Source of the DNA: a virus
Virus record (IMG/VR): IMGVR_UViG_3300046501_000150
Coordinates: 1 to 49,364 of that record
Length of the DNA stretch: 49,364 nucleotides
Strand: one strand, 5' to 3'
In this document: piece after piece, positions 1-49,364 of the stretch
Layout: every line of letters starts with the position of its first letter
Position numbering within the stretch: position 1 is the stretch's first letter
Notes under the pieces: generated by a model
What the model was told of the DNA's origin: nothing
Database searches by the model: none
What the model saw: the letters and a program-made list of their open reading frames with translations, nothing else
Position numbers and translations under genes: made by a program

Positions 1-623
1 TGGCTGATCACTTCATCGATCAACCCGTATTCACGTGCAGCTTCTGCGCTCATGAAGTTATCGCGGTTGGTATCACGCTCGATCTCTTCAAGCGTATGCC
101 CGCTGTGCTTGGCCATCAGCGTGTTGAGACGCTCACGAATAAAGAGGATTTCCTTGGCATGGATTTCGATATCCGAAGCCTGGCCCTGGAAACCGCCCAG
201 TGGCTGGTGAATCATCACACGCGAGTTCGGCAGGCAGAAACGCTTGCCAGGAGCACCGGCCGTCAGCAGGAATGCACCCATGCTGCACGCCTGACCAATA
301 CAGGTGGTCGACACGTTAGGCTTGATGAACTGCATGGTGTCGTAGATCGACATACCCGCTGTCACCGAACCGCCCGGTGAGTTGATGTAAAGATGGATAT
401 CCTTGTCCGGGTTTTCGGCTTCAAGGAACAGCAGTTGCGCACAGATCAGGTTGGCCATGTAGTCTTCTACCGGACCCACCAGAAAGATCACTCGCTCCTT
501 GAGCAGTCGCGAGTAGATGTCATAGGCGCGTTCGCCACGGGCGGACTGCTCGATAACCATCGGGACCAGGCCGCCGGCGGCCTGGATGTCAGAGTTCTGC
601 TGAATATAAGAATTGCGGGACAT
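1..623 (-). CDS. clpP: ATP-dependent Clp protease proteolytic subunit ClpP (3' end outside window)
   Basis: Serine peptidase that forms the tetradecameric chamber of ClpXP/ClpAP and degrades unfolded substrates in the cytoplasm. Reading from ATG at 621-623 gives [10 protein letters not shown]..., a typical Pseudomonas ClpP N-terminus. The nucleophile Ser114 lies in QACSMGAF, His139 in MIHQPLGG and Asp188 in the NRDNF segment, so the catalytic triad is complete. About 207 of roughly 213 codons are inside the window; the stop lies before base 1. It follows tig on the same strand, the usual tig-clpP order. This is host chromosome, not phage. Confidence 0.98.
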
Positions 624-713
624 GTCTCGCATTCACTCCCAAATAGTCATTTCTTGAATACGCACAAGCCAGCGCGAAGGCTGGCTTGTAGGTGTTTTCG
701 AACGAGAGACAAA

Positions 714-2024
714 TCAGTCGGCTTGTGGAGCTTCCACCGGCTTGACAGCTTCTTCGTAGGAGACCGACTTCTCGGTCACGCTAGCCTTCTGCAAAACAGT
801 ATCCACAACTTGCTCTTCAAGCACAACCGAACGCACTTCGTTCATTTGCTGCTCGTTCTTGTAGTACCAGGCTACAACCTGCTCTGGCTCCTGGTAAGCG
901 GAAGCCATTTCCTGGATCAGCTCGCGAACGCGGGTGTCATCAGGCTTGAGGTCGAACTGCTTGACCACTTCAGCAACGATCAGACCCAGCTCTACGCGAC
1001 GCTTGGCTTGTTCTTCGAACAGCTCGGCCGGCAGTTGATCAGGCTTGATGTTGCCACCGAACTGTTGAACGGCCTGAACGCGCAGACGGTTCACTTCGTT
1101 TTCCAGCAGGGCTTTCGGCACTTCGATCGGGTTGGCGGCCAGCAAGCCGTCCATTACCTGATTCTTGACCTTGGATTTGATGGCCTGACGCAGCTCGCGC
1201 TCCATGTTCTTGCGAACTTCGGTGCGGAAGCCTTCGATACCGGTTTCCTTGATACCGAACTGCTTGAAGAACTCTTCGTTCAGCTCAGGCAGCTTAGGCT
1301 CGGAAACAGTGTTGACGGTAACGGTGAACTCGGCGGTTTTACCAGCCAGTTCGAGGTTCTGATAGTCTTCCGGGAAAGTCAGGTTCAGAACGCGCTCTTC
1401 GCCAGCCTTGGCGCCAACCAGACCATCTTCAAAGCCCGGGATCATGCGACCGGAACCCAATACCAGTTGGGTGCCAGTGGCAGAACCGCCAGCGAATGCT
1501 TCACCGTCGACCTTGCCAACGAAATCGATGTTCAGTTGGTCTTCGTTCTGGGCGGCGCGATCGGCCACTTCAAAACGAACGTTCTGCTTGCGCAGGATTT
1601 CCAGCATGTTGTCCAGATCGGCGTCAGCCACGTCTGCAGACAGACGCTCAACGGAGATGGACTCGAAGCCAGCAACAGTGAACTCAGGGAATACTTCGAA
1701 AGTAGCGATGTATTCCAGGTCCTTGCCTTTTTCAAAGGTCTTTGGCTCTACAGCAGGGGCGCCAGCCGGGTTCAGCTTCTGCTCAACCACAGCTTCGTAG
1801 AAAGTAGCCTGGATCAGATCACCCAGCGCTTCCTGACGCGCGCCATCTTCATAACGCTGACGGATCACACTCATAGGCACTTTGCCTGGACGGAAGCCAG
1901 GGATCTTGGCTTTACGTGCGGTCTGCTGCAGACGCTTGTTGACTTCAGTCTCGATGCGTTCGGCAGGCACGCCAATGGTCATGCGGCGCTCAAGAGCGGA
2001 AGTATTTTCAACAGAAACTTGCAT
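714..2024 (-). CDS. tig: Trigger factor, ribosome-associated peptidyl-prolyl isomerase chaperone
   Basis: Binds near the ribosome exit tunnel and shields nascent chains. The 436 residues match the family length (about 430). The N-terminal domain carries the ribosome-binding signature around residues 43-50 (GFRPGKVP), followed by an FKBP-like domain ([30 protein letters not shown], about 155-245) and a helical C-terminal domain. ATG at 2024 was chosen over an in-frame ATG at 2042 because GAGGA stands about 6 bases upstream and the protein then starts MQVSVEN, as in other trigger factors. Host gene directly upstream of clpP. Confidence 0.98.
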
Positions 2025-2330
2025 GGATATTCCTCGTTGCACAGACGTTAGCCGGCGTTTCCGACCCCAGAATCAAGGGCATGCATTCTAGTGGGTCAAA
2101 CTCAAGAAGTCACCCTACTGAAAAAGGGCGGATATAGAGGAAGGAATCAGACGATCAGCGACTGGCAACCGCAGCTGCTTTCAACTGACCGAAACGCGTC
2201 TGGCACGGCCCTGCACAAGGCATCACGCACCCGGCCTCAACGTCGATTCCGTTCCGCGAAGCACACCCCGCACGACCGACGGCAGCCAGGCTGGCCGATC
2301 AGCGAGACGAAAAACAATAATCCTGAAACA

Positions 2331-2357
2331 AAAAAAGCCGCACTAGGCGGCTTTTTT
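2331..2357 (-). terminator. Rho-independent terminator of the tRNA-Leu side, bidirectional in form
   Basis: Stem GCCGC/GCGGC (337-341 and 347-351 within the 2300s) flanked by A6 on one side and T6 on the other, so it can act in both directions. It follows the minus-strand tRNA-Leu 3' end by about 40 bases and precedes tig. The rest of 2025-2399 holds the tig leader and promoter zone; I see no gene in it. Confidence 0.8.
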
Positions 2358-2399
2358 CAAACGTCATGACCGCATAGCAGCTGTGACGCGTTTTAATCT

Positions 2400-2454
2400 T
2401 GGTGCGGACGGAGAGACTCGAACTCTCACACCTTGCGGCGCTGGAACCTAAATC
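2400..2454 (-). other. attL: displaced 3' fragment of tRNA-Leu(UAG) marking the prophage junction
   Basis: The minus strand reads GATTTAGGTTCCAGC, then a variable arm GCCGCAAGGTG, a T arm around GAGTTCGAGTCTC, the acceptor strand and an encoded CCA (complement of 2400-2402). That is the 3' 55 bases of a roughly 85-base tRNA-Leu with anticodon TAG. The sequence expected 5' of the anticodon loop is missing; instead AT-rich unrelated DNA follows rightward from 2455. The homology ends in the anticodon stem-loop, a standard crossover place for tyrosine integrases. The intact tRNA should be restored at the other prophage end, to the right of the window. Bases 2455-2620 hold no recognisable gene. 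Confidence 0.88.
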
Positions 2455-2620
2455 ATCCTAACCAAGCAAAAAGCCTTATAAATCAGCAGCATATGCCGCC
2501 CGCAATCGGTCACGCTGTACCAAAAGCCGCCGCAGTGTACACGCTGACGCCTTGTGTGGCTCACGTTTTGTACACGCACCTTGAAATTCCCTTCTCCGGC
2601 GTCCTGCCGACTTACACGCC

Positions 2621-2860
2621 TCACCTCTTCTGTTCCGCCAGCCACTCCTGGGTTTCAAGCTGCGCCTTCACATGCTCCAGCGCTGAATCAGCAAGCTCAA
2701 GCATCTCGCGCAGCTCTTCTTCATCTATTACCTTCAAACGACCCAGCGCGTAGGCATGACCCAAAAGCTGCCCGTGCCAGTGATCAGTCGCATCCTCGCG
2801 CCTGGCTTCATGGTCGAGGTGGTCGTGCCAGATTTTCAGCTCTCGTTCTTTTGCGTCCAT
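2621..2860 (-). CDS. Small phage protein, unknown function, next to att
   Basis: 79 residues, highly charged and predicted helical (start MDAKERELK). No domain recognised. It contains DHEARREDATDHWHGQLLGH (residues 16-35) and an acidic helix EEELREMLELAD. GGAG-type Shine-Dalgarno (GGAGTAGGTC) precedes ATG at 2860. Only 3 bases separate it from the upstream 98-residue gene, so both are probably one transcript from the LexA-boxed promoter at 3179-3194. Last phage gene before the att site. Confidence 0.75.
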   Translation of the reverse strand: MDAKERELKIWHDHLDHEARREDATDHWHGQLLGHAYALGRLKVIDEEELREMLELADSALEHVKAQLETQEWLAEQKR

Positions 2861-2863
2861 GAC

Positions 2864-3160
2864 CTACTCCAATCGGCACCACCAAGATTGCGAATAAAAG
2901 GCATCGCCGATCTGCTCAACGCCGGTGAGGTTCATGCCTGTTTCTGCCATACCGGTGACCCGAACATCCAGTAGGCGAGGCAAGATATCCGGCGAATGCG
3001 GCGCACTGCTGAACACCCAGGCGCTGATAGTGGTTCGCCCGAGCGCCTTGTTCTCCATTTCGGAAATATGGATGTCGCCGCGCACCGGCTTAATCTTGGC
3101 GAGCTGCTTTGTGTCGATGGCAACGCCCAGGTGCCGTCGACGGACTATGAGGTAAAACAT
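2864..3160 (-). CDS. Small phage protein of unknown function, LexA-box controlled
   Basis: 98 residues, start MFYLIVRRRHLG, ATG at 3160 preceded by AGGGTGACGGGAA. No known domain recognised. A perfect LexA-type palindrome (CTG-N10-CAG) ends 18 bases upstream of the start codon and is the only regulatory element visible, so the gene is likely induced by DNA damage independently of the phage repressor. It forms a two-gene unit with 2621-2860. A role in induction or excision is inference from position and the LexA box only. Confidence 0.78.
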   Translation of the reverse strand: MFYLIVRRRHLGVAIDTKQLAKIKPVRGDIHISEMENKALGRTTISAWVFSSAPHSPDILPRLLDVRVTGMAETGMNLTGVEQIGDAFYSQSWWCRLE

Positions 3161-3178
3161 TTCCCGTCACCCTGAATA

Positions 3179-3194
3179 CTGTATAGACATACAG
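3179..3194. promoter_or_regulatory. LexA (SOS) box upstream of the terminal two-gene unit
   Basis: CTGTATAGACATACAG is 16 bp, fits the CTG-N10-CAG LexA consensus of gammaproteobacteria and has perfect 6-bp arms (CTGTAT/ATACAG). On the minus strand a TTGACC -35-like hexamer lies about 26 bases upstream of it, so LexA bound here would cover the -10 or start region. A second box with identical arms lies at 37920-37935. Confidence 0.88.
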
Positions 3195-3264
3195 TTAACT
3201 TCGGGCACAGCTATCGGTCAATACTGGATAAGGGGATTTAGACGAGGGGTTGGGAGGTTGCCAC

Positions 3265-3831
3265 TCAGACTTGATCGGCTTCAATCGGCTCCAGGGGTAG
3301 CGCGCAACGCGAAAGTATCTTGCGCTCCTTAAATCGCCCATCTTTCAGCGAGATGCGCAGAAGATTGTCGACCTCCGAGACGCTCGCCCCAATGTGACGC
3401 TCGCCGATGCGGCCTTTCACGGTGAAATATTCGTCTGCTGTTTTGACGTAGCTGATCTCCCATTCAGTCCAACCGGCCCCATTCCCCCCGACGGCACAGA
3501 TAGCGCCGAGCGATTTGGGCGTCTCCTGCCCAAACCGTCTGCGCCGAAGCCATAGAATCGGGCCAGCACCTGGAAACAGGAATCGGACTGACATGATGGG
3601 TAAAAGAACGCAAAGCGATGCAACCCACCAAACAAGCCCGCCGAGAACCGCGAGGACGGCATCGGACGCGTATCCGATTATTGCATCCAGGCCGGAAGCC
3701 TGCAGAACGTCAGACGAAGAGCCAGCCAGATCAGACGCAGCCCATTGCAGTCTGCCCATGTCGACCACGCCAAACCAAAACAGGATTGGCATGACAAGAG
3801 AGCTAAAGAACAAAACCATTGTCGCGGGCAT
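3265..3831 (-). CDS. Membrane protein of unknown function, possible moron
   Basis: About 188 residues from ATG at 3831 (MPATMVLFF...); a GTG at 3897 would add 22 residues and sit 18 bases after Rz. Hydrophobic segments at roughly 2-25 (VLFFSSLVMPILFWFGVV) and 50-85 (AVLAVLGGLVWWVASLCVLL), then a basic RRRRFG cluster and a polar C-terminal domain of about 90 residues (WEISYVK...), suggesting an inner-membrane protein with a cytosolic tail. I do not recognise the family. Position after the lysis genes and before att is typical for lysogenic-conversion or exclusion genes, but nothing proves that here. Confidence 0.7.
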   Translation of the reverse strand: MPATMVLFFSSLVMPILFWFGVVDMGRLQWAASDLAGSSSDVLQASGLDAIIGYASDAVLAVLGGLVWWVASLCVLLPIMSVRFLFPGAGPILWLRRRRFGQETPKSLGAICAVGGNGAGWTEWEISYVKTADEYFTVKGRIGERHIGASVSEVDNLLRISLKDGRFKERKILSRCALPLEPIEADQV

Positions 3832-3915
3832 AACCCTGAATCTTCCGTGTCGGCTATAAACGGATGGCAGTTTGCAGGCCTCTCGCCTGCATGTCACGCC
3901 GCTTCTCGCCGCAGG

Positions 3916-4419
3916 TTATTTCACGATCAGGGCGTTGTAGGCGCGCTCACAGGCGAATCCGGCCCGACGACTTCCAGTAAGCGCTGACGCCAGCTCTCCC
4001 GCAGTTCCATCAGCTTCTGATCGCAGCTGGGCGAGCAGATCGGTAAGGTCTCCGATTGTTTTGCCTCTTGCGGCAAGGCGGGAATTGAGGGCGGCTCGGT
4101 CGGAAAGCAGCTTGTCGGTTTGTTTGCGCAGGCTGTCATTGTCAGCGCGCTGGAGAGCAGCAAGAGCATCATCAGCCTGTTTCTGAGCGTAGGCATCGTC
4201 ACGAACCTTCTGTATGTCTGTTTGGCGTTGTTGTTCGGTTCGGCGGGCCTTCTCCTCAGAATCCCGCGCAGCCTGGGCGATGTCGGCTTGGTAGGTCGCG
4301 TACTCCGCACGCACACTGCCGAGGGCCAGGGTCTGGTAAACCAGCCCAGCCACAAGCAGTGCAACCAGCGCTATGACAGCCCACACCCATGCGGGCACCA
4401 GCTTGAGCACGGCTATCAC
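3916..4419 (-). CDS. i-spanin, Rz-like (DUF2514-type)
   Basis: 167 residues: an N-terminal transmembrane anchor at about 8-32 (VPAWVWAVIALVALLVAGLVY) followed by a long coiled coil in the periplasm rich in Ala, Gln, Arg and Asp (about 38-150). This is the architecture of Rz proteins, which join Rz1 to fuse inner and outer membranes at the last step of lysis. It overlaps the endolysin stop by 4 bases (ATGA). The Rz1 lipoprotein gene is entirely embedded in another frame, which strongly supports the assignment. Confidence 0.9.
   Translation of the reverse strand: MIAVLKLVPAWVWAVIALVALLVAGLVYQTLALGSVRAEYATYQADIAQAARDSEEKARRTEQQRQTDIQKVRDDAYAQKQADDALAALQRADNDSLRKQTDKLLSDRAALNSRLAARGKTIGDLTDLLAQLRSEADGTAGELASALTGSRRAGFACERAYNALIVK
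3927..4196 (-). CDS. o-spanin, Rz1-like lipoprotein embedded within Rz
   Basis: 89 residues from ATG at 4196, out of frame inside Rz. The start has AGAAGG 9 bases upstream. Signal peptide MPTLRNRLMMLLLLSSALTM ends in the lipobox LTMTAC, with lipidated Cys22 by count. The mature part is rich in Pro and Ser (PPSIPALP) as in Rz1 proteins and would be attached to the outer membrane, meeting Rz in the periplasm. The longer open frame to 4364 has no signal features before this Met, so I place the start at 4196. Confidence 0.87.
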   Translation of the reverse strand: MPTLRNRLMMLLLLSSALTMTACANKPTSCFPTEPPSIPALPQEAKQSETLPICSPSCDQKLMELRESWRQRLLEVVGPDSPVSAPTTP

Positions 4420-4925
4420 GCTAAGGACCCGCCTGCTTTGGTGTATTGGGCCAGAAGGTCAGCCAATTGGTGTTCGCGTTGCCCATACCCCGCCCCCGGC
4501 AAGCTTGCCCAGATGTTTTTGCACTTCAGTGCTGCCGCCTCAATACGTCCGGCCTTGATATCATCGAGTGCCTTACGCTCCTTTATTAGCTGAATGGCCC
4601 ACCGGTCCTGGCTGACCGGGCCGAAGTCAGGGAGCTTGAGCAGGTCGCGATAGTGCGCATAGTCCTTGAGCATGAACTGGTAGCGGCCCGACGCATTAGA
4701 GGTCTGCCCACTTTTGCTGAACACCTTGGACTTTCGTCCGCCCGCGAACGGATGAACGCTGTAGTCAGAAAACAACTCAAGCTTGCCGTCAACGCCGGTC
4801 ACGATAACGTTGTACCCGTCATCTGACCGGGAAAGGTAGTTGTCCCCCAGTTCAGACCATGCGAGCAGATCGAGGAAGGCAAGAACGTTACGCCCGCCTG
4901 CCTGCGCTTCAGTAATTCGTGGCAT
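4416..4925 (-). CDS. Endolysin, lambda R-type lytic transglycosylase
   Basis: 169 residues. The N-terminus LLAWSELGDN (Glu25) matches the catalytic glutamate segment of lambda R (LAWSEGTDN). ELFSDYSVHPF, ASGRYQFM and the C-terminal NIWASLPGAGYGQREH block are the diagnostic conserved stretches of this glycoside hydrolase family. It cleaves the glycosidic bond of peptidoglycan with formation of anhydro-muramic acid. There is no signal peptide, so release depends on a holin. ATG at 4925 follows GGAGAAAGCA. The next genes are Rz/Rz1, but the likely holin is 23 kb upstream in the same late operon. Confidence 0.95.
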   Translation of the reverse strand: MPRITEAQAGGRNVLAFLDLLAWSELGDNYLSRSDDGYNVIVTGVDGKLELFSDYSVHPFAGGRKSKVFSKSGQTSNASGRYQFMLKDYAHYRDLLKLPDFGPVSQDRWAIQLIKERKALDDIKAGRIEAAALKCKNIWASLPGAGYGQREHQLADLLAQYTKAGGSLA

Positions 4926-4940
4926 TGCTTTCTCCAGACG

Positions 4941-4964
4941 AAAAAAGCCCGCACATGGCGGGCT
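4941..4964 (-). terminator. Rho-independent terminator between tail and lysis genes
   Basis: Minus strand: AGCCCGC-CATGT-GCGGGCT followed by T6. It sits just upstream of the endolysin ribosome site and would stop late transcripts that are not antiterminated. Confidence 0.82.
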
Positions 4965-5022
4965 GAATATTCGCGTCGTTAACTGTAATATTTGTCACCA
5001 CAACCAATCAGAGGGATCAGTC

Positions 5023-5172
5023 ATGGAATCGAAAGTAGAGCAACCAAAAGAAGGCGAGCTGCCGAAGGTATTCACCGAGGCACAGGAAAAGCGCCTCCGA
5101 GAAATAATCAAGGAAGAAATACAGCGCGATCATCTTGAGGCTTTCGGTGATCCAGACAGGCTCGCTATTTAA
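5023..5172 (+). CDS. Small plus-strand protein (49 aa) inside the late operon
   Basis: ATG at 5023 with GAGGG 7 bases upstream. The 49 residues are acidic/basic and helical (MESKVEQPKEGELPK..., EKRLREIIKEEIQRDH). It is convergent with the tail gene 5169-5924, sharing the last 4 bases. It stands against the direction of all late genes and behind a minus-strand terminator, an arrangement typical of a moron expressed from the prophage; a weak TAATAT -10-like hexamer is at about 4989. No family recognised. Confidence 0.6.
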   Translation: MESKVEQPKEGELPKVFTEAQEKRLREIIKEEIQRDHLEAFGDPDRLAI

Positions 5173-5924
5173 ACGGCGATGCCGCGGCGCGCCGCGTAAG
5201 CGCGCAGATCTGCGATAGTCGTCAGAATTTCTGCTTCGGTAAGCTCTACCGAGTGCGCCTGGAACACTGCGATGTTGGACTGGCCAGCCTGACCGGCAAA
5301 GGTTGGGATTGCACCAACCAGAATTTTCCCGCTGGTTTGTACCCGTGGGCCCGTGAGAGTGAATGCACCCTCGGTGTAAGCTATGCCAGTCGTGGCATTG
5401 CGGCCGGAGATTTTCCCGTTGGCACGCACCTGAACGACATGCAGGCCCCATGTGGCAAAGGCGCTCGGCGCAGTTGCTACTTCAGATGAAGTGTCTACCG
5501 AGTCAACTACAATCCCCATTGCTGCGCGCACTGTTGAGCCAATCGAGTAGAGCCCGATCCCGTTGCCAAGCGTGGCTGGATCGGAGATCTTGGGCGACCG
5601 ATAGGTGCCGAAGTACCCAGGGCGGGTGGACGCCGACGAGTTGTCGTCAGGGCTCTTGGTGATGATGAAGAAGGTCCCCGCGACTGGTTCGCTCATGCTG
5701 GTGACCAGGTAATTTGTCCCGCTTCTGAAGAGGCCGTCAGAAGCCGACATCGTCGGAGCCCCCACCACAACGCCAGGCCCTTTGCCCGGCGCGTAATTGC
5801 GCGAAGCCTTGGCAATCGACTCATTCAGGAAGTGAACCAGCTCAAGTCCGCGGCGGACCGGTGCGGCGTATTCAGTCGCGAAGGCTTCTGCGTCGACGTC
5901 TTTTGCAATCAAACGAACACCCAT
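5169..5924 (-). CDS. Putative tail fibre or receptor-binding accessory protein
   Basis: 251 residues, start MGVRLIAKDVDAEAF, with GGAG upstream of ATG at 5924. After a helical first 50 residues it is rich in Gly, Ser and Thr with beta-strand character (about 75-225), compatible with a lectin-like beta-sandwich. It lies directly downstream of the esterase tailspike. The C-terminal ELTEAEILTTIADLRAYAARRG is a helix typical of LamG/concanavalin-like phage fibre domains. Function is inferred from position and composition. Confidence 0.65.
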   Translation of the reverse strand: MGVRLIAKDVDAEAFATEYAAPVRRGLELVHFLNESIAKASRNYAPGKGPGVVVGAPTMSASDGLFRSGTNYLVTSMSEPVAGTFFIITKSPDDNSSASTRPGYFGTYRSPKISDPATLGNGIGLYSIGSTVRAAMGIVVDSVDTSSEVATAPSAFATWGLHVVQVRANGKISGRNATTGIAYTEGAFTLTGPRVQTSGKILVGAIPTFAGQAGQSNIAVFQAHSVELTEAEILTTIADLRAYAARRGIAV

Positions 5925-5940
5925 GTGTAACTCCTAATTT

Positions 5941-7848
5941 TCAGAAGCCGGAAATGCGGCTGTATTCGAACATCACGCATGCGTTGTGCAGCGCGAACGT
6001 GTTACCCAGAGGGGATACGACGGTGTCTACGGTGCCGTGGCTGTCGCGAAGGTTGCCGCGCGCGCCCGACGATGGACCTGAGCGCGCCGGATCGCCGATG
6101 CGGCCACGGGCGTAGGTCAGAACAGCAGATGACGCCGCGGCTCGGTTGAGCGTAAGTCGCAGCGTGTCCGGCGCCGTAACAGAAACCCCGGTGATCAGGT
6201 CAGTCACTACGGCGTCAGCCTCTCGGATGTCGAAGCCCTGATTGACCTGTTGAGCGCAAAGCGCGGTGTCGAGCACCAGAGGGCCGTAGGGAACATGGAA
6301 CTTCACGTCCACATATCCTGGCTGCCAATCCACCGATACAGGCTCAAGAGGTCTCCACTTGGATGCACCCTTGATCATTGAGGCGTAAAGGGCGCGGCTG
6401 TGGTATTCCCCCATAAGCCACGACGCCTCATTGGTAAGGTGCGTGTAATCCTGCGTGACGGTCGGAAACATGTAGGCTGGAGCCGACATGATCATGTGGT
6501 CGAACATCTTTGTTACCCGCCACTGCGCGAGCGCAATAGGCATAGCATCAAGCCCGGCTTTTCGATGCGTAGCTACTTGGTAAGTAAGGGTGTAAGGCCT
6601 GAACGGCTGCATCGATATACGGCTAACGTCTTTCGCGAGCATGTCAAACAGTTTTGTTTGCAATACCGCGTACTCAAAAGCGTTATTGGCAGCACCAACG
6701 TCCGTGTAGTTATTCTCACCTTGAGCCCAAATAAATGCCCATACGCTGTACGTCTTCCCCTGCGAGTCGCAAAGAGCTTTCGCATCCCTAACTGTTTGCA
6801 GCAAGGCGTTGTAATCGCGATTGCTCATATCCGGGAAAAGCTCTTCAATCCGCCTTGCCCCCCGCCCGCACGAGGAGACAAGGAATCGCCAATCTTCAGC
6901 CAGGCCGCCCTCTGCGACAATGCGCCGAACGAGGCCATTACATGCCCCAGACATGGGCGATTCGCCCTCGATCTCGCCGGTACTGCCATTCTCCAGCGTT
7001 TGCGTTTCGACGGCGGGGAGGAAAGAGCCTGGGCCGTAGCCGATATCGGTAGGGCGAACTTTAATACCCGATGCCAGCATGAGGTTTTGGTAGGGCTGCG
7101 TGGTGCTGATGATCGGGCTAGACCTCACTCCACGAATAAGAGATTGGCCAAACCCTATGAGGTGCATCACCGCCGTGCGGACTTGCCGACCAAGCTCTAG
7201 AAGCGGCATATCCGGCTCCTGTTGGTACCCAGGGATCACAAAACCTTTCGGGTCAGTGATCCTGATGCCAGGAGGATCGGCCGGCCGCACGACGAGACCG
7301 TTGATTACTGACTCGCGCGGGCCAAATCGACTGAAAAGAAAGCCGTTCAGGTCGGAAAGCTCAAGACCTTCTGGCGCGTCAATAAGCTTCGCAAGGGCAG
7401 TTTCGAGCCCATTTGAATGAAACATCCCGTTGCGCTCAAGCCAGGCGACAATGAAACCTTGGCGATCCACGAATTCGTGCGACCGAATCGAGGCGCTATC
7501 TGACGGCGTGGCCTGAACGAGTGCCGCAAGCGCGCTGGTGGCGTCGACGCTTGAGATGCGACCTACCTGCACCGCCACACCCGCATCGTTACGATAACGG
7601 GTTTCGAAAACATCGCCAGTACCTGGAACCGTAAAAAAACGGTTACTGATCCCAGTACCATTGGTTGCGGTCAGCCCTTCAGCGATAGTCTGAAACGTAC
7701 CAACGCTAGCCAAGAACTCTGCGTAAATCTTCTTCAGAGTTGGCTTGGTGACACCATTGATGACGACATAGTCCTCATCCGACAAAAACAACGCATTGGC
7801 GTTTTCCACCAGCTCTTCAAATAGCTGAAGGTCGCTTGCTCCGCTCAT
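5941..7848 (-). CDS. Tailspike/tail fibre with SGNH-type carbohydrate esterase domain
   Basis: 635 residues from ATG at 7848, which has GGAG 5 bases upstream; an in-frame ATG at 7875 would start inside a terminator. The N-terminal ~190 residues are a helical attachment part. The central domain shows the SGNH/sialate O-acetylesterase pattern: GFGQSLIRG (block I, Ser about 236), WAQGENNYTDV (block III, compare WxQGESN) and DYTHLTNEA (Asp/His about 467/470). A C-terminal beta-rich domain follows (about 505-635). It probably removes acyl groups from host surface polysaccharide during adsorption. The substrate cannot be read from the sequence. Confidence 0.82.
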   Translation of the reverse strand: MSGASDLQLFEELVENANALFLSDEDYVVINGVTKPTLKKIYAEFLASVGTFQTIAEGLTATNGTGISNRFFTVPGTGDVFETRYRNDAGVAVQVGRISSVDATSALAALVQATPSDSASIRSHEFVDRQGFIVAWLERNGMFHSNGLETALAKLIDAPEGLELSDLNGFLFSRFGPRESVINGLVVRPADPPGIRITDPKGFVIPGYQQEPDMPLLELGRQVRTAVMHLIGFGQSLIRGVRSSPIISTTQPYQNLMLASGIKVRPTDIGYGPGSFLPAVETQTLENGSTGEIEGESPMSGACNGLVRRIVAEGGLAEDWRFLVSSCGRGARRIEELFPDMSNRDYNALLQTVRDAKALCDSQGKTYSVWAFIWAQGENNYTDVGAANNAFEYAVLQTKLFDMLAKDVSRISMQPFRPYTLTYQVATHRKAGLDAMPIALAQWRVTKMFDHMIMSAPAYMFPTVTQDYTHLTNEASWLMGEYHSRALYASMIKGASKWRPLEPVSVDWQPGYVDVKFHVPYGPLVLDTALCAQQVNQGFDIREADAVVTDLITGVSVTAPDTLRLTLNRAAASSAVLTYARGRIGDPARSGPSSGARGNLRDSHGTVDTVVSPLGNTFALHNACVMFEYSRISGF

Positions 7849-7862
7849 AAATACTCCAGGCG

Positions 7863-7887
7863 AAAAAAAGCCCACTCAGTGGTGGGC
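7863..7887 (-). terminator. Rho-independent terminator upstream of tailspike gene
   Basis: Minus strand: GCCCAC/GTGGGC hairpin followed by T7. Lies between the 7908-8387 gene and the tailspike Shine-Dalgarno. Confidence 0.78.
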
Positions 7888-7907
7888 ATTGGGTTGTGAT
7901 GTGGAGG

Positions 7908-8387
7908 CTATGCAGCGCCGTTCCATGATTTCGTGTACCAGCGCCCCAATAGCTCCTGGAGCTGGGCATTCATTACGGGAAGATCCATACCTACCAGAAG
8001 GTCCATGAGTTCCGCCTCGCTAATGACAGGCATTTCAAACGCCTCGAGTGTTGCTGTGTATCGATAATGGTTAACTCCAACCAGCTCAGGCCCGTCAAAC
8101 AACGTCTCCATAAATTTCACGCGCGCGGGAGCAAGGCCAAGCGGGGTTCTGAGAGGGCACATAAACCACTGCGAGTAACCGATGGTCCACTTAACCCAGC
8201 CCTCAAAGAGAGCCGCCTGCTCTTCGGTGAACAGCCAAGAAACATTCGGATAAACCGGGACAGAAAGAAACGCCCTCCTTGAGCGCGACCTGCCGCTCTT
8301 CATTTTGGTGCTAATAATGGGGCTCTCTCTCGAGAATCCGTACCCGTCCCGAAGCGGGAGCGGAAGTCCATCAGGGAATGAAAACAT
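7908..8387 (-). CDS. Conserved phage tail-tip associated protein
   Basis: 159 residues, start MFSFPDGLPLPLRDGYGF. Lies between J and the tailspike. Contains NVSWLFTEEQAALFEGW and a C-terminal helical part. It resembles small proteins encoded downstream of J in Pseudomonas and Burkholderia siphophages, which are structural components of the distal tail. No enzymatic motif. ATG at 8387 follows GGAACGCGTCAC. The role is inferred from position. Confidence 0.72.
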   Translation of the reverse strand: MFSFPDGLPLPLRDGYGFSRESPIISTKMKSGRSRSRRAFLSVPVYPNVSWLFTEEQAALFEGWVKWTIGYSQWFMCPLRTPLGLAPARVKFMETLFDGPELVGVNHYRYTATLEAFEMPVISEAELMDLLVGMDLPVMNAQLQELLGRWYTKSWNGAA

Positions 8388-8399
8388 GTGACGCGTTCC

Positions 8400-11300
8400 T
8401 TAGGCGGGAGCGAAGTTGTCGTCATCGGCATAGACCCTGACGTCGTAGTTGACCGCTTCCATGTCGGCCGAGTTGTCGCCCGGGTCGATCAATGTCACCA
8501 GCACCGGATAGCACCACCTAGTGGAAGTGCCGAACAAAAGGTGCGGCGGCTCGATCTCCCAGGAAAGGTCAGGATCGAAGTCGATTGCAGGCACAGCCAC
8601 ACGGAACTCACTGATCCTCGATGCAGGCCATGGCCCGCTAACCGTTCCGTCCGGGCGACGCAAAGCAATCACATGTGATGCTTCGTCCTCCCACACGAAA
8701 GGCTCCGAGCTTTCGAGGATTACAGGCCCTTCCCCCACGGTGAAGTCGTCCAGAATCGCCGACTGCCCGTAGCCGGGGATGTCGTCAGCCACCGCGTCAT
8801 AGCTCAGGTATCCGCTATTCATGGCGTCTAGCTCGGTTCCCCAGCTGTAGGACTTGGTCTGATAGACCTGAGCCCGCCGCTTGCGTCGACCAATACGCCA
8901 TGCCCTGTCCCTGTTCCTGACGCCACGGAGCGTGATCGTCTGCACTGTAAGCTTCGCGTCACCTGGCAGGCTGCAATCCACGACCTCTTCTGAGTTCGTC
9001 ACCTCATCGATGTATTTCACCACCACGCCGTCGAAATCGTCTGGCGCAGGCAGCGTGAAGCCACGCTTCAGGGGGGTGGTCATGTTTTGATGGGTGTACA
9101 TCTTGCCGATCTGCGTGCGCGGCTCGTCGCGTACCGGTGTGATCCTCCCCCTCTCAAGGGTGAACTCGGCGAAACCGGCCAGGAGTGCGTCGTTGATGCA
9201 TTCCTTTACGGTGCTGTCGTCTTCCACCTTGTAGTCGAAATAGTCCTGTCGATCCGCCCAGATAGGGCTGTACCTCGCGAACTCCTCTACATCGAGGTCT
9301 CCATCGTTCGCGCCGACAGACTTGGACACGTAGTTGACCCACGGAGCAATTTCTCGCGTTGGGAAAAGCTCTGTCGTCCACTCACCGTCAACCAGAACGG
9401 GAAGCTTGCGCGTCGCCACTACGGAAACCTGGCTTTGAGCCTGGGCAGCCAGACGGTCCCCGCCTCGCACGTAGAGCGCCATGGTGGTACAGCCCTGATA
9501 TGACTCAGGAGCCTTGTCGATGCGAGAGCGCAACCCGTACCACTGCACACGGTTGAATTTGTTTGTGCTGGTGGACTCCTCTCCGATCCGACGGACCCTG
9601 ATTTCCGGGCGCATGCGGGATGACACGCTAAATCGGCGCGTGTAGCCCTGCTGGTCCTGGCTCATCGCCTCAAACGTGTATGGCAGGGATGTCCACGCCC
9701 CAGCCGTTTCAATATCTCGGTACTGAACCTCGACTTGCGCGAAGTGCTTCCTGATATTTCCGTTTTTTTCCGTGTATCGAACGAGGCCCTGCGGGAAGAA
9801 GAAGTCCACCTCAACGCTTCTGACGTCCTCCCCTTTAGGGCAGGCAGCAAACGGTCCTACCCAGTCCCCTTCGGTGGTAGACCCGTCCAGCGGTATCTTC
9901 ACAGAGTTGCTATTCATGAAGCTGAAGCCAGCCCATGAGCCATCCTGCGTGCCAGTATCAGTGAGCCGCGCAACAGTGATGGATGAAGGACCATGCCCCT
10001 CGTCCACCGTCGTTGCTTCGTCATCCTCTGCTGCATCGTCCGCTACCGCTGTAATCCGGTATCTCAAGTCGCGGTAGCCGATTGTCGACCAGGCATCGCC
10101 CACCTGAAGCCCAGTGACGGTCAGGCCGCTGTCATACTTCAGGGTCATCTTTGGTGGTACCGCAGCAGATCCTGAGGCGCTGGCAACGCCGGTAGCGCTG
10201 ACTGGCGCTGATCCGAAGACATCCGCTGTCGTGCCAGAGATCGCTAACGCCCGGCCAGAGTAAGGCGAAGCAGCCTCAACCAAACGGATTCGGCCCGACG
10301 CCACACTGGCAGATATCCCAGACCCCGATATTTTGCTGGCAATGCCTGCCGCCAGTGACGAAACGTCCGCATACGTGGTGTTCAAAGTTACAACACGCGT
10401 ACCGCGCGCAAACGCGGATGCAGTTGCTCCATTTTCAAGCATGGCGCTGTCGATGGTGACGGTGTTACTGGTCAGGTTGGAGCGGTTGATGTAGCAAATA
10501 ACTGCGCCGGTCGATGCTGTCGCCAGGGTGAACGTGAACGTGTAGCGCATTCTTGTCGCGGTGATTGCCTGAACGGTACCGAGACGATCTGCACCGTCGA
10601 AATACCCGCACTGGATCGTCGCGCCATCGGTTGCCGATGATGCGTAAACGCTGACGGTGTAAGTGCCGGCGGGAAGGCTAATGTTCCAGCCGGCTGCGTT
10701 GTTGGTGGTACACAGCTCGATAAAGTGGTTAGCGGATGCCGCCACGAACGACGCCTGAACACCGAAGCCTGACGCTGATACCGCGATCGCCACCCCTGTT
10801 AGGGTCACTGCGGCGGGCTTCACGATTGTTGGCAATACAGTGGTGGTCAGCCAGCTATAGGTATCAGGCACCCGATTGTAAACCGGGCCGCCTCCGATGT
10901 TCATTACTGCTGGAGTAACACCGAAATCTAGCCGGGCGGGTACAGCGCTGGCGGTTAGCGATGATGCCGACCCCACGTTTGGAGATACCGCAGGCGTGCC
11001 AGGCGTGTACGTAGCAATCACATACTCACCGGCGTTATCGCCCGCAATTTCGATCTTCATACCAACAAATGCGCCGAGCATGGAAAGATTTTCGCCGCTG
11101 ACTACAGACGCGGTTCCTGCTCCAGAGTCGCCGAACTGGTATTGATACGGAGCCTCGATTCGAACGATAAGCCCTGCCGCCCATCCGACCGGGAACCAAC
11201 CCGCGCCAGCTGGAACAGATACAACCAGACCGTTCAGCTGTACGGTCTCTGCGACCAGTGTCTGGTCAATCTGGCTGGTGGTTGTCAAAGTCAGGCCGGA

Positions 11301-11978
11301 AGCGCCGCTATTGGTAGCCCCTACCTCCTCCGAACTGTGCCACCAAAGATGCGCGTCCTCGGTTGCAACAGACTCGCCGGGGCCATAAATTCTGTAATCG
11401 ACAGAACTGCCCAGCGATGCGATTGCAGTGCCGCCTATGTATATCTCGCTTGAATCTATTTCAAATTCGCCCACACCAACGCAAATGAGCATTTCGACCC
11501 ACTGAACCTTTGGATCATCGCCGAACCAGCGGCGAGTTGGCGTCAGATAATCCGGGAATATCTCATTCCGACCTGCTGCCTCCCTGATGACATCACCAAG
11601 CTTCACCTGGTTGCCGGTAGTCTTCGCGAGATTCAGGTTCTTTCCTGATTTGGAATCGCTGCTCGGGGTCGCCAAAGGCTTCTGGGTGAGCAGGATCACG
11701 CCAACGGCAACCACGGCAACGATCAGCACAATGATTGCGGTTTCAATGCCTTTCGGCTCTGGAAAGATTTTGACGATATCGTGCGGACCGAACTCAAACT
11801 TCGTCCACGACTCAGGCGCTATAAATACGCCATTGACCTCGATGCTGATCGGCGGCGATTTACGCGGCTGGTAGCTGGAAACATTCGCCAGGAGCCACTG
11901 CTCCAGCGTCATCACCCGATCGGTCTTGTGGCGCTCCAGCGGACTGCCTTCCAACTTGCTCGGGTAGAATTCGATCAC
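8400..11978 (-). CDS. Tail tip host-specificity protein J (TipJ family)
   Basis: 1192 residues. The N-terminus [17 protein letters not shown] is the start of TipJ-type central fibre proteins, followed by a ubiquitin-like region, a hydrophobic helix at about 80-100 ([19 protein letters not shown]) and the conserved [18 protein letters not shown] block (about 128-145). Residues ~350-610 are an unusually Ala/Ser/Thr/Gly-rich beta region with a carbohydrate-binding-like insertion. The C-terminal part (about 690-1190) carries the phage_tail_3-like and fibronectin-like domains. It forms the baseplate hub and central fibre and determines host recognition. The first 119 bases overlap the NlpC/P60 gene. 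Confidence 0.93.
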
Positions 11979-12351
11979 GGTGATAGCTCACTTTCAGATA
12001 TTGGTCTTGAAATCGCCTCAAGGGCTTGATGGTTGCGCCGGACGGCCGCATTTCCATGCCATGCAGGCGGCCATCCACCTCGACGATCACGGCTACATGG
12101 GTGCAGATCTTCCCGCGCCAGATACAGGCGATTGCCCCGACTTCCGGTAAGCACCTTTCTGTTGAGTCAACAAATTCATGGGCTGCCCGGGTGAACTCCT
12201 TAGGCATGGTGTTGCGCACATGGCCCCAGCTGGGGAGCAGAGGAAGCCCGTAGACCTCATGACGGACCAGTCGAGCGAGACCCCAGCAATCCAGCCGCGC
12301 AAGGCTTCGCCCGCCATCCTCGTAGGAAGCGTTCAGGTATTTATCGAGCAT
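11860..12351 (-). CDS. NlpC/P60-family tail assembly endopeptidase (lambda K-like)
   Basis: 163 residues. The papain-like nucleophile Cys22 lies in [16 protein letters not shown] and His85 in [20 protein letters not shown], the standard NlpC/P60 pair. Such proteins sit at the tail tip and open peptidoglycan bridges or process tail parts. The last ~40 residues ([16 protein letters not shown]...) are low complexity and overlap the start of J by 119 bases, so this tail may be dispensable. The start overlaps the preceding gene by one base (TGATG), so the two are translationally coupled. Confidence 0.88.
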
Positions 12352-12836
12352 CAGATGTACCTAAGGCAGGGAGCGAACTCCAGCGTGTACTTGCGGCGCG
12401 GCCAGGCCAGATTAATCATGTCGAAGTAACCGGCCTGTAGCTGGACGCTGGCACCTTCCATGATTCCGCCGAGCACCGTCATCCGATATGGTGTCTCGGC
12501 AGGAACGGAAAGGTCGGCCGACGTGAAGACCCGAAAAACCATGCTGATCTTCATCCGCGCATCCAGCGCTTTGTCGATCAACTGCTGGGCCTCGCCGGTC
12601 ACGTTGTCTATCGCAAACGTCAGCGACTGATTGCCGCTGTTGTCCCGCTTTGGCAAGGCGACGTCGAAGGCTGTAGCGGTGAACTTCACAGTTGCGCCAG
12701 CTTCGGTGGTGGCCACGATGTCATCGAAACCGGCACACATGTAGATCGGGGCATCCCACGAAGGGCTGGACAACTCCAGGGTCGGAATGATGACGGCCCT
12801 CCCCCCAGAGGCGTACAGCGTATCAATGGCGCTCAT
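12351..12836 (-). CDS. DUF1833 family tail assembly protein
   Basis: 161 residues, start [20 protein letters not shown]. All-beta protein with the DUF1833 pattern ([42 protein letters not shown]) found between the tape measure gene and the NlpC/P60 gene in many siphophages. It is probably the distal tail/baseplate adaptor equivalent to lambda M/L. Overlaps the tape measure stop by 4 bases. Confidence 0.85.
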
Positions 12837-15800
12837 CGGCCGATCCTCCTGAGGCCATAGGTCTGCTCAAGGGTTTTAGCCATCTGGCCTTGGGTCCGAA
12901 TGTTGGAAACCCACATATCGGTGATTTGTTTGCCGTCTGGACCTGTGCTGGTTTGCACCTGTCCAGCTCGAGAGGCATCCTCATGCAGGTTCACAACGGT
13001 CCCGCCATTAGCTGCGGCAGGCGCAGCAGTTGTTCCCCCGCCAGCAGCACGGCCTTTTGCAGACGCATTGATCGGGGATACGTTGCCTTTGCGCATAGCC
13101 TCGACTGACGCCACGCCACCAGACCGCTTGATGTCGGCCTGACTCCAGACGACTTCGCCCTTGTGGACAATGCCAGCTGGATCATTCACGCCGCCTGCGC
13201 CGGTATAGCCGCCAGAGGAGAAGCCCTTGATCAGTGCGAATGCAGCCAGCAGGCCAGCACCGCCAACGATTGCCGCAGCACCGAAGCTGCCGACGGACGC
13301 CACCAGTGCAGCAGGAAGCCAAGAAGCCATGGTTGTGGCAGCTGCGGCAACGTTTGCCGAAACAGTGGTAGCGAGCGCCGCGAGCGTGGAGCCCGTAGCG
13401 ATCGTGTCACCGGTCACCTTGGCAGCGGCCTTGGTGCCTTCGGCCGCCACGGTTGCGGTAGTTTCGGCGGTAATGCCCGCCATTTTCAGCGCCTGGACCA
13501 CAACCCACTGAGCTGCAATATCGGCAAGCGCTTTCAGCACAGAGTTGGCCATGGTGGAGCCGAGGTTTGCGAATGCTTCGCCTACGGACACAGCCCCTGT
13601 CGCCAGACCTTGAAGCTGATCCGACAATGATGATGTGGTGTCGCCCAGAATCTGCGAGGTAGCATCCTGCGCTTGCTGGCTGTAGTCCGTGGCCACGTCG
13701 AGGTAGTTCTGCCACGCCTCGGAGCTACCAGCCGCCCAGTTGTCGCGAGCGACGGCTTCCTGGTTGTAGTAGTCCTGCTGCATAAGCAGGCGAGAGGCAA
13801 GCCCCTCCTGAATAACGGTGTTTTGCTTCTGGTACAGGTCTTCCGAGATACGGCCGGTATTGCGCTGCTCCAGAAGGTCAGACGATTGCTTGGCGTAATC
13901 CTTCTGGATTGCGAGGTCCTGCTGTAGCTGACTGCGAGCCCGATCCCCAAGACCGATACCGGCAATACTGGAATCCAAACCATCCTTGGCGGCCGATAGT
14001 TGGCTGGCCTGGTTCGCCTGGAACGCAGCAAGCTTTTCGATTTCCTCGGAGGCGGTTTTGCGAAGTGCGTTTTCTTTCTCAAGCCCGGCATTGCGCTTGA
14101 GCTGAGCGGTGATGAGTTGTTGATTCGCGAGAAGCGACTTCTGGTCAGCCGTGAGCGTTTTCTTCTCCTTGATGTCAGCGAGTTCCTGCTCCCACTTGAT
14201 CAGGGCCTGAGCTGACGCGCCAAGCTTCTGAACCTCACCAGCTTGGGCACCGATCAGCCCTGATTGCTCTTGCAGGACTGCGTACTGCTGTTTGGCCTGA
14301 TCCAGAGCCTTGATGCCAGCGTCTTCGGTGTAGGCCTTCGGCTTTTTCTCTTCCTTTTCCTTGTACTTCGAGTTTTCCCTGATTCGCTTGTAGGAGGCCT
14401 CCTCCTCTTCGGCGGATATCTTATATCCGGCATCCCGGGCCTTAGTGATCCGAAGCTGCTCTTTCTCCAGCTCTTCGTTCATCTGCCGGGTTTTGCTGTA
14501 CCCAGCCTCAACTCCCTTCTGATACTCCTCGAACGCTACCTGCCCCTCCCTTTGGATTCGGTTCTTTTCGCCCTCAGCCTTTGCTGAGGCGACCTGCTGA
14601 GCGTTGACTGACTTGTAACCGTCAATGATGACCTGCAGCTGCTTTTTGCCGTCTTCTCCAGAGAAGGACCGATTCAGGCCCGGCACGGATACCGTGCCCC
14701 CGATTTGCTTGAGAAGGTCCAGTGACTTCTGAGCATTCGCCATTTTCTGATCAAGGCTACTTTCGCGGCCTACATCGAGGATGGCGTCCCAGCCACGCTT
14801 TGCGGCAGACGTGACGGTGGCCCACGCAGACTCAATCAGACCGAGATTGGCTTTGATCTTCTGTGCTTTGTCATTCATCGCGCTCGCGTACGCATTCAGC
14901 GCGATGGTGGCGGCACCCTGGCGGTCGCCCTGCTGCTCCAGCGATCTCACTTGCTCGTAGATCGCCGCGGTAACAAAGCCATACTGTTCATTCAGCGCAG
15001 CAAGTTGCTTGGTCGGCTCCTTGGCGATCTTTTCGAATTCGTCAATGGTGGTGGCAGATGCCTTGCCGGTGGCTTTTTCCATGGCAAGCGCAGCAGTGGC
15101 AATAGCCTCGAAGGCCTCGACCGGAATTCTGGAAGAGTTGGCCAGCTGGGCGAGTACGGCAGCTGCCGATGAAGTGGTGCCAGTTGTTGCGCTGATCCGG
15201 TCCGCCAGCACCGCTATTTGATTTGCGGTTGTGCCAGCGGCATTGCCACTCAGAATCAGAGCCGTGCTGTATGCGGTCGACTCTTTCGAACCCTGATAGT
15301 AGGCAAATGCCAGCGCGGCGGCGGATGCGGCTGCAATTGTGAACGGGTTGATCAGGCCAAGAATGGACGATCCCAGCGCCTTTGCCGCCGGCACAATCCC
15401 ACCAAACATATCTTTGAGCTGGCCGCCCTGCTGAAGCAGCACGGTCAATGGTGCCTGGCCGCCCTGAAGCGACACGACGATGTCAGTGATCTGAGCCGGG
15501 ACGCCGCGCATTGCAGCCGCAGTGGCCTTTGCAGACATACCGGTCTTGCCGAGATCGGCATTAAACGTGTTGAGCGGAGCCTTTACGGAGTTCAGAGCCG
15601 TGACTTGGTCGCGGATGATTCCGGAAAATCTCTTGTACTCAGCGTCATTGATCGCGTCGGCCTTCCAGGCTGCAGCCAGCTCGCGCTGACTCTTCGCCAG
15701 TTCGTTCTGTTTCTTGCGCAGCGGGTCGAGCTGGCCGAGCAGAGTTTCTACCTCGGCCCGCTGATCCTTGACCGACTTGGTGGTCTTTTCGGAGGCATCA

Positions 15801-15955
15801 CCCATATCGGAGATGCCAGCACCAGCCTTGTCCATCGCAGGCTTGACGCGAATACCGGCCGTCTCCAGCGCTTCAAGTGCGCGCCGGGTCTCTGTGGCCT
15901 TTTCCTCAGCGTCCCGACTGTCAATCTCAAGGACGAGGCGCGACGTCTGAGCCAT
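12833..15955 (-). CDS. Tail tape measure protein
   Basis: 1040 residues, longest helical protein of the tail module. N-terminal coiled coil (about 10-130), hydrophobic segment about 188-225 (SSILGLINPFTIAAASAAAL), long Lys/Glu/Gln-rich coiled coil (about 400-800), then an Ala/Gly-rich membrane-active stretch (about 860-950) ending in FSSGGYTGAGGVNDPAG, a very common tape-measure motif. It sets tail length; at about 0.15 nm per residue this predicts roughly 155 nm. It lies downstream of the G/GT chaperones, as in lambda. Confidence 0.95.
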   Translation of the reverse strand: MAQTSRLVLEIDSRDAEEKATETRRALEALETAGIRVKPAMDKAGAGISDMGDASEKTTKSVKDQRAEVETLLGQLDPLRKKQNELAKSQRELAAAWKADAINDAEYKRFSGIIRDQVTALNSVKAPLNTFNADLGKTGMSAKATAAAMRGVPAQITDIVVSLQGGQAPLTVLLQQGGQLKDMFGGIVPAAKALGSSILGLINPFTIAAASAAALAFAYYQGSKESTAYSTALILSGNAAGTTANQIAVLADRISATTGTTSSAAAVLAQLANSSRIPVEAFEAIATAALAMEKATGKASATTIDEFEKIAKEPTKQLAALNEQYGFVTAAIYEQVRSLEQQGDRQGAATIALNAYASAMNDKAQKIKANLGLIESAWATVTSAAKRGWDAILDVGRESSLDQKMANAQKSLDLLKQIGGTVSVPGLNRSFSGEDGKKQLQVIIDGYKSVNAQQVASAKAEGEKNRIQREGQVAFEEYQKGVEAGYSKTRQMNEELEKEQLRITKARDAGYKISAEEEEASYKRIRENSKYKEKEEKKPKAYTEDAGIKALDQAKQQYAVLQEQSGLIGAQAGEVQKLGASAQALIKWEQELADIKEKKTLTADQKSLLANQQLITAQLKRNAGLEKENALRKTASEEIEKLAAFQANQASQLSAAKDGLDSSIAGIGLGDRARSQLQQDLAIQKDYAKQSSDLLEQRNTGRISEDLYQKQNTVIQEGLASRLLMQQDYYNQEAVARDNWAAGSSEAWQNYLDVATDYSQQAQDATSQILGDTTSSLSDQLQGLATGAVSVGEAFANLGSTMANSVLKALADIAAQWVVVQALKMAGITAETTATVAAEGTKAAAKVTGDTIATGSTLAALATTVSANVAAAATTMASWLPAALVASVGSFGAAAIVGGAGLLAAFALIKGFSSGGYTGAGGVNDPAGIVHKGEVVWSQADIKRSGGVASVEAMRKGNVSPINASAKGRAAGGGTTAAPAAANGGTVVNLHEDASRAGQVQTSTGPDGKQITDMWVSNIRTQGQMAKTLEQTYGLRRIGR

Positions 15956-15971
15956 ACGATTCTCCGGGCAT

Positions 15972-15995
15972 AAAAAAACCGGCTCAATGGCCGGT
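15972..15995 (-). terminator. Rho-independent terminator, first of a tandem pair
   Basis: Minus strand ACCGG-CCATTGAG-CCGGT followed by T7, between the T frame and the tape measure gene. The module (about 24 bases including the A-run) recurs with one mismatch at 28320-28343. Confidence 0.8.
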
Positions 15996-16006
15996 AACTG
16001 GGCAAT

Positions 16007-16027
16007 AAAAAACCGCCAGAAGGCGGT
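16007..16027 (-). terminator. Rho-independent terminator, second of a tandem pair
   Basis: Minus strand ACCGCC-TTCT-GGCGGT followed by T6. It is 12 bases from the terminator at 15972-15995; the chaperone GT frame stops at 16035. Confidence 0.8.
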
Positions 16028-16034
16028 GATGCGA

Positions 16035-16759
16035 TTACTCGTCTTCCGTGTTCAGGCAGAGCGCATCCAAAGCGAACACCACCTCATCAACATGACGGCG
16101 CGGCAATGGCGATGGGTGAGCCTCAAGCCAGTCCGATATCTCCCTGGCGGACAGGGGCAGCGGGAATGCCCCGGCCATGGTCGAGACGAAGCGCCTACCT
16201 CGGCACACGTTGTAGAAAACATTCAGCAGATAAGCCGTGATCGTGTCACTGGGCGGCTCGTCTGGAACCGCCATCTTTAGGCTTTTGAAGATGAGCGCGC
16301 GCTTCTCGGAACCGGACCAGTCTTTCTCCCACTCGAACCGGTCGATGGCTTTTTTACCGTCTCGTCCAGTTCTTCTTGCTTCTGCTCGTCGACCTTCACG
16401 CCGCCACGCAGCACAAAGAGAAGGAACTCGACATTGGATTCCAGCAGCTGAGCTGCGGCGGCGGCCGTATATTTGACGGGCTTGCCCTGCTCGTCCTCAA
16501 CGCCCTCCCAGCCCTTCACGATGAAGTGACCAAGAAGCATTGCGTGGTTCTGCAAATCAGTCAGCTCACCCTCAACAACACCGATGCTCCCTTCGCCAAA
16601 CTTCGCGTCGTTGCGCGCTACTCGGCGGTTGTAGCGTTCCAGGGCAATGCGGTATTCCGGCGTGTCGGTGCCAGCGAGAAGCACTTTGGTTTCGTCGTCA
16701 AAATTGAACCACTTCAGTTCTGTGTTGACTTCGGCTTTAGCCTGCATCTTCAGAGCCAT
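16035..16759 (-). CDS. Tail assembly chaperone GT fusion by -1 ribosomal frameshift
   Basis: The upstream G frame contains A AAA AAG in zero-frame register. A -1 slip there carries translation through residues such as AIDRFEWEKDWSGSEKRALI into the frame that ends at 16035, giving a 241-residue product; the joined length is exactly divisible (725 + 1 = 242 codons). This is the lambda gpG/gpGT arrangement: G and GT bind the tape measure and recruit tail tube subunits. The T part (MAVPDEPPSD onward) has no good independent ribosome site, fitting expression only by frameshift. Confidence 0.88.
16277..16759 (-). CDS. Tail assembly chaperone G (zero-frame product)
   Basis: 160 residues, start MALKMQAKAEVNTELKWF with GGATTCATC upstream of ATG at 16759. 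Helical, acidic protein with a Ser/Lys/Arg-rich tail after the slippery site (STGSSGRKTGPVPRSARSSS), the normal terminated form. It lies between the major tail protein and the tape measure gene. Binding of tape measure and tube subunits is family knowledge, not visible in the sequence. Confidence 0.85.
   Translation of the reverse strand: MALKMQAKAEVNTELKWFNFDDETKVLLAGTDTPEYRIALERYNRRVARNDAKFGEGSIGVVEGELTDLQNHAMLLGHFIVKGWEGVEDEQGKPVKYTAAAAAQLLESNVEFLLFVLRGGVKVDEQKQEELDETVKKPSTGSSGRKTGPVPRSARSSSKA
16349..16355 (-). promoter_or_regulatory. Slippery heptamer A AAA AAG for -1 frameshifting
   Basis: On the minus strand the codons GTA AAA AAG of the G gene present the canonical X XXY YYZ heptamer in the correct register (G codons start at 16360, 16357, 16354, 16351). 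After slippage the next codon GCC (16349-16347) lies in the T frame. Confidence 0.9.
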
Positions 16760-16837
16760 GATGAATCCTCAACGCCATGCCATAAAAGGACCGCCCCGGC
16801 AGGCGTGAACACCGGGGAGGTCAAAGGGTGAAATCGG

Positions 16838-18001
16838 TTATGCAGTGACGGTGATGGCCGACGTCGCGGTCTTCGTTGCGTCGGAAGCGCTTTTGGCTGT
16901 GATCACCGCAGAGCCAGCGGATACGCCAGTTACCAGACCAGAGTTGCTCACCGTTGCTACGGCAGGCGCGCTGCTGGTCCATGTAACGCTCTGCGCGGCC
17001 TCAGCTGGCAGCGCAGAGCCTGTCAGCTGTCTAGTTGCCGCTACAGCAATTGAAGCGGTTGCAGGACTGACCGACACGCTCGACACGGGCACGAACGGTA
17101 CGCGGGTGATGGTCGGGGCCAGCTTCGCGACGGTGTAGTTCAGCGTCACCTCGATCAGGTCGCGCTTGCCGCCGCTTGGCAGCTCGCCATCCACTTCTAC
17201 GGCCGGGAAGTCGAAGATGTACTGGTTGCCCAGGCTGTCCTTGATCGGGAACTGAATCGCGACCGGCAGACGAGTAAACGTGTTTTTCCAGATTTGCCAC
17301 GCGCGGGGCGACCAGGCCAGCGTGATGGTGCCGGTGATTGCCGCTTCTGTAGCAATCTGCGCACCCGGGCCGAGCTTCTCAGTACCGATGCAGCGCTGGG
17401 CCTGTAGGCTGTTGTCCAGGTTGATGGTCATGGCAGAGACGCACGCCACGCCTTCAAGCGATGCACCGTCGACCAGAATCGTGCCGACGTTGTTGTTCGA
17501 CAGGAATGGCGTGGTAGTCGGCGCTTCGGGGTTGGTGACAATCGGCGTCGCGCTGTCGGTGTAGTCCAGGCACGCCATATTGAAAGTGGCGGTGATCTTG
17601 CCGTCAGATGGGATATCCAGCGCGAAAGTGCTGACGTGAGCGCCCTTGAACAGGCTGTACACGCCAACGTCGATGTAGCCCTTGGCAATGCTGAACGTAT
17701 GGCGGACGTCGCCAATGGTCAGCACGTTGCCGGTCCATTCGCCGTAAAACGCCGCTTCAAGCAGTTCATCGAACGAGCCGTACGAGAACTCAGCCGCCAA
17801 ATCACCAGCGATATCGGTGCTGGTGGCCACGGAACCCTGGCTTACGCGAGAGTCGGTGATTTCGTCGCTGACAACGGTGTTGACCGTCGGTGTCAGCGCG
17901 TTTCCGGTCAGGCGAAGCGTGTTCCACGTTCCGGTTTCAGGGGTAACGCCGGGCGTGACCTCTGCAATGATGTGACTTACAACCTTTGCGCCGCTGCTCA
18001 T
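16838..18001 (-). CDS. Major tail tube protein with C-terminal Ig-like (Big_2) domain
   Basis: 387 residues from ATG at 18001 (MSSGAKVVSH), which has AAGGTGGAG upstream. Residues 1-300 are a beta-rich tube protein (TPETGTWNTLRLTGNALTP, then EFSYGSFDELLEAAFYGEW). Residues about 305-387 are a bacterial Ig-like group 2 domain with the VSVSPATASIAVAATRQLTG and VSNSGLVTGVSAGSAVIT signatures. Such domains decorate tail tubes of many siphophages and may bind surface sugars. It lies between the tail terminator gene and the G/GT chaperones. Confidence 0.92.
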   Translation of the reverse strand: MSSGAKVVSHIIAEVTPGVTPETGTWNTLRLTGNALTPTVNTVVSDEITDSRVSQGSVATSTDIAGDLAAEFSYGSFDELLEAAFYGEWTGNVLTIGDVRHTFSIAKGYIDVGVYSLFKGAHVSTFALDIPSDGKITATFNMACLDYTDSATPIVTNPEAPTTTPFLSNNNVGTILVDGASLEGVACVSAMTINLDNSLQAQRCIGTEKLGPGAQIATEAAITGTITLAWSPRAWQIWKNTFTRLPVAIQFPIKDSLGNQYIFDFPAVEVDGELPSGGKRDLIEVTLNYTVAKLAPTITRVPFVPVSSVSVSPATASIAVAATRQLTGSALPAEAAQSVTWTSSAPAVATVSNSGLVTGVSAGSAVITAKSASDATKTATSAITVTA

Positions 18002-18024
18002 GTTCTCCACCTTTCTGTGGGCAT

Positions 18025-18047
18025 AAAAAAACCCGCACATGGCGGGT
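18025..18047 (-). terminator. Rho-independent terminator upstream of major tail gene
   Basis: Minus strand ACCCGC-CATGT-GCGGGT followed by T7, directly before the ribosome site of the tail tube gene. Confidence 0.8.
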
Positions 18048-18066
18048 GGGATTTGGTGTTACTAGG

Positions 18067-18462
18067 TCAGCCGGCGCGGAACCGGATGTTGACGTTGATT
18101 TGGTAGAAGCCCTCGAACTCACCGGCAATCACCTGGCTCGCTTCCATGCACTCAAGATCGCCGGACTGCCAATAGGCGAAGTGCGCTTCCAATGCGTCCG
18201 CCAGCTCCGTTATGGCTTTGGTCCCGGTGCGTTCCCGGGCAAAGCACTGGATACTGATCTGTCCGGGCTTGCGGGTGTGAGGCTTGTCAGCCATGCCAGC
18301 CATGAAGGCCGTGGCGTACTGGATGTTCAGGCGAGCCCACAGCCCGGTATCCGGCGGCATGAACACCGTCGGCTGGTTGGGGTAATCAATTCTGGCCTGC
18401 TCGATGCCGGTGAAGGCCACCATGCGCGCGGTGATCAGGGCGCGGATTTGCTCGAAGTTCAT
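18067..18462 (-). CDS. Tail terminator/completion protein (DUF4128-like, lambda U position)
   Basis: 131 residues, start MNFEQIRALITARMVAFTG. Short alpha/beta protein with PNQPTVFMPPDTGLWARLNI near the N-terminus, the pattern of DUF4128 tail terminators that cap the tail tube and connect it to the head. It is the last gene before the major tail protein. Its start overlaps the gp10-like gene by 4 bases. Confidence 0.8.
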   Translation of the reverse strand: MNFEQIRALITARMVAFTGIEQARIDYPNQPTVFMPPDTGLWARLNIQYATAFMAGMADKPHTRKPGQISIQCFARERTGTKAITELADALEAHFAYWQSGDLECMEASQVIAGEFEGFYQINVNIRFRAG

Positions 18463-18839
18463 CGAAAGTCCTCCGAGACGCCGATAAACGTGATGCCGTA
18501 GATGCCTGCCGGTGCTTGGCCGGAGTGACCATTTTCCAGTCGCTCGGCATAGGGGAGATTGTTCTGCACGTAAACCACGGTGTATGGCTTCAGCCCGGCG
18601 AGAGCGGCTATGCCTTCGGCCTTTGTGCTGGATCCGTCCGGATCAACCTCTTCCGTAGTCGTGAACACCGGGGAACCGATACTCACGATGTTGTTGCGTC
18701 TGAACCGGCCAGTATCGACCGGCGACCGGCTGATCACTTCGCCGTGCATGGCCAGGACGATTTGCCTGACTCGGTCAACCAGCTCCTCTTCCACCGCATC
18801 CATGAACAACGACGGCGGAACACTCCAACCCTTGGCCAT
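18459..18839 (-). CDS. HK97 gp10-like / lambda Z-like head-tail joining protein
   Basis: 126 residues. Contains HGEVISRSPVDTGRFRRNN and PYAERLENGHSGQAP, the typical two conserved segments of the HK97 gp10/minor tail Z family (SPVDTG..R, YA..LE.G). Acts at the head-tail interface. Overlaps both neighbours by 1-4 bases, so is part of a coupled block. Confidence 0.87.
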   Translation of the reverse strand: MAKGWSVPPSLFMDAVEEELVDRVRQIVLAMHGEVISRSPVDTGRFRRNNIVSIGSPVFTTTEEVDPDGSSTKAEGIAALAGLKPYTVVYVQNNLPYAERLENGHSGQAPAGIYGITFIGVSEDFR

Positions 18840-19222
18840 TACACAGCCCTCAGCTGAAGTTGATAGTGAACCTTGGCCGGGTCAGTCTTCACTGGCAGAA
18901 GGTCGAAGGTCTTGAATTGCCCGGTTATGGGGTCTTTGGCTGTGATCTTGTGCCCGGCACTCGGCAGGTCGGTGACTTCGTTTGTCAGCACGATCAGCAG
19001 CGAATCCGTAGACAGGATTTGGACATTGTCGATCTGCTCAAGCTTGTACCGGGTCAGCACGCCGCGCCCGGTATAGGTGACTGGCTGCGCGGTGGTCTCC
19101 TCGGTTACCGGGTCATAAATGCCAGGGCCGAGATATGTACCGGTGAAATCTGTCATCACCTCGGCGAATGCGCCGTCGAACAGCGCGCCAAAGGACGACT
19201 GCATAGTGGCTCTGATGTTCAT
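18839..19222 (-). CDS. Head closure/neck protein (stopper-like)
   Basis: 127 residues, all-beta (MNIRATMQSSFGALFDGAFA..., GTYLGPGIYDPVTEETTAQ). Small beta-barrel proteins at this place, between MuF-like/adaptor and gp10-like genes, are head completion proteins. Similar phage proteins are sometimes mislabelled glutamate 5-kinase; no kinase motif is present. ATG at 19222 follows GGAGGGCGCC. Confidence 0.68.
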   Translation of the reverse strand: MNIRATMQSSFGALFDGAFAEVMTDFTGTYLGPGIYDPVTEETTAQPVTYTGRGVLTRYKLEQIDNVQILSTDSLLIVLTNEVTDLPSAGHKITAKDPITGQFKTFDLLPVKTDPAKVHYQLQLRAV

Positions 19223-19231
19223 GGCGCCCTC

Positions 19232-20227
19232 CTACAGGCTGACAGGCATGACGGCATACTCTGCGATGCATCGGCACCTTGCGCGCTCACTCAGAGGCGC
19301 ACCCAGCGACGAATCACACGGAAACATGAGCAGCGCGCCGCGTGGCGATACGAAGGGCTGGTCTTTCGGCACTGTTTGGCCGTTCATGGCGGCGTGGCTG
19401 TTGCGGACCTTCTCGTCACCGCGCGACTTCCATGTCTTGGCGAATGTGAGCCTACCCTTGCTGCGGTCGATCACTTGTCGCCATGCCTGGTCGCGGCCCT
19501 CGTTGAATGCCTCGGCCACAAAGGTTTGGGCGATCATCTCGGCCTGGGTAACCAAAAGCCGGTCAGCGTATCGACCCACGATCTTGTTGATGTCCTCGGC
19601 CTTTAGGGATTTGCCACTCTTGATTGCCGCCTGTACGGTGCCGTCGAAGCGTCTATCACGCCTTGTGCGGGTCAGGTATTGGCGCAACTGAAGGTCATCG
19701 CCGCTCGAAAGTTGCGCTCGGGCATTGGTCACGCTCTCGGCAAAGTTGCCACTGAGCCCGACCACGCCGCCCGATCGCTTGCCAGTTTTCTTGCTGATGC
19801 GGCCAACCAGGTCCAGCGCTGTCTTGCGCGCCGATTGCCCGCTGAGCTGGGCGGCATCCAGTACCGCGCGAATCGCCCGAGCCTCGTCAATTGCAGCCTG
19901 ATCGATGATCGTTTTGGCCTGACCAGAAAGAAACGACGCGGCGTCCGGTGCATTGACGTCTAACTCCTTGCTTATGCCAGGCGCCTTAATGCCCGACATC
20001 TCGCCTGCTCCACCCTTGATATAAGCGGCGCGCAGTATCTCGATCAGGCCCGCGAACAATCCCAACGGCAGCAGCGCCAAGACGGCATCACTGTCGCCGC
20101 TATCAATGGCTCGCTCAACCTCGGCAAGTGTCACTGCATCAATGGTATTGGCAATTTGCGCCAGATAGGCACGCTGCGCCGCTGGCTCCATGCCTTCAAT
20201 GGCCTGAATTACCTCCCGGGCATTCAT
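19232..20227 (-). CDS. Head morphogenesis protein, Mu gpF-like
   Basis: 331 residues from ATG at 20227, which overlaps the upstream stop as ATGA; an in-frame start at 20263 would lengthen the overlap without a better ribosome site. The C-terminal MuF domain is clear: TFAKTWKSRGDEKVRNSHAA, NGQTVPKDQPF, MFPCDSSLGAP and RARCRC. MuF proteins are minor head components needed for assembly and DNA ejection. Here it lies after the capsid genes rather than directly after the portal. Confidence 0.9.
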   Translation of the reverse strand: MNAREVIQAIEGMEPAAQRAYLAQIANTIDAVTLAEVERAIDSGDSDAVLALLPLGLFAGLIEILRAAYIKGGAGEMSGIKAPGISKELDVNAPDAASFLSGQAKTIIDQAAIDEARAIRAVLDAAQLSGQSARKTALDLVGRISKKTGKRSGGVVGLSGNFAESVTNARAQLSSGDDLQLRQYLTRTRRDRRFDGTVQAAIKSGKSLKAEDINKIVGRYADRLLVTQAEMIAQTFVAEAFNEGRDQAWRQVIDRSKGRLTFAKTWKSRGDEKVRNSHAAMNGQTVPKDQPFVSPRGALLMFPCDSSLGAPLSERARCRCIAEYAVMPVSL

Positions 20228-20745
20228 ACGACAAACACGGCAATGCCGCAGGCGGTCTTGCATCCCAGTAGCGGCGCTACCAGCTCGTCCACAACCGTGA
20301 TAACTGGGCGAGTCGGTACGCCAGAGCCAGTGCTTGCGGTCTGATATTCAATCTCCAGAACGTCGACCTTCTGCCGCTTGATTGCGCCTGATGCCACGTA
20401 GTCAGGGCTCAGACTGCCTGGCAGGGTGATTTCTCGCAAAGCCGCCTCATAGGTAGCCTGCTCGATCTCGATAGGCACCTCATTCGACGGGATGTCGTTG
20501 CCTTCGTTGTCAGTAGCACCAGTGCGCGGCCATTGCAGCGCCTGAGCCCGGCCGCCAGTCTTGGTGCCGGAGAACAGTGATTCCCACCGGCCGCAGCTGT
20601 TCTGCGCCTGGTATTTGCCATCAATGTAAGCCGACGCCCGGATCAGTGCGGCCTGTTTGGCTGCTTCATCGCCCGTCCATGCTGCATTCAAGCGTGCAGC
20701 ATGATAGGCGTCGGCGGCAGCGACGGAACCGTAGAAGTCAGGCAT
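20224..20745 (-). CDS. Head-tail connector adaptor (DnaT-like, gp6/gp7-type)
   Basis: 173 residues, start MPDFYGSVAAADAYHAAR. The N-terminal half matches the phage DnaT_2 type (ADAYHAARLN.AW, AALIRASAYIDGKY, ALQWPRTGA), a helical head-tail adaptor that binds the portal ring. The C-terminal 60 residues are beta. ssDNA binding, suggested by the family name, is probably not its role here. Confidence 0.8.
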   Translation of the reverse strand: MPDFYGSVAAADAYHAARLNAAWTGDEAAKQAALIRASAYIDGKYQAQNSCGRWESLFSGTKTGGRAQALQWPRTGATDNEGNDIPSNEVPIEIEQATYEAALREITLPGSLSPDYVASGAIKRQKVDVLEIEYQTASTGSGVPTRPVITVVDELVAPLLGCKTACGIAVFVV

Positions 20746-20796
20746 CGGATTGTCTCGAATAGGTGGAGCGGCGGACCGCTCCGGGTTTTGCGGGGA

Positions 20797-21177
20797 TTAC
20801 TCAGCAGCCAGCTTGGCTTTCAGCTCTTCCGTGCTTTCGCTATCGGCGAATTCGACGCCCTTCTCGGTCAGTTGGGCGATCACGCCGGCACGCTCTTTAG
20901 CGGCCAGTGCTTCGTCCAGCTTCTTCTGGAGGGTGTCCGTCTTGCTGTTCGCATTTGCATCGATGCCCAGGGCTTTAAGCTGCGCGAACAGGCCGTCACG
21001 CTCATCATTCGATTCGGTCGGGGCTTTACCCTCGACCTTCAGGAATGACAAACGGGATGCGCCCTTGTGACCAGAGGCGGTCAGGTCGAAATCCTTAGTC
21101 TCTCCCGGGAGCAGGTATACGACGCCATCAGGCGTGTGCACGCCCTGCAGCGCCTTCGAGTTGTTGGTCACTTTCAT
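20797..21177 (-). CDS. Small head-module protein with HeH/LEM-like C-terminus
   Basis: 126 residues. N-terminal beta part (MKVTNNSKALQGVHTPDGVV, LLPGETKDFDL) and a C-terminal ~70 residues with two similar helix-loop-helix stretches (GLFAQLKALGIDANANSKTD, IAQLTEKGVEFADSESTEEL), like HeH/LEM-type domains of phage head genes. Position after the capsid gene suggests an accessory such as lambda FI; that is inference. Confidence 0.65.
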   Translation of the reverse strand: MKVTNNSKALQGVHTPDGVVYLLPGETKDFDLTASGHKGASRLSFLKVEGKAPTESNDERDGLFAQLKALGIDANANSKTDTLQKKLDEALAAKERAGVIAQLTEKGVEFADSESTEELKAKLAAE

Positions 21178-21189
21178 GACGCTCTCCTA

Positions 21190-22152
21190 TCAGGCTACTG
21201 GCGGGGTGATTTCGTCGAGGTAGGCAACGGCACCCGGCAAGCGGATCTCGGTACCACCCGTACGGGCGATGATGCCGGTCTCGAAGCCCATGATGGACTT
21301 TTGACGAGGGGCCAGCACGCGGCGCGGCATCGGCAGATGGAAGCGAACCACTTCCGGGTCCTTGCGATACGCAACCAGACGACCACCACCATCAGCCGAA
21401 GCATTGCGGGCTTCACGCAGAGGCGCGATGTCCAGCGGCAGGCCGGTTTCAGCGGTGTAGATGTTGTTGCGGCGCATGTATTCCAGCACCGTCATGAAGC
21501 CGTCGCCTGCACCCATACGCTTGGTGGCCACAGCGCGGAATGCGTCAGGCGGCATGCGCAGGGTGTCTGCCCACTCTACTTCGGCGGTGTTGGTGCGGAT
21601 GCCGCCCAGCAACCCGTTCACGTCAGCCATGATCAGGTCGACGTCTTTGGCTGACCAGTAGGTGGAGCCAGCGGTGCCGGATGCAGCGGCGTCAACACGG
21701 GAAACGTTGGCGTCGTTCAGCAGGCCGGTCCAGCGCTTCTCAACACTGCCGGTGAAGGCGATGGTGTTCAGCAGGCGCTCAACCTTGTCAGCAGCGGAGT
21801 CAGCCTTGGTGCCGCTCAGGTTGATACCGTACAGCTGAGCCTGGTTCACTTCTTCCAGGTTCCATTCCCACCCTGAACCGATCATGGCGAAGTCGTGCGA
21901 TGCCTGATCGTGGGTTGCGGAGTTGAACGGCATGTCGGTGCCGGAGCCGGACAGGAACTTGGCCTCACCAGCGGTATCGACGGTGAAGAACGTGGTGCCG
22001 ATGGCCCATGGAGCGCCCTCAGTGACCACTGGGATGCTCGCGGCGTAGTTAAACGTCGGGTAGCGGCGCGTGTAGATGCGCGTTTCGATGTTCCGGCCTT
22101 GAGCCAGAACGAACGGGAACGCCGACTGAGCGTCTTCGAAAGCTTGGGGCAT
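21190..22152 (-). CDS. Major capsid protein (DUF2184 family)
   Basis: 320 residues from ATG at 22152 (MPQAFEDAQSAFPFVLAQ), with GGAG upstream and one base after the decoration gene stop. Conserved DUF2184 stretches: EGAPWAIGTTFFTVDTAGEA, GWEWNLEEVNQAQLYG, RLLNTIAFTG and MPRRVLAPRQKSIMGFETG near the end. HK97-fold subunit of the icosahedral head. No long N-terminal delta domain is visible, consistent with a separate scaffold. Confidence 0.92.
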   Translation of the reverse strand: MPQAFEDAQSAFPFVLAQGRNIETRIYTRRYPTFNYAASIPVVTEGAPWAIGTTFFTVDTAGEAKFLSGSGTDMPFNSATHDQASHDFAMIGSGWEWNLEEVNQAQLYGINLSGTKADSAADKVERLLNTIAFTGSVEKRWTGLLNDANVSRVDAAASGTAGSTYWSAKDVDLIMADVNGLLGGIRTNTAEVEWADTLRMPPDAFRAVATKRMGAGDGFMTVLEYMRRNNIYTAETGLPLDIAPLREARNASADGGGRLVAYRKDPEVVRFHLPMPRRVLAPRQKSIMGFETGIIARTGGTEIRLPGAVAYLDEITPPVA

Positions 22153-22153
22153 G

Positions 22154-22633
22154 TTAAGCGCTCCGATGTTTGAGGGAGATTTCAACGATGTCGCCGTTCG
22201 CACCAGTGGTGTCGAAGAAGGCGCCCGGGATCAGGACGGCACCAGCAGCGGCGGTCGTTACGTAGCGGTTTGTTGCGGCGACGTAGTAGACGTCATCGCC
22301 TGGCACGACAGCTGCGCCGGCCGTGACATACATCTGGCCGTCAGTCATGAACGCGCCGGTGAAGTCCTGCGGATAGCCGTCGATCAGCGTCGAGCCGGTA
22401 GCAACAGGAGGAACGGCAGCGCTCAGAACGGCCAGCCCCAGGAACAGCGTGCCGGTAGCAGCGACCTTGTGGTCATTGCCAGCGCCAGCGATGCGGAAGC
22501 CTGGAGCGCCGAACACGATGCCCTCAGCGTTCGCAACGGTGCGGCTGATCTTGTTGCACTTCTCTTCGTTCGCGACCAGGCCGGGAACGCCCTTGGCCGG
22601 AGCGTTGGTGTACGTGGTTTGGTAAGCAGCCAT
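22154..22633 (-). CDS. Capsid decoration (structural cement) protein
   Basis: 159 residues, start MAAYQTTYTNAPAKGVPGLV; Ala/Gly/Val-rich beta protein with GFRIAGAGNDHKVAATGTLF and YPQDFTGAFMTDGQMYVTAG, the pattern of gp24-type structural cement proteins that stabilise expanded heads. Lies between the protease/scaffold and the capsid gene, the usual place. Confidence 0.85.
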   Translation of the reverse strand: MAAYQTTYTNAPAKGVPGLVANEEKCNKISRTVANAEGIVFGAPGFRIAGAGNDHKVAATGTLFLGLAVLSAAVPPVATGSTLIDGYPQDFTGAFMTDGQMYVTAGAAVVPGDDVYYVAATNRYVTTAAAGAVLIPGAFFDTTGANGDIVEISLKHRSA

Positions 22634-22646
22634 GAACTGGTACTCC

Positions 22647-23201
22647 TTATGCCTTCGGCAGGTGGGCGGTTTGCATGTCAGTGATCATCTGCTGACGTGC
22701 TTGGTCCGATTCATTGCCGACGGTCTTACCGTCCTGATGAATCATGTGCTGGCGGAACGTGTCACTGCCTGGGTTCTTGGCGGCGTCTTCAGCCAGGATG
22801 TCGAAGCGAGCCTTGATGTAGGCTTCCGGCTGGCCAGCGACCGCAGCGTCACCGAACTTGGCAACGACCACTGCCTTGCGGATCTCATCAGCAGACTTGC
22901 CGGTGTAGTCGCCGTCGTGCAGCGCCTTGGCGATAGTCACCAGATCAGTGCGATCCTTGACCAGAGCGTCAACCTGCGCATCGCTCAGGATTTTGGTTTT
23001 GGCGTCATCCAGAGCGGCTTTGATCTTGACGATCTCGTCGTCCTTACCAGCCAGCGCAACTGCGTGGGCATCAGCCAGGGTTTTGGTGGCAGTAGCTGCA
23101 TCGGCCAGTTTGCCGTTCAGCTTCTCGATTGCCTGTGCGCCTTGTTCCGTAACCTCGATAGTGAGGCCGTCGACAAGGAGTTTACGAAGTACATCAGCCA
23201 T
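22647..23201 (-). CDS. Nested scaffold protein from internal start of the protease gene
   Basis: 184 residues in the same frame as the protease gene, from ATG at 23201 (MADVLRKLLVDGL). AGGAGG lies exactly 7 bases upstream (complement of 23209-23214), the strongest ribosome site in this region. The product is a coiled coil with TKTLADAHAVALAGKDDEIV and would assemble the prohead interior, as Nu3 does inside lambda C. Inference rests on the ribosome site and domain boundary. Confidence 0.72.
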   Translation of the reverse strand: MADVLRKLLVDGLTIEVTEQGAQAIEKLNGKLADAATATKTLADAHAVALAGKDDEIVKIKAALDDAKTKILSDAQVDALVKDRTDLVTIAKALHDGDYTGKSADEIRKAVVVAKFGDAAVAGQPEAYIKARFDILAEDAAKNPGSDTFRQHMIHQDGKTVGNESDQARQQMITDMQTAHLPKA

Positions 23202-23759
23202 GTCATGGCCTCCTGTTGGGTTGGGTTGCTTGGTGTCGCCAATGCGAAGGTGTTCGCCGCCCCGCGCTCGATCTACAAGCGCCAGGTGGTTCATGGTCAT
23301 AGGCCCGAGGATTGCGTCGTAGGCCTCGCCCTTGTCGGTTACGCCGTCCTGAAAGGTCAGATCAGCGCCGTACCCCATGGAAAGCTGACGTTTGCCCGAC
23401 TCGTAGTCAGCGATGGCCTTGGCGTCCATCAGGACCAGGGGAACGCGGACAAACTCACCGTCGCGCAACACCTCGCTGCCGGTCTGGCCGATGGCGACGT
23501 CTTTCCAGTTCTTGGAGTTGACGCCCTCACCGCCCGGGTGATCGTTGGTCATGGGCCGGTACGCATAGGAGCGCATGGCGGAATCAGCGAATACCGACGA
23601 TTCAGGCCGGTACACGCGGACGATTGCCATGTCAGGCTTGCCCACTTCGGAGCCCAGATATTCCTGGATGCCGGTGCGGGCCACTTTTGCGTCAGCCACG
23701 AGGTAGCCGTCCGCCGTCCGCCGCACATTGGACGCGGTTACAGAATCAGTGAGGAACAT
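22647..23759 (-). CDS. Prohead maturation protease (DUF2213) fused to scaffold domain
   Basis: 370 residues. Residues 1-180 are a DUF2213 protease: MTNDHPG (His74) and KRQLSMGYGA (Ser127) are the expected catalytic His and Ser. Residues 187-370 are Ala/Lys/Asp-rich coiled coil (scaffold). The protease digests the scaffold during head maturation. An internal ATG with a perfect Shine-Dalgarno is present (see 22647-23201), as in lambda C/Nu3. It lies between portal and decoration genes. Confidence 0.9.
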   Translation of the reverse strand: MFLTDSVTASNVRRTADGYLVADAKVARTGIQEYLGSEVGKPDMAIVRVYRPESSVFADSAMRSYAYRPMTNDHPGGEGVNSKNWKDVAIGQTGSEVLRDGEFVRVPLVLMDAKAIADYESGKRQLSMGYGADLTFQDGVTDKGEAYDAILGPMTMNHLALVDRARGGEHLRIGDTKQPNPTGGHDMADVLRKLLVDGLTIEVTEQGAQAIEKLNGKLADAATATKTLADAHAVALAGKDDEIVKIKAALDDAKTKILSDAQVDALVKDRTDLVTIAKALHDGDYTGKSADEIRKAVVVAKFGDAAVAGQPEAYIKARFDILAEDAAKNPGSDTFRQHMIHQDGKTVGNESDQARQQMITDMQTAHLPKA

Positions 23760-23761
23760 GG

Positions 23762-25081
23762 CTACTCCGTGGGGTTTGGCTCGGTGGTTTCTTCTTCGTC
23801 CTGCGCTTCGGTGCCGAACTTATCCAGCGCAGCCTCAAGCCCGGGAAGGATGCTCATCTCGACCAGCAGGTTCGCTGACGACTCGCTGAGTGCGTCGGAG
23901 TCGAAGAGCTTGGTGTCGCCCAGCGTCTTGATGGTGTCGGCAGTCGTCTTGCCAATGTCGGCCCGTTCTTTCGCCGTCGGCTGCCAAAGCGGAGCCCATG
24001 CGTAATGGATTTCAGAAGGCCGATTACCCAGGGCTGATCGGATCAGGCACTCATCAAGCACGCTCATGGCTGGCTTGATCTCCAGCTTCTGGCGTGATGC
24101 GACGTTGTCGTAGTAATTGCGGGTGTTTTCCTCGCCGTTTGAGTTCAGGCCGCCCGATGATGTGCCGAACATGCGCGAACCAGGCACATCGAAAGCCCCG
24201 GAAACAGCCTGCTCGGCCTTGCCGATGATGTCAGGCAAGGTGCTGAAGTTGGCCGACTTGGAACTGTGCGTCTCCAGACCATCAAGGATCAGCGTTCCGT
24301 TGATGCCCTTGGCAGTAGCTGCCAGGCGCAAACGCTCCAGTAGGTTGCGCTCGTAATTCTTGTCCTGAAGACTTGTCATCAGGTTTGGGATGTTGATTAC
24401 GTCGATCTTGGCCTCGTAGACCAGACTCACGACGTTGGCCATCGTCTCGTCGTAGTGCTTCACGGCAGACATGGCGGTCAGCAGTACAGAGTCGCCCCAG
24501 CCGAATTGCAGGCCGTCGGCAAGTTCAGGGTCTGGATGCTGCGCACCAATGAAGATGACCAGTCGCGACGGGTGAATCTCTACAGTGGAGCCAGGGAGGC
24601 GATACGCCTTTGGCTTACCGAAGCGTGCGCTTTGCGGGTCTTGCTCGATCTCGGTCGCCGGAAGCTGCCTGCGGGTCATTACCGTCAGGTACTTGATGCC
24701 GCCTTGACTAATACGGTCAGGATTCAGCTCGGAAGCTGTGTCACGCTCACCTGTTCCGATGAATATCGCGGCACCGCCGAACAGTCGAGCCTTAATCAGG
24801 GCCTCAAGGATCTTGCCGTTAACATCAAGGCGAATCTCTTCGGCCTCAATCAGTTCGATCTGGTCCTTCTTGGCCTGCCAATTTCTCCAGTTGCGACAGG
24901 CATCCAGCGCAGGGATGGTCACACCCTTGCGAGCTGACCACGAACCCCGGAAGGCATTGATAAGCTGCTGGTCGTCCATGATCGGGACGCCGTAGCTTGA
25001 GTGTGATGCCTTGTCGCGCCCAGTACCCAGTCCTGCGACCAGATTCTGCAGGCTGTCCTTTAGGTAGGTAAGTGCGCTCAT
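23762..25081 (-). CDS. Portal protein (DUF1073 / Phage_portal_3)
   Basis: 439 residues. Conserved portal features: DDQQLINAFRGSWSARKGV (N-terminal), LFGGAAIFIGTG, IHPSRLVIFIGAQ, FDVPGSRMFGTSSGGLNSNG and NYYDNVASRQKLEIKPAMS. Forms the dodecameric DNA channel at one capsid vertex and docks the terminase. The start overlaps the terL stop by 4 bases. Database labels of this family as anti-CBASS Acb1 refer to shared N-terminal sequence and are misleading here. Confidence 0.92.
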   Translation of the reverse strand: MSALTYLKDSLQNLVAGLGTGRDKASHSSYGVPIMDDQQLINAFRGSWSARKGVTIPALDACRNWRNWQAKKDQIELIEAEEIRLDVNGKILEALIKARLFGGAAIFIGTGERDTASELNPDRISQGGIKYLTVMTRRQLPATEIEQDPQSARFGKPKAYRLPGSTVEIHPSRLVIFIGAQHPDPELADGLQFGWGDSVLLTAMSAVKHYDETMANVVSLVYEAKIDVINIPNLMTSLQDKNYERNLLERLRLAATAKGINGTLILDGLETHSSKSANFSTLPDIIGKAEQAVSGAFDVPGSRMFGTSSGGLNSNGEENTRNYYDNVASRQKLEIKPAMSVLDECLIRSALGNRPSEIHYAWAPLWQPTAKERADIGKTTADTIKTLGDTKLFDSDALSESSANLLVEMSILPGLEAALDKFGTEAQDEEETTEPNPTE

Positions 25082-26358
25082 TGGTTGCTCACGTTTGCGA
25101 GGTTGTAGCCGCCCGCAATCGGGAAGCGCTGAACAATGAAGTATCCCAATGCGTCGATGGGGTCTTCAGTGCCGTCTTTGTTGGGTTCGCCGCTCTCGGC
25201 GTATGCCTGCTGCTCCAGCACCTGTGTGGTGATTGGGCAGTTGTCGGTATTAACCAGGTATCTGCGCTGACCCTCGCCATTCAGGAACATGGCGTTTACG
25301 GCCAGCACCCGGTCGCGAACCATTGGGTTGGACGCGTTAACCATCACCATGAACCCAGCGGCGCGGAGCAGGCTGTGATCGGATTCGCTGCCGTTTACCG
25401 ACTTTCTGTTCTTGCCACTGGCATCCGGATAAACCGTGATGCTGCGTCCAGGGAATCGGCGTTTCAGCTCAACGATCATGGCCGGGGTGTCGAACAGGCC
25501 GGTCGCCTCTTCAAGCAGCAGGGGCAGACCGTTGCGGATGACGTGGATCGTTGCCGCCATGCGATTAATATTGAAATCCATACCAACATGCAGCTGCTCG
25601 CCAGGCCGTATCGCCTCGTTCGTGTGGCACAGTCGCCGGTCGAAGTTGGGATAAACGCTGCCCGATGTCAGGTTGACGAACAGGCCGTCGATGTACGCAT
25701 CCACCAGATTGGCGGGGTACGTCTTGCGCAGCGACGGGATGTAGTCCCTTGGCAGGTTCTTGGCGTTCTGCCGCGTTGAGGCGTGCACGATGCCGTAGAA
25801 CTCACGCTGCGACGGATCGGCGGCCAGCTCCTTGACAAACTTGCGGTAGACCCAGTTGAACCCCTCAGGCGTCGTCGTCACGTCGATGGTGTTCTGATCG
25901 CGCCCAGGCCAAACCGTGGACATCCGCGCAATGATCTTCTTCCAGGCGCTATCAGCCTTCTTGATCGGCATGCAGTCGATCTCATCGACCAATGCGTGCG
26001 CGATGTTGAAGCCGACGATGCGGTGCGGGTGCTCCATGCTCTTGCACACAATGGTGCTCAGGCAGCGCCCCTTGTTGTCACGCAGGTAAACGCGCTTGTT
26101 GCTGGCAACGATATCCGCGAACAGGCCGAACGCTTCAGCTACCCCAGGCATGGTGTCGTAGAAGATGTCAGTGATCTGCGGGTAGGTCGGCGCGAAGTAG
26201 CCTTGCGGGATGCCCGGGAACTCCAGAGCATTGATGCACATCCGCACACAGCCCACGAACGTCTTGCCGCTCCGGTAGCCACCAACGAACGCCATGAACT
26301 TGTTGTGCGACTTTATGAACTCAAACTGCGGCTTGTTCAGCATCAGGACAGGACGCAT
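25078..26358 (-). CDS. terL: Terminase large subunit
   Basis: 426 residues. Walker A GGYRSGKT (26-33), Walker B ALVDEID (122-128; Asp125-Glu126), and an RNase H-like nuclease with Asp261 (GMDFN), Asp312 (YPDASG) and the closing acidic pair in EDPIDALGYF (399/402). The motor packages DNA into the prohead through the portal and cuts it. It overlaps terS and the portal gene, so the three are translationally coupled. Confidence 0.95.
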   Translation of the reverse strand: MRPVLMLNKPQFEFIKSHNKFMAFVGGYRSGKTFVGCVRMCINALEFPGIPQGYFAPTYPQITDIFYDTMPGVAEAFGLFADIVASNKRVYLRDNKGRCLSTIVCKSMEHPHRIVGFNIAHALVDEIDCMPIKKADSAWKKIIARMSTVWPGRDQNTIDVTTTPEGFNWVYRKFVKELAADPSQREFYGIVHASTRQNAKNLPRDYIPSLRKTYPANLVDAYIDGLFVNLTSGSVYPNFDRRLCHTNEAIRPGEQLHVGMDFNINRMAATIHVIRNGLPLLLEEATGLFDTPAMIVELKRRFPGRSITVYPDASGKNRKSVNGSESDHSLLRAAGFMVMVNASNPMVRDRVLAVNAMFLNGEGQRRYLVNTDNCPITTQVLEQQAYAESGEPNKDGTEDPIDALGYFIVQRFPIAGGYNLANVSNQ

Positions 26359-26800
26359 CTTCCACCCCGATGATTACTTGTTTCGGTTCAGGCAGCCCCT
26401 GATTGGGGTCTTCAAGTTCGCGGCGTAGCTTCTCATTCTGAAGGCGCTTATTGATCAATTCCTCTTTGGTCTTGGTCAGCGACTCGATGCGGCCAAGGTA
26501 TCTGTCTGCCAGCAAGTCATGCCCATCACCAGCGGCGAGCAGTACGCGACCCAACAGGACCTTTGTCAGCCTGAGCTCATCGTCAATCTGATCAAGCTGG
26601 GCGGCGTTGAAGTCGGCCTGCTCTTCCTCAGTAAGGAATTGGCTATAAATCGATCCAGGCCTGGCAGCGTTCTTGTTGCCACGCTGATCCTTTGGCCCGG
26701 TACTCTTGCCGCCGTGGAGCTTGCAGCGAGAGGAACCCGGTATCGCGTGACGCTTGCATGGTTCCCCGTTGCCGCGCTTGGATGCGCCGCATAGGGCCAT
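26321..26800 (-). CDS. terS: Terminase small subunit (HGGxSTG type)
   Basis: 159 residues from ATG at 26800 (MALCGASKRGNG), which has GAGG 6 bases upstream; an in-frame ATG at 26812 lies over that site. The N-terminus CGASKRGNGEPC followed by CKLHGGKSTGPKD is a zinc-knuckle-like DNA-binding head of small terminases, followed by helices for oligomerisation. It should bind the packaging site; the phased repeats at 26810-26890 just upstream are the obvious candidate. Its 3' end overlaps terL by 38 bases. Confidence 0.88.
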   Translation of the reverse strand: MALCGASKRGNGEPCKRHAIPGSSRCKLHGGKSTGPKDQRGNKNAARPGSIYSQFLTEEEQADFNAAQLDQIDDELRLTKVLLGRVLLAAGDGHDLLADRYLGRIESLTKTKEELINKRLQNEKLRRELEDPNQGLPEPKQVIIGVEDASCPDAEQAAV

Positions 26801-26809
26801 AGTCAGCCT

Positions 26810-26890
26810 CATTCATGGGGTTGGATTTCGCATAACGATTCATTCAATGCATTCGAACGTCATTCAATGATCATTCAACCGTGCATTCCG
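26810..26890. repeat. Helically phased CATTC repeats: candidate pac/cos site upstream of terS
   Basis: CATTC-based units start at 26810 (CATTCAT), 26841 (CATTCAATG), 26850 (CATTCGA), 26861 (CATTCAATG), 26872 (CATTCAA) and 26884 (CATTCCG). The inner spacings are 9, 11, 11 and 12 bases and the outlying copy is 31 bases away, about three helical turns. They fill the non-coding gap between terS and 26908, where terminase-binding sites usually lie. Confidence 0.65.
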
Positions 26891-26907
26891 GATTCGCGTG
26901 ATACTGC

Positions 26908-27129
26908 TCATTGCTCACCATCCAAGCGGACGTACTGCCCGTCACAGACGAACTCAACGATCAGTCGGGTTACTTCACCGGGATTCTGGATCAGCCGGAC
27001 GCTGCTCTGCCCGCCCAACACTTCCCCACTGAACGCGTCATGAAGGCATACGTGCTGGCCGTTGCGCTTAACGATCAGTGGACGGGACGCCAGCAGGTAA
27101 CTGAGATTGCTTTGGTCGGCGCTCTTCAT
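26908..27129 (-). CDS. Small phage protein, unknown function
   Basis: 73 residues, start MKSADQSNLSYLLASRPLIV; hydrophilic beta-rich protein, LIVKRNGQHVCLHDAFSGEV (about 18-37) resembling a small single-domain fold. Last gene before the putative packaging site. Starts 5 bases after the previous stop. No recognised family. Confidence 0.65.
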   Translation of the reverse strand: MKSADQSNLSYLLASRPLIVKRNGQHVCLHDAFSGEVLGGQSSVRLIQNPGEVTRLIVEFVCDGQYVRLDGEQ

Positions 27130-27133
27130 GTCG

Positions 27134-27268
27134 TCACTCCACTGTGCATTGCGGCCAGATCGACCGGGCGAAGGCCAGAGCCGATTCGTGATCCATGGCC
27201 TGGCTGAGCAGGATCATAGGGAAGGTTCCGTGGCCAGGGGTTGTCACGTACCAGTTTCGTTTGGTCAC
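27134..27268 (-). CDS. Small phage protein (44 aa) with GTG start
   Basis: GTG at 27268 overlaps the upstream stop (GTGA). The protein begins (M)TKRNWYVTTPGHGTFPM and ends RSIWPQCTVE, a composition I have met in small Pseudomonas phage proteins. A longer frame to 27316 exists but would overlap the 32-residue membrane gene. Function unknown. Confidence 0.65.
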   Translation of the reverse strand: MTKRNWYVTTPGHGTFPMILLSQAMDHESALAFARSIWPQCTVE

Positions 27269-27363
27269 AATGCGTAGACGATCAACGCAATCAGAACAGC
27301 CGCTGCGAGCCCGCACAGACCAAGAATCGAAACTGCTTTCGATGAGTTGGTATTCGATGCCAT
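27265..27363 (-). CDS. Single-pass membrane peptide (32 aa)
   Basis: ATG at 27363, GAGGG 7 bases upstream. Sequence begins MASNTNSSKAVSILG and continues as one hydrophobic helix (LCGLAAAVLIALIVYAL). Coupled to the 44-residue gene by a GTGA overlap. It lies directly after the inverted-repeat site A and the holin-like gene, so it may be a lysis timing partner or a pinholin-like peptide. Unproven. Confidence 0.6.
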   Translation of the reverse strand: MASNTNSSKAVSILGLCGLAAAVLIALIVYAL

Positions 27364-27384
27364 GGTGATTCCCTCTGTGATTGT

Positions 27385-27421
27385 CGCGCCACGAAATGGC
27401 GTCATCTGAATTCGTGGCGCG
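27385..27421. repeat. Dispersed inverted repeat, site A
   Basis: CGCGCCACGAA (27385-27395) and TTCGTGGCGCG (27411-27421): perfect 11-bp arms, 15-base spacer. The outer 9+9 bp are shared with sites B (35683-35718) and C (45358-45394). Lies in a 60-base gap between the holin-like stop and the 32-residue gene. Confidence 0.85.
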
Positions 27422-27423
27422 GA

Positions 27424-27639
27424 TTACTCGCCGGGCTTATGAAGCTTGGACTGCTGGACCACTCGGGCGACAGCGACCGCAACACTCAGGACCATGTTCA
27501 CGCTGGCGAATACCAGCGGATCAACTGCACCCTGAAATACTGACCACCCCACAGCCGCAGCATTGAGCGCAGCGCCGAGCACGGCCAATTGAACGCTGGT
27601 CAAGCGCCAGGCCTTTCGCCATTCGGGGATCAGATTCAT
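27424..27639 (-). CDS. Holin-like membrane protein (two TM)
   Basis: 71 residues from ATG at 27639 (MNLIPEWRKAWRLTSVQLAV), coupled to the previous gene by ATGA. Two hydrophobic helices: about 15-34 (VQLAVLGAALNAAAVGWSVF) and 37-57 (VDPLVFASVNMVLSVAVAVAR), with a charged C-terminus (QQSKLHKPGE): class II holin shape. It would form the membrane lesion that frees the endolysin, encoded 23 kb away. The family resembles small holins of Pseudomonas siphophages. Confidence 0.7.
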   Translation of the reverse strand: MNLIPEWRKAWRLTSVQLAVLGAALNAAAVGWSVFQGAVDPLVFASVNMVLSVAVAVARVVQQSKLHKPGE

Positions 27640-27857
27640 GGGGCTGGATTCTTCGGTAGGAGTTTTTCGAGCTTCTCGGCGTATCGTTTCCATTCATCCC
27701 TGTCAGCAGTCATGCGCTTGAGGCTTGCCGGAGCCTTTTCGGGCTTTTCACACGCCTGGCTGGTGTAGCGGTAGACGGTTGTTTTGATGACTGGCTCTGC
27801 TGGCCTTTCCTGTTGAGCACACCCGGCGAGCAACAGAACGATCAGCAAGCGCTTCAC
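27636..27857 (-). CDS. Small lipoprotein
   Basis: 73 residues with a very short signal peptide MKRLLIVLLLAGC; lipobox LLAGC puts the lipidated Cys at 13. The mature part ends in a charged helix (RDEWKRYAEKLEKLLPK). Sits between a single-pass membrane protein and the holin-like gene, all linked by ATGA overlaps. It could be an Rz1-like second outer-membrane spanin subunit, but a clear Rz/Rz1 pair exists at 3.9-4.4 kb, so a different role is equally likely. Confidence 0.72.
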   Translation of the reverse strand: MKRLLIVLLLAGCAQQERPAEPVIKTTVYRYTSQACEKPEKAPASLKRMTADRDEWKRYAEKLEKLLPKNPAP

Positions 27858-28171
27858 TTGGGCCGCCCTTGGAGCGCCAGACTCTTGATCCCGTCGGAGT
27901 TCTGCAGGATCAAGAAGTCATGACGCTGCACCGTGGAGCGCAGGCCGTCGATGAACTTGTCCGTGCTTTCACGCGAGCGCTCCAGGGAGTCAACACGCTG
28001 CGCCATCAGAGCCGAGCTGGTCTGATAAGCGCTGAGTTGCGATTGCAGCGCGCCGAGCGAGCCAACCACATACACGAACGCGCCAATCGCCCCGGCCGAC
28101 ATAATCGTTTGCAGGACGGGCACGACGATTTTGAACATCGTTCCGTCGGCAATACGTGATACGTCAGTCAT
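27854..28171 (-). CDS. Membrane-anchored coiled-coil protein of lysis cassette
   Basis: 105 residues from ATG at 28171 (MTDVSRIADGTMFKIVVPVL). One TM helix at about 13-38 (IVVPVLQTIMSAGAIGAFVY), then a coiled coil (about 45-95) containing LQSQLSAYQTSS and RVDSLERSRESTDKF. This looks like a holin-associated or i-spanin-like protein, possibly partner of the lipoprotein 27636-27857. Function not demonstrated. An in-frame TTG at 28210 has no ribosome site. Confidence 0.65.
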   Translation of the reverse strand: MTDVSRIADGTMFKIVVPVLQTIMSAGAIGAFVYVVGSLGALQSQLSAYQTSSALMAQRVDSLERSRESTDKFIDGLRSTVQRHDFLILQNSDGIKSLALQGRPK

Positions 28172-28319
28172 GGGCGATCCATTGATAAAAAGGGCTGAAT
28201 GCTCAGCCAAGACGAATAAAAAGGGCCGTCAGGGAGCGGCCAAAGGAGGACAGGGACGAAAGAGGCCCTCGCTGAACGTGACGATCAGAGGTTCCGAGGG
28301 TTGGGGAAATCGCAGACAT

Positions 28320-28343
28320 AAAAAAACCGGCTCAATGTCCGGT
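28320..28343 (-). terminator. Rho-independent terminator in late operon
   Basis: Minus strand ACCGG-ACATTGAG-CCGGT followed by T7. Nearly identical to the terminator at 15972-15995. Bases 28172-28319 hold no gene that I can support. Confidence 0.8.
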
Positions 28344-28373
28344 TTAGGTGTTCGTGTACTTCAGTACGCGCAA

Positions 28374-28559
28374 CTAAAGATCGCATCTTCCTTGCCGCGC
28401 TTTCATCGCTTCCTGAGAAAGACTCAGCAACTCGGAAACCTCATCAGCACTGAAAACAACGTCAGAAACTCGATCCTCGTTAAGCCGATCAGTGAAGTCT
28501 ACACCCTCACATTGGCTCACGTGATCCATGTACTTTCGGAGCAAGATTCTGTGATCCAT
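28374..28559 (-). CDS. Small phage protein, first gene of the late operon
   Basis: 61 residues from ATG at 28559 (MDHRILLRKYMDHVSQCEGV), GGAG 6 bases upstream. Acidic helical protein with SADEVSELLSLSQEAMKARQ near the end. First gene after the pR'/tR'-like element. No recognised domain. Confidence 0.65.
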   Translation of the reverse strand: MDHRILLRKYMDHVSQCEGVDFTDRLNEDRVSDVVFSADEVSELLSLSQEAMKARQGRCDL

Positions 28560-28589
28560 TTCAAGCTCCAAGCGCAACAGGCATTAAGT

Positions 28590-28616
28590 AAAAAGCCCAG
28601 CGGTTAGGCTGGGCTT
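28590..28616 (-). terminator. tR'-like Rho-independent terminator just after the late promoter
   Basis: Minus strand AAGCCCAGC-loop-GCTGGGCTT followed by a T5 run; 9-bp stem. It lies about 35-60 bases downstream of the predicted late start point, like lambda tR', which is overcome by Q. It also closes the early operon. Confidence 0.83.
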
Positions 28617-28657
28617 GCAGAGCAAGTTGCCGTAGGCAAAATACTCAATGTGGCGAA

Positions 28658-28686
28658 ATGATGCCGCCAGCCGCACGGGAAGTCAA
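28658..28686 (-). promoter_or_regulatory. Candidate late promoter (pR'-like)
   Basis: Minus strand TTGACT (28686-28681), exactly 17 bases, then CATCAT (28663-28658). The -35 overlaps the stop codon of the gene at 28683-29264. Transcription would begin near 28651 and meet the terminator at 28590-28616 within about 60 bases. Same logic as lambda Q-pR'-tR'. Confidence 0.6.
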
Positions 28687-29264
28687 GCGGCCTCTTTCAT
28701 CTTGTAAATGGCCGCTCCAATTGGGCTCAAAGCCATGCGGTCGAGGTCCTCACAGCAGTCGAATGTGAGCCGCACCATGCACTCCCAATCCCGGTCCCAG
28801 TTGAACGACTCAAGCCGCACTCCGTACTCGGCCAACAGCCAAGAACGGAACGACTCAGGCTTGATCAGCGGGTCGTCGTTGACCGACTGCCCGCCCTGGT
28901 GCATGTACCGGTACCGGCGCATTACACCCTTGACCACGAATTCCAGCTTTTCCCGCTTCGCCGCCGTCATGCGCTTGGACTTCGACACGACCATGCCGAA
29001 TACCAATTCCTCGGCTGCTTCACGGATGTCGTCGTCCCGGTTGGCTGCGTACATGTACTCGCCGAACACACGCACTTGCGGGTGAAGCTTGGCGATTGCC
29101 GACTGGATATGACCGGCCAACGCGCTGTGCATCGCGTGATTTGCCGTGGGGCCGCGCTCTGTTGCCTGCACAACGACGCCCAGCTGGACCACATCCGAGG
29201 ATTGCCCGGGCGCAGGGTTGTAGGTGCAGTCATGCCAAGCCTGACGTGCTGAGTTGATATTCAT
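28683..29264 (-). CDS. Candidate late antiterminator (Q position)
   Basis: 193 residues from ATG at 29264 (MNINSARQAWHDCTYNPAPG), preceded by GGAGGGGG. Contains SKSKRMTAAKREKLEFVVKG (basic helix, about 99-118), MRRYRYMH and a C-terminal DCCEDLDRMALSPIGAAI. I do not recognise the fold. Evidence for Q function is positional: last early gene, directly before a promoter-terminator pair opening the late operon, which itself contains several internal terminators. A different phage regulator is possible. Confidence 0.55.
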   Translation of the reverse strand: MNINSARQAWHDCTYNPAPGQSSDVVQLGVVVQATERGPTANHAMHSALAGHIQSAIAKLHPQVRVFGEYMYAANRDDDIREAAEELVFGMVVSKSKRMTAAKREKLEFVVKGVMRRYRYMHQGGQSVNDDPLIKPESFRSWLLAEYGVRLESFNWDRDWECMVRLTFDCCEDLDRMALSPIGAAIYKMKEAA

Positions 29265-29521
29265 CTTTGCCCCCTCCACTTCTTCGCCCAGAAAGGGGCT
29301 TTGGTTTGCTCTGTCGTGTAAATCACGCGATCCACGATCTGAGCGGCTAAAGTTTTTGCTACGGATCTGCCGACCTTGCGCATCCTCGCTTCCAAGTCAT
29401 CAAGTCGACATCCGGACAAGAGCCACCCCGCAGACTCGATCGACTCCCGCCCCTCGATAACTTCTTGCGCAAGGTGGGCTTCAAGGGCGCGCCACGCGTT
29501 GTTGCCGACCTCCTCAATCAT
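29261..29521 (-). CDS. Small phage protein, unknown function
   Basis: 86 residues, start MIEEVGNNAWRALEAHLAQE; helical with RLDDLEARMRKVGRSVAKTL, ending WAKKWRGQR. ATGA overlaps with both neighbours (ninG and the Q-position gene). No domain recognised; position is in the nin-like region. Confidence 0.68.
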   Translation of the reverse strand: MIEEVGNNAWRALEAHLAQEVIEGRESIESAGWLLSGCRLDDLEARMRKVGRSVAKTLAAQIVDRVIYTTEQTKAPFWAKKWRGQR

Positions 29522-30099
29522 GCCGCCGCCCTCTTCAATTCTCTGGTCTTCGCCCGGTACTTGGCCGTAAGGGCTTTCAATTCTTCGACGGTGTACTTCT
29601 GGGGCTCATGAGGCCCTTCAAGCCATTCAACGTTCACGGCTCCGATGCGCAGCACCAAGTTGATCCGATACTCCACGATGTTTCCGGACTTGTGCTGATT
29701 GCAGGGCACGCACTGCTTGTGGCAGTTCAGCGGCTCGAAGCGCAGCGCGGGATTGCTGCCCACTGTCCGGTAATGCCCGGCGTCGTACTTACCCTGGTGG
29801 TGCCGGCCGCAGCTGATGCATGGAAGATCAGCGTCACGGGCACGCACCCACTCGTTGAATGCCTGCTGCGTGTCGCGCATGTGGTCGCTGCGTGTCTTCA
29901 GCGCCTCCTTGCGGACCTTGATTTCCTTCCGGTTGCGCTGGGCGATGGCCCTACTGGCTTTGTCCTGATTCGCCGGAGCGATGGCCAGACCACATGCCCA
30001 GCCGCAAACCTTCTGGCCGAGCTGCGCCGGTACGAACTGGATGGCGCACGCAGCGTTTGCGCAGGTCTTCTTCTTGCGCTCTTTGATGGAGAGGCTCAT
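29518..30099 (-). CDS. ninG: NinG/Rap-family recombination nuclease
   Basis: 193 residues. N-terminal zinc cluster CANAACAIQF...KVCGWAC, basic helix, then an HNH-like core CISCGRHHQGKYDAGHYRTV followed by LNCHKQCVPCNQHKSGN and EYR. This is the lambda NinG (Rap) pattern: a structure-specific endonuclease that cuts D-loops and Holliday junctions in phage recombination. Two genes separate it from the Q-position terminator. ATGA overlaps on both sides. Confidence 0.93.
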   Translation of the reverse strand: MSLSIKERKKKTCANAACAIQFVPAQLGQKVCGWACGLAIAPANQDKASRAIAQRNRKEIKVRKEALKTRSDHMRDTQQAFNEWVRARDADLPCISCGRHHQGKYDAGHYRTVGSNPALRFEPLNCHKQCVPCNQHKSGNIVEYRINLVLRIGAVNVEWLEGPHEPQKYTVEELKALTAKYRAKTRELKRAAA

Positions 30100-30347
30100 C
30101 GACGATCCTCCCGCTTCTGGCGCATGTAGAAATTCGCTACCACCTCAGCGAGGAACCGGCACCCGAACTCCGAAAGCCCACCGGCGAACTCGCTTGCCGC
30201 CTCCGCCCGAGCTGCGTATTCGCCGTCCAGTCTCAAGGCGACAGCGCTGCAGAAGCTGCCGATATCCTCCACATCCATTTCCTTGACCAGCTTGTCGACA
30301 GACAAGAACACAGTCGTTTCCGTCGTAATTCCGAGACCGTCGCTCAT
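30096..30347 (-). CDS. Small nin-region protein, unknown function
   Basis: 83 residues from ATG at 30347 (MSDGLGITTETTVFLSVDKL), coupled to ninB by ATGA, GAGGTGG upstream. The upstream 66 codons of the open frame overlap ninB and have no start support. Helical; ends FYMRQKREDRR. No recognised domain. Confidence 0.7.
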   Translation of the reverse strand: MSDGLGITTETTVFLSVDKLVKEMDVEDIGSFCSAVALRLDGEYAARAEAASEFAGGLSEFGCRFLAEVVANFYMRQKREDRR

Positions 30348-30814
30348 GCCGCCACCTCGCCCAGCAGATCCGAGAACACAACGCCGTGACGACCGAAGTA
30401 CGTGACGATGCGGTCGGTGTAGGCGATGCCCTGGGCACGGTTGAACAGGCTGGTCACCGGGAAGCCATCCGGCCCGAACAGATGGCAGCCGCCCATCATG
30501 TCCAGCTTCGTTTCGTAGGACAGATGACGCATGACCCGATACCACTCGGCCTGAAACCCGGCGTCCTCGTTCAGCAGGATCTGCACGCCGATGTGCAGCT
30601 TGCAGTACTTGCGCGCCTCGGCTGGGTCACCGATCTGAGTCATCTCGGATATGCGCTTGTACATCGCGAACCAGAGTGCGTTCTGATCCAAGGTGCGGTC
30701 CTTGCCCGGGCGCAGCGACACGACCACGAAACGCTTGTCGCGATACATCGTGGTCAGGCTGGTGATTGCCTCGGTGAGCTTCGCCTGGCAGTTGACGCTG
30801 ATTTTGGCTGTCAT
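30344..30814 (-). CDS. ninB: NinB/Orf-family recombination mediator
   Basis: 156 residues with the NinB pattern: VVSLRPGKDRTLDQNALWFA, MYKRISEMTQ, ARKYCKLHIGVQILL and FPVTSLFNRAQG. In lambda, NinB (Orf) binds ssDNA and SSB and helps load recombinase. It stands next to ninG as in lambda's nin region; start overlaps the previous gene by 4 bases. Confidence 0.92.
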   Translation of the reverse strand: MTAKISVNCQAKLTEAITSLTTMYRDKRFVVVSLRPGKDRTLDQNALWFAMYKRISEMTQIGDPAEARKYCKLHIGVQILLNEDAGFQAEWYRVMRHLSYETKLDMMGGCHLFGPDGFPVTSLFNRAQGIAYTDRIVTYFGRHGVVFSDLLGEVAA

Positions 30815-31062
30815 GACGGTTCATTCCCCAAGGTCATGGCAAGGCGCTTATCGCGCTGAATGATGTCCGTGCAGCGCTGAATCCTGTGCCAGCACTCGTC
30901 GGGCATTCCCTTCGCGTCCGACATGCAGCAGTCAGAGCAGACCCAACCACACTCTCCGCGAGCTGCTTGAGTAGTCCAATCGCGAGTGGCTTTGTCCATT
31001 TCGGAGATGTGGTCAGGAAGATCTGATTTATTGATGAGCGTTACTTTGACGAAGTCAGTCAT
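30811..31062 (-). CDS. Small Cys-rich phage protein
   Basis: 83 residues, start MTDFVKVTLINKSDLPDHIS. Central ECGWVCSDCCMSDAKGMPDE followed by CWH gives a probable zinc-binding ribbon. Function unknown; nin-region neighbour of ninB. Overlaps its neighbours by 4 and 8 bases. Confidence 0.7.
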   Translation of the reverse strand: MTDFVKVTLINKSDLPDHISEMDKATRDWTTQAARGECGWVCSDCCMSDAKGMPDECWHRIQRCTDIIQRDKRLAMTLGNEPS

Positions 31063-31678
31063 GGCTAGACTCCCGCTTCAGCGCCCCATCAACCTGCTCG
31101 TCGAGCCGCTCGCCGCTGGGGCAATCGTGCCCAAGCTTGACCGACACCTTTGGATTTACCACGACAGCCAGATAAGCTACCGGCCAGTGTTGATTGCGCA
31201 GGAAGCGGTAGCGCTTGGCATCCTTGCGCAGCGCCTCCAGCTCTTCGGTAAACACCGGCCCCTTCAGTCGATCCAGCTCTGCCTGTAACCCTTGGAGCGT
31301 TGCTGTATGAACTCGACGCTCGGCTTCAATGCTCAAGCGCCACGCCTCGTTCTCAGTCTTGAGCTGGTCGCGCTCAGTGATCAGCGACGTAAGGTATTCA
31401 GCATCGCCGATGGTGCCGTCGCCGTCGCACTCGCCGCACTTCTCCATGATTGGCTCTGGCGGCTGGAAATGTCCTTCCCAAGTGTTTTGCCCGGTATAAA
31501 TCTCGCCTTGACCGCCGCAGCTTGGGCACTCGCAGAGCTGGGCCGCGAGCTGCTCGTTATCCGCGATCAGGTCGAGCGCGACTGAAGGCGTGCACACCAT
31601 GCTCCAGAGGTCTTCCTTGTTGGGGAAGTTCTGGTTCACGTCCTCAGCCAGCCGATTCAGTTCGGTGTAGTCAGTCAT
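31055..31678 (-). CDS. Phage protein with DnaJ-type zinc motifs and coiled coil
   Basis: 207 residues. Residues about 50-90 hold two CxxCxGxG-like units (CPSCGGQGEIYTG and CGECDGDGT), as in DnaJ zinc fingers. Residues 95-155 form a coiled coil (ITERDQLKTENEAWRLSIEA) and the C-terminal part resembles Ea/Ead-type phage proteins with EALRKDAKRYRFLRNQHWPV. Role unknown. Coupled by ATGA to the DUF2591 gene. Confidence 0.72.
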   Translation of the reverse strand: MTDYTELNRLAEDVNQNFPNKEDLWSMVCTPSVALDLIADNEQLAAQLCECPSCGGQGEIYTGQNTWEGHFQPPEPIMEKCGECDGDGTIGDAEYLTSLITERDQLKTENEAWRLSIEAERRVHTATLQGLQAELDRLKGPVFTEELEALRKDAKRYRFLRNQHWPVAYLAVVVNPKVSVKLGHDCPSGERLDEQVDGALKRESSHD

Positions 31679-32079
31679 ACAAGCTCCTTAGGCACGCTCA
31701 CTGTCTCGCCGAGTACAGAGGCGACGATGGCGCGGCAGGCAGCGATGAGGTGGGTTGGGCCAAAGACCTCCCATTTGTTGCTGGATGGCAGCTCAAGACC
31801 GTCTTCATCGCAGAGGTAGGCGAACACCAGCCCGTCCCGGTCGAACGTCAGGTCAATGCGATGCTTGGCGATCAGCGGCCCGCCCTGGCTCCAGTCGGTC
31901 GAATATCGGCAGGCGAAACCGGTGACGCTGCCCTCGAGATCAACGGCAGTGACGCCGACGCTGTATTCGGTTCGGCCAATCGGCATGAGCAGCGGATTCC
32001 ATCCCTCTGCCTTTGCCACAGCCCATTCCAGCGCCGCTCCATTCAGCTCAGCCGTCTTCACTTCCACGAATTCGGTCAT
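31675..32079 (-). CDS. DUF2591 (NinX-like) phage protein
   Basis: 134 residues, start MTEFVEVKTAELNGAALEWA. VKTAELNGAALEWAVAKAEG and the STDWSQGGPLIAKHRIDLTF block are characteristic of DUF2591 proteins encoded in phage early operons. Function unknown. ATGA overlaps with both neighbours. Confidence 0.85.
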   Translation of the reverse strand: MTEFVEVKTAELNGAALEWAVAKAEGWNPLLMPIGRTEYSVGVTAVDLEGSVTGFACRYSTDWSQGGPLIAKHRIDLTFDRDGLVFAYLCDEDGLELPSSNKWEVFGPTHLIAACRAIVASVLGETVSVPKELV

Positions 32080-32390
32080 TGCGACACCTTCAGGCCAGCG
32101 GCAGTAATAGATTTGGCGCAGGCTGCACGCATACGATTGGCGGCGTTGAAGCCGTCCATATGGCTATCGTCGATGGCTTCTTCGGGGTCTTCCGGCACTT
32201 CCGGTGAAGGTGGCAGCTCAATCACCATTGCGGCTCTGGATGCCTGCCAGCTTGTCCAAGCCGTATCAACCGTACTGAGACGATACCCATCGCCAGCTCG
32301 CTCAAGGATTTGCGCCGAATCTGCTATAGCCGCCGGATCAATGGTCCAAGCTTCAAACCCCTCACGCATCTTTTCGCTGATGTCAGCCAT
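32076..32390 (-). CDS. Small early phage protein with WxxWQASR motif
   Basis: 104 residues from ATG at 32390 (MADISEKMREGFEAWTIDPA). TAWTSWQASRAAMVIELP (about 43-60) is a recurrent motif of small phage early proteins (FExW ... AWxxWQAAR). The next gene upstream carries the same FETW ... SAWQAAR pattern, so the two are probably paralogous. Function unknown. Confidence 0.7.
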   Translation of the reverse strand: MADISEKMREGFEAWTIDPAAIADSAQILERAGDGYRLSTVDTAWTSWQASRAAMVIELPPSPEVPEDPEEAIDDSHMDGFNAANRMRAACAKSITAAGLKVSQ

Positions 32391-32625
32391 GGAAAGTGTC
32401 CTCGTGCTCAAAGTCGGCAAGGTGGTCAAGGAATTCTTCTTGTTCCCTGACTTGCTTTTTCAGTAGGTCTTCGCGCGCTGCCTGCCATGCCGACCAGCTC
32501 GTATTGAGATGGTGCTTATCCCGACCGGCGTACCAATCACGCTCGCGGACGATGCGGATCACCCGACCTTCTCGGTCAGCTTGGGCGGTGATCCAAGTTT
32601 CAAATTGATTCCGTGAATCACTCAT
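32383..32625 (-). CDS. Small early phage protein, paralogue-like of the neighbour
   Basis: 80 residues, start MSDSRNQFETWITAQADREG; contains TSWSAWQAAREDLLKKQ. Same FExW/WQAAR architecture as 32076-32390. Ends in an acidic helix EEFLDHLADFEHED. Coupled by ATGA with the 56-residue gene upstream. Confidence 0.7.
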   Translation of the reverse strand: MSDSRNQFETWITAQADREGRVIRIVRERDWYAGRDKHHLNTSWSAWQAAREDLLKKQVREQEEFLDHLADFEHEDTFHG

Positions 32626-32792
32626 CGCCCCACTCCCCGCTCGATATGATTTCCACGACGTTGGCTGCCGTCAGTACGGACCAGTCGGTGATCTGCTCCT
32701 GAACTCATGAGCACCATGTCTTTTTGGTGACGAGTGATCTGGAAGCCTTCGGCCTGTAGGTTTTGTACGGTGATGCGTTGGAGCGGGGTCAT
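32622..32792 (-). CDS. Small phage protein (56 aa)
   Basis: ATG at 32792 with AGGTGA upstream and ATGA overlaps at both ends, which makes it almost certainly a gene. Starts MTPLQRITVQNLQAEGFQIT and is followed by RHQKDMVLMSSGADHRLVRT; basic, small alpha/beta. Function unknown. Confidence 0.7.
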   Translation of the reverse strand: MTPLQRITVQNLQAEGFQITRHQKDMVLMSSGADHRLVRTDGSQRRGNHIERGVGR

Positions 32793-33034
32793 GGCTTCAC
32801 CTGTGTCATGAGGACATCGAAGCCGTCGTCCGGCATGAAGACGACCGAGTAACCGAGCTTTTCACCGGTAGCTTCTTCGTCCAAATCGCAGAGGCATTCG
32901 TCGTCGGAAAGTACATCACCGGAAACGCTCACCAGATCAGCCACGGCGCAGCCGAGAATGTGGGCCAGTTCGGCCGTACCAGTGACCACTTCGCCAGACC
33001 CATCAAGGTTTTCAACTTCAACCCAGGTACACAT
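32789..33034 (-). CDS. Small acidic phage protein
   Basis: 81 residues from ATG at 33034 (MCTWVEVENLDGSGEVVTGT), sharing one base with the upstream stop (TGATG). Acidic, DVLSDDECLCDLDEEATGEK. Unrecognised. Directly downstream of the helicase loader. Confidence 0.68.
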   Translation of the reverse strand: MCTWVEVENLDGSGEVVTGTAELAHILGCAVADLVSVSGDVLSDDECLCDLDEEATGEKLGYSVVFMPDDGFDVLMTQVKP

Positions 33035-33861
33035 CACGAAACCCTCCGCTTGCTGCGCTCAGACGCGCCTTCGAATACCAGCCCAATGCCGCGACCCTCA
33101 CGCAGACGGTCAACGCTGCGATCACCCAGCACCGCGCCCAACTCCTTGGCGTCGATGTTGGAAATCACGATGGTCGGGAGCTGTTCCTCGTAGCGCCCGT
33201 TGATCACGGCGAACAAGGTGGCCAGCTCGAACTCGGTCGGCTTGGTGGCACCCACTTCGTCGATGATCAGCAGCGATGGCTCGACCAGACTGGCGAATGC
33301 CTCTGACTCGGTGTATTCGGCTCGGTCGCCGTAGCTGCCCTTGATGAACTGGAGTAACCCACCAACGGTGCGATACACGGCCGTGGCGTTGTGGTTGACG
33401 ATCACATGACCAGCGATTGCAGCGGCCAGATGCGTCTTGCCCGTACCTGGTGTCCCGGTCATGACGATGCAGCGCCCGTCTTCCAGGTGCTGCGGAAACT
33501 GCTCGGCGTACTCGACGCACTTCGCCAGATTGGCCTTCTGCGCCTCGGTGCCCGCAACGAAGTCGGCAAAGTTCTTGCCCATGAACCGTTTCGGGATCAT
33601 GGAAGCCCCCAGCTTGCGCTCCAATCGTTCTTCGGCGATTCGGGCATACATCGCACGCTGTTCGTCCTGATCGCGCCTCAGCTGCAGGTCAGCAGCGCAG
33701 CCGGGGCATCCAGAGGCAACATCAGCGTTCCTGCGGATGATCGACGCATACGCACCGTGCGTTGGACACTCAGCGGCTTGCTTGGAGACAACACCGAAGC
33801 GCCGCTCCAAGTCGTGCACGGTCAGGTCGACGCTCGGAGATTCAGAAGTCATAGGTGCCAT
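33034..33861 (-). CDS. DnaC-like replicative helicase loader
   Basis: 275 residues (ATG at 33852 is an alternative start). N-terminal Cys pairs (C32 and C52/C55, CPGC) as in phage DnaC proteins, then an AAA+ core: Walker A GTPGTGKT (136-143), Walker B LLIIDEVG (197-204), sensor segment TIVISNIDAKEL and the arginine-finger stretch GDRSVDRLREGRG. It would load host DnaB at the phage origin set by the gene just upstream. 3' neighbours are small nin-type genes. Confidence 0.92.
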   Translation of the reverse strand: MAPMTSESPSVDLTVHDLERRFGVVSKQAAECPTHGAYASIIRRNADVASGCPGCAADLQLRRDQDEQRAMYARIAEERLERKLGASMIPKRFMGKNFADFVAGTEAQKANLAKCVEYAEQFPQHLEDGRCIVMTGTPGTGKTHLAAAIAGHVIVNHNATAVYRTVGGLLQFIKGSYGDRAEYTESEAFASLVEPSLLIIDEVGATKPTEFELATLFAVINGRYEEQLPTIVISNIDAKELGAVLGDRSVDRLREGRGIGLVFEGASERSKRRVS

Positions 33862-34642
33862 CCCCGCGAGGCGTCATGCCCGCTGTGTAGTCACGCTCGG
33901 CAAACCCGGTGTGACGCGATTGCGGGAACTGGTGCACGTTGCTGGATGGCTTGACCTCATCCTCCCAGCGCTTGCCGTTGAGCCAGGTGGTGGGCATCGG
34001 GACGTACTTGCCGCCGTCCTTGAGCCAGTCTGCGGACACAGACTGCGCGGCGAGCCCCTTGGCGATCAGGTTGAACAGGTCGTCAGTGACCTTCAGTTTC
34101 GCGAACGCCTTCTGAGCCTTCGCTTTGTCCTGCTTGCGTGGGTACAGCGCCCAGAACTTCGGGAACAGGTCGACCTTCTCGCTCACCGCAGGTGAGCAAG
34201 TCTTTTGATCTATTGGTTCTTGGTTAATGGTTAGTGGTTTATGGTTATTGGTTAGGTGACCATCCGTGCACGCTTCGTGTACGAGTGGTGCACGCTCCGT
34301 GCTATTTGGTGCACGCTTCGTGCGCCTGGTCGCTTCACGCTTATCGGCAATCTCTTTGTTTTTCAACGCAGTAGCGTGATAGGCGGCAATTTCGTCCTGA
34401 ATGCGTGCCTGGACGTAAACACCATCGACAAGCTCGAAGAATTTGCGCAAAACAAGCTCAACTGCGTCGATTTCTTCCTTGTTGCGTGCCCAGCACCAGT
34501 CAATTGCGTCTGACATGGTAGGGAAGCGCTCGCGGTCGTAGCACGCATCAATCAACAGCGTGTACGCGCCATGTTCAAGCATGGTTAGGCGGCCAGCCTT
34601 CTTGTGGTAGTCGCCAATGTTTCGTTTGAAGTAATGCATCAT
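33842..34642 (-). CDS. Replication initiator, DUF1376/YdaU-type, with the origin inside the gene
   Basis: 266 residues. N-terminal DUF1376: MMHYFKRNIGDYHKKAGRLT, MLEHGAYTLLIDACYDRERF; C-terminal FPKFWALYPRKQDKAKAQKA and TTWLNGKRWEDE are typical of lambda O-like/YdaU replication proteins. The middle (about 105-150) is a low-complexity linker (TNNHKPLTINQEPIDQ) whose DNA contains the iterons and 7-bp repeats. It should bind these and recruit the helicase loader encoded next. Starts with AGGGGG upstream and overlaps the previous gene. Confidence 0.88.
   Translation of the reverse strand: MMHYFKRNIGDYHKKAGRLTMLEHGAYTLLIDACYDRERFPTMSDAIDWCWARNKEEIDAVELVLRKFFELVDGVYVQARIQDEIAAYHATALKNKEIADKREATRRTKRAPNSTERAPLVHEACTDGHLTNNHKPLTINQEPIDQKTCSPAVSEKVDLFPKFWALYPRKQDKAKAQKAFAKLKVTDDLFNLIAKGLAAQSVSADWLKDGGKYVPMPTTWLNGKRWEDEVKPSSNVHQFPQSRHTGFAERDYTAGMTPRGDGTYDF
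34214..34322. other. Candidate replication origin: 7-bp repeats and palindromic iterons
   Basis: Six tandem 7-bp units TGGTTNN at 34214-34255 form an AT-rich easily melted stretch. Three palindromic iterons with core GCACGCTTCGTGC (arms GCACG/CGTGC) follow at 34266-34279, 34288-34301 and 34309-34322, spaced 22 and 21 bases, two helical turns. The arrangement inside the initiator gene mirrors lambda's ori within O. Confidence 0.75.
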
Positions 34643-34917
34643 GCGACCCCCTGGGCGGTCTGTGCGGCGCGCTTGAGCGCAGCGGTAAGCATTCGGTAGT
34701 AGCGCTTAAATCGCTCTGGCTGGTCGATCTCTAGACTCCAGCCGGGGTCGTGGCACCAGCCGCAGGATTCGTCGCAGCTGTGGTTGTGGCCTTCGTCCGG
34801 GAAGTGCTTCTTGATGATTGCGCGGGCTTCCTTGTTGATCGCTGCGCCCTTGGTGAGGAAGCGCCGGCGAGCAGTTGGAGCCAGGTAGACAATGGCTTGT
34901 TGGGTGACGATGCTCAT
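34639..34917 (-). CDS. Small phage protein with CxxxCxxC motif
   Basis: 92 residues, start MSIVTQQAIVYLAPTARRRF. Zinc-like HNHSCDESCGWCHDPGW (residues about 44-60), followed by an RFKRYYRMLTAALKRAA helix. Lies between antirepressor and initiator genes, coupled by ATGA on both sides. Function unknown. Confidence 0.7.
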   Translation of the reverse strand: MSIVTQQAIVYLAPTARRRFLTKGAAINKEARAIIKKHFPDEGHNHSCDESCGWCHDPGWSLEIDQPERFKRYYRMLTAALKRAAQTAQGVA

Positions 34918-35690
34918 GCCGCACCCCGCAAAGCCTTGTCATGGGTGAACAAGCCGTCCCACGTCTTCTTCATGGGTAGCTCGCCAGCCAGGTACAGGTT
35001 GTACAGGCGGACGGCACCCTTCTTGAGCAGGACGGGCGTGAAGGAGACGAAGGGCTCTTTGCCGTGCGGGGTGACTTCGTGCTGATGCTCAGTCATGTAC
35101 TTGTCGCGGGCATAGGACGCCACACGCAGGCGCAGGCCAGATTTGCTCTCGTTGTAGAGCCAGCTCCGCCCTTCCAGAAATTTGCCGACCTGCATTACGT
35201 TGACCCCATTGAGGCCCTTGCAGAATTGGGTGTGGGTCATCCCCTCCTTGAACAGGTTCTCCAAGGAATGGATTTTGGTGGCTTGAGCCTGTACCTCGAC
35301 AGACAGCTGCAGTCGGGCCTGCTCAGCAACCTGCTTCTTCTCGACCTCGTCCGCCCAGGCGCGAGCTGCTGCCGCTGGATTTGAAAAATCAGGGAGGGTG
35401 GCAATGACACGAGGGGCATCCATAGCCTTCAGCTTTTGGAGTACCGCACGCCGAACAGACTTGGATTCGCGCATACCTACGAGCATGCATTGATCCAAGG
35501 TAAGGCCGTAGGTAGCCACTTGGTTACCATGGATAGGGGTGTAATATTTTTGCACCCCCTCAAGATCGTCACCAAGTTCATCCTCAACCCGAGAAAGGAA
35601 CTGGTCATTGCGCACCCTTGCCTCGCCTGCGGCTTGTCGCTCGTTGTTGATCAGGTCGCGCAGTTCAATGGTTGAAATCATGCGCGCCAC
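34914..35690 (-). CDS. Phage antirepressor with KilA-C (ANT)-like C-terminus
   Basis: 258 residues from GTG at 35690 (MARMISTIELRDLINNERQA), GGAGGT 9 bases upstream; the open frame continues to 35753 without better evidence, and ATG at 35681 is the alternative. N-terminal part ISTIELRDLINNERQAAGEA, YGLTLDQCMLVGMRESKSVR resembles Rha/Ant-type N-domains; the C-terminal half has the ANT/KilA-C pattern (THTQFCKGLNGVNVMQVGKF, WLYNESKSGLRL, VTPHGKEPFVSFTP). Such proteins inactivate CI-type repressors. Inverted repeat site B covers its start codon. Confidence 0.85.
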   Translation of the reverse strand: MARMISTIELRDLINNERQAAGEARVRNDQFLSRVEDELGDDLEGVQKYYTPIHGNQVATYGLTLDQCMLVGMRESKSVRRAVLQKLKAMDAPRVIATLPDFSNPAAAARAWADEVEKKQVAEQARLQLSVEVQAQATKIHSLENLFKEGMTHTQFCKGLNGVNVMQVGKFLEGRSWLYNESKSGLRLRVASYARDKYMTEHQHEVTPHGKEPFVSFTPVLLKKGAVRLYNLYLAGELPMKKTWDGLFTHDKALRGAA

Positions 35691-35718
35691 GTTTTCGTTA
35701 CCTCCAAAACGTGGCGCG
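35683..35718. repeat. Dispersed inverted repeat, site B, over the antirepressor start
   Basis: CGCGCCACGTTTT (35683-35695) and AAAACGTGGCGCG (35706-35718): perfect 13-bp arms with a 10-base loop. The loop holds the Shine-Dalgarno (GGAGGTAACG in the mRNA) and the start codon lies in an arm, so the element may work both as a DNA operator and as an RNA hairpin. Confidence 0.88.
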
Positions 35719-35750
35719 AGTTGCGGGGTATTGCCATGTGTCTGGATTTG

Positions 35751-35779
35751 CATATAATCGATCCCACATATGCGTTTAA
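35751..35779 (-). promoter_or_regulatory. Candidate antirepressor promoter with GCATAT/ATATGC operator
   Basis: Minus strand TTAAAC (35779-35774), 17 bases, TATATG (35756-35751). Spacer and -10 hold a 6-bp inverted repeat GCATAT...ATATGC. The start would be near 35744, about 55 bases before the GTG at 35690. -35 match is weak (3 of 6). Confidence 0.4.
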
Positions 35780-35782
35780 GAG

Positions 35783-35810
35783 AGCCGGGTCTCTACCCCG
35801 GCTTTTTTTT
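35783..35810 (+). terminator. Plus-strand Rho-independent terminator inside a minus-strand operon
   Basis: AGCCGGG-TCTCTAC-CCCGGCT followed by T8 on the plus strand. All genes around it are on the minus strand, so it would stop antisense transcription entering from the antirepressor side. Confidence 0.75.
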
Positions 35811-35825
35811 GCCTAAAATTCGGGT

Positions 35826-36116
35826 TCAGCCACTATCGAGTCCCTTTTTAGGGGAACCCCCTCGCACCATTTCTAGTACCGGGGCTTTGCGTTCCATGCG
35901 CTTTACGCTGCTGACGGTGGCGAGGGATTTCGCCACCTTCAGATATTCCTGTGCCGCCTTTTCAAGGTCCCATCCGAGATCTACAGCAAGCTGTCTAACC
36001 TCTTCTTGAGCCCCTACATCCAGGCAGTCGAAGTAGTTTTCGAGCACTTGACCCTCCAAAGGGCCGTCAGGCCGTCTTATGCTGTTCCTGTTCCTGCGAT
36101 TGCTCTTCGAAGCCAT
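35826..36116 (-). CDS. Small phage protein, unknown function, early operon
   Basis: 96 residues, start MASKSNRRNRNSIRRPDGPL: basic N-terminus, acidic middle (EGQVLENYFDCLDVGAQEEV) and basic C-terminus. It overlaps the preceding RHH-like gene by 50 bases. No domain recognised. A basic tail plus early position would suit a nucleic-acid-binding protein; speculative. Confidence 0.62.
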   Translation of the reverse strand: MASKSNRRNRNSIRRPDGPLEGQVLENYFDCLDVGAQEEVRQLAVDLGWDLEKAAQEYLKVAKSLATVSSVKRMERKAPVLEMVRGGSPKKGLDSG

Positions 36117-36294
36117 TCATCTGGCGAATTACGTCGGCAGCGCCAAGTTCGCGGCCAAGCATCGAAAGCTTTCTGATGTACGTAGCGAGTTGCATACCGG
36201 CCAAGGAAGCCTCACGGCGTAACAGGCACATCTCATCCGGTCGATAGCGAACCTTGCTTACCTCGCTACGTTTGTGCGTGTTGACTTCGTACAT
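36067..36294 (-). CDS. Ribbon-helix-helix-like small protein
   Basis: 75 residues, start MYEVNTHKRSEVSKVRYRPD. VRYRPDEMCLLRREASLAGM followed by QLATYIRKLSML looks like a ribbon-helix-helix core as in plasmid and phage regulators. ATG at 36294 has AAGGAGAAG upstream. Second gene after the Cro-like gene, a place where CII or other early regulators occur. Identification by motif is tentative. Confidence 0.62.
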   Translation of the reverse strand: MYEVNTHKRSEVSKVRYRPDEMCLLRREASLAGMQLATYIRKLSMLGRELGAADVIRQMNGFEEQSQEQEQHKTA

Positions 36295-36324
36295 GTGCTT
36301 CTCCTTGTGGCTGATGAAGTTGGT

Positions 36325-36573
36325 TTAAGCGGCAGATAGGGTTTGTGAGGGCGCAGAATTGATCTGAGCCCACGGAAAAGATGGGCAAAGCTCGGCGCGA
36401 TCAACTGCGCCGCCGGTCAATGCCTCGATTTCAATGGCGCGCCTGGCAGGAACGGCGCGCTCTCCGGAACACCATTGGTTGACGGTGGGCGCCGTAACCC
36501 GCAGGCGGCGCGCCATTTCCGCTTGGCTGCCGAGCAAGCGGGATGCTTCTTTGGCTGCTTCTGCTGATTTCAT
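36325..36573 (-). CDS. Cro-like repressor (YdaS-type HTH)
   Basis: 82 residues from ATG at 36573 (MKSAEAAKEASRLLGSQAEM) with AGGAGAG upstream. HTH SQAEMARRLRVTAPTVNQWC (about 16-35) followed by SGERAVPARRAIEIEALTGG is the YdaS/Cro pattern. First gene of the minus early operon, divergent from the cI gene, and preceded by a TTGTTT-N17-TATATT promoter carrying two operators. Confidence 0.88.
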   Translation of the reverse strand: MKSAEAAKEASRLLGSQAEMARRLRVTAPTVNQWCSGERAVPARRAIEIEALTGGAVDRAELCPSFPWAQINSAPSQTLSAA

Positions 36574-36600
36574 GAGTTCTCTCCTGGAGATTGCCCGGTG

Positions 36601-36677
36601 AATATAAGGCATTACCTTACCGCAAACAAGCCATTGCCTAACCAACATTCGAATAGGCCTAATTAGGCAATGCTTAC
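36601..36677. promoter_or_regulatory. Intergenic operators and cro promoter (oL/oR-like cluster 1)
   Basis: Three related 15-bp operators: 36605-36619 TAAGGCATTACCTTA, 36627-36641 CAAGCCATTGCCTAA and 36663-36677 TTAGGCAATGCTTAC. The minus-strand promoter TTGTTT (36629-36624), 17 bases, TATATT (36606-36601) has site 1 over spacer and -10 and site 2 over its -35. Site 3 overlaps the cI start codon at 36670. Confidence 0.82.
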
Positions 36678-37530
36678 CGGACCAGAATTAGGCGCAGCCA
36701 TTGACGCTGCGCGGATCGCCAAGGGCGTATCAAAGAAGAAACTCGCAGACGACTTCTCAGTGAAGCCTCCGTCGATTCAGGGCTGGGTGAATAACGGCCG
36801 GATCGACAAGTCGAAACTGATGGACGTGATCGCCTATTTTTCGGACGTGGTAGGACCTGAGCACTGGGGATTGCGGCCAGGGTTTAGCTACGCGAACGTC
36901 ACGGACGAGAATCCCGAGAGGGGTTTAGCGCTGGTTGGCGGGGAGGCGAATTCGTCGTCAGCGGCAGACAAGCTGCGCGAGATGCTCGCCGGGAAGTCTC
37001 TCGGGAATGAAAAGCTGCAGAGGCTCTTGGCGGTTGCGGAAGGCGACGAAGTCGAAGAGGCTGGCGGCGTGCTTGTCCATGATGCGTACAAGCCAGGTAA
37101 GGTCGGAGACGAAGTGTGGATTGCCCACTACGACATCCGCGGGGCAATGGGCGGCGGCGAGGTCAATCACGACTACCCTGAAATGCTCCAGGATGTGCGC
37201 GTCAGCCCTTCCCAGCTCCGAGCCATGGGCGTCGAATTCAAAGAGCATTACAGCCTGAAGATGGTAACTGGCTGGGGTCAGTCTATGGCCCCGACCATAA
37301 AACACGGCGATCCGCTGCTGGTAGATATCAGCATCAAGGAATTCATCGGCGATGGGGTCTACTTCTTCTCGTACCAGGGCTTTCAGTACATCAAGCGCCT
37401 ACAGATGAAGGGGAAGGATAAATTCAAGATGATCTCAGACAACCGGAAACATAAGGCTGAGGACATTTTCGTAGATGAGACCTACATCCAGGCGCGCGTG
37501 CTTTTCGTGTGGAACGGAAATTTGGTCTAA
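36670..37530 (+). CDS. CI-type repressor, HTH plus S24 (LexA-like) domain
   Basis: 286 residues. HTH at about 14-42 (IAKGVSKKKLADDFSVKPPS then IQGWVNNGRIDKSKL). The S24 domain has Ser205 in GWGQSMAPTIKHGDPLLVD and Lys242 in FQYIKRL, 37 apart as in LexA. No Ala-Gly stands 35-45 residues before Ser205 (the segment reads DIRGAMGGGEV); the only nearby Ala-Gly, 131-132, is 73 before. So autocleavage may be altered or absent. The start codon sits inside operator 3. Divergent from cro. Confidence 0.93.
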   Translation: MLTGPELGAAIDAARIAKGVSKKKLADDFSVKPPSIQGWVNNGRIDKSKLMDVIAYFSDVVGPEHWGLRPGFSYANVTDENPERGLALVGGEANSSSAADKLREMLAGKSLGNEKLQRLLAVAEGDEVEEAGGVLVHDAYKPGKVGDEVWIAHYDIRGAMGGGEVNHDYPEMLQDVRVSPSQLRAMGVEFKEHYSLKMVTGWGQSMAPTIKHGDPLLVDISIKEFIGDGVYFFSYQGFQYIKRLQMKGKDKFKMISDNRKHKAEDIFVDETYIQARVLFVWNGNLV

Positions 37531-37547
37531 TTCGCAACGCAACCCAG

Positions 37548-37575
37548 AAGCCCGCCACATGAGCGGGCTTTTTTG
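37548..37575 (+). terminator. Rho-independent terminator of the repressor gene
   Basis: AAGCCCGC-CACATGA-GCGGGCTT followed by further Ts on the plus strand, 18 bases after the repressor stop and just before the convergent DUF1654 stop at 37582. Confidence 0.85.
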
Positions 37576-37581
37576 TGTCTT

Positions 37582-37899
37582 TTAGAAAGGTGATGGCTCT
37601 TCCACCTCAAGGAGATCAACCGATTCCACAGGTTTTTCGTCGTCCTCTGACGGCTCCCACCTCAATGTGATCGACGAGTCTTCGGGGTTCAGCGTCATGT
37701 CGATCCCGTCCGCCTCGGATATGGCGGCCAGTATCTCGCTCCACTCCCTCTCGCCGTCGTTATCCAGACGATGAATCCTTACCTCCCGCCTCTCTTGGGC
37801 AATTGGGTGATTGATCATTCCCGAAACCCTGAGTGAAAGCCGCTGCATGCTTGACATTGTTTCGCGCTGCGACGGTTTGGTTTTGCCCTGAACTGCCAT
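37582..37899 (-). CDS. DUF1654 family protein, LexA-box controlled
   Basis: 105 residues from ATG at 37899 (MAVQGKTKPSQRETMSSMQR), GGGAGG 5 bases upstream. SSMQRLSLRVSGMINHPIAQ, VRIHRLDNDGEREWSEILAA and ADGIDMTLNPEDSSITLRW are the DUF1654 pattern, a Pseudomonas-lineage family often found with LexA boxes. A perfect box (37920-37935) lies just upstream. Function unknown, possibly in induction; it is the only gene between the repressor and the operators of the plus early operon. Confidence 0.85.
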   Translation of the reverse strand: MAVQGKTKPSQRETMSSMQRLSLRVSGMINHPIAQERREVRIHRLDNDGEREWSEILAAISEADGIDMTLNPEDSSITLRWEPSEDDEKPVESVDLLEVEEPSPF

Positions 37900-37919
37900 A
37901 AATACCTCCCTAACGACTG

Positions 37920-37935
37920 CTGTATATCCATACAG
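37920..37935. promoter_or_regulatory. LexA (SOS) box upstream of DUF1654 gene
   Basis: CTGTATATCCATACAG, 16 bp, CTG-N10-CAG, perfect 6-bp arms identical to those of the box at 3179-3194. It ends 20 bases before the DUF1654 start codon. Confidence 0.9.
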
Positions 37936-38009
37936 GTTTAGCAAAGCTTATCGCAGGCAGTGGGAAATGTAACCCCGTCGCGAAGGAGATTTCCTCATTG
38001 GAGAAAAAA

Positions 38010-38058
38010 TTGAAATTAATTAGGCATTACCTATTTACACGCATTAGGCATTGGCTTA
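38010..38058 (+). promoter_or_regulatory. Plus early promoter with two CI operators (cluster 2)
   Basis: Operators TTAGGCATTACCTAT (38020-38034) and TTAGGCATTGGCTTA (38044-38058) share the half-site TWAGGCA of the cI-cro cluster. A plus-strand TTGAAA (38010-38015), 16 bases, TATTTA (38032-38037) puts the first operator in the spacer. It lies between the LexA-boxed DUF1654 gene and the nut-like leader. Confidence 0.72.
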
Positions 38059-38095
38059 TTGTTCACCCATCGCGACGAAACATGAAGCCGCGCCA

Positions 38096-38158
38096 GGGAC
38101 TGAAAGGTCCCGCCCGCTCTTTAGGCATACAGCAGCACGTTGCCGGATAACCACCGGC
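38096..38158 (+). promoter_or_regulatory. nut-like antitermination site: GAAA-loop hairpin, boxA, second hairpin
   Basis: GGGACTGAAAGGTCCC (38096-38111) folds to a 6-bp stem with GAAA loop, boxB-like. CGCTCTTTA (38115-38123) matches boxA (lambda CGCTCTTAA, rrn TGCTCTTTA). GCCGG-ATAACCA-CCGGC (38142-38158) is a second hairpin. It lies in the roughly 300-base leader of the plus operon. Bases 38159-38362 hold no convincing gene; an Arg-rich frame begins with a GTG at 38204. Confidence 0.6.
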
Positions 38159-38362
38159 CCAGCTTCAAAGGCAGCGATGAATCGGCCTTAACGATTCAGA
38201 GGGGTGGCAACTGCCCCGGGCGTGCAGCGTAAAGCGCCGAGAACAGTTATCCAGCGGGAGAACAAGCCGAAAGGCCCGCGGCTGGAGAGAAAGATTCAAA
38301 CGAATTTCACTGATGCAGCTTGGCGACAGGCTGCATTGGGAAATCAATCGGAGGGAATCGCA

Positions 38363-38554
38363 ATGGTTTACCGAAACGAGAAAGGCCAGTTCATCAACGA
38401 AACCGCCGCCATCAGGCTCGACCTGAGCTTCTTCATTTCCGAGTGGAGACGCTGGGCTCTTGAGGCCAAGCGGAAGGGCGATCACGCAGAAGCTGAACGC
38501 TGCCTGGTTGAGATGCGCGACTGCCGCCAGAAGTTGAGCGCGCTGACTGCATGA
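38363..38554 (+). CDS. Small phage protein, first gene of the plus early operon
   Basis: 63 residues from ATG at 38363 (MVYRNEKGQFINETAAIRLD), GGAGGG 7 bases upstream. Helical, WRRWALEAKRKGDHAEAERC. The frame is open back to a GTG at 38204, whose basic extension (QRKAPRTVIQRENKPKGPRL) would resemble an Arg-rich RNA-binding arm; I see no ribosome site there. Function unknown. Confidence 0.65.
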   Translation: MVYRNEKGQFINETAAIRLDLSFFISEWRRWALEAKRKGDHAEAERCLVEMRDCRQKLSALTA

Positions 38555-38568
38555 CCAAGGAGCATCCC

Positions 38569-38670
38569 ATGGAATGGCTAATCATCACCGCAATCTGCCT
38601 CACGCTTGTATCTGTTGTAGCAGTACCTGCGGTGGTGTTTTGCAGGCATGTGGATGCGTGTGGGGAGTGA
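38569..38670 (+). CDS. Single-pass membrane peptide (33 aa)
   Basis: ATG at 38569 (AAGGAG 7 bases upstream); an in-frame ATG at 38551 overlaps the previous stop as ATGA. Begins MEWLIITAICLTLVSVVAVP, one hydrophobic helix, then CRHVDACGE. Small membrane peptides like this are common in phage early operons; role unknown. Confidence 0.6.
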   Translation: MEWLIITAICLTLVSVVAVPAVVFCRHVDACGE

Positions 38671-38730
38671 CACGACTTTACCCAAGCGCCCGCATTGGAC
38701 GTTTTGTTGAATTCAAGTGGAGGAAGTGAG

Positions 38731-38991
38731 ATGGCCAGAACTTACGCATATTGCACGGTCAAGGATGGCGAGGACATCACGATCAACCTGACCGTTGTTT
38801 CCTTCTCCGGCTCGAAAGGCAATTTCAGCTCTCAAGCCGCTGATCCTGATGAGTACTTCGGGACCTGCGAAATCGAGTGGGTGACGAAGGACGACACCAG
38901 CCATCTGACTGACGCTGAGATCGACTCAATGGAGGAGTGGCTTGTGAATGAACACACCGATTACCTGGCTGAGCAAGCCTACTGCGACTGA
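38731..38991 (+). CDS. Small phage protein, unknown function
   Basis: 86 residues from ATG at 38731 (MARTYAYCTVKDGEDITINL), GGAGG upstream. Beta-rich start and acidic C-terminus (TDAEIDSMEEWLVNEHTDY). Unrecognised. The open frame extends upstream to 38695 without a ribosome site. Confidence 0.68.
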   Translation: MARTYAYCTVKDGEDITINLTVVSFSGSKGNFSSQAADPDEYFGTCEIEWVTKDDTSHLTDAEIDSMEEWLVNEHTDYLAEQAYCD

Positions 38992-39051
38992 CCACACCCC
39001 CTCACCCCTATACCGGGCTCTGAGGTAGATGACTGGGATGGGAGATAGAAG

Positions 39052-39204
39052 ATGGATGCAGTGAAATGGCTGGTTGAATCGGCGCGCAGTTGGAATCACT
39101 CGCTTGTAGTCGCAAAGCGTATCGGCGACCTGCCTGCAACAGAAGCGGCAATGCGTGACCGGCGCGACCACTTCATGCGCCGCGCAAGAGCTTGCACAGC
39201 CTAA
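39052..39204 (+). CDS. Small basic phage protein (50 aa)
   Basis: ATG at 39052, GGAGATAGAAG upstream, 50 residues starting MDAVKWLVESARSWNHSLVV. Ends in a basic stretch RDRRDHFMRRARACTA. Lies within the run of small genes of the plus early operon. Function unknown. Confidence 0.6.
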   Translation: MDAVKWLVESARSWNHSLVVAKRIGDLPATEAAMRDRRDHFMRRARACTA

Positions 39205-39234
39205 CCCACCCCATCAACGCAACGGAGCAAGACA

Positions 39235-39537
39235 ATGAGTGATTCGAAATATACACCGGGGCCTTGGCGAGTAACTACAGAGCTTCGCGATACCGATGAA
39301 ATTGTTTGCGACATGCTGAACGAGAAAGGCTATGTAGCCATTACTCAGGGGCAGAAGCTTTCACACTGGCGCGAGGACGCCAAGCTGATCGCCGCCGCGC
39401 CGGATCTTCTGGAAGCGCTAAAGTCATCGGTTAGCGATCTGTTTTACCAAATCGAATCCAAGCATGGTGCTGAGGCGGCGAGTAAATATCCATCCATCGT
39501 TGCCGCCCGCGCCGCCATCGCCAAAGCCACCGCATAA
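39235..39537 (+). CDS. TPGPW-type small phage protein
   Basis: 100 residues, start MSDSKYTPGPWRVTTELRDT; REDAKLIAAAPDLLEALKSS near the middle and a C-terminal AARAAIAKA helix. TPGPW...DA.LIAAAP.LLEAL is a very common small-protein pattern of early phage operons. Function unknown. ATG at 39235 follows GGAGCAAGACA. Confidence 0.82.
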   Translation: MSDSKYTPGPWRVTTELRDTDEIVCDMLNEKGYVAITQGQKLSHWREDAKLIAAAPDLLEALKSSVSDLFYQIESKHGAEAASKYPSIVAARAAIAKATA

Positions 39538-39579
39538 CCGCCCTATGGGCAAGAGTACCGATCACTTCGCAAGAGGTGA

Positions 39580-39758
39580 CATCGGAGTGTGATCTGAGGC
39601 CAAGTCTCGGGCGGCGGACGTGCCAACAGGCAGTCTTTAGGGCTCCCCCTTCCGCTTAATGCCGGTTGAGCCCCGGACAGATCACACCCCGATGCGGACG
39701 AAACTGCGGCCTATAACCGCCCACCTGCACCCAGCTGCCAGAGCGCGCCGCCGCAGTT
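39580..39758 (+). ncRNA. Candidate structured non-coding RNA in a 500-base gene-free gap
   Basis: Arm 1 at 39580-39596 pairs with 39678-39694 over 17 bases with one A-C mismatch (a G-U pair if read from the minus strand), enclosing 81 bases with inner hairpins such as TGCC-AACA-GGCA. A second stem AACTGCGGC (39702-39710)/GCCGCAGTT (39750-39758) follows, perfect over 9 bases. Bases 39538-40058 contain no supportable gene; a 64-codon frame at 39757-39951 has no ribosome site. The strand is uncertain. I know no matching RNA family. Confidence 0.5.
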
Positions 39759-40058
39759 GAAACCCGATACGGAGAATTTGCAGCCATGCACCAGTAAGCA
39801 CCCGCTGCCGAGCAGCAGTTTTCTCAGCCACTACAGCGCTGGGCGCTTGGACCGACGACAGAATATCGGCCCCGGAGAGCGCGCCTTGTCAGCGCCCCGC
39901 AGCGGGCATAGCCCACAGGATCTGCTGGTGACATCAGCGCCGGACAAGTAACCGGCATCCCTTCCCGAATCCACCCGTCAGTCCTCCCCTCGCGCCCATC
40001 GGCAATAGCGAGCGGCCGAGGGCTGAGCGAGTGGATTTGAACCTGTGAGGATTGAGTG

Positions 40059-40364
40059 ATGAGCAAGCAACAGGCGGCCCGCATCCTCCGGCATCAGCTG
40101 GATGAGCTTTCGCATACCGCTTCGCAGTCAGTTGCCGCGAATTCCGGGGGCTGGATCAGCTGCAGCGACAGGCTTCCCGATCTTCCAAAAGGCAGCGGAA
40201 AGCATCACGTCATGGGCTATACGCCAGCCAAAGATGCCCAGCGCTTTGCGAACGGCTCGCGCTTTCTTTACTGGAACGGTATCGACTGGCGCTACCCGGA
40301 CGGGGCGCGCTTCGAGCATCGAGTCACGCACTGGCAGCCATTTCTCGCGCCACCAACTGCATAA
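40059..40364 (+). CDS. DUF551 domain phage protein
   Basis: 101 residues from ATG at 40059 (MSKQQAARILRHQLDELSHT). GGWISCSDRLPDLPKGSGKH and NGIDWRYPDGARFEHRVTHW match DUF551, a small domain of phage early proteins (WISV.DRLP ... VTHWMPLP). GAGGATTGAGTG precedes the start. Function unknown. Confidence 0.85.
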   Translation: MSKQQAARILRHQLDELSHTASQSVAANSGGWISCSDRLPDLPKGSGKHHVMGYTPAKDAQRFANGSRFLYWNGIDWRYPDGARFEHRVTHWQPFLAPPTA

Positions 40365-40384
40365 CCCAGCCCCTGGAGGCAACC

Positions 40385-40807
40385 ATGAACGCAGCATTGC
40401 AGATTGCGCAACTGAACTACGACCGTGCGTTGCCTCCTGAGGATGACGTAGCGCGGGAAACGGCGGCGGCTGAATGGCTGGCTGAGTCGTGCGAGCAGAT
40501 CGTCCGGCATCGCGCTGACATCCGCTTCAAACGCATCGGGCATCCAGAGCGAGGCGTAACCCACGCTGAATACCTGGTCGCCCTCCAGTTTCACCTGAAC
40601 CAGCAGCAGATTGACGGCAGCGACAAGGAAGACTGGCTGGCCCAGCTCGTCCTGAACAACGCTTACGGATATGCATCGCCGACCATCGCGGGCTACCTGG
40701 TTGGCACCGGCCACCCCATGGACAAGCTCTTCGAAATCGCAGAGGCCCTACTTCGGCCTCTTGTCGACGACGCGCTGATCGCCAAGGCCGAGGACGACAC
40801 ACTATGA
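40385..40807 (+). CDS. Phage early protein, unknown function
   Basis: 140 residues, start MNAALQIAQLNYDRALPPED; helical, WLAESCEQIVRHRADIRFKR and LAQLVLNNAYGYASPTIAGY. GGAGGCAACC precedes ATG at 40385. Overlaps the next gene by 4 bases. Similar small proteins occur beside DUF551 genes in pseudomonad phages; role unknown. Confidence 0.7.
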   Translation: MNAALQIAQLNYDRALPPEDDVARETAAAEWLAESCEQIVRHRADIRFKRIGHPERGVTHAEYLVALQFHLNQQQIDGSDKEDWLAQLVLNNAYGYASPTIAGYLVGTGHPMDKLFEIAEALLRPLVDDALIAKAEDDTL

Positions 40808-40998
40808 GCCGCCAGATTATCGAAGCGGCCATTGCCGACATACCAACTCACGAAAACCCCGACCTTGCCTCAGGGCTGGCCGAGGGTCTCGTCATCGCCT
40901 ACTTCACGTCGCAGGTCATCGACTCCGACGAATTTAAAGACTACTGCGCGCGGATTCGGGCCGAGAGCCAAGCGCGCCAGCCAAGGAGAGCGGCATGA
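40804..40998 (+). CDS. Small phage protein, unknown function
   Basis: 64 residues, start MSRQIIEAAIADIPTHENPD; helical, ending RIRAESQARQPRRAA. ATGA overlaps at both ends show it is translated with its neighbours. No domain recognised. Confidence 0.68.
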   Translation: MSRQIIEAAIADIPTHENPDLASGLAEGLVIAYFTSQVIDSDEFKDYCARIRAESQARQPRRAA

Positions 40999-41486
40999 GC
41001 ATTGATTGGACCAAGGCGCCGGAAGGCACAATTGGCGCCATGGTTGCGGGGTTCAGCACTGCATCTGTGGGGTTCGGCGGCATCGAGTGGATCCCCTCCA
41101 GTGGGACGCCTTACGAGCACTACAGCCAAGGCTTTGATGCCTGGACTTACCATGAGGCTCCCAAGCCATGGAGCGGCGAAGGCCTGCCGCCGGTTGGGGC
41201 GGTTTGTGAAATCAAGCACCACAAGCTCGGATGGGTTCGGTGCGAAATTGTTGCCCACAAAGTTATGGATTGTGGGGGCAAGGCTCACGCTATCGCTTGG
41301 ATTGACGCCAATACTATTGACCAATCACAGGGGCTGCGCTTCCGTCAAATTCGCACCTCTGAGCAGATTGCGATCGATGAGATCGTAAAGGTGCTTCAGC
41401 AGGAATGCTGCGCCGGAGACTATGACGGCTCTCTGTCTGCCAAAGCTCTCTACGACGCTGGCTACCGCAAGCAGGTGACGCCATGA
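40995..41486 (+). CDS. Phage early protein, unknown function
   Basis: 163 residues, start MSIDWTKAPEGTIGAMVAGF. DWTKAPEG at the N-terminus is a frequent opening of small phage early proteins. PPVGAVCEIKHHKLGWVRCE (about 65-85) looks like a small SH3-like beta domain; the C-terminus SAKALYDAGYRK is a helical motif also found in EA-type phage proteins. Coupled to neighbours by ATGA. Confidence 0.72.
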   Translation: MSIDWTKAPEGTIGAMVAGFSTASVGFGGIEWIPSSGTPYEHYSQGFDAWTYHEAPKPWSGEGLPPVGAVCEIKHHKLGWVRCEIVAHKVMDCGGKAHAIAWIDANTIDQSQGLRFRQIRTSEQIAIDEIVKVLQQECCAGDYDGSLSAKALYDAGYRKQVTP

Positions 41487-41662
41487 GCACTGCACCGGTT
41501 AAATCGCTGATCGACGAGCAGGTTGAAGAGCTTGATGCTCGCAACGCTCACGCCCTGGTGCGCGGCACCTTCTCCCCACCTCGCGGCATGCGTGTTGCTG
41601 ATCTGCCCTACCCCATCAAAGCAGACTGGCTGAAGCGTCGGCCATTGAAGGGCTGGGGATGA
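41483..41662 (+). CDS. Small phage protein (59 aa)
   Basis: ATG at 41483 overlaps the previous stop (ATGA) and its own stop overlaps the next start. 59 residues beginning MSTAPVKSLIDEQVEELDAR and ending KRRPLKGWG. Basic C-terminus; function unknown. Confidence 0.68.
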   Translation: MSTAPVKSLIDEQVEELDARNAHALVRGTFSPPRGMRVADLPYPIKADWLKRRPLKGWG

Positions 41663-41775
41663 CCGGCTACCAGCGCGCCAAGCGCATCGCCTTCTGGCGA
41701 GGATCGGCAATCGCCCTCACCGCCGCAACAATCTGGATGCTGGCCAGCGCTTACGCCGGGCACATCACGCAGTAA
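41659..41775 (+). CDS. Single-pass membrane peptide (38 aa)
   Basis: ATG at 41659 coupled to the previous gene by ATGA. MTGYQRAKRIAFWRGSAIAL is followed by TAATIWMLASAYAGHITQ: basic N-terminus then one hydrophobic helix, so an inner-membrane peptide or a signal-like segment. Function unknown. Confidence 0.62.
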   Translation: MTGYQRAKRIAFWRGSAIALTAATIWMLASAYAGHITQ

Positions 41776-41829
41776 CCCTTCCCCATTTAACCGCAGCGCC
41801 CCGGCAACAGCATGGCGCAAGGAGCAATC

Positions 41830-42987
41830 ATGTCCGCAGCACAGCAACTCATCACCATCGACGACATCAGCGCCGATAACGCGCCGGTCATTTACGTGGC
41901 AGGCGGACTGAAGCAGTTCCTGGAGCACGCCACCGCCCAAGCCACCGGCGAAGTGCCTGACCTGACCACCCGCAAGGGCCGTGAGCGTATCGCCAGCTTG
42001 GCTGCGCAGGTCAGCAAGTCGAAGGCAGCGGTCGAGAAACCCGGTCGCGACTACCTGAAGCGTCTCAAGGAAATGCCGAAGATCGTCGAGACCGAGCTGC
42101 GTGAGTTCGTCACCAAGATGGACGCGCTGCGTGATGCCACCCGCCAGCCGCTGACTGATTGGGAAACGGCCAATGATGCGCGGATTGATGCGCACAACGA
42201 CCGGCTGGAGTGGCTGCGCGGGTTGCCGCTGAACCTGACCGGTGCCACGTCAGCCCACGTACAGGGCCTGATCGAGCAGGCCGAAGCAGTGGCGATTGAC
42301 GACAAGTGGGAGGAGTTCAAAGCTGAAGCAGCCGGCGTCAAGGACCTAACAATAAATGCGCTCCGGGCAATCCTTGTCGAGCTTCAACGGTACGAAGCTG
42401 AACAGGCTGAACTCGCGCGCCTCCGCGCCGAATCCGAAGCCCGAGCCGAGCAAGACCGAATTCGATTGGCACAGGAAGCAGCTGTAGAGCTAGAGCGCCA
42501 GCGTGTTGCCCTGGAACAGCAGGCCGAACGTGATGCAGCCGCCGCCCGTGAGCAGGCACTGATTGATCAAGCCGCCGCCCAGCAGCGCGCCGCTGAGCAG
42601 GCCGCCCGCGATGCCGAACAGGCCGCAGCCAATCAAGCCCTTCAATTACAACTGGCTGCCGAACAGGCCGAGCGCTTGAAGGTGCAGGCCGAGGCCGACC
42701 GGGTCGCAGCCATCCAGCGCGGCGAGCAAGAGCGCATTGCAGCCGAGCAACGCCAAGCCGCAGCGGTTGAGCGCGCACGGCTCGAAGAGATTGCCCGTCA
42801 GGAACAGGCCGCCGCTCAAGCTGCCCGCGAGGCCGCCGCCCGCGAAGCCGACAAGGCTCACAAGGGCGCGATCTACAAGGCCGCAAAGGAAGCGTTCATG
42901 GATAACAACATGACCGAAGAATGCGCCCGCCTGGCTGTGAAGCTGATTGCCAGCGGCATGATCCCGAACATCAAAATTACTTACTGA
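41830..42987 (+). CDS. Coiled-coil phage protein upstream of ERF
   Basis: 385 residues from ATG at 41830 (MSAAQQLITIDDISADNAPV), AAGGAG upstream. Globular N-terminal ~190 residues (ITIDDISADNAPVIYVAGGL, TRKGRERIASLAAQVSKSKA), then a long Ala/Gln/Glu/Arg coiled coil (about 195-345) of TolA-like composition, and a small C-terminal domain (AKEAFMDNNMTEECARLAVK). Proteins of this type stand next to ERF or RecT genes in many phages and may aid recombination; no enzymatic motif. The repeats make a TolA annotation likely but misleading. Confidence 0.75.
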   Translation: MSAAQQLITIDDISADNAPVIYVAGGLKQFLEHATAQATGEVPDLTTRKGRERIASLAAQVSKSKAAVEKPGRDYLKRLKEMPKIVETELREFVTKMDALRDATRQPLTDWETANDARIDAHNDRLEWLRGLPLNLTGATSAHVQGLIEQAEAVAIDDKWEEFKAEAAGVKDLTINALRAILVELQRYEAEQAELARLRAESEARAEQDRIRLAQEAAVELERQRVALEQQAERDAAAAREQALIDQAAAQQRAAEQAARDAEQAAANQALQLQLAAEQAERLKVQAEADRVAAIQRGEQERIAAEQRQAAAVERARLEEIARQEQAAAQAAREAAAREADKAHKGAIYKAAKEAFMDNNMTEECARLAVKLIASGMIPNIKITY

Positions 42988-42994
42988 GGTTGCC

Positions 42995-43771
42995 ATGACC
43001 AACGTCGCCCGAATGGAAACAGCCGACCGGATGCCGGTACAGGCTCCAGAGTCCGCAACGATCCTCCAAATCATCCAGCAGGTCGCCATGTCGCCAGACG
43101 CGGACATCGACAAGATGGAACGCCTGATGGCGATGCATGAGCGCTTCCAGGCGCAGCAGGCCAAGCAGCAATTCGACGAAGCGCTGGCCCAGATGCAGGA
43201 AGAACTGCCCGTCATTGGTGAGCGTGGCGGCATCAAGGACAAAAGCGGCCGCATCCAGAGCACTTACGCGCTGTGGGAAGACATCAACGAAATGATCAAG
43301 CCTGTGCTGGCAAGACATGGCTTTGGCCTTTCGTTCCGCACCCCGCGTAACGAGAAAGGCATCGAGGTTGAGGGTGTGCTCAGTCACCGCGCCGGACACC
43401 GCGAGACGACCTCGCTGCTCCTGCCGGCCGATACCAGCGGCAGCAAGAATGGCGTTCAGGCTGTGGCCTCCAGTGTGAGCTACGGCAAGCGCTACACGGC
43501 AGGTGCCCTGCTCAACTTCACCACCACTGGCGAAGACGACGACGGCAACGGAGCTGTGGTTACACCGCGTGTGACGTCGGCACAGGCAGCGACCCTCGCC
43601 ATGCTGCTGGAGAAGTGCAGCGAGAGGGCAAAGGCAGCCTTTGCAACCATGCACGGCACCCCGGCCTCGGTCGAGAAAGCAGTGTTTGACCAAGTACTGG
43701 CGATGCTCACCAAGTCGGCATCCCAAAACAGCAAGTCCGCCGAGGAGAGCCAGAATGAAAATAATCAGTAA
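42995..43771 (+). CDS. ERF-family single-strand annealing protein
   Basis: 258 residues. The ERF core is clear: ERFQAQQAKQQFDEALAQMQ, AYALWEDINEMIKPVLARHG-like segment (STYALWEDINEMIKPVLARH), GFGLSFRTP and SSVSYGKRYTAGALLNFTT, then an acidic GEDDDGN. It anneals complementary ssDNA for phage recombination and circularisation. It overlaps the nuclease gene start by 17 bases, and the two form a synaptase-nuclease pair like lambda Red. Confidence 0.94.
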   Translation: MTNVARMETADRMPVQAPESATILQIIQQVAMSPDADIDKMERLMAMHERFQAQQAKQQFDEALAQMQEELPVIGERGGIKDKSGRIQSTYALWEDINEMIKPVLARHGFGLSFRTPRNEKGIEVEGVLSHRAGHRETTSLLLPADTSGSKNGVQAVASSVSYGKRYTAGALLNFTTTGEDDDGNGAVVTPRVTSAQAATLAMLLEKCSERAKAAFATMHGTPASVEKAVFDQVLAMLTKSASQNSKSAEESQNENNQ

Positions 43772-44372
43772 TGTCGAGCAAGGTACTCAGGCGTGGCTGG
43801 ATCTGCGCTTGGGCATCATCACCTGCTCTGAGCTGGATTCGCTGCTGGTCAACGGCAAAGGCGAGGCAGGCTTCGGCGCTGGTGCCTTCACCTACATGAA
43901 CACGCTGATCGGTGAGCGCATCACCGGTGAGGCTGCCGACCCGTTCCAGGGCAACCGCCACACCGAGCGCGGGCATGAATATGAAGGCATTGCCCGAAAC
44001 CTGTACGAGTCGCGCGAAGAAGTGAAGGTCGATCAGGTAGGGATCATCCTAAATCACGGTATCGGCTACTCGCCGGACTCGCTGGTGGGTGCCACGGGCC
44101 TGACCGAGATTAAAACCAAGCTTCCGAAGCTGCAGGTCGAGGTGATCCTCGGCGGCGAAGTGCCAAAAGAGCACATCGCTCAATGCCAGGGTGGGCTCTG
44201 GGTATCGGAACGTGAGTGGATCGACTTCGTTTGCTACTGGCCGGGCATGCCGCTGTTTATCAAGCGTGCCTACCGAGACGAGGTGCTCATCCGCAAGCTG
44301 AACGAGCGCGTCAAAACCTTCTACGAAATCCTCGACGAACGCATGAACCGCGTTCTCGGCATCGCTGCTTAA
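43755..44372 (+). CDS. YqaJ-type viral exonuclease (lambda Exo-like)
   Basis: 205 residues from ATG at 43755 (MKIISNVEQGTQAWLDLRLG), GAGGAG upstream. TQAWLDLRLGIITCSE is the N-terminal YqaJ signature; TERGHEYEG supplies a Glu, Asp108 stands in YSPDSLVG and the ExK pair Glu118/Lys120 in LTEIKTK, the PD-(D/E)XK core. It resects 5' ends to provide ssDNA for the ERF annealase encoded just upstream. Confidence 0.94.
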   Translation: MKIISNVEQGTQAWLDLRLGIITCSELDSLLVNGKGEAGFGAGAFTYMNTLIGERITGEAADPFQGNRHTERGHEYEGIARNLYESREEVKVDQVGIILNHGIGYSPDSLVGATGLTEIKTKLPKLQVEVILGGEVPKEHIAQCQGGLWVSEREWIDFVCYWPGMPLFIKRAYRDEVLIRKLNERVKTFYEILDERMNRVLGIAA

Positions 44373-44384
44373 CAAGGAATCAAC

Positions 44385-44849
44385 ATGCCAACACTATCTG
44401 ACGTCGGCCGCCTCGGTCGGGACGCTGAAATCCGCTACACGCCGGGCGGTGACGCTGTGTGCAATCTTGCTCTGGCCTGTGAATACGGCCGCAAAGGCAC
44501 TGACGGCAAGAAGCCCACCCAGTGGATCGACGCAACGCTCTGGGGCAAGCAGGCTGAAGCGCTGGCCCCGTATCTGCTCAAGGGGCAGCAACTGCACTTC
44601 ACTATCGACGATGCCCACGTCGAGACTTTCCCAAAGAGTGACGGCACCCAAGGCATCAAGCTGACCGGTCGAGTGATTGTGATCAAGTTCGCAGGCAGCC
44701 CACCGCAGCAGGATCAGCCCGCACCGCAGCAGCAGTCGCGCCCGGCCAATCAGCAGGCCCGGCCTCAGCAGCAATCTCGACCAGCCCCGCAGCAGTCACC
44801 ACAGCCTGCGGCAGACTTCGACAGCTTCGACGACGACATACCGTTTTGA
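44385..44849 (+). CDS. ssb: Single-stranded DNA-binding protein
   Basis: 154 residues. OB fold: VGRLGRDAEIRYTPGGDAVC, WIDATLWGKQAEALAPYLLK, GQQLHFTIDD; then a Pro/Gln-rich linker (QQQSRPANQQARPQQQSRPA) and the acidic tip DDDIPF that recruits partner proteins. It is the phage SSB of the recombination/replication module. AAGGAA precedes ATG at 44385. Confidence 0.95.
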   Translation: MPTLSDVGRLGRDAEIRYTPGGDAVCNLALACEYGRKGTDGKKPTQWIDATLWGKQAEALAPYLLKGQQLHFTIDDAHVETFPKSDGTQGIKLTGRVIVIKFAGSPPQQDQPAPQQQSRPANQQARPQQQSRPAPQQSPQPAADFDSFDDDIPF

Positions 44850-44921
44850 GGCGCATCAACACCAAGGTCCGCACACGAAGGCGGGCCGAACAACTCAACC
44901 TCCCACCGAGCGGACTGAGAA

Positions 44922-45134
44922 ATGCAGACTCAAAAAGCGAACACGCGGGTCGACACCCACCAGCGCAAAGGCCCCACCCACCACAAAGCGAAGCTGACCA
45001 CAGCTCAGGTAGATGACATGCGTGAAATCTACGAAAGCGGCGGTGTCACTTACGCCCTGCTGGCCGAGGTCTTCAAATGCGGATTATGCACAGCACGCGA
45101 CATCGTGCTTTACCGCACGCGACTGCATGGGTGA
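44922..45134 (+). CDS. Small HTH-like phage protein
   Basis: 70 residues, start MQTQKANTRVDTHQRKGPTH. LTTAQVDDMREIYESGGVTY followed by ALLAEVFKCGLCTARDIVL looks like a resolvase-type helix-turn-helix (TxxQVxxMRxxYxxGxxxxxLAxxFxxS). Basic N-terminus. It may bind DNA as a regulator; no direct proof. Confidence 0.68.
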   Translation: MQTQKANTRVDTHQRKGPTHHKAKLTTAQVDDMREIYESGGVTYALLAEVFKCGLCTARDIVLYRTRLHG

Positions 45135-45137
45135 CTT

Positions 45138-45479
45138 ATGGCAATGAGCCAAGAGCAGCGTAACGAGAAGCTCGCAACCAAGCGGGCCAAGTTCGCCGAG
45201 AAGGAATTGCGCCACCGGGTTCGGCCTGGCATTGAGGAAGCCCTGAGAAGAGTCAGGGCTCGCGCCGACGATATAGAAACCAGTGAGCTTCTGCAGGTCG
45301 CCATCATGAAGATGGACTTGATGGGCGATGAAGAGCTTCGGTTATTCGCAGAATATCCGCGCCACGAAATACTAGTTAGCGAATCCGTGGCGCGGGAGAT
45401 TTACGATCACGGCGTCCGAAGCATCTTGAATCACCCGGATCAGGATCTTGACGACGAGATCGAGAGCCCTACTGCATAA
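45138..45479 (+). CDS. Small phage protein, carries inverted repeat site C
   Basis: 113 residues, start MAMSQEQRNEKLATKRAKFA (an ATG 6 bases later is an alternative). Basic N-terminal helix, then acidic helical part ending DQDLDDEIESPTA. Not recognised. Its codons for RHEILVSESVARE contain the third copy of the dispersed inverted repeat. Confidence 0.68.
   Translation: MAMSQEQRNEKLATKRAKFAEKELRHRVRPGIEEALRRVRARADDIETSELLQVAIMKMDLMGDEELRLFAEYPRHEILVSESVAREIYDHGVRSILNHPDQDLDDEIESPTA
45358..45394. repeat. Dispersed inverted repeat, site C
   Basis: CGCGCCACG (45358-45366), 19-base spacer, CGTGGCGCG (45386-45394), inside the gene 45138-45479. Arms identical to the outer 9+9 bp of sites A and B; inner bases AAAT/AATC differ, so the identity is not explained by duplication of a longer segment. 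Confidence 0.85.
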
Positions 45480-45497
45480 CAAAGGGGCCGGATGCTG

Positions 45498-45560
45498 AAA
45501 CCTGATTCGTCAGGTTTCGTTATGTCTGACAACTGGCGCGTCGGTTCGACGAAGTCGAAC
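45498..45560. other. Two strong hairpins between early genes and the Abi-like gene
   Basis: AAACCTGA-TTCG-TCAGGTTT (45498-45517) is a perfect 8-bp stem with the stable UUCG loop. GTTCGAC-GAA-GTCGAAC (45544-45560) is a perfect 7-bp stem. No T-run follows either, so they are not classical terminators. They mark the left border of the insert carrying 45631-46425. Confidence 0.6.
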
Positions 45561-45630
45561 AGAGAACTGATACGGAAACCTGAGCACGAGATTATAGGTG
45601 CTGTGACTAATGATATTCTCATTCTAACGA

Positions 45631-46425
45631 TCAACTTTCGTGCGCCCCGTATATGGCAAGAGCGGCTGAATTTTTCCCCCATGCGGCTTTAGCAATTCGA
45701 CGCACGTCATCCTTGTTCATTAAAAGTTCAATATCCAAGTTGTCGAACAACTGAAATTCTTCAGCATATTTCCTGAAGTTTTCGCCCTTCTCACTCAGGC
45801 AATTGTAGAATATGAGAGCCAACTCAAAATCCGACAGTAGTGATCTGACAACCACCCCCAATTTTTGCCGATCAGGGTAATCACTCTCGGATAAAAATTT
45901 GAAGACGCTGTAAAGAGACCTTAAGTACACTCCAAGATCGCTATGAAAATGTCCCCAGATAACCGTGTAGGCTTTAAGAAGCGCCGCGTCATGGTTGCGA
46001 GTCTTGGCCGCAGCCCCATAGATACGCCTCATATTTCGGAAAATGGTTTTGAGGCAGTCCCGCCCTGTAGCCACAACGATTCTTGTTTTTGAGTCCGCCA
46101 AATCAAGCCTATCCACAACATTTTGCTGCAAAGTCAGGCGACTGTAAAATTGAGCTTCGAATTGTTGCATATCAGACTTTTCTTTCTGTACCGATAGGTC
46201 TCGACGCTGGTACAAGAGTGTGGCGACCACACCACTACAAGCCAAAGCAGAAAAAAGAGCGTTTATTACGCCAAAAGCATCACCGAATGTTCCAGCGCGG
46301 GCTCTATCTAATACGCCGTTTGGTGCAGTGTCCAACCCAGAATAAAGAAAGAACCAGTAGCCGATATAGGTTCCTACGATTATCAAAACGACAATGCCTA
46401 TAAATTTATCCAGTCGTGACTTCAT
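45631..46425 (-). CDS. putAbiC-like abortive infection membrane protein
   Basis: 264 residues from ATG at 46425 (MKSRLDKFIGIVVLIIVGTY), GGGAG upstream. Two TM helices at about 8-30 and 46-70, then a cytosolic domain matching the putative phage abortive infection (putAbiC) pattern: MQQFEAQFYSRLTLQQNVVD, TGRDCLKTIFRNMRRIY, DLGVYLRSLYSVFKFLSESD, LLSDFELALIFYNCLSEKG. Opposite orientation to the early operon and visibly lower GC than the flanks mark it as recent cargo. It would protect the lysogen from other phages. Family by motif reading only. Confidence 0.78.
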   Translation of the reverse strand: MKSRLDKFIGIVVLIIVGTYIGYWFFLYSGLDTAPNGVLDRARAGTFGDAFGVINALFSALACSGVVATLLYQRRDLSVQKEKSDMQQFEAQFYSRLTLQQNVVDRLDLADSKTRIVVATGRDCLKTIFRNMRRIYGAAAKTRNHDAALLKAYTVIWGHFHSDLGVYLRSLYSVFKFLSESDYPDRQKLGVVVRSLLSDFELALIFYNCLSEKGENFRKYAEEFQLFDNLDIELLMNKDDVRRIAKAAWGKNSAALAIYGAHES

Positions 46426-46540
46426 CACTTCTTGCTCCCTGATCCGGCTCCATGCCGGTCACCCGTAATACCCCAACTCAAACCAAATAGCCACTATGTC
46501 GCATCCGGTCTCGGAGGGCGGCGCATGCATGGAGATCACC

Positions 46541-47101
46541 ATGAGCAGCTACTTTTACAAAACCTCCGCGCCATCAGTTCTGGCCGCCGTCCAGGCGTGG
46601 GACGCGATCCGCGCTGAGTTCGACTTAAAGCGCATCAAGCTGAAGGACATCTTCGGCGGTCAAGGCTCGCCCATGTCCTCCGGCAACGACAGCTATGTCG
46701 GCGGCGTGAAGATCAGCGACAGCCGCGATCTGGATGTCTATTGGTGTCGGCCAGATGAATACGGGTATCGCTCGCTGCGAACTGCAGCAAAGCCCGAAAA
46801 AGGCGCAACAAAGGAAGCGCGGGCAGCCTACAAGGCTGAGCACGAACGCCTAACTGGATTGTGGAAAGAGAATTGCCCGGCGCGTATCAGCAAGGACGAC
46901 GTCTGGAAGGCAATCGGAGTCGACTTCGGTAGCATTTGGCTGAGCGGTGGCGTGTTCTTCGAGCACGATGGCGTCGTGTACCTGCACCTTGGCTTCCAAC
47001 TCAAACCGGAAGGCGAAGGCGTCGACGGTGCTGCTGAAATCCTTTCGAGTGAGTTAGAGGCGGCCCGCCAAGCAGTGCTTGGGAAACGCAAGGCCGCCTA
47101 A
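46541..47101 (+). CDS. Phage early protein, unknown function
   Basis: 186 residues from ATG at 46541 (MSSYFYKTSAPSVLAAVQAW), GGAG 6 bases upstream; ATG at 46529 is an alternative. SAPSVLAAVQAWDAIRAEFD and SYVGGVKISDSRDLDVYWCR open an alpha/beta protein; GSIWLSGGVFFEHDGVVYLH lies near residues 130-155. Unrecognised. It continues the plus operon after the Abi-like insert. Confidence 0.72.
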   Translation: MSSYFYKTSAPSVLAAVQAWDAIRAEFDLKRIKLKDIFGGQGSPMSSGNDSYVGGVKISDSRDLDVYWCRPDEYGYRSLRTAAKPEKGATKEARAAYKAEHERLTGLWKENCPARISKDDVWKAIGVDFGSIWLSGGVFFEHDGVVYLHLGFQLKPEGEGVDGAAEILSSELEAARQAVLGKRKAA

Positions 47102-47105
47102 GCAG

Positions 47106-47222
47106 TCAGCAAGCGCCAGGCGGAATGCCGCCCTTGTTGAAGTCTTTCAGACGCTCCCGCTCTTCCTTGGTGGAGTGCGCTGGAGTGTCATCCTTTGGGG
47201 GTTCTTTCTTTTCGTCAGTCAT
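47106..47222 (-). CDS. Small charged protein (38 aa), minus-strand pair
   Basis: ATG at 47222 with GAGGG 7 bases upstream; the frame is open to an ATG at 47267 without a ribosome site. Begins MTDEKKEPPKDDTPAHSTKE, then ERERLKDFNKGGIPPGAC. Very hydrophilic. Downstream of 47322-47543 on the minus strand, probably one transcript. Function unknown. Confidence 0.52.
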   Translation of the reverse strand: MTDEKKEPPKDDTPAHSTKEERERLKDFNKGGIPPGAC

Positions 47223-47321
47223 GCTGCTGCCCTCTTTAGTGGTTCCTGGTTTGGCAACGTGAGGCATGTGCAGTTCAAAGTTTCCGGCTCCGGGGTCACG
47301 CTACACCAGCGACGTTGCAAG

Positions 47322-47543
47322 CTACCGGTCAACGAGATCGAAGCCCTTCACCAGGTCCCGGCAGTATCGAAGCTCATGCACCGCACCCGGCTTGAACTGC
47401 TCGAACCACCCAACCATTTCCTCTTCGGTCAATTCGGCAGCCGCCAGCTCTGACAGCTCGTCGATATCGATACCCATGCTCGCTGCCGTTGCAAATACAG
47501 CTATGAGCGCCTGCTTCAGTTCCATTGCGTGCTTGTCGGTCAT
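47322..47543 (-). CDS. Small phage protein on minus strand
   Basis: 73 residues, start MTDKHAMELKQALIAVFATA; AGGAGGGAACCGAA precedes ATG at 47543. Helical, acidic (IDIDELSELAAAELTEEEMV). A TTGAAA-N17-TAAGCT hexamer pair with the direct repeat TTGAAAGG lies about 40-70 bases upstream on the minus strand. It opposes the plus operon and is divergent from the methyltransferase gene, so may be expressed in the lysogen. Unknown function. Confidence 0.65.
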   Translation of the reverse strand: MTDKHAMELKQALIAVFATAASMGIDIDELSELAAAELTEEEMVGWFEQFKPGAVHELRYCRDLVKGFDLVDR

Positions 47544-47628
47544 TTCGGTTCCCTCCTGGGTTCGACTGAAGCTTAGACGGGCCTTTCAACCCTTTCAACG
47601 AATCACGCCACACCGGCGAGGATCCCGC

Positions 47629-49364
47629 ATGACCGCATTTCAGAAGAAACACCCGATGATGCCTGCCCCGACCCTGGGTCTGCCTTTCGAAAAGGAGTTG
47701 GTCGTGGACCTGTTCGCCGGTGCCGGTGGTGCAAGTACCGCAATTGCCCGGGCGTACCGCGAGCCGGACGTGGCCGTAAATCACAATCAGATAGCGCTGG
47801 CAGTACACCGGGCCAACCATCCGACCACGAAGCATTATGTTGCCGACGTGTTTGAAGTTGATCCAGTGCTGGCAACTGGCGGTCAGCCCGTGGGCATCCT
47901 CTGGGCCTCGCCTGATTGCCGTCATCACAGCAAGGCCAAAGGCGGTGCACCGCGTGATCGCAAGGTTCGCGGGCTGGCCTGGGTTGTTATTCGATGGGCA
48001 TTCGCCACGCGACCACGCCTTCTCTTTTTGGAGAACGTTGAGGAATTCTCAGATTGGGGGCCAATTGACGAGGAAGGCCGCCCAATCAAGGCCGAGAAAG
48101 GCCGCACGTTCCGCGCATTCATCGCTGCGCTGAGCACCGGGCTTGCTGCGGACCATCCCGATATGGCGGAGATTCAGGATTCAATTGGAGAATTTGTCCC
48201 ACTCTCTAGCCTCGTCCGCGGACTTGGTTATAACGTCGAATGGCGCGAACGGATTGCAGCCAACGCGGGTGCACCGACCATTCGCAAGCGGCTGTACCTG
48301 GTAGCTCGCAGTGACGGCAAGCCAATCGTATGGCCTGAACCGGTACGGCATAAGAATCCGACAGGAAATCAGCTGGGATGGCGCAGCGCCGCGGAATGCA
48401 TTGACTGGAGCCATGAAGGAAGAACGATTTTCCGCAAAAACCCGATGGCTAGAAACACGATGCGACGGGTTGCTAAGGGATGCTGGCGGCACGTACTGAC
48501 CAGCGCCAAGCCCTTTATCGTACCGATGCGCGGCACCTCACCATCGCACACCAGCTCGCACGGTGTTGACGAGGCGCTTTCCACCATTAGCGCTGGCGGT
48601 ACCCATCACGCACTGGTCGCCCCAAGGATGGCGACCTTCCTGACTGAATGTGCCAACGGGTCCGCCCAGCGAAACTTCGACGTACAGGAGCCACTGCGTA
48701 CACAGGTCGCCCAGGTCAAAGGTGGCCATTTCGCGATGGTCGCTGCCTCCATGGTAACGCTCCGAAAAGGCTCGGTAGGTTCTGACGTACGAGCGCCTCT
48801 GTCAGTTGTGGCAACCAGCACCGGGCATCACGCAGTCGCTGCGGCATTCTTCGAGCAGGCCAATGGCGGGTTCTACGATGGTGACGGTCGCGCCGCCAGC
48901 GATCCTCTTTCTACCATATGCCAGTCCGGCGCAAACCAGCGGCTGGTCAGTGCTTACCTGGTGAAATACTACGGCAACGAGAAGGACGGTATATCGCTCA
49001 CCGAGCCAATGCACACCCTGCCAACCAAGGACCGTATCGCATTAATTAAAACAGTTCAGGTTCCGGACACACTGACGCCAGAGCAGATGGAGGGAGCTCG
49101 CCGTTGCGCTGCCTTCATGCATGAGTTTCTGCCGGAGCACTTCAAAGACCCGGCCGAAATGGTACTGGTTGGCGGATACGTGCTCGTCGATATCACGCTC
49201 CGCATGCTGCAGCCGCCAGAACTGAAGAAGGCCCAGGGCTTCCCCGACAGTTACATCATTGATCGTGGGCTATTCGTCGATCCGGTAACAGGGGCTGAGG
49301 AGTGGCGGTCAGTCAACAAGACCGATGGGGTCAGGCTGATCGGCAACAGTGTTTGCCCGGACGA
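47629..49364 (+). CDS. DNA (cytosine-5) methyltransferase, runs off window end
   Basis: At least 578 residues from ATG at 47629 (MTAFQKKHPMMPAPTLGLPF), GAGG 7 bases upstream. Motif I VVDLFAGAGGAS, motif IV with catalytic Cys in SPDCRHHSKAKGG (PDC rather than PPC, as in many phage enzymes), motif VI LLFLENVEEF, motif VIII RKRLYLVAR and motif X LIGNSVCPD at the very end. Between VIII and IX several degenerate units of the form EPLxTxxxxxxHxALV occur. It modifies phage and host DNA, probably against restriction. No stop codon inside the window. Confidence 0.93.
   Translation, partial: MTAFQKKHPMMPAPTLGLPFEKELVVDLFAGAGGASTAIARAYREPDVAVNHNQIALAVHRANHPTTKHYVADVFEVDPVLATGGQPVGILWASPDCRHHSKAKGGAPRDRKVRGLAWVVIRWAFATRPRLLFLENVEEFSDWGPIDEEGRPIKAEKGRTFRAFIAALSTGLAADHPDMAEIQDSIGEFVPLSSLVRGLGYNVEWRERIAANAGAPTIRKRLYLVARSDGKPIVWPEPVRHKNPTGNQLGWRSAAECIDWSHEGRTIFRKNPMARNTMRRVAKGCWRHVLTSAKPFIVPMRGTSPSHTSSHGVDEALSTISAGGTHHALVAPRMATFLTECANGSAQRNFDVQEPLRTQVAQVKGGHFAMVAASMVTLRKGSVGSDVRAPLSVVATSTGHHAVAAAFFEQANGGFYDGDGRAASDPLSTICQSGANQRLVSAYLVKYYGNEKDGISLTEPMHTLPTKDRIALIKTVQVPDTLTPEQMEGARRCAAFMHEFLPEHFKDPAEMVLVGGYVLVDITLRMLQPPELKKAQGFPDSYIIDRGLFVDPVTGAEEWRSVNKTDGVRLIGNSVCPD

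Follow-up and report, generated by a model that had tools for sequence, protein, structure and literature searches.

Three inverted repeats in the window

The window, i.e., the whole 49,364-nucleotide stretch of IMG/VR virus record IMGVR_UViG_3300046501_000150 analyzed here, resembles Pseudomonas temperate phages and contains three copies of one inverted repeat with exact arms. Site A (CGCGCCACG-N19-CGTGGCGCG, 27385–27421) starts 2 nt past the stop, in the direction of transcription, of a minus-strand holin-like gene (DUF7940, phrog_1356; 27424–27693) located immediately upstream of it. Site B (CGCGCCACG-N18-CGTGGCGCG, 35683–35718) spans codons 12–24 of the minus-strand ant gene (34914–35753; anti-repressor Ant, phrog_63, 279 aa), and site C (CGCGCCACG-N19-CGTGGCGCG, 45358–45394) spans codons 74–86 of a plus-strand gene of family phrog_5439 (45138–45479, 113 aa). 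The palindrome is real and the repeats are non-random, as an earlier note on this DNA had proposed: the coordinates were confirmed, and none of 100 dinucleotide shuffles of the window matched the repeat. Seven exact arm 9-mers occur in the window (1.6 expected), six of them in the sites, and the remaining one, a plus-strand half-site at 29488–29496 already described as lone, is unremarkable and was rated a chance match outside the system. Two of the sites are coding, rather than one as had been claimed, namely C and, if the ant start is the ATG at 35753 suggested by homologues, B. The earlier description of 18 fixed bases around a spacer holds for the arms, while the spacer is not free, the four bases adjoining each arm being AT-rich.

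Conservation of the sites in phages and prophages

Across many Pseudomonas phages, both the position and the sequence of the sites are conserved. In relatives, place A lies 0–2 nt past the stop of a lysis-region gene (in phiPSA1, Aurca01, Medea1, and Cruim01 it follows the equivalent gene's stop at 0 nt), place B within the 5′ portion of the coding sequence in ant/rha/roi-type genes, and place C within a left-operon gene of ~110 codons belonging to family phrog_5439. Places were assigned from gene context for annotated phages and fetched regions; for several records seen in search rows alone, spacer form and distance were used. All three places are occupied in the window, phiPSA1, MR13, Aurca01, Cruim01, and Medea1, the last of which carries an additional fourth site, and PseuP_222 has sites B and C. 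Scanning viral contigs for the motif yielded at least 119 matching stretches.

Density in the host chromosome and conservation in relatives had been proposed as checks on the repeats, and both came out in their favor: relatives having the same flanking genes keep the sites, and exact matches are uncommon across host genomes. Among the matches listed, 45 of 199 Pseudomonas genomes have an exact match (2 of 199 for a reversed-pattern control), and 25 of these 45 have at least two, often 5–20 kb apart; with at most seven exact matches per Pseudomonas genome among those listed, the motif stays below the abundance of host REP/BIME-type elements. No paper describing the motif was found among the matches listed (titles and abstract starts), and the SrpA palindrome (NTATC-N-GATAN), as given in PMC5945682, is not the same site.

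A second arm type, CGCGACACG/CGTGTCGCG, was also found repeatedly among the matches listed (the two types are called C and A below), and both arms of a site nearly always agree at the varying base (290 symmetric vs 10 mixed). Some prophages combine both arm types across their sites, and both occur within single host genomes (G001, G124, and G136). Because most of the 86 genes in a first codon test had been fetched with the motif, which biased it, the test was redone on 28 genes not picked by the motif. At site C these genes encode Pro74 by CCG (28/28), Arg75 by CGC (26) or CGA (2), His76 by CAC (28/28), Val84 by GTG (27/28), and Ala85 by GCG (26/26); Arg8, Arg16, and Arg25 use three to five codons each in the same genes. 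Codon use thus strict points to constraint acting on the DNA and, together with the symmetric two-arm change, favors recognition by a protein. Symmetry, conservation, and codon use together give good support to the earlier reading of the repeats as binding sites for a phage dimer or multimer.

A candidate site-binding protein

The most probable binder is a small, uncharacterised phage protein encoded by a gene that itself holds one of the sites. The previously suggested candidate at 44922–45134 has no informative family, and the next gene, 45138–45479, which holds site C, is a better one. Its product matches phrog_5439 by hmmscan (E 3e-20 over 1–105 of 106), as do all 30 members of profile A1. 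Two AlphaFold monomer models place an extended segment at residues 19–29, followed by helices at 30–42/43 and 46/48–61/62, and the predicted DNA-reading strand is encoded by codons 23–31 (ELRHRVRPG; 45204–45230, plus strand), its RPG form accompanying C-type distant sites. The best fold match is a weak one to NikR (residues 19–64, Z 5.5, 1.8 Å over 46 residues; Foldseek E above 1); the first phrog_5439 model gave no useful fold match. Judging from these models, the phrog_5439 product may be a ribbon-helix-helix factor.

Pfam gave nothing above cut-off for 30 phrog_5439 members and 8 further proteins, profile comparison with the NikA-like protein of the window was negative, and PADLOC assigned none of the ant, holin-like, and phrog_5439 proteins to a family. 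Searching PDB sequences with the phrog_5439 protein returned weak matches only, headed by ribosomal S20 and judged compositional. PMC9860126 describes NikR as a homotetramer whose ribbon-helix-helix DNA-binding domains sit on two half-sites, and PMC5385501 places a single tetramer on half-sites with a centre-to-centre distance of about 20 nt. Beyond the fit of model residues 19–64, the present case differs from NikR in that the half-sites are 27–28 bp apart centre to centre, the protein has no evident metal domain and no sequence relationship found, a phage carries the gene, and two of the three sites are intragenic.

Co-occurrence of the gene and the sites

The sites mostly accompany the phrog_5439 gene, which is present in 38 of 40 site-bearing records. 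Forty records were chosen via NinG relatives, independently of the motif; 27 of them carry the gene (25, plus G234 and G229), 25 of these 27 have an additional site away from it, and the five NinG-chosen records devoid of any site all lack the gene by profile A1. An in-gene site was found in 32 of 33 phrog_5439 homologues from non-motif sources, the 33rd being a cut ORF whose site has one mismatch. In phages of different gene make-up, PotUPM1 and UFJF_PfDIW6 have the gene with its in-gene site alone, and AH02 has the gene, its in-gene site, and one more. Departures were also seen: the phrog_5439 gene was not found in G219, G223, and G241, which keep the A-place site, or in G256 and G282, which also carry a site, and G212 and G235 have the gene with no second site seen. 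G227, G230, and G244 hold sites A and B in records ending 8.7–13.7 kb beyond B, and the gene elsewhere lies 8.4–16 kb beyond B, which covers the points where these records end. Among the first phages compared, a tape-measure gene has the same presence pattern as the phrog_5439 gene (the site-less phages being PAShipCat1 and CF67a).

The form of the predicted strand also appears to track the arm type of the distant sites, though few independent switches lie beneath this association. At A sites, RPG strands go with 24 C-type and 0 A-type sites and other strands with 0 and 9 (Fisher p 3e-8, descent ignored; the G/A mixed A site of G228 left out), while at B sites the corresponding counts are 25 and 2, and 2 and 22 (Fisher p 4e-10, descent ignored), both tables being confined to rows that show the site type as well as the protein and leaving out records in which the place concerned holds neither an exact nor a near site. 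Strand type and site type disagree at 4 of the 51 B sites and at 6 of the 48 sites within the gene. Independent strand/arm switches amount to only one to three pairs on the phrog_5439 and NinG trees, below what a sign test needs, and A-type phages fall mostly into one NinG clade.

Alternative explanations

The earlier note had raised the antirepressor as a possible binder, and one alternative is that an Ant/Rha/Roi-type protein recognizes the sites, including the one within its own gene. This would resemble HK022, whose Roi reportedly has a binding site within its own gene, and in the phages examined site B does fall within the 5′ portion of the coding sequence of ant-type genes, with such genes holding about 40 of the 153 distinct sites. 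However, no site was found in PAShipCat1, whose Ant is 74.5% identical over residues 6–146; ant genes differ among site-bearing phages (30% between phiPSA1 and the window over 126 residues); AH02, PotUPM1, and UFJF_PfDIW6 have the in-gene site and, allowing up to one mismatch, none in the ant gene; and a scan of HK022 found no recurring inverted repeat. The gene distribution therefore points away from Ant, which we regard as an improbable binder. It is also rather unlikely, though less so, that the sites serve DNA architecture, with the same or another protein bridging all three and folding or segregating the genome as MatP/matS or dispersed centromeres do. Three, sometimes four, sites in conserved order, some 5–16 kb apart, would suit such a role, as would the location of two of three sites in coding DNA away from promoters, the symmetric, long-spaced form fitting a tetramer, and the presence of MatP–matS among the weak fold matches (Z 3.5). 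MatP is a DNA-binding protein with a ribbon-helix-helix part; its sites are likewise symmetric and dispersed over kilobases, but matS is a short contiguous palindrome and the system belongs to the host chromosome. The N15 centromere likewise consists of dispersed inverted repeats, in a temperate phage and close to its replication and antirepressor genes, yet no ParA/ParB-like product is among the 20 window proteins scanned with Pfam, in agreement with the earlier remark that no ParB-like gene is visible, and all five annotated relatives first examined carry integrases, so plasmid partition would not be needed. AH02, PotUPM1, and UFJF_PfDIW6, moreover, have one or two sites only. Of the earlier idea of a centromere-like or looping system, a ParB-type centromere found no support, and a bridging role is conceivable. 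The parS half-site has CCACG in common with the repeat.

Binding by a host protein from part of the genus Pseudomonas would be consistent with AT-flanked genome-contig matches that are nearly all from Pseudomonas among the matches listed (one MAG is labelled Methylotenera, L217), and with the decayed arm that is all an examined P. aeruginosa phage retains. We consider it quite improbable, as the sites accompany a phage gene, host genomes contain few exact sites, frequently in clusters, among the matches listed, and the single host genomes named above hold both arm types. Scant credence is given to RNA hairpins acting as nut-like or processing signals in three transcripts: the sites lie in transcribed DNA, stems of 9 bp are possible, and base 5 varies jointly in both arms, but single-arm changes read on the sense strand of 32 genes comprise 8 G-U and 22 non-pairing cells, the inner AT tetramers are frequently unpaired, and just one of the AT-flanked sites has G-C or T-A at base 5. 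The persistence of site B while the body of the ant gene varies, and the reshuffling of arm types among sites in some prophages, could suggest boundary sequences promoting recombination between mosaic modules; spacers that differ from site to site, the symmetric two-arm change, and the strict codon use favor protein recognition instead and leave this reading with almost no credence.

Proposed regulation by the phrog_5439 product

On balance, we lean towards the three repeats being double-stranded DNA operators of one phage protein, the phrog_5439 product of 45138–45479. One dimer would read each half-site (AAAW-CGTG[G/T]CGCG), and two dimers, joined via their C-terminal helices, would cover the 36–37 bp site, with one site for each of the left/recombination, right/ant-replication, and lysis-late operons. 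Since each operon has one site, within a gene or directly behind it, bound protein would chiefly be an intragenic roadblock or loop anchor, damping its own gene, the ant and replication genes, and read-through from the lysis genes towards the packaging genes, so that the sites may regulate all three operons. As the element is common to many temperate phages, it would point to a phage regulator not described before and not to a peculiarity of a single prophage. Well over 100 stretches of Pseudomonas phage or prophage DNA have the regulatory-looking element, together with a matching candidate regulator, whose family, phrog_5439, is listed as unknown. If this reading is true, lambdoid Pseudomonas phages would have one more layer of control next to CI/Cro and Ant, and the natural protein and site variants would allow direct study of a single specificity base.

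More tentatively, a ribbon-helix-helix tetramer and three sites 8–10 kb apart in the window might form a looped hub coupling the left, right, and late units. The same doubtful but possible extension would have two protein/site specificity classes coexisting and being reshuffled by recombination, recording a change in the regulator's specificity at one base per half-site.

Three inverted repeats and their places in related phages

An exact pattern search for CGCGCCACG-N16..21-CGTGGCGCG found exactly three occurrences in the window, at 27385-27421 (site A, N19, behind a holin-like gene), 35683-35718 (site B, N18, in ant) and 45358-45394 (site C, N19, in a gene of family phrog_5439 at 45138-45479 (+), 113 aa), and none of 100 dinucleotide-preserving shuffles of the window contained the arm pattern, which bears out the earlier note's claim of three exact, non-chance repeats at these coordinates. 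That note placed one site in a coding region; two of the three lie in coding sequence. The lone half-site at 29488 is no more than chance would supply: 7 half-site matches were counted against 1.6 expected, and 6 of the 7 belong to the three sites.

The source record is a virus contig whose right half resembles the Pseudomonas temperate phages phiPSA1, MR13, MR15 and psageK9 (84-86% identity over 12-17% of the query). With up to two mismatches in the 18 arm bases, phiPSA1, MR13, Aurca01 and Cruim01 carry three sites each and Medea1 four, at the places seen in the window. One site falls inside a left-operon gene some 105 codons long, one in the opening codons of an ant-, rha- or roi-type gene, and one follows a gene of the lysis region; in the five phages compared here (window, phiPSA1, Aurca01, Medea1 and Cruim01), 0-2 nt separate the stop of that gene from the first arm. 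PseuP_222 has the B and C sites. Conservation in relatives, on which the earlier note had made its reading depend, was found, with all three places occupied in five phages. Each operon has one site, placed inside a gene or after it: site C in the left operon after the ERF, YqaJ and SSB genes, site B on the right where ant and the replication genes (DUF1376-type, DnaC-like) begin, and site A in the late operon between the lysis and terminase genes. A fourth site occurs in Medea1 (L246 28854, directly behind the CI gene) and in three other records (G217, G220, G226). The Ant N-terminal coding part of the P. aeruginosa phage PAShipCat1 (L249 about 3768-3850), which gave no phrog_5439 hit, keeps an arm-like stretch, CGTGGCACG, that may be what is left of a site B. 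In the window, NikA-like (PF21983; 36067-36294 (-)) and YdaS/Cro-like (36325-36648 (-)) genes separate ant from the repressor gene.

Pattern scans for arms with C at base 5 (C-type; N14..24) returned at least 119 stretches in viral contigs and at least 120 in genome contigs. Among the matches listed, judged by eye, Pseudomonas sites mostly had spacer lengths of 18 or 19 and AT-rich tetramers beside the arms, and those of other taxa mostly had scattered spacer lengths without such tetramers, as chance hits would; one exception is a MAG labelled Methylotenera (L217). Exact C-type matches occurred in 45 of 199 Pseudomonas genomes, 25 of these 45 having two or more (maximum 7), often 5-20 kb apart among the matches listed, and a reversed-pattern control matched 2 of 199. 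Such rare, clustered sites are what prophage-borne sites would give, and the similar density across the host chromosome that the earlier note had set against its reading was not seen.

Two arm types and selection on the arms

A mismatch-tolerant search of 40 records selected by way of NinG relatives revealed a second arm type, CGCGACACG-N-CGTGTCGCG, with A at base 5 (A-type), which in a set of phages occupies the A and B places. At least 120 A-type stretches occur in viral contigs, and complete viral-contig scans gave 14 stretches with mixed C/A arms and 19 with G or T at that base. Distinct sites with AT flanks, among the matches listed, numbered at least 172 with C in both arms, at least 118 with A in both, 10 mixed, 1 with T in both and none with G in both. 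Since the first two counts are lower bounds and the mixed and G/T scans complete, the true bias towards matching arms probably exceeds the counted one. Such joint change of both arms fits a homomeric protein that exists in two specificity forms. The half-site consensus is [GC]AAA[AT]-CGTG[GT]CGCG-R (290 sites, among the matches listed). In three Pseudomonas genomes (G001, G124, G136), C-type and A-type sites are neighbours, 6-12 kb apart and apparently in one prophage, the A-type site having the B-place spacer form.

In 28 phrog_5439 genes from a sample not picked by motif, the arm codons are near-fixed (Pro74 CCG 28/28, His76 CAC 28/28, Val84 GTG 27/28, Ala85 GCG 26/26; Arg75 CGC 26, CGA 2), whereas Arg8, Arg16, Arg25, Gly63, His60 and others outside the arms use several codons each, which argues that the arms are under selection as nucleotides. 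The full set of 86 genes, mostly fetched by motif, agrees (Arg75 CGC 60, CGA 26). Where only one arm differs, a sense-strand RNA stem would contain 22 non-pairing cells against 8 G-U (32 genes); pairing itself is therefore not conserved.

A candidate regulator

The best explanation of the three repeats, which we consider somewhat probable, is that they are operators of a predicted regulator, the product of the phrog_5439 gene, whose family is of unknown function. Each of the six phages set beside the window carries the left-operon gene, and it was not found in PAShipCat1 or CF67a, both without sites; a tape-measure gene has the same presence pattern, so presence and absence in these first phages alone cannot single out the left-operon gene, and our confidence is slightly lowered by this. 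In the NinG sample, 27 of 40 records have the phrog_5439 gene (25 by the family profile A1, plus G234 and G229 from fetched regions), and 25 of these 27 have a further site away from it (exceptions G212 and G235). Among the 13 in which the gene was not found, five have no site (G224, G233, G238, G239, G243), three have one A-place site each (G219, G223, G241), in G210 a B site lies 3.2 kb short of the record end, and G237 has two weak sites; the records of G227, G230 and G244 include both A and B sites but stop 8.7-13.7 kb past B, inside the 8.4-16 kb range of distances to the gene in other records. Distant phrog_5439 relatives in G237 (L543:17545-17793; the one scanned, matching phrog_4093) and G233 (L548:10013-10480) may use operators of another sequence. 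In a second sample of 40 records chosen for having a site, 38 have the gene (none was found in G256 and G282). A site with at most one mismatch lies inside the phrog_5439 gene of AH02, PotUPM1, UFJF_PfDIW6 and MT836137, AH02 having one more elsewhere; G236 has a degraded in-gene site. The sequences in the gene's slot vary widely between phages; 4 of 4 tested were phrog_5439 by hmmscan. In some long phrog_5439 proteins (about 160-200 aa; L228:5357-5872, L211:5614-6111, G268, G269, G272, G273, G279) the DNA-binding unit seems to occur twice, and L228 has a second peptide stretch resembling the site-encoded one.

The protein's strand before the first predicted fold helix (codons 23-31) ends RPG in the window and most relatives, and this ending goes with arm type. 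In phages with typed distant sites, B sites pair RPG with C-type in 25 and another ending with A-type in 22, with 2 + 2 disagreeing (G286, G245, PseuP_222, G266); the corresponding A-site counts are 24 and 9 with none disagreeing, and in-gene sites agree in 29 + 13 and disagree in 6. Where related proteins differ in the strand (LRLRVRPG versus IRLHCLPG), arm type mostly switches to match, and G285 and G270 combine a C-type in-gene site with an A-type distant B site, as the strand would predict. Descent alone could yield much of this association, because independent switches are few: the phrog_5439 tree has 6 changes of B type (2-3 independent pairs), and the NinG tree 3 changes of strand type, 3 of B and 2 of A (1-3 independent pairs).

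Predicted fold and possible mode of action

The window protein was modelled with a helix at 5-18, an extended stretch at 19-29, helices at 30-42 and 46-61, then 64-72 and 82-98 (mean pLDDT 76), and this model gave no fold match. A homologue with a better alignment gave nearly the same model (mean pLDDT 82), for which Foldseek placed H. pylori NikR on top (Z 5.5, 1.8 A over 46 residues, model 19-64) and, below it, TacA2, plant and unnamed transcription-factor domains, Reg576, MazE-mt1 and MatP, all with low scores and E-values above 1. Several of these we take to be ribbon-helix-helix DNA-binding proteins, which is suggestive of that fold and no more; sequence searches of phrog_5439 proteins gave no support for it. 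The predicted system may act in the manner of a ribbon-helix-helix repressor whose half-sites are widely spaced.

The simplest effect of a tetramer bound at the sites would be to impede elongation or to hold a loop in place, and, with site C inside the phrog_5439 gene, autoregulation would follow. The sites are real and conserved, apparently carried by prophages, and form a putative operator system for which there is a good candidate regulator; a literature search gave no description of it among the papers listed. Directly behind the phrog_5439 gene, on the opposite strand, a gene at 45631-46428 (-) encodes a product matching PF16872 putAbiC (putative phage abortive infection protein, E 2.6e-17), possibly defence cargo.

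Follow-up and report, generated by a model that had tools for sequence, protein, structure and literature searches.

A LexA box is, judged from upstream sequence, a near-invariant feature of the DUF1654 family, one member of which lies beside the CI-like repressor gene of the Pseudomonas prophage analysed here. As the LexA-controlled gene stands beside the repressor in nearly all relatives, DUF1654 probably helps DNA damage to wake the prophage. We propose that this lambdoid immunity region receives two parallel SOS inputs, CI cleavage and a LexA-switched DUF1654 protein, a reading to which we give about an even chance of being right. The first-pass annotation of this DNA had described a repressor without an obvious cleavage dipeptide, with the SOS signal possibly entering through LexA-controlled genes. 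That account is partly supported: as a LexA-driven route into induction DUF1654 is a good candidate, but a probable, unusual cleavage site is still present in the repressor.

Results

Layout of the immunity region

The window (the whole stretch of DNA that was analysed, an IMG/VR virus record of 49,364 bases) is a prophage of Pseudomonas. Its immunity region is lambda-like, with cI running rightward and a cro-led lytic operon running leftward (Table 1). The inferred right operator contains the repeats TAAGGCATTACCTTA (36605-36619) and TTAGGCAATGCTTAC (36663-36677). The DUF1654 gene is convergent with cI and occupies the space between it and the probable left operator. The KilA-C antirepressor, which had been placed downstream of the SOS signal, is of the Ant type. 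Its gene belongs to the cro-led lytic operon, on that side of the immunity region, so the protein would act only once repression had been lifted.

Elsewhere in the window, positions 2400-2450, just inside the host tig side, resemble the 3′ part of a tRNA-Leu gene and may be an attachment site; no tRNA was called by ARAGORN.

Table 1. Positions of the features discussed in the text, numbered from the first base of the window.
Feature	Position	Strand	Remarks
Second gene of terminal pair, 79 aa	2621..2860	-	phrog_6137 3.9e-6
LexA-boxed small protein of terminal pair, 98 aa	2864..3160	-	phrog_5560 4.6e-30
Second LexA box, CTGTATAGACATACAG	3179..3194	+	just upstream of the 98-aa ORF
Ant-type anti-repressor, KilA-C-like end	34914..35753	-	phrog_63 5.9e-44; Pfam ANT 0.0013, below cut-off
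Cro/YdaS-like regulator	36325..36573	-	head of leftward lytic operon; Pfam YdaS_toxin 1.2e-16, P22_Cro 2e-9
Operator-like repeats between cI and cro	36605..36677	.	inferred right operator region
CI-like repressor, 286 aa	36670..37530	+	RacR-like N-terminal helix-turn-helix plus Peptidase_S24
Met160-Gly161 codons	37147..37152	+	aligned with scissile Ala-Gly/Cys-Gly of HK022, SE1, D3, JBD24 and lambda
Catalytic Ser205 codon	37282..37284	+	GQSM motif, invariant in repressor family
Catalytic Lys242 codon	37393..37395	+	YIKRLQ motif; Lys in all 144 repressors scored
Terminator-like hairpin 3′ of repressor gene	37546..37572	+	consensus match only
DUF1654 gene, 105 aa	37582..37899	-	Pfam 1.6e-18; phrog_2707 2.1e-29
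SSB-like tip codons, EEPSPF	37585..37602	-	consensus EExAPF
LexA box, CTGTATATCCATACAG	37920..37935	+	20 bp upstream of DUF1654 ATG
Probable left operator and PL	38020..38062	+	operator-like repeats at 38020-38034 and 38044-38058; promoter-like TTTACA-17-TATTGT, a match at chance level
Phage SSB, ends SFDDDIPF	44385..44849	+	Pfam SSB 1.2e-14; reference for tip comparison

The repressor has a probable, unusual cleavage site

The repressor carries a Peptidase_S24 domain (Pfam, 8.4e-14) behind its helix-turn-helix domain, as expected for an S24 repressor; residues 1-70 match NCBIfam RacR at 2.8e-20, which is below that model's cut-off. The earlier observations on its active site were borne out. 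Ser205 and Lys242 form a Ser-Lys catalytic dyad, and neither Ala-Gly nor Cys-Gly is found 44-45 residues before Ser205, where the stretch reads YDIRGAMGGGEV. These are the usual scissile dipeptides of S24/LexA-type repressors, although not the sole ones. What had been missed is Met160-Gly161, at the canonical place in a protein whose dyad is intact. In an alignment of the window repressor with 17 other repressors, YDIRGAMGGG falls opposite LDVQASAGPG (HK022), LDLEVSAGPG (SE1) and YTARGECGDG (D3) at the scissile position. Ala-Gly does occur elsewhere in the protein (residues 107-108 and 131-132), at neither place in the canonical position. Ala131-Gly132 was rejected as the true cleavage site, being off the aligned position and not conserved among relatives.

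Methionine or leucine at this position is the rule among the Pseudomonas relatives. The dipeptide is Met-Gly in 111 of 144 repressors with the motif, Leu-Gly in 27 and Ala-Gly in five; one hit is spurious. The Met-Gly and Leu-Gly repressors come from Pseudomonas loci (138), and the five with Ala-Gly from enterobacterial phages. All 138 scored Pseudomonas relatives combine Met/Leu-Gly with an intact Ser/Lys pair. As the dyad and the P1′ Gly are kept throughout the relatives, while P1 in Pseudomonas is always Met or Leu, the simplest reading is that the family does cleave, with another residue at P1. We infer that CI cleaves itself, at a dipeptide that is unusual and perhaps cut more slowly, and that Met160-Gly161 is probably that site.

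A repressor of this kind may have a precedent. Koudelka et al. reportedly found in 2004 that the lambdoid 933W repressor, which has neither Ala-Gly nor Cys-Gly, is cleaved at Leu-Gly. Both are S24 repressors without the usual dipeptides, although the window repressor has Met-Gly where 933W has Leu-Gly, a dipeptide that appears in some close relatives of the window repressor. Comparison of the repressor sequence with those of solved structures gave no match, and nothing was drawn from its structure model (mean pLDDT 47).

DUF1654 genes are preceded by LexA boxes

A search of the window allowing up to three mismatches to the LexA consensus returned the two boxes in Table 1 and no other match, against 0.01 expected from dinucleotide shuffles, none of which reached two. 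Both boxes had been called perfect; they do fit CTGTAT-N4-ATACAG perfectly, but each has two mismatches to CTGTATATATATACAG. The genes that they precede, DUF1654 and the terminal pair, exist as annotated. With LexA boxes in their promoters above chance, both units would belong to the LexA regulon.

The window protein is a clear member of DUF1654 (PF07867), scoring 66.6 bits against a curated cut-off of 27. It has a lysine-rich start, an alpha-beta core (residues 17-81), an acidic linker and the C-terminus EVEEPSPF. AlphaFold predicted the alpha-beta fold of the core with a pLDDT of about 88. Foldseek found no match to this fold in the PDB or BFVD at E <= 0.001, and VIA-align gave middling Z scores (up to 6.5) to Smr, KhpB/R3H, S8 and Alba folds. 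These matches to nucleic-acid-binding alpha-beta folds are weak, and may reflect a common arrangement. PADLOC gave no match for DUF1654.

We read the DNA upstream of DUF1654 relatives from IMG/VR, annotated phages and species genomes for LexA-like boxes. Essentially all genes with upstream DNA had a box, either 14-60 bp upstream of the start or overlapping it, where the background rate is 0.85% per 80 bp. Among genome copies, 78 of 80 had one, and the exceptions were a one-base-variant box and a mis-set start. The box was also present at the prophage loci with upstream DNA in IMG/VR, and before the DUF1654 genes of phages F116, phi297, LESphi3, D14E, LPPA33, TC7, PotUPM1 and P54. Two annotations of these phage genes deserve comment: the annotated start in TC7 (5884-6207 of its locus) is too far upstream, the real one following a LexA box at 5923-5938, and the D14E gene (6004-6261 of its locus) is labelled HslU.

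DUF1654 was found in 129 of the 149 Pseudomonas genomes sampled, whereas no copy turned up in the 14 controls. Many Pseudomonas genomes have a second, chromosomal, non-prophage copy, which adjoins EndA-type or exonuclease-endonuclease-phosphatase-type genes (identified by eye). All 23 chromosomal copies examined had a LexA box, and their C-termini were mostly VPKED, without the tip described below. As this chromosomal paralogue shows, prophage induction is not an inherent role of the family.

The prophage branch carries an SSB-like tip

The window DUF1654 protein ends, like SSB, in Pro-Phe after acidic residues. Besides DUF1654, the phage SSB is the only other credible ORF of the window that ends in this way. 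When 142 distinct DUF1654 proteins, drawn from prophages as well as from genome loci, were compared, 134 had an exact Pro-Phe end. The 43 representatives were selected for a PF end, so -1 and -2 do not vary among them; position -3 is mostly Ala, and Glu occupies -5 and -6 (37/43 each). The 20 residues preceding the tip are freely variable and acidic. The bacterial SSB tip (DDDIPF) likewise has a conserved acidic-x-x-Pro-Phe end behind a variable acidic linker; it differs in having Asp-Asp-Asp-Ile in place of Glu-Glu-x-Ala. Moreover, the DUF1654 protein has no OB-fold SSB domain detectable by Pfam, which matched DUF1654 alone.

The tip is missing in the chromosomal class, and in PP_3901 of P. 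putida, F116, LESphi3, P54 and phi297. Tip-bearing proteins cluster on the tree, requiring 2 changes compared to 9.0 in shuffles. A conserved SSB-like EExAPF tip is a newly recognised feature of the prophage branch of the family. For this class, action on SSB-binding repair proteins, and hence on RecA activity or early phage replication, would be as plausible as binding to CI.

PP_3901 of P. putida KT2440 is a DUF1654 gene

According to PMC4595014, which cites Abella 2007, the P. putida prophage gene PP_3901 is repressed by LexA1/LexA2 and is needed for prophage genes to be induced by DNA damage. The primers printed there, for qPCR and for the promoter, match one viral contig and delimit an ORF of 86 aa. 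PP_3901, as delimited by these primers, is a DUF1654 protein (Pfam, 1.7e-32) with the LexA box CTGTCTATGCATACAG. Its setting in prophage 1 of KT2440 resembles that in the window, with the box at the start of the gene, a cI region and an S24 repressor with Leu-Gly at the site (IVGTAQLGNDG). Ciprofloxacin raised excision of the KT2440 prophage about 100-fold (PMC12894663).

In contrast to the window gene, PP_3901 lies on the same strand as cI rather than convergent with it. On account of this orientation we rejected, as a general mechanism, antisense control of cI through convergent transcription of DUF1654. PP_3901 shares only 23% identity with the DUF1654 protein of the window and lacks the tip, and it falls within the chromosomal class, separate from that of the prophages, so transfer of function from it is weak. 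The PP_3901 link is nevertheless the main, if limited, support for DUF1654 as an SOS input.

DUF1654 accompanies different repressors

LexA-boxed DUF1654 genes also accompany Ala-Gly repressors, in F116, LESphi3, D14E, TC7, LPPA33 and P54, which argues that DUF1654 is no substitute for cleavage. Conversely, phages Marin and UFJF_PfDIW6 have Met-Gly repressors, and DUF1654 was found in neither, so it cannot be obligatory. These two groups of phages led us to reject a strict coupling of DUF1654 to Met/Leu-Gly repressors. In PotUPM1, a LexA-boxed DUF1654 gene lies beside a CI of 164 aa without an S24 domain. This repressor (2379-2873 of its locus) ends in a cysteine-rich, zinc-ribbon-like stretch.

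The terminal pair

Three relatives from IMG/VR (92-97% identical) and phage Medea1 (68%) share the LexA box of the terminal pair. The pair, for which PADLOC found nothing, looks like an SOS-controlled accessory unit. In phage PG1 (1797-2815 of its locus), a 35% homologue of the 98-aa protein follows an SOS-response-associated peptidase gene, and the 250 bp ahead of the operon contain no detectable LexA box.

Discussion

How might damage reach this prophage? With two inputs, loss of LexA on DNA damage would allow DUF1654 to be made at once, independently of CI; DUF1654 would promote escape from CI repression; and CI self-cleavage and DUF1654 would both contribute to full induction. From the sequences compared here, the two routes are likely to run together. 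Entry of the SOS signal through DUF1654, as the first-pass annotation had suggested, gains support from the family-wide LexA box and from the report on PP_3901 in PMC4595014. The other LexA-boxed unit that it had named, the terminal pair, fares differently, as nothing was found that links it to induction. We consider it highly improbable that this pair carries the signal: although its LexA box is conserved in four related phages, the pair lies far from the immunity region, sits beside lysis genes or an integrase in Medea1 and PG1, occurs in few phages and has no homology to known antirepressors, and its PG1 homologue has no such box.

A possible but doubtful alternative is that DUF1654 is ordinary SOS cargo and takes no part in lifting CI repression. 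It would serve repair of DNA or the early replication of the phage, for instance with its tip occupying SSB-binding proteins, and Met-Gly cleavage of CI would alone bring about induction. LexA-boxed copies beside nuclease genes, outside prophages in many Pseudomonas, fit this, as do the SSB-like tip, which points toward repair or replication partners, and the loose association of DUF1654 with Met-Gly repressors. It is harder to reconcile with the fact that DUF1654 stays within the immunity region in prophages of very different kinds, and with the sole phenotype reported for a DUF1654 gene, that of PP_3901, which is lost damage induction of prophage genes. Rather improbable, in our judgement, is an uncleavable CI with induction wholly dependent on LexA, DUF1654 being a direct antirepressor. 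Tum of phage 186 is a LexA-controlled antirepressor. The Gifsy prophages likewise have LexA-controlled antirepressors, paired with repressors that are uncleaved and have no cleavage motif, which provides a precedent (PMC3121763). DUF1654 resembles these proteins as a LexA-controlled phage gene that would turn SOS into induction, and the absence of Ala-Gly/Cys-Gly from the site, together with the CI of PotUPM1, agrees with such a role. However, no sequence match was seen between DUF1654 and the Gifsy antirepressors or Tum, and the Gifsy antirepressor genes lie outside the immunity region whereas DUF1654 lies inside it. Unlike the Gifsy repressors with their missing cleavage motif, all relatives of the window repressor have an invariant Ser, Lys and P1′ Gly, and Leu-Gly is a known cleavage site. 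The presence of DUF1654 beside several unrelated repressor types is also a poor fit to binding of one repressor; a general SOS aid fits better than a repressor-specific antirepressor, though this decides nothing.

For the two-input reading, the tip suggests one way in which DUF1654 could act, which we put forward as speculative and unlikely. Prophage DUF1654 proteins could be SOS-made mimics of the SSB tip, occupying host proteins that read it, and could thereby raise RecA coprotease activity or redirect repair proteins. This would induce prophages held by poorly self-cleaving Met/Leu-Gly S24 repressors, both their own and co-resident ones.

The repressors with Met-Gly or Leu-Gly offer a natural set in which to study how the dipeptide at the cleavage site determines the threshold for induction. 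DUF1654 emerges from this analysis as an SOS family that includes the one P. putida prophage-induction gene to have been studied genetically. A gene that had been anonymous can now be tested as a link through which DNA damage may induce prophages in a major genus.
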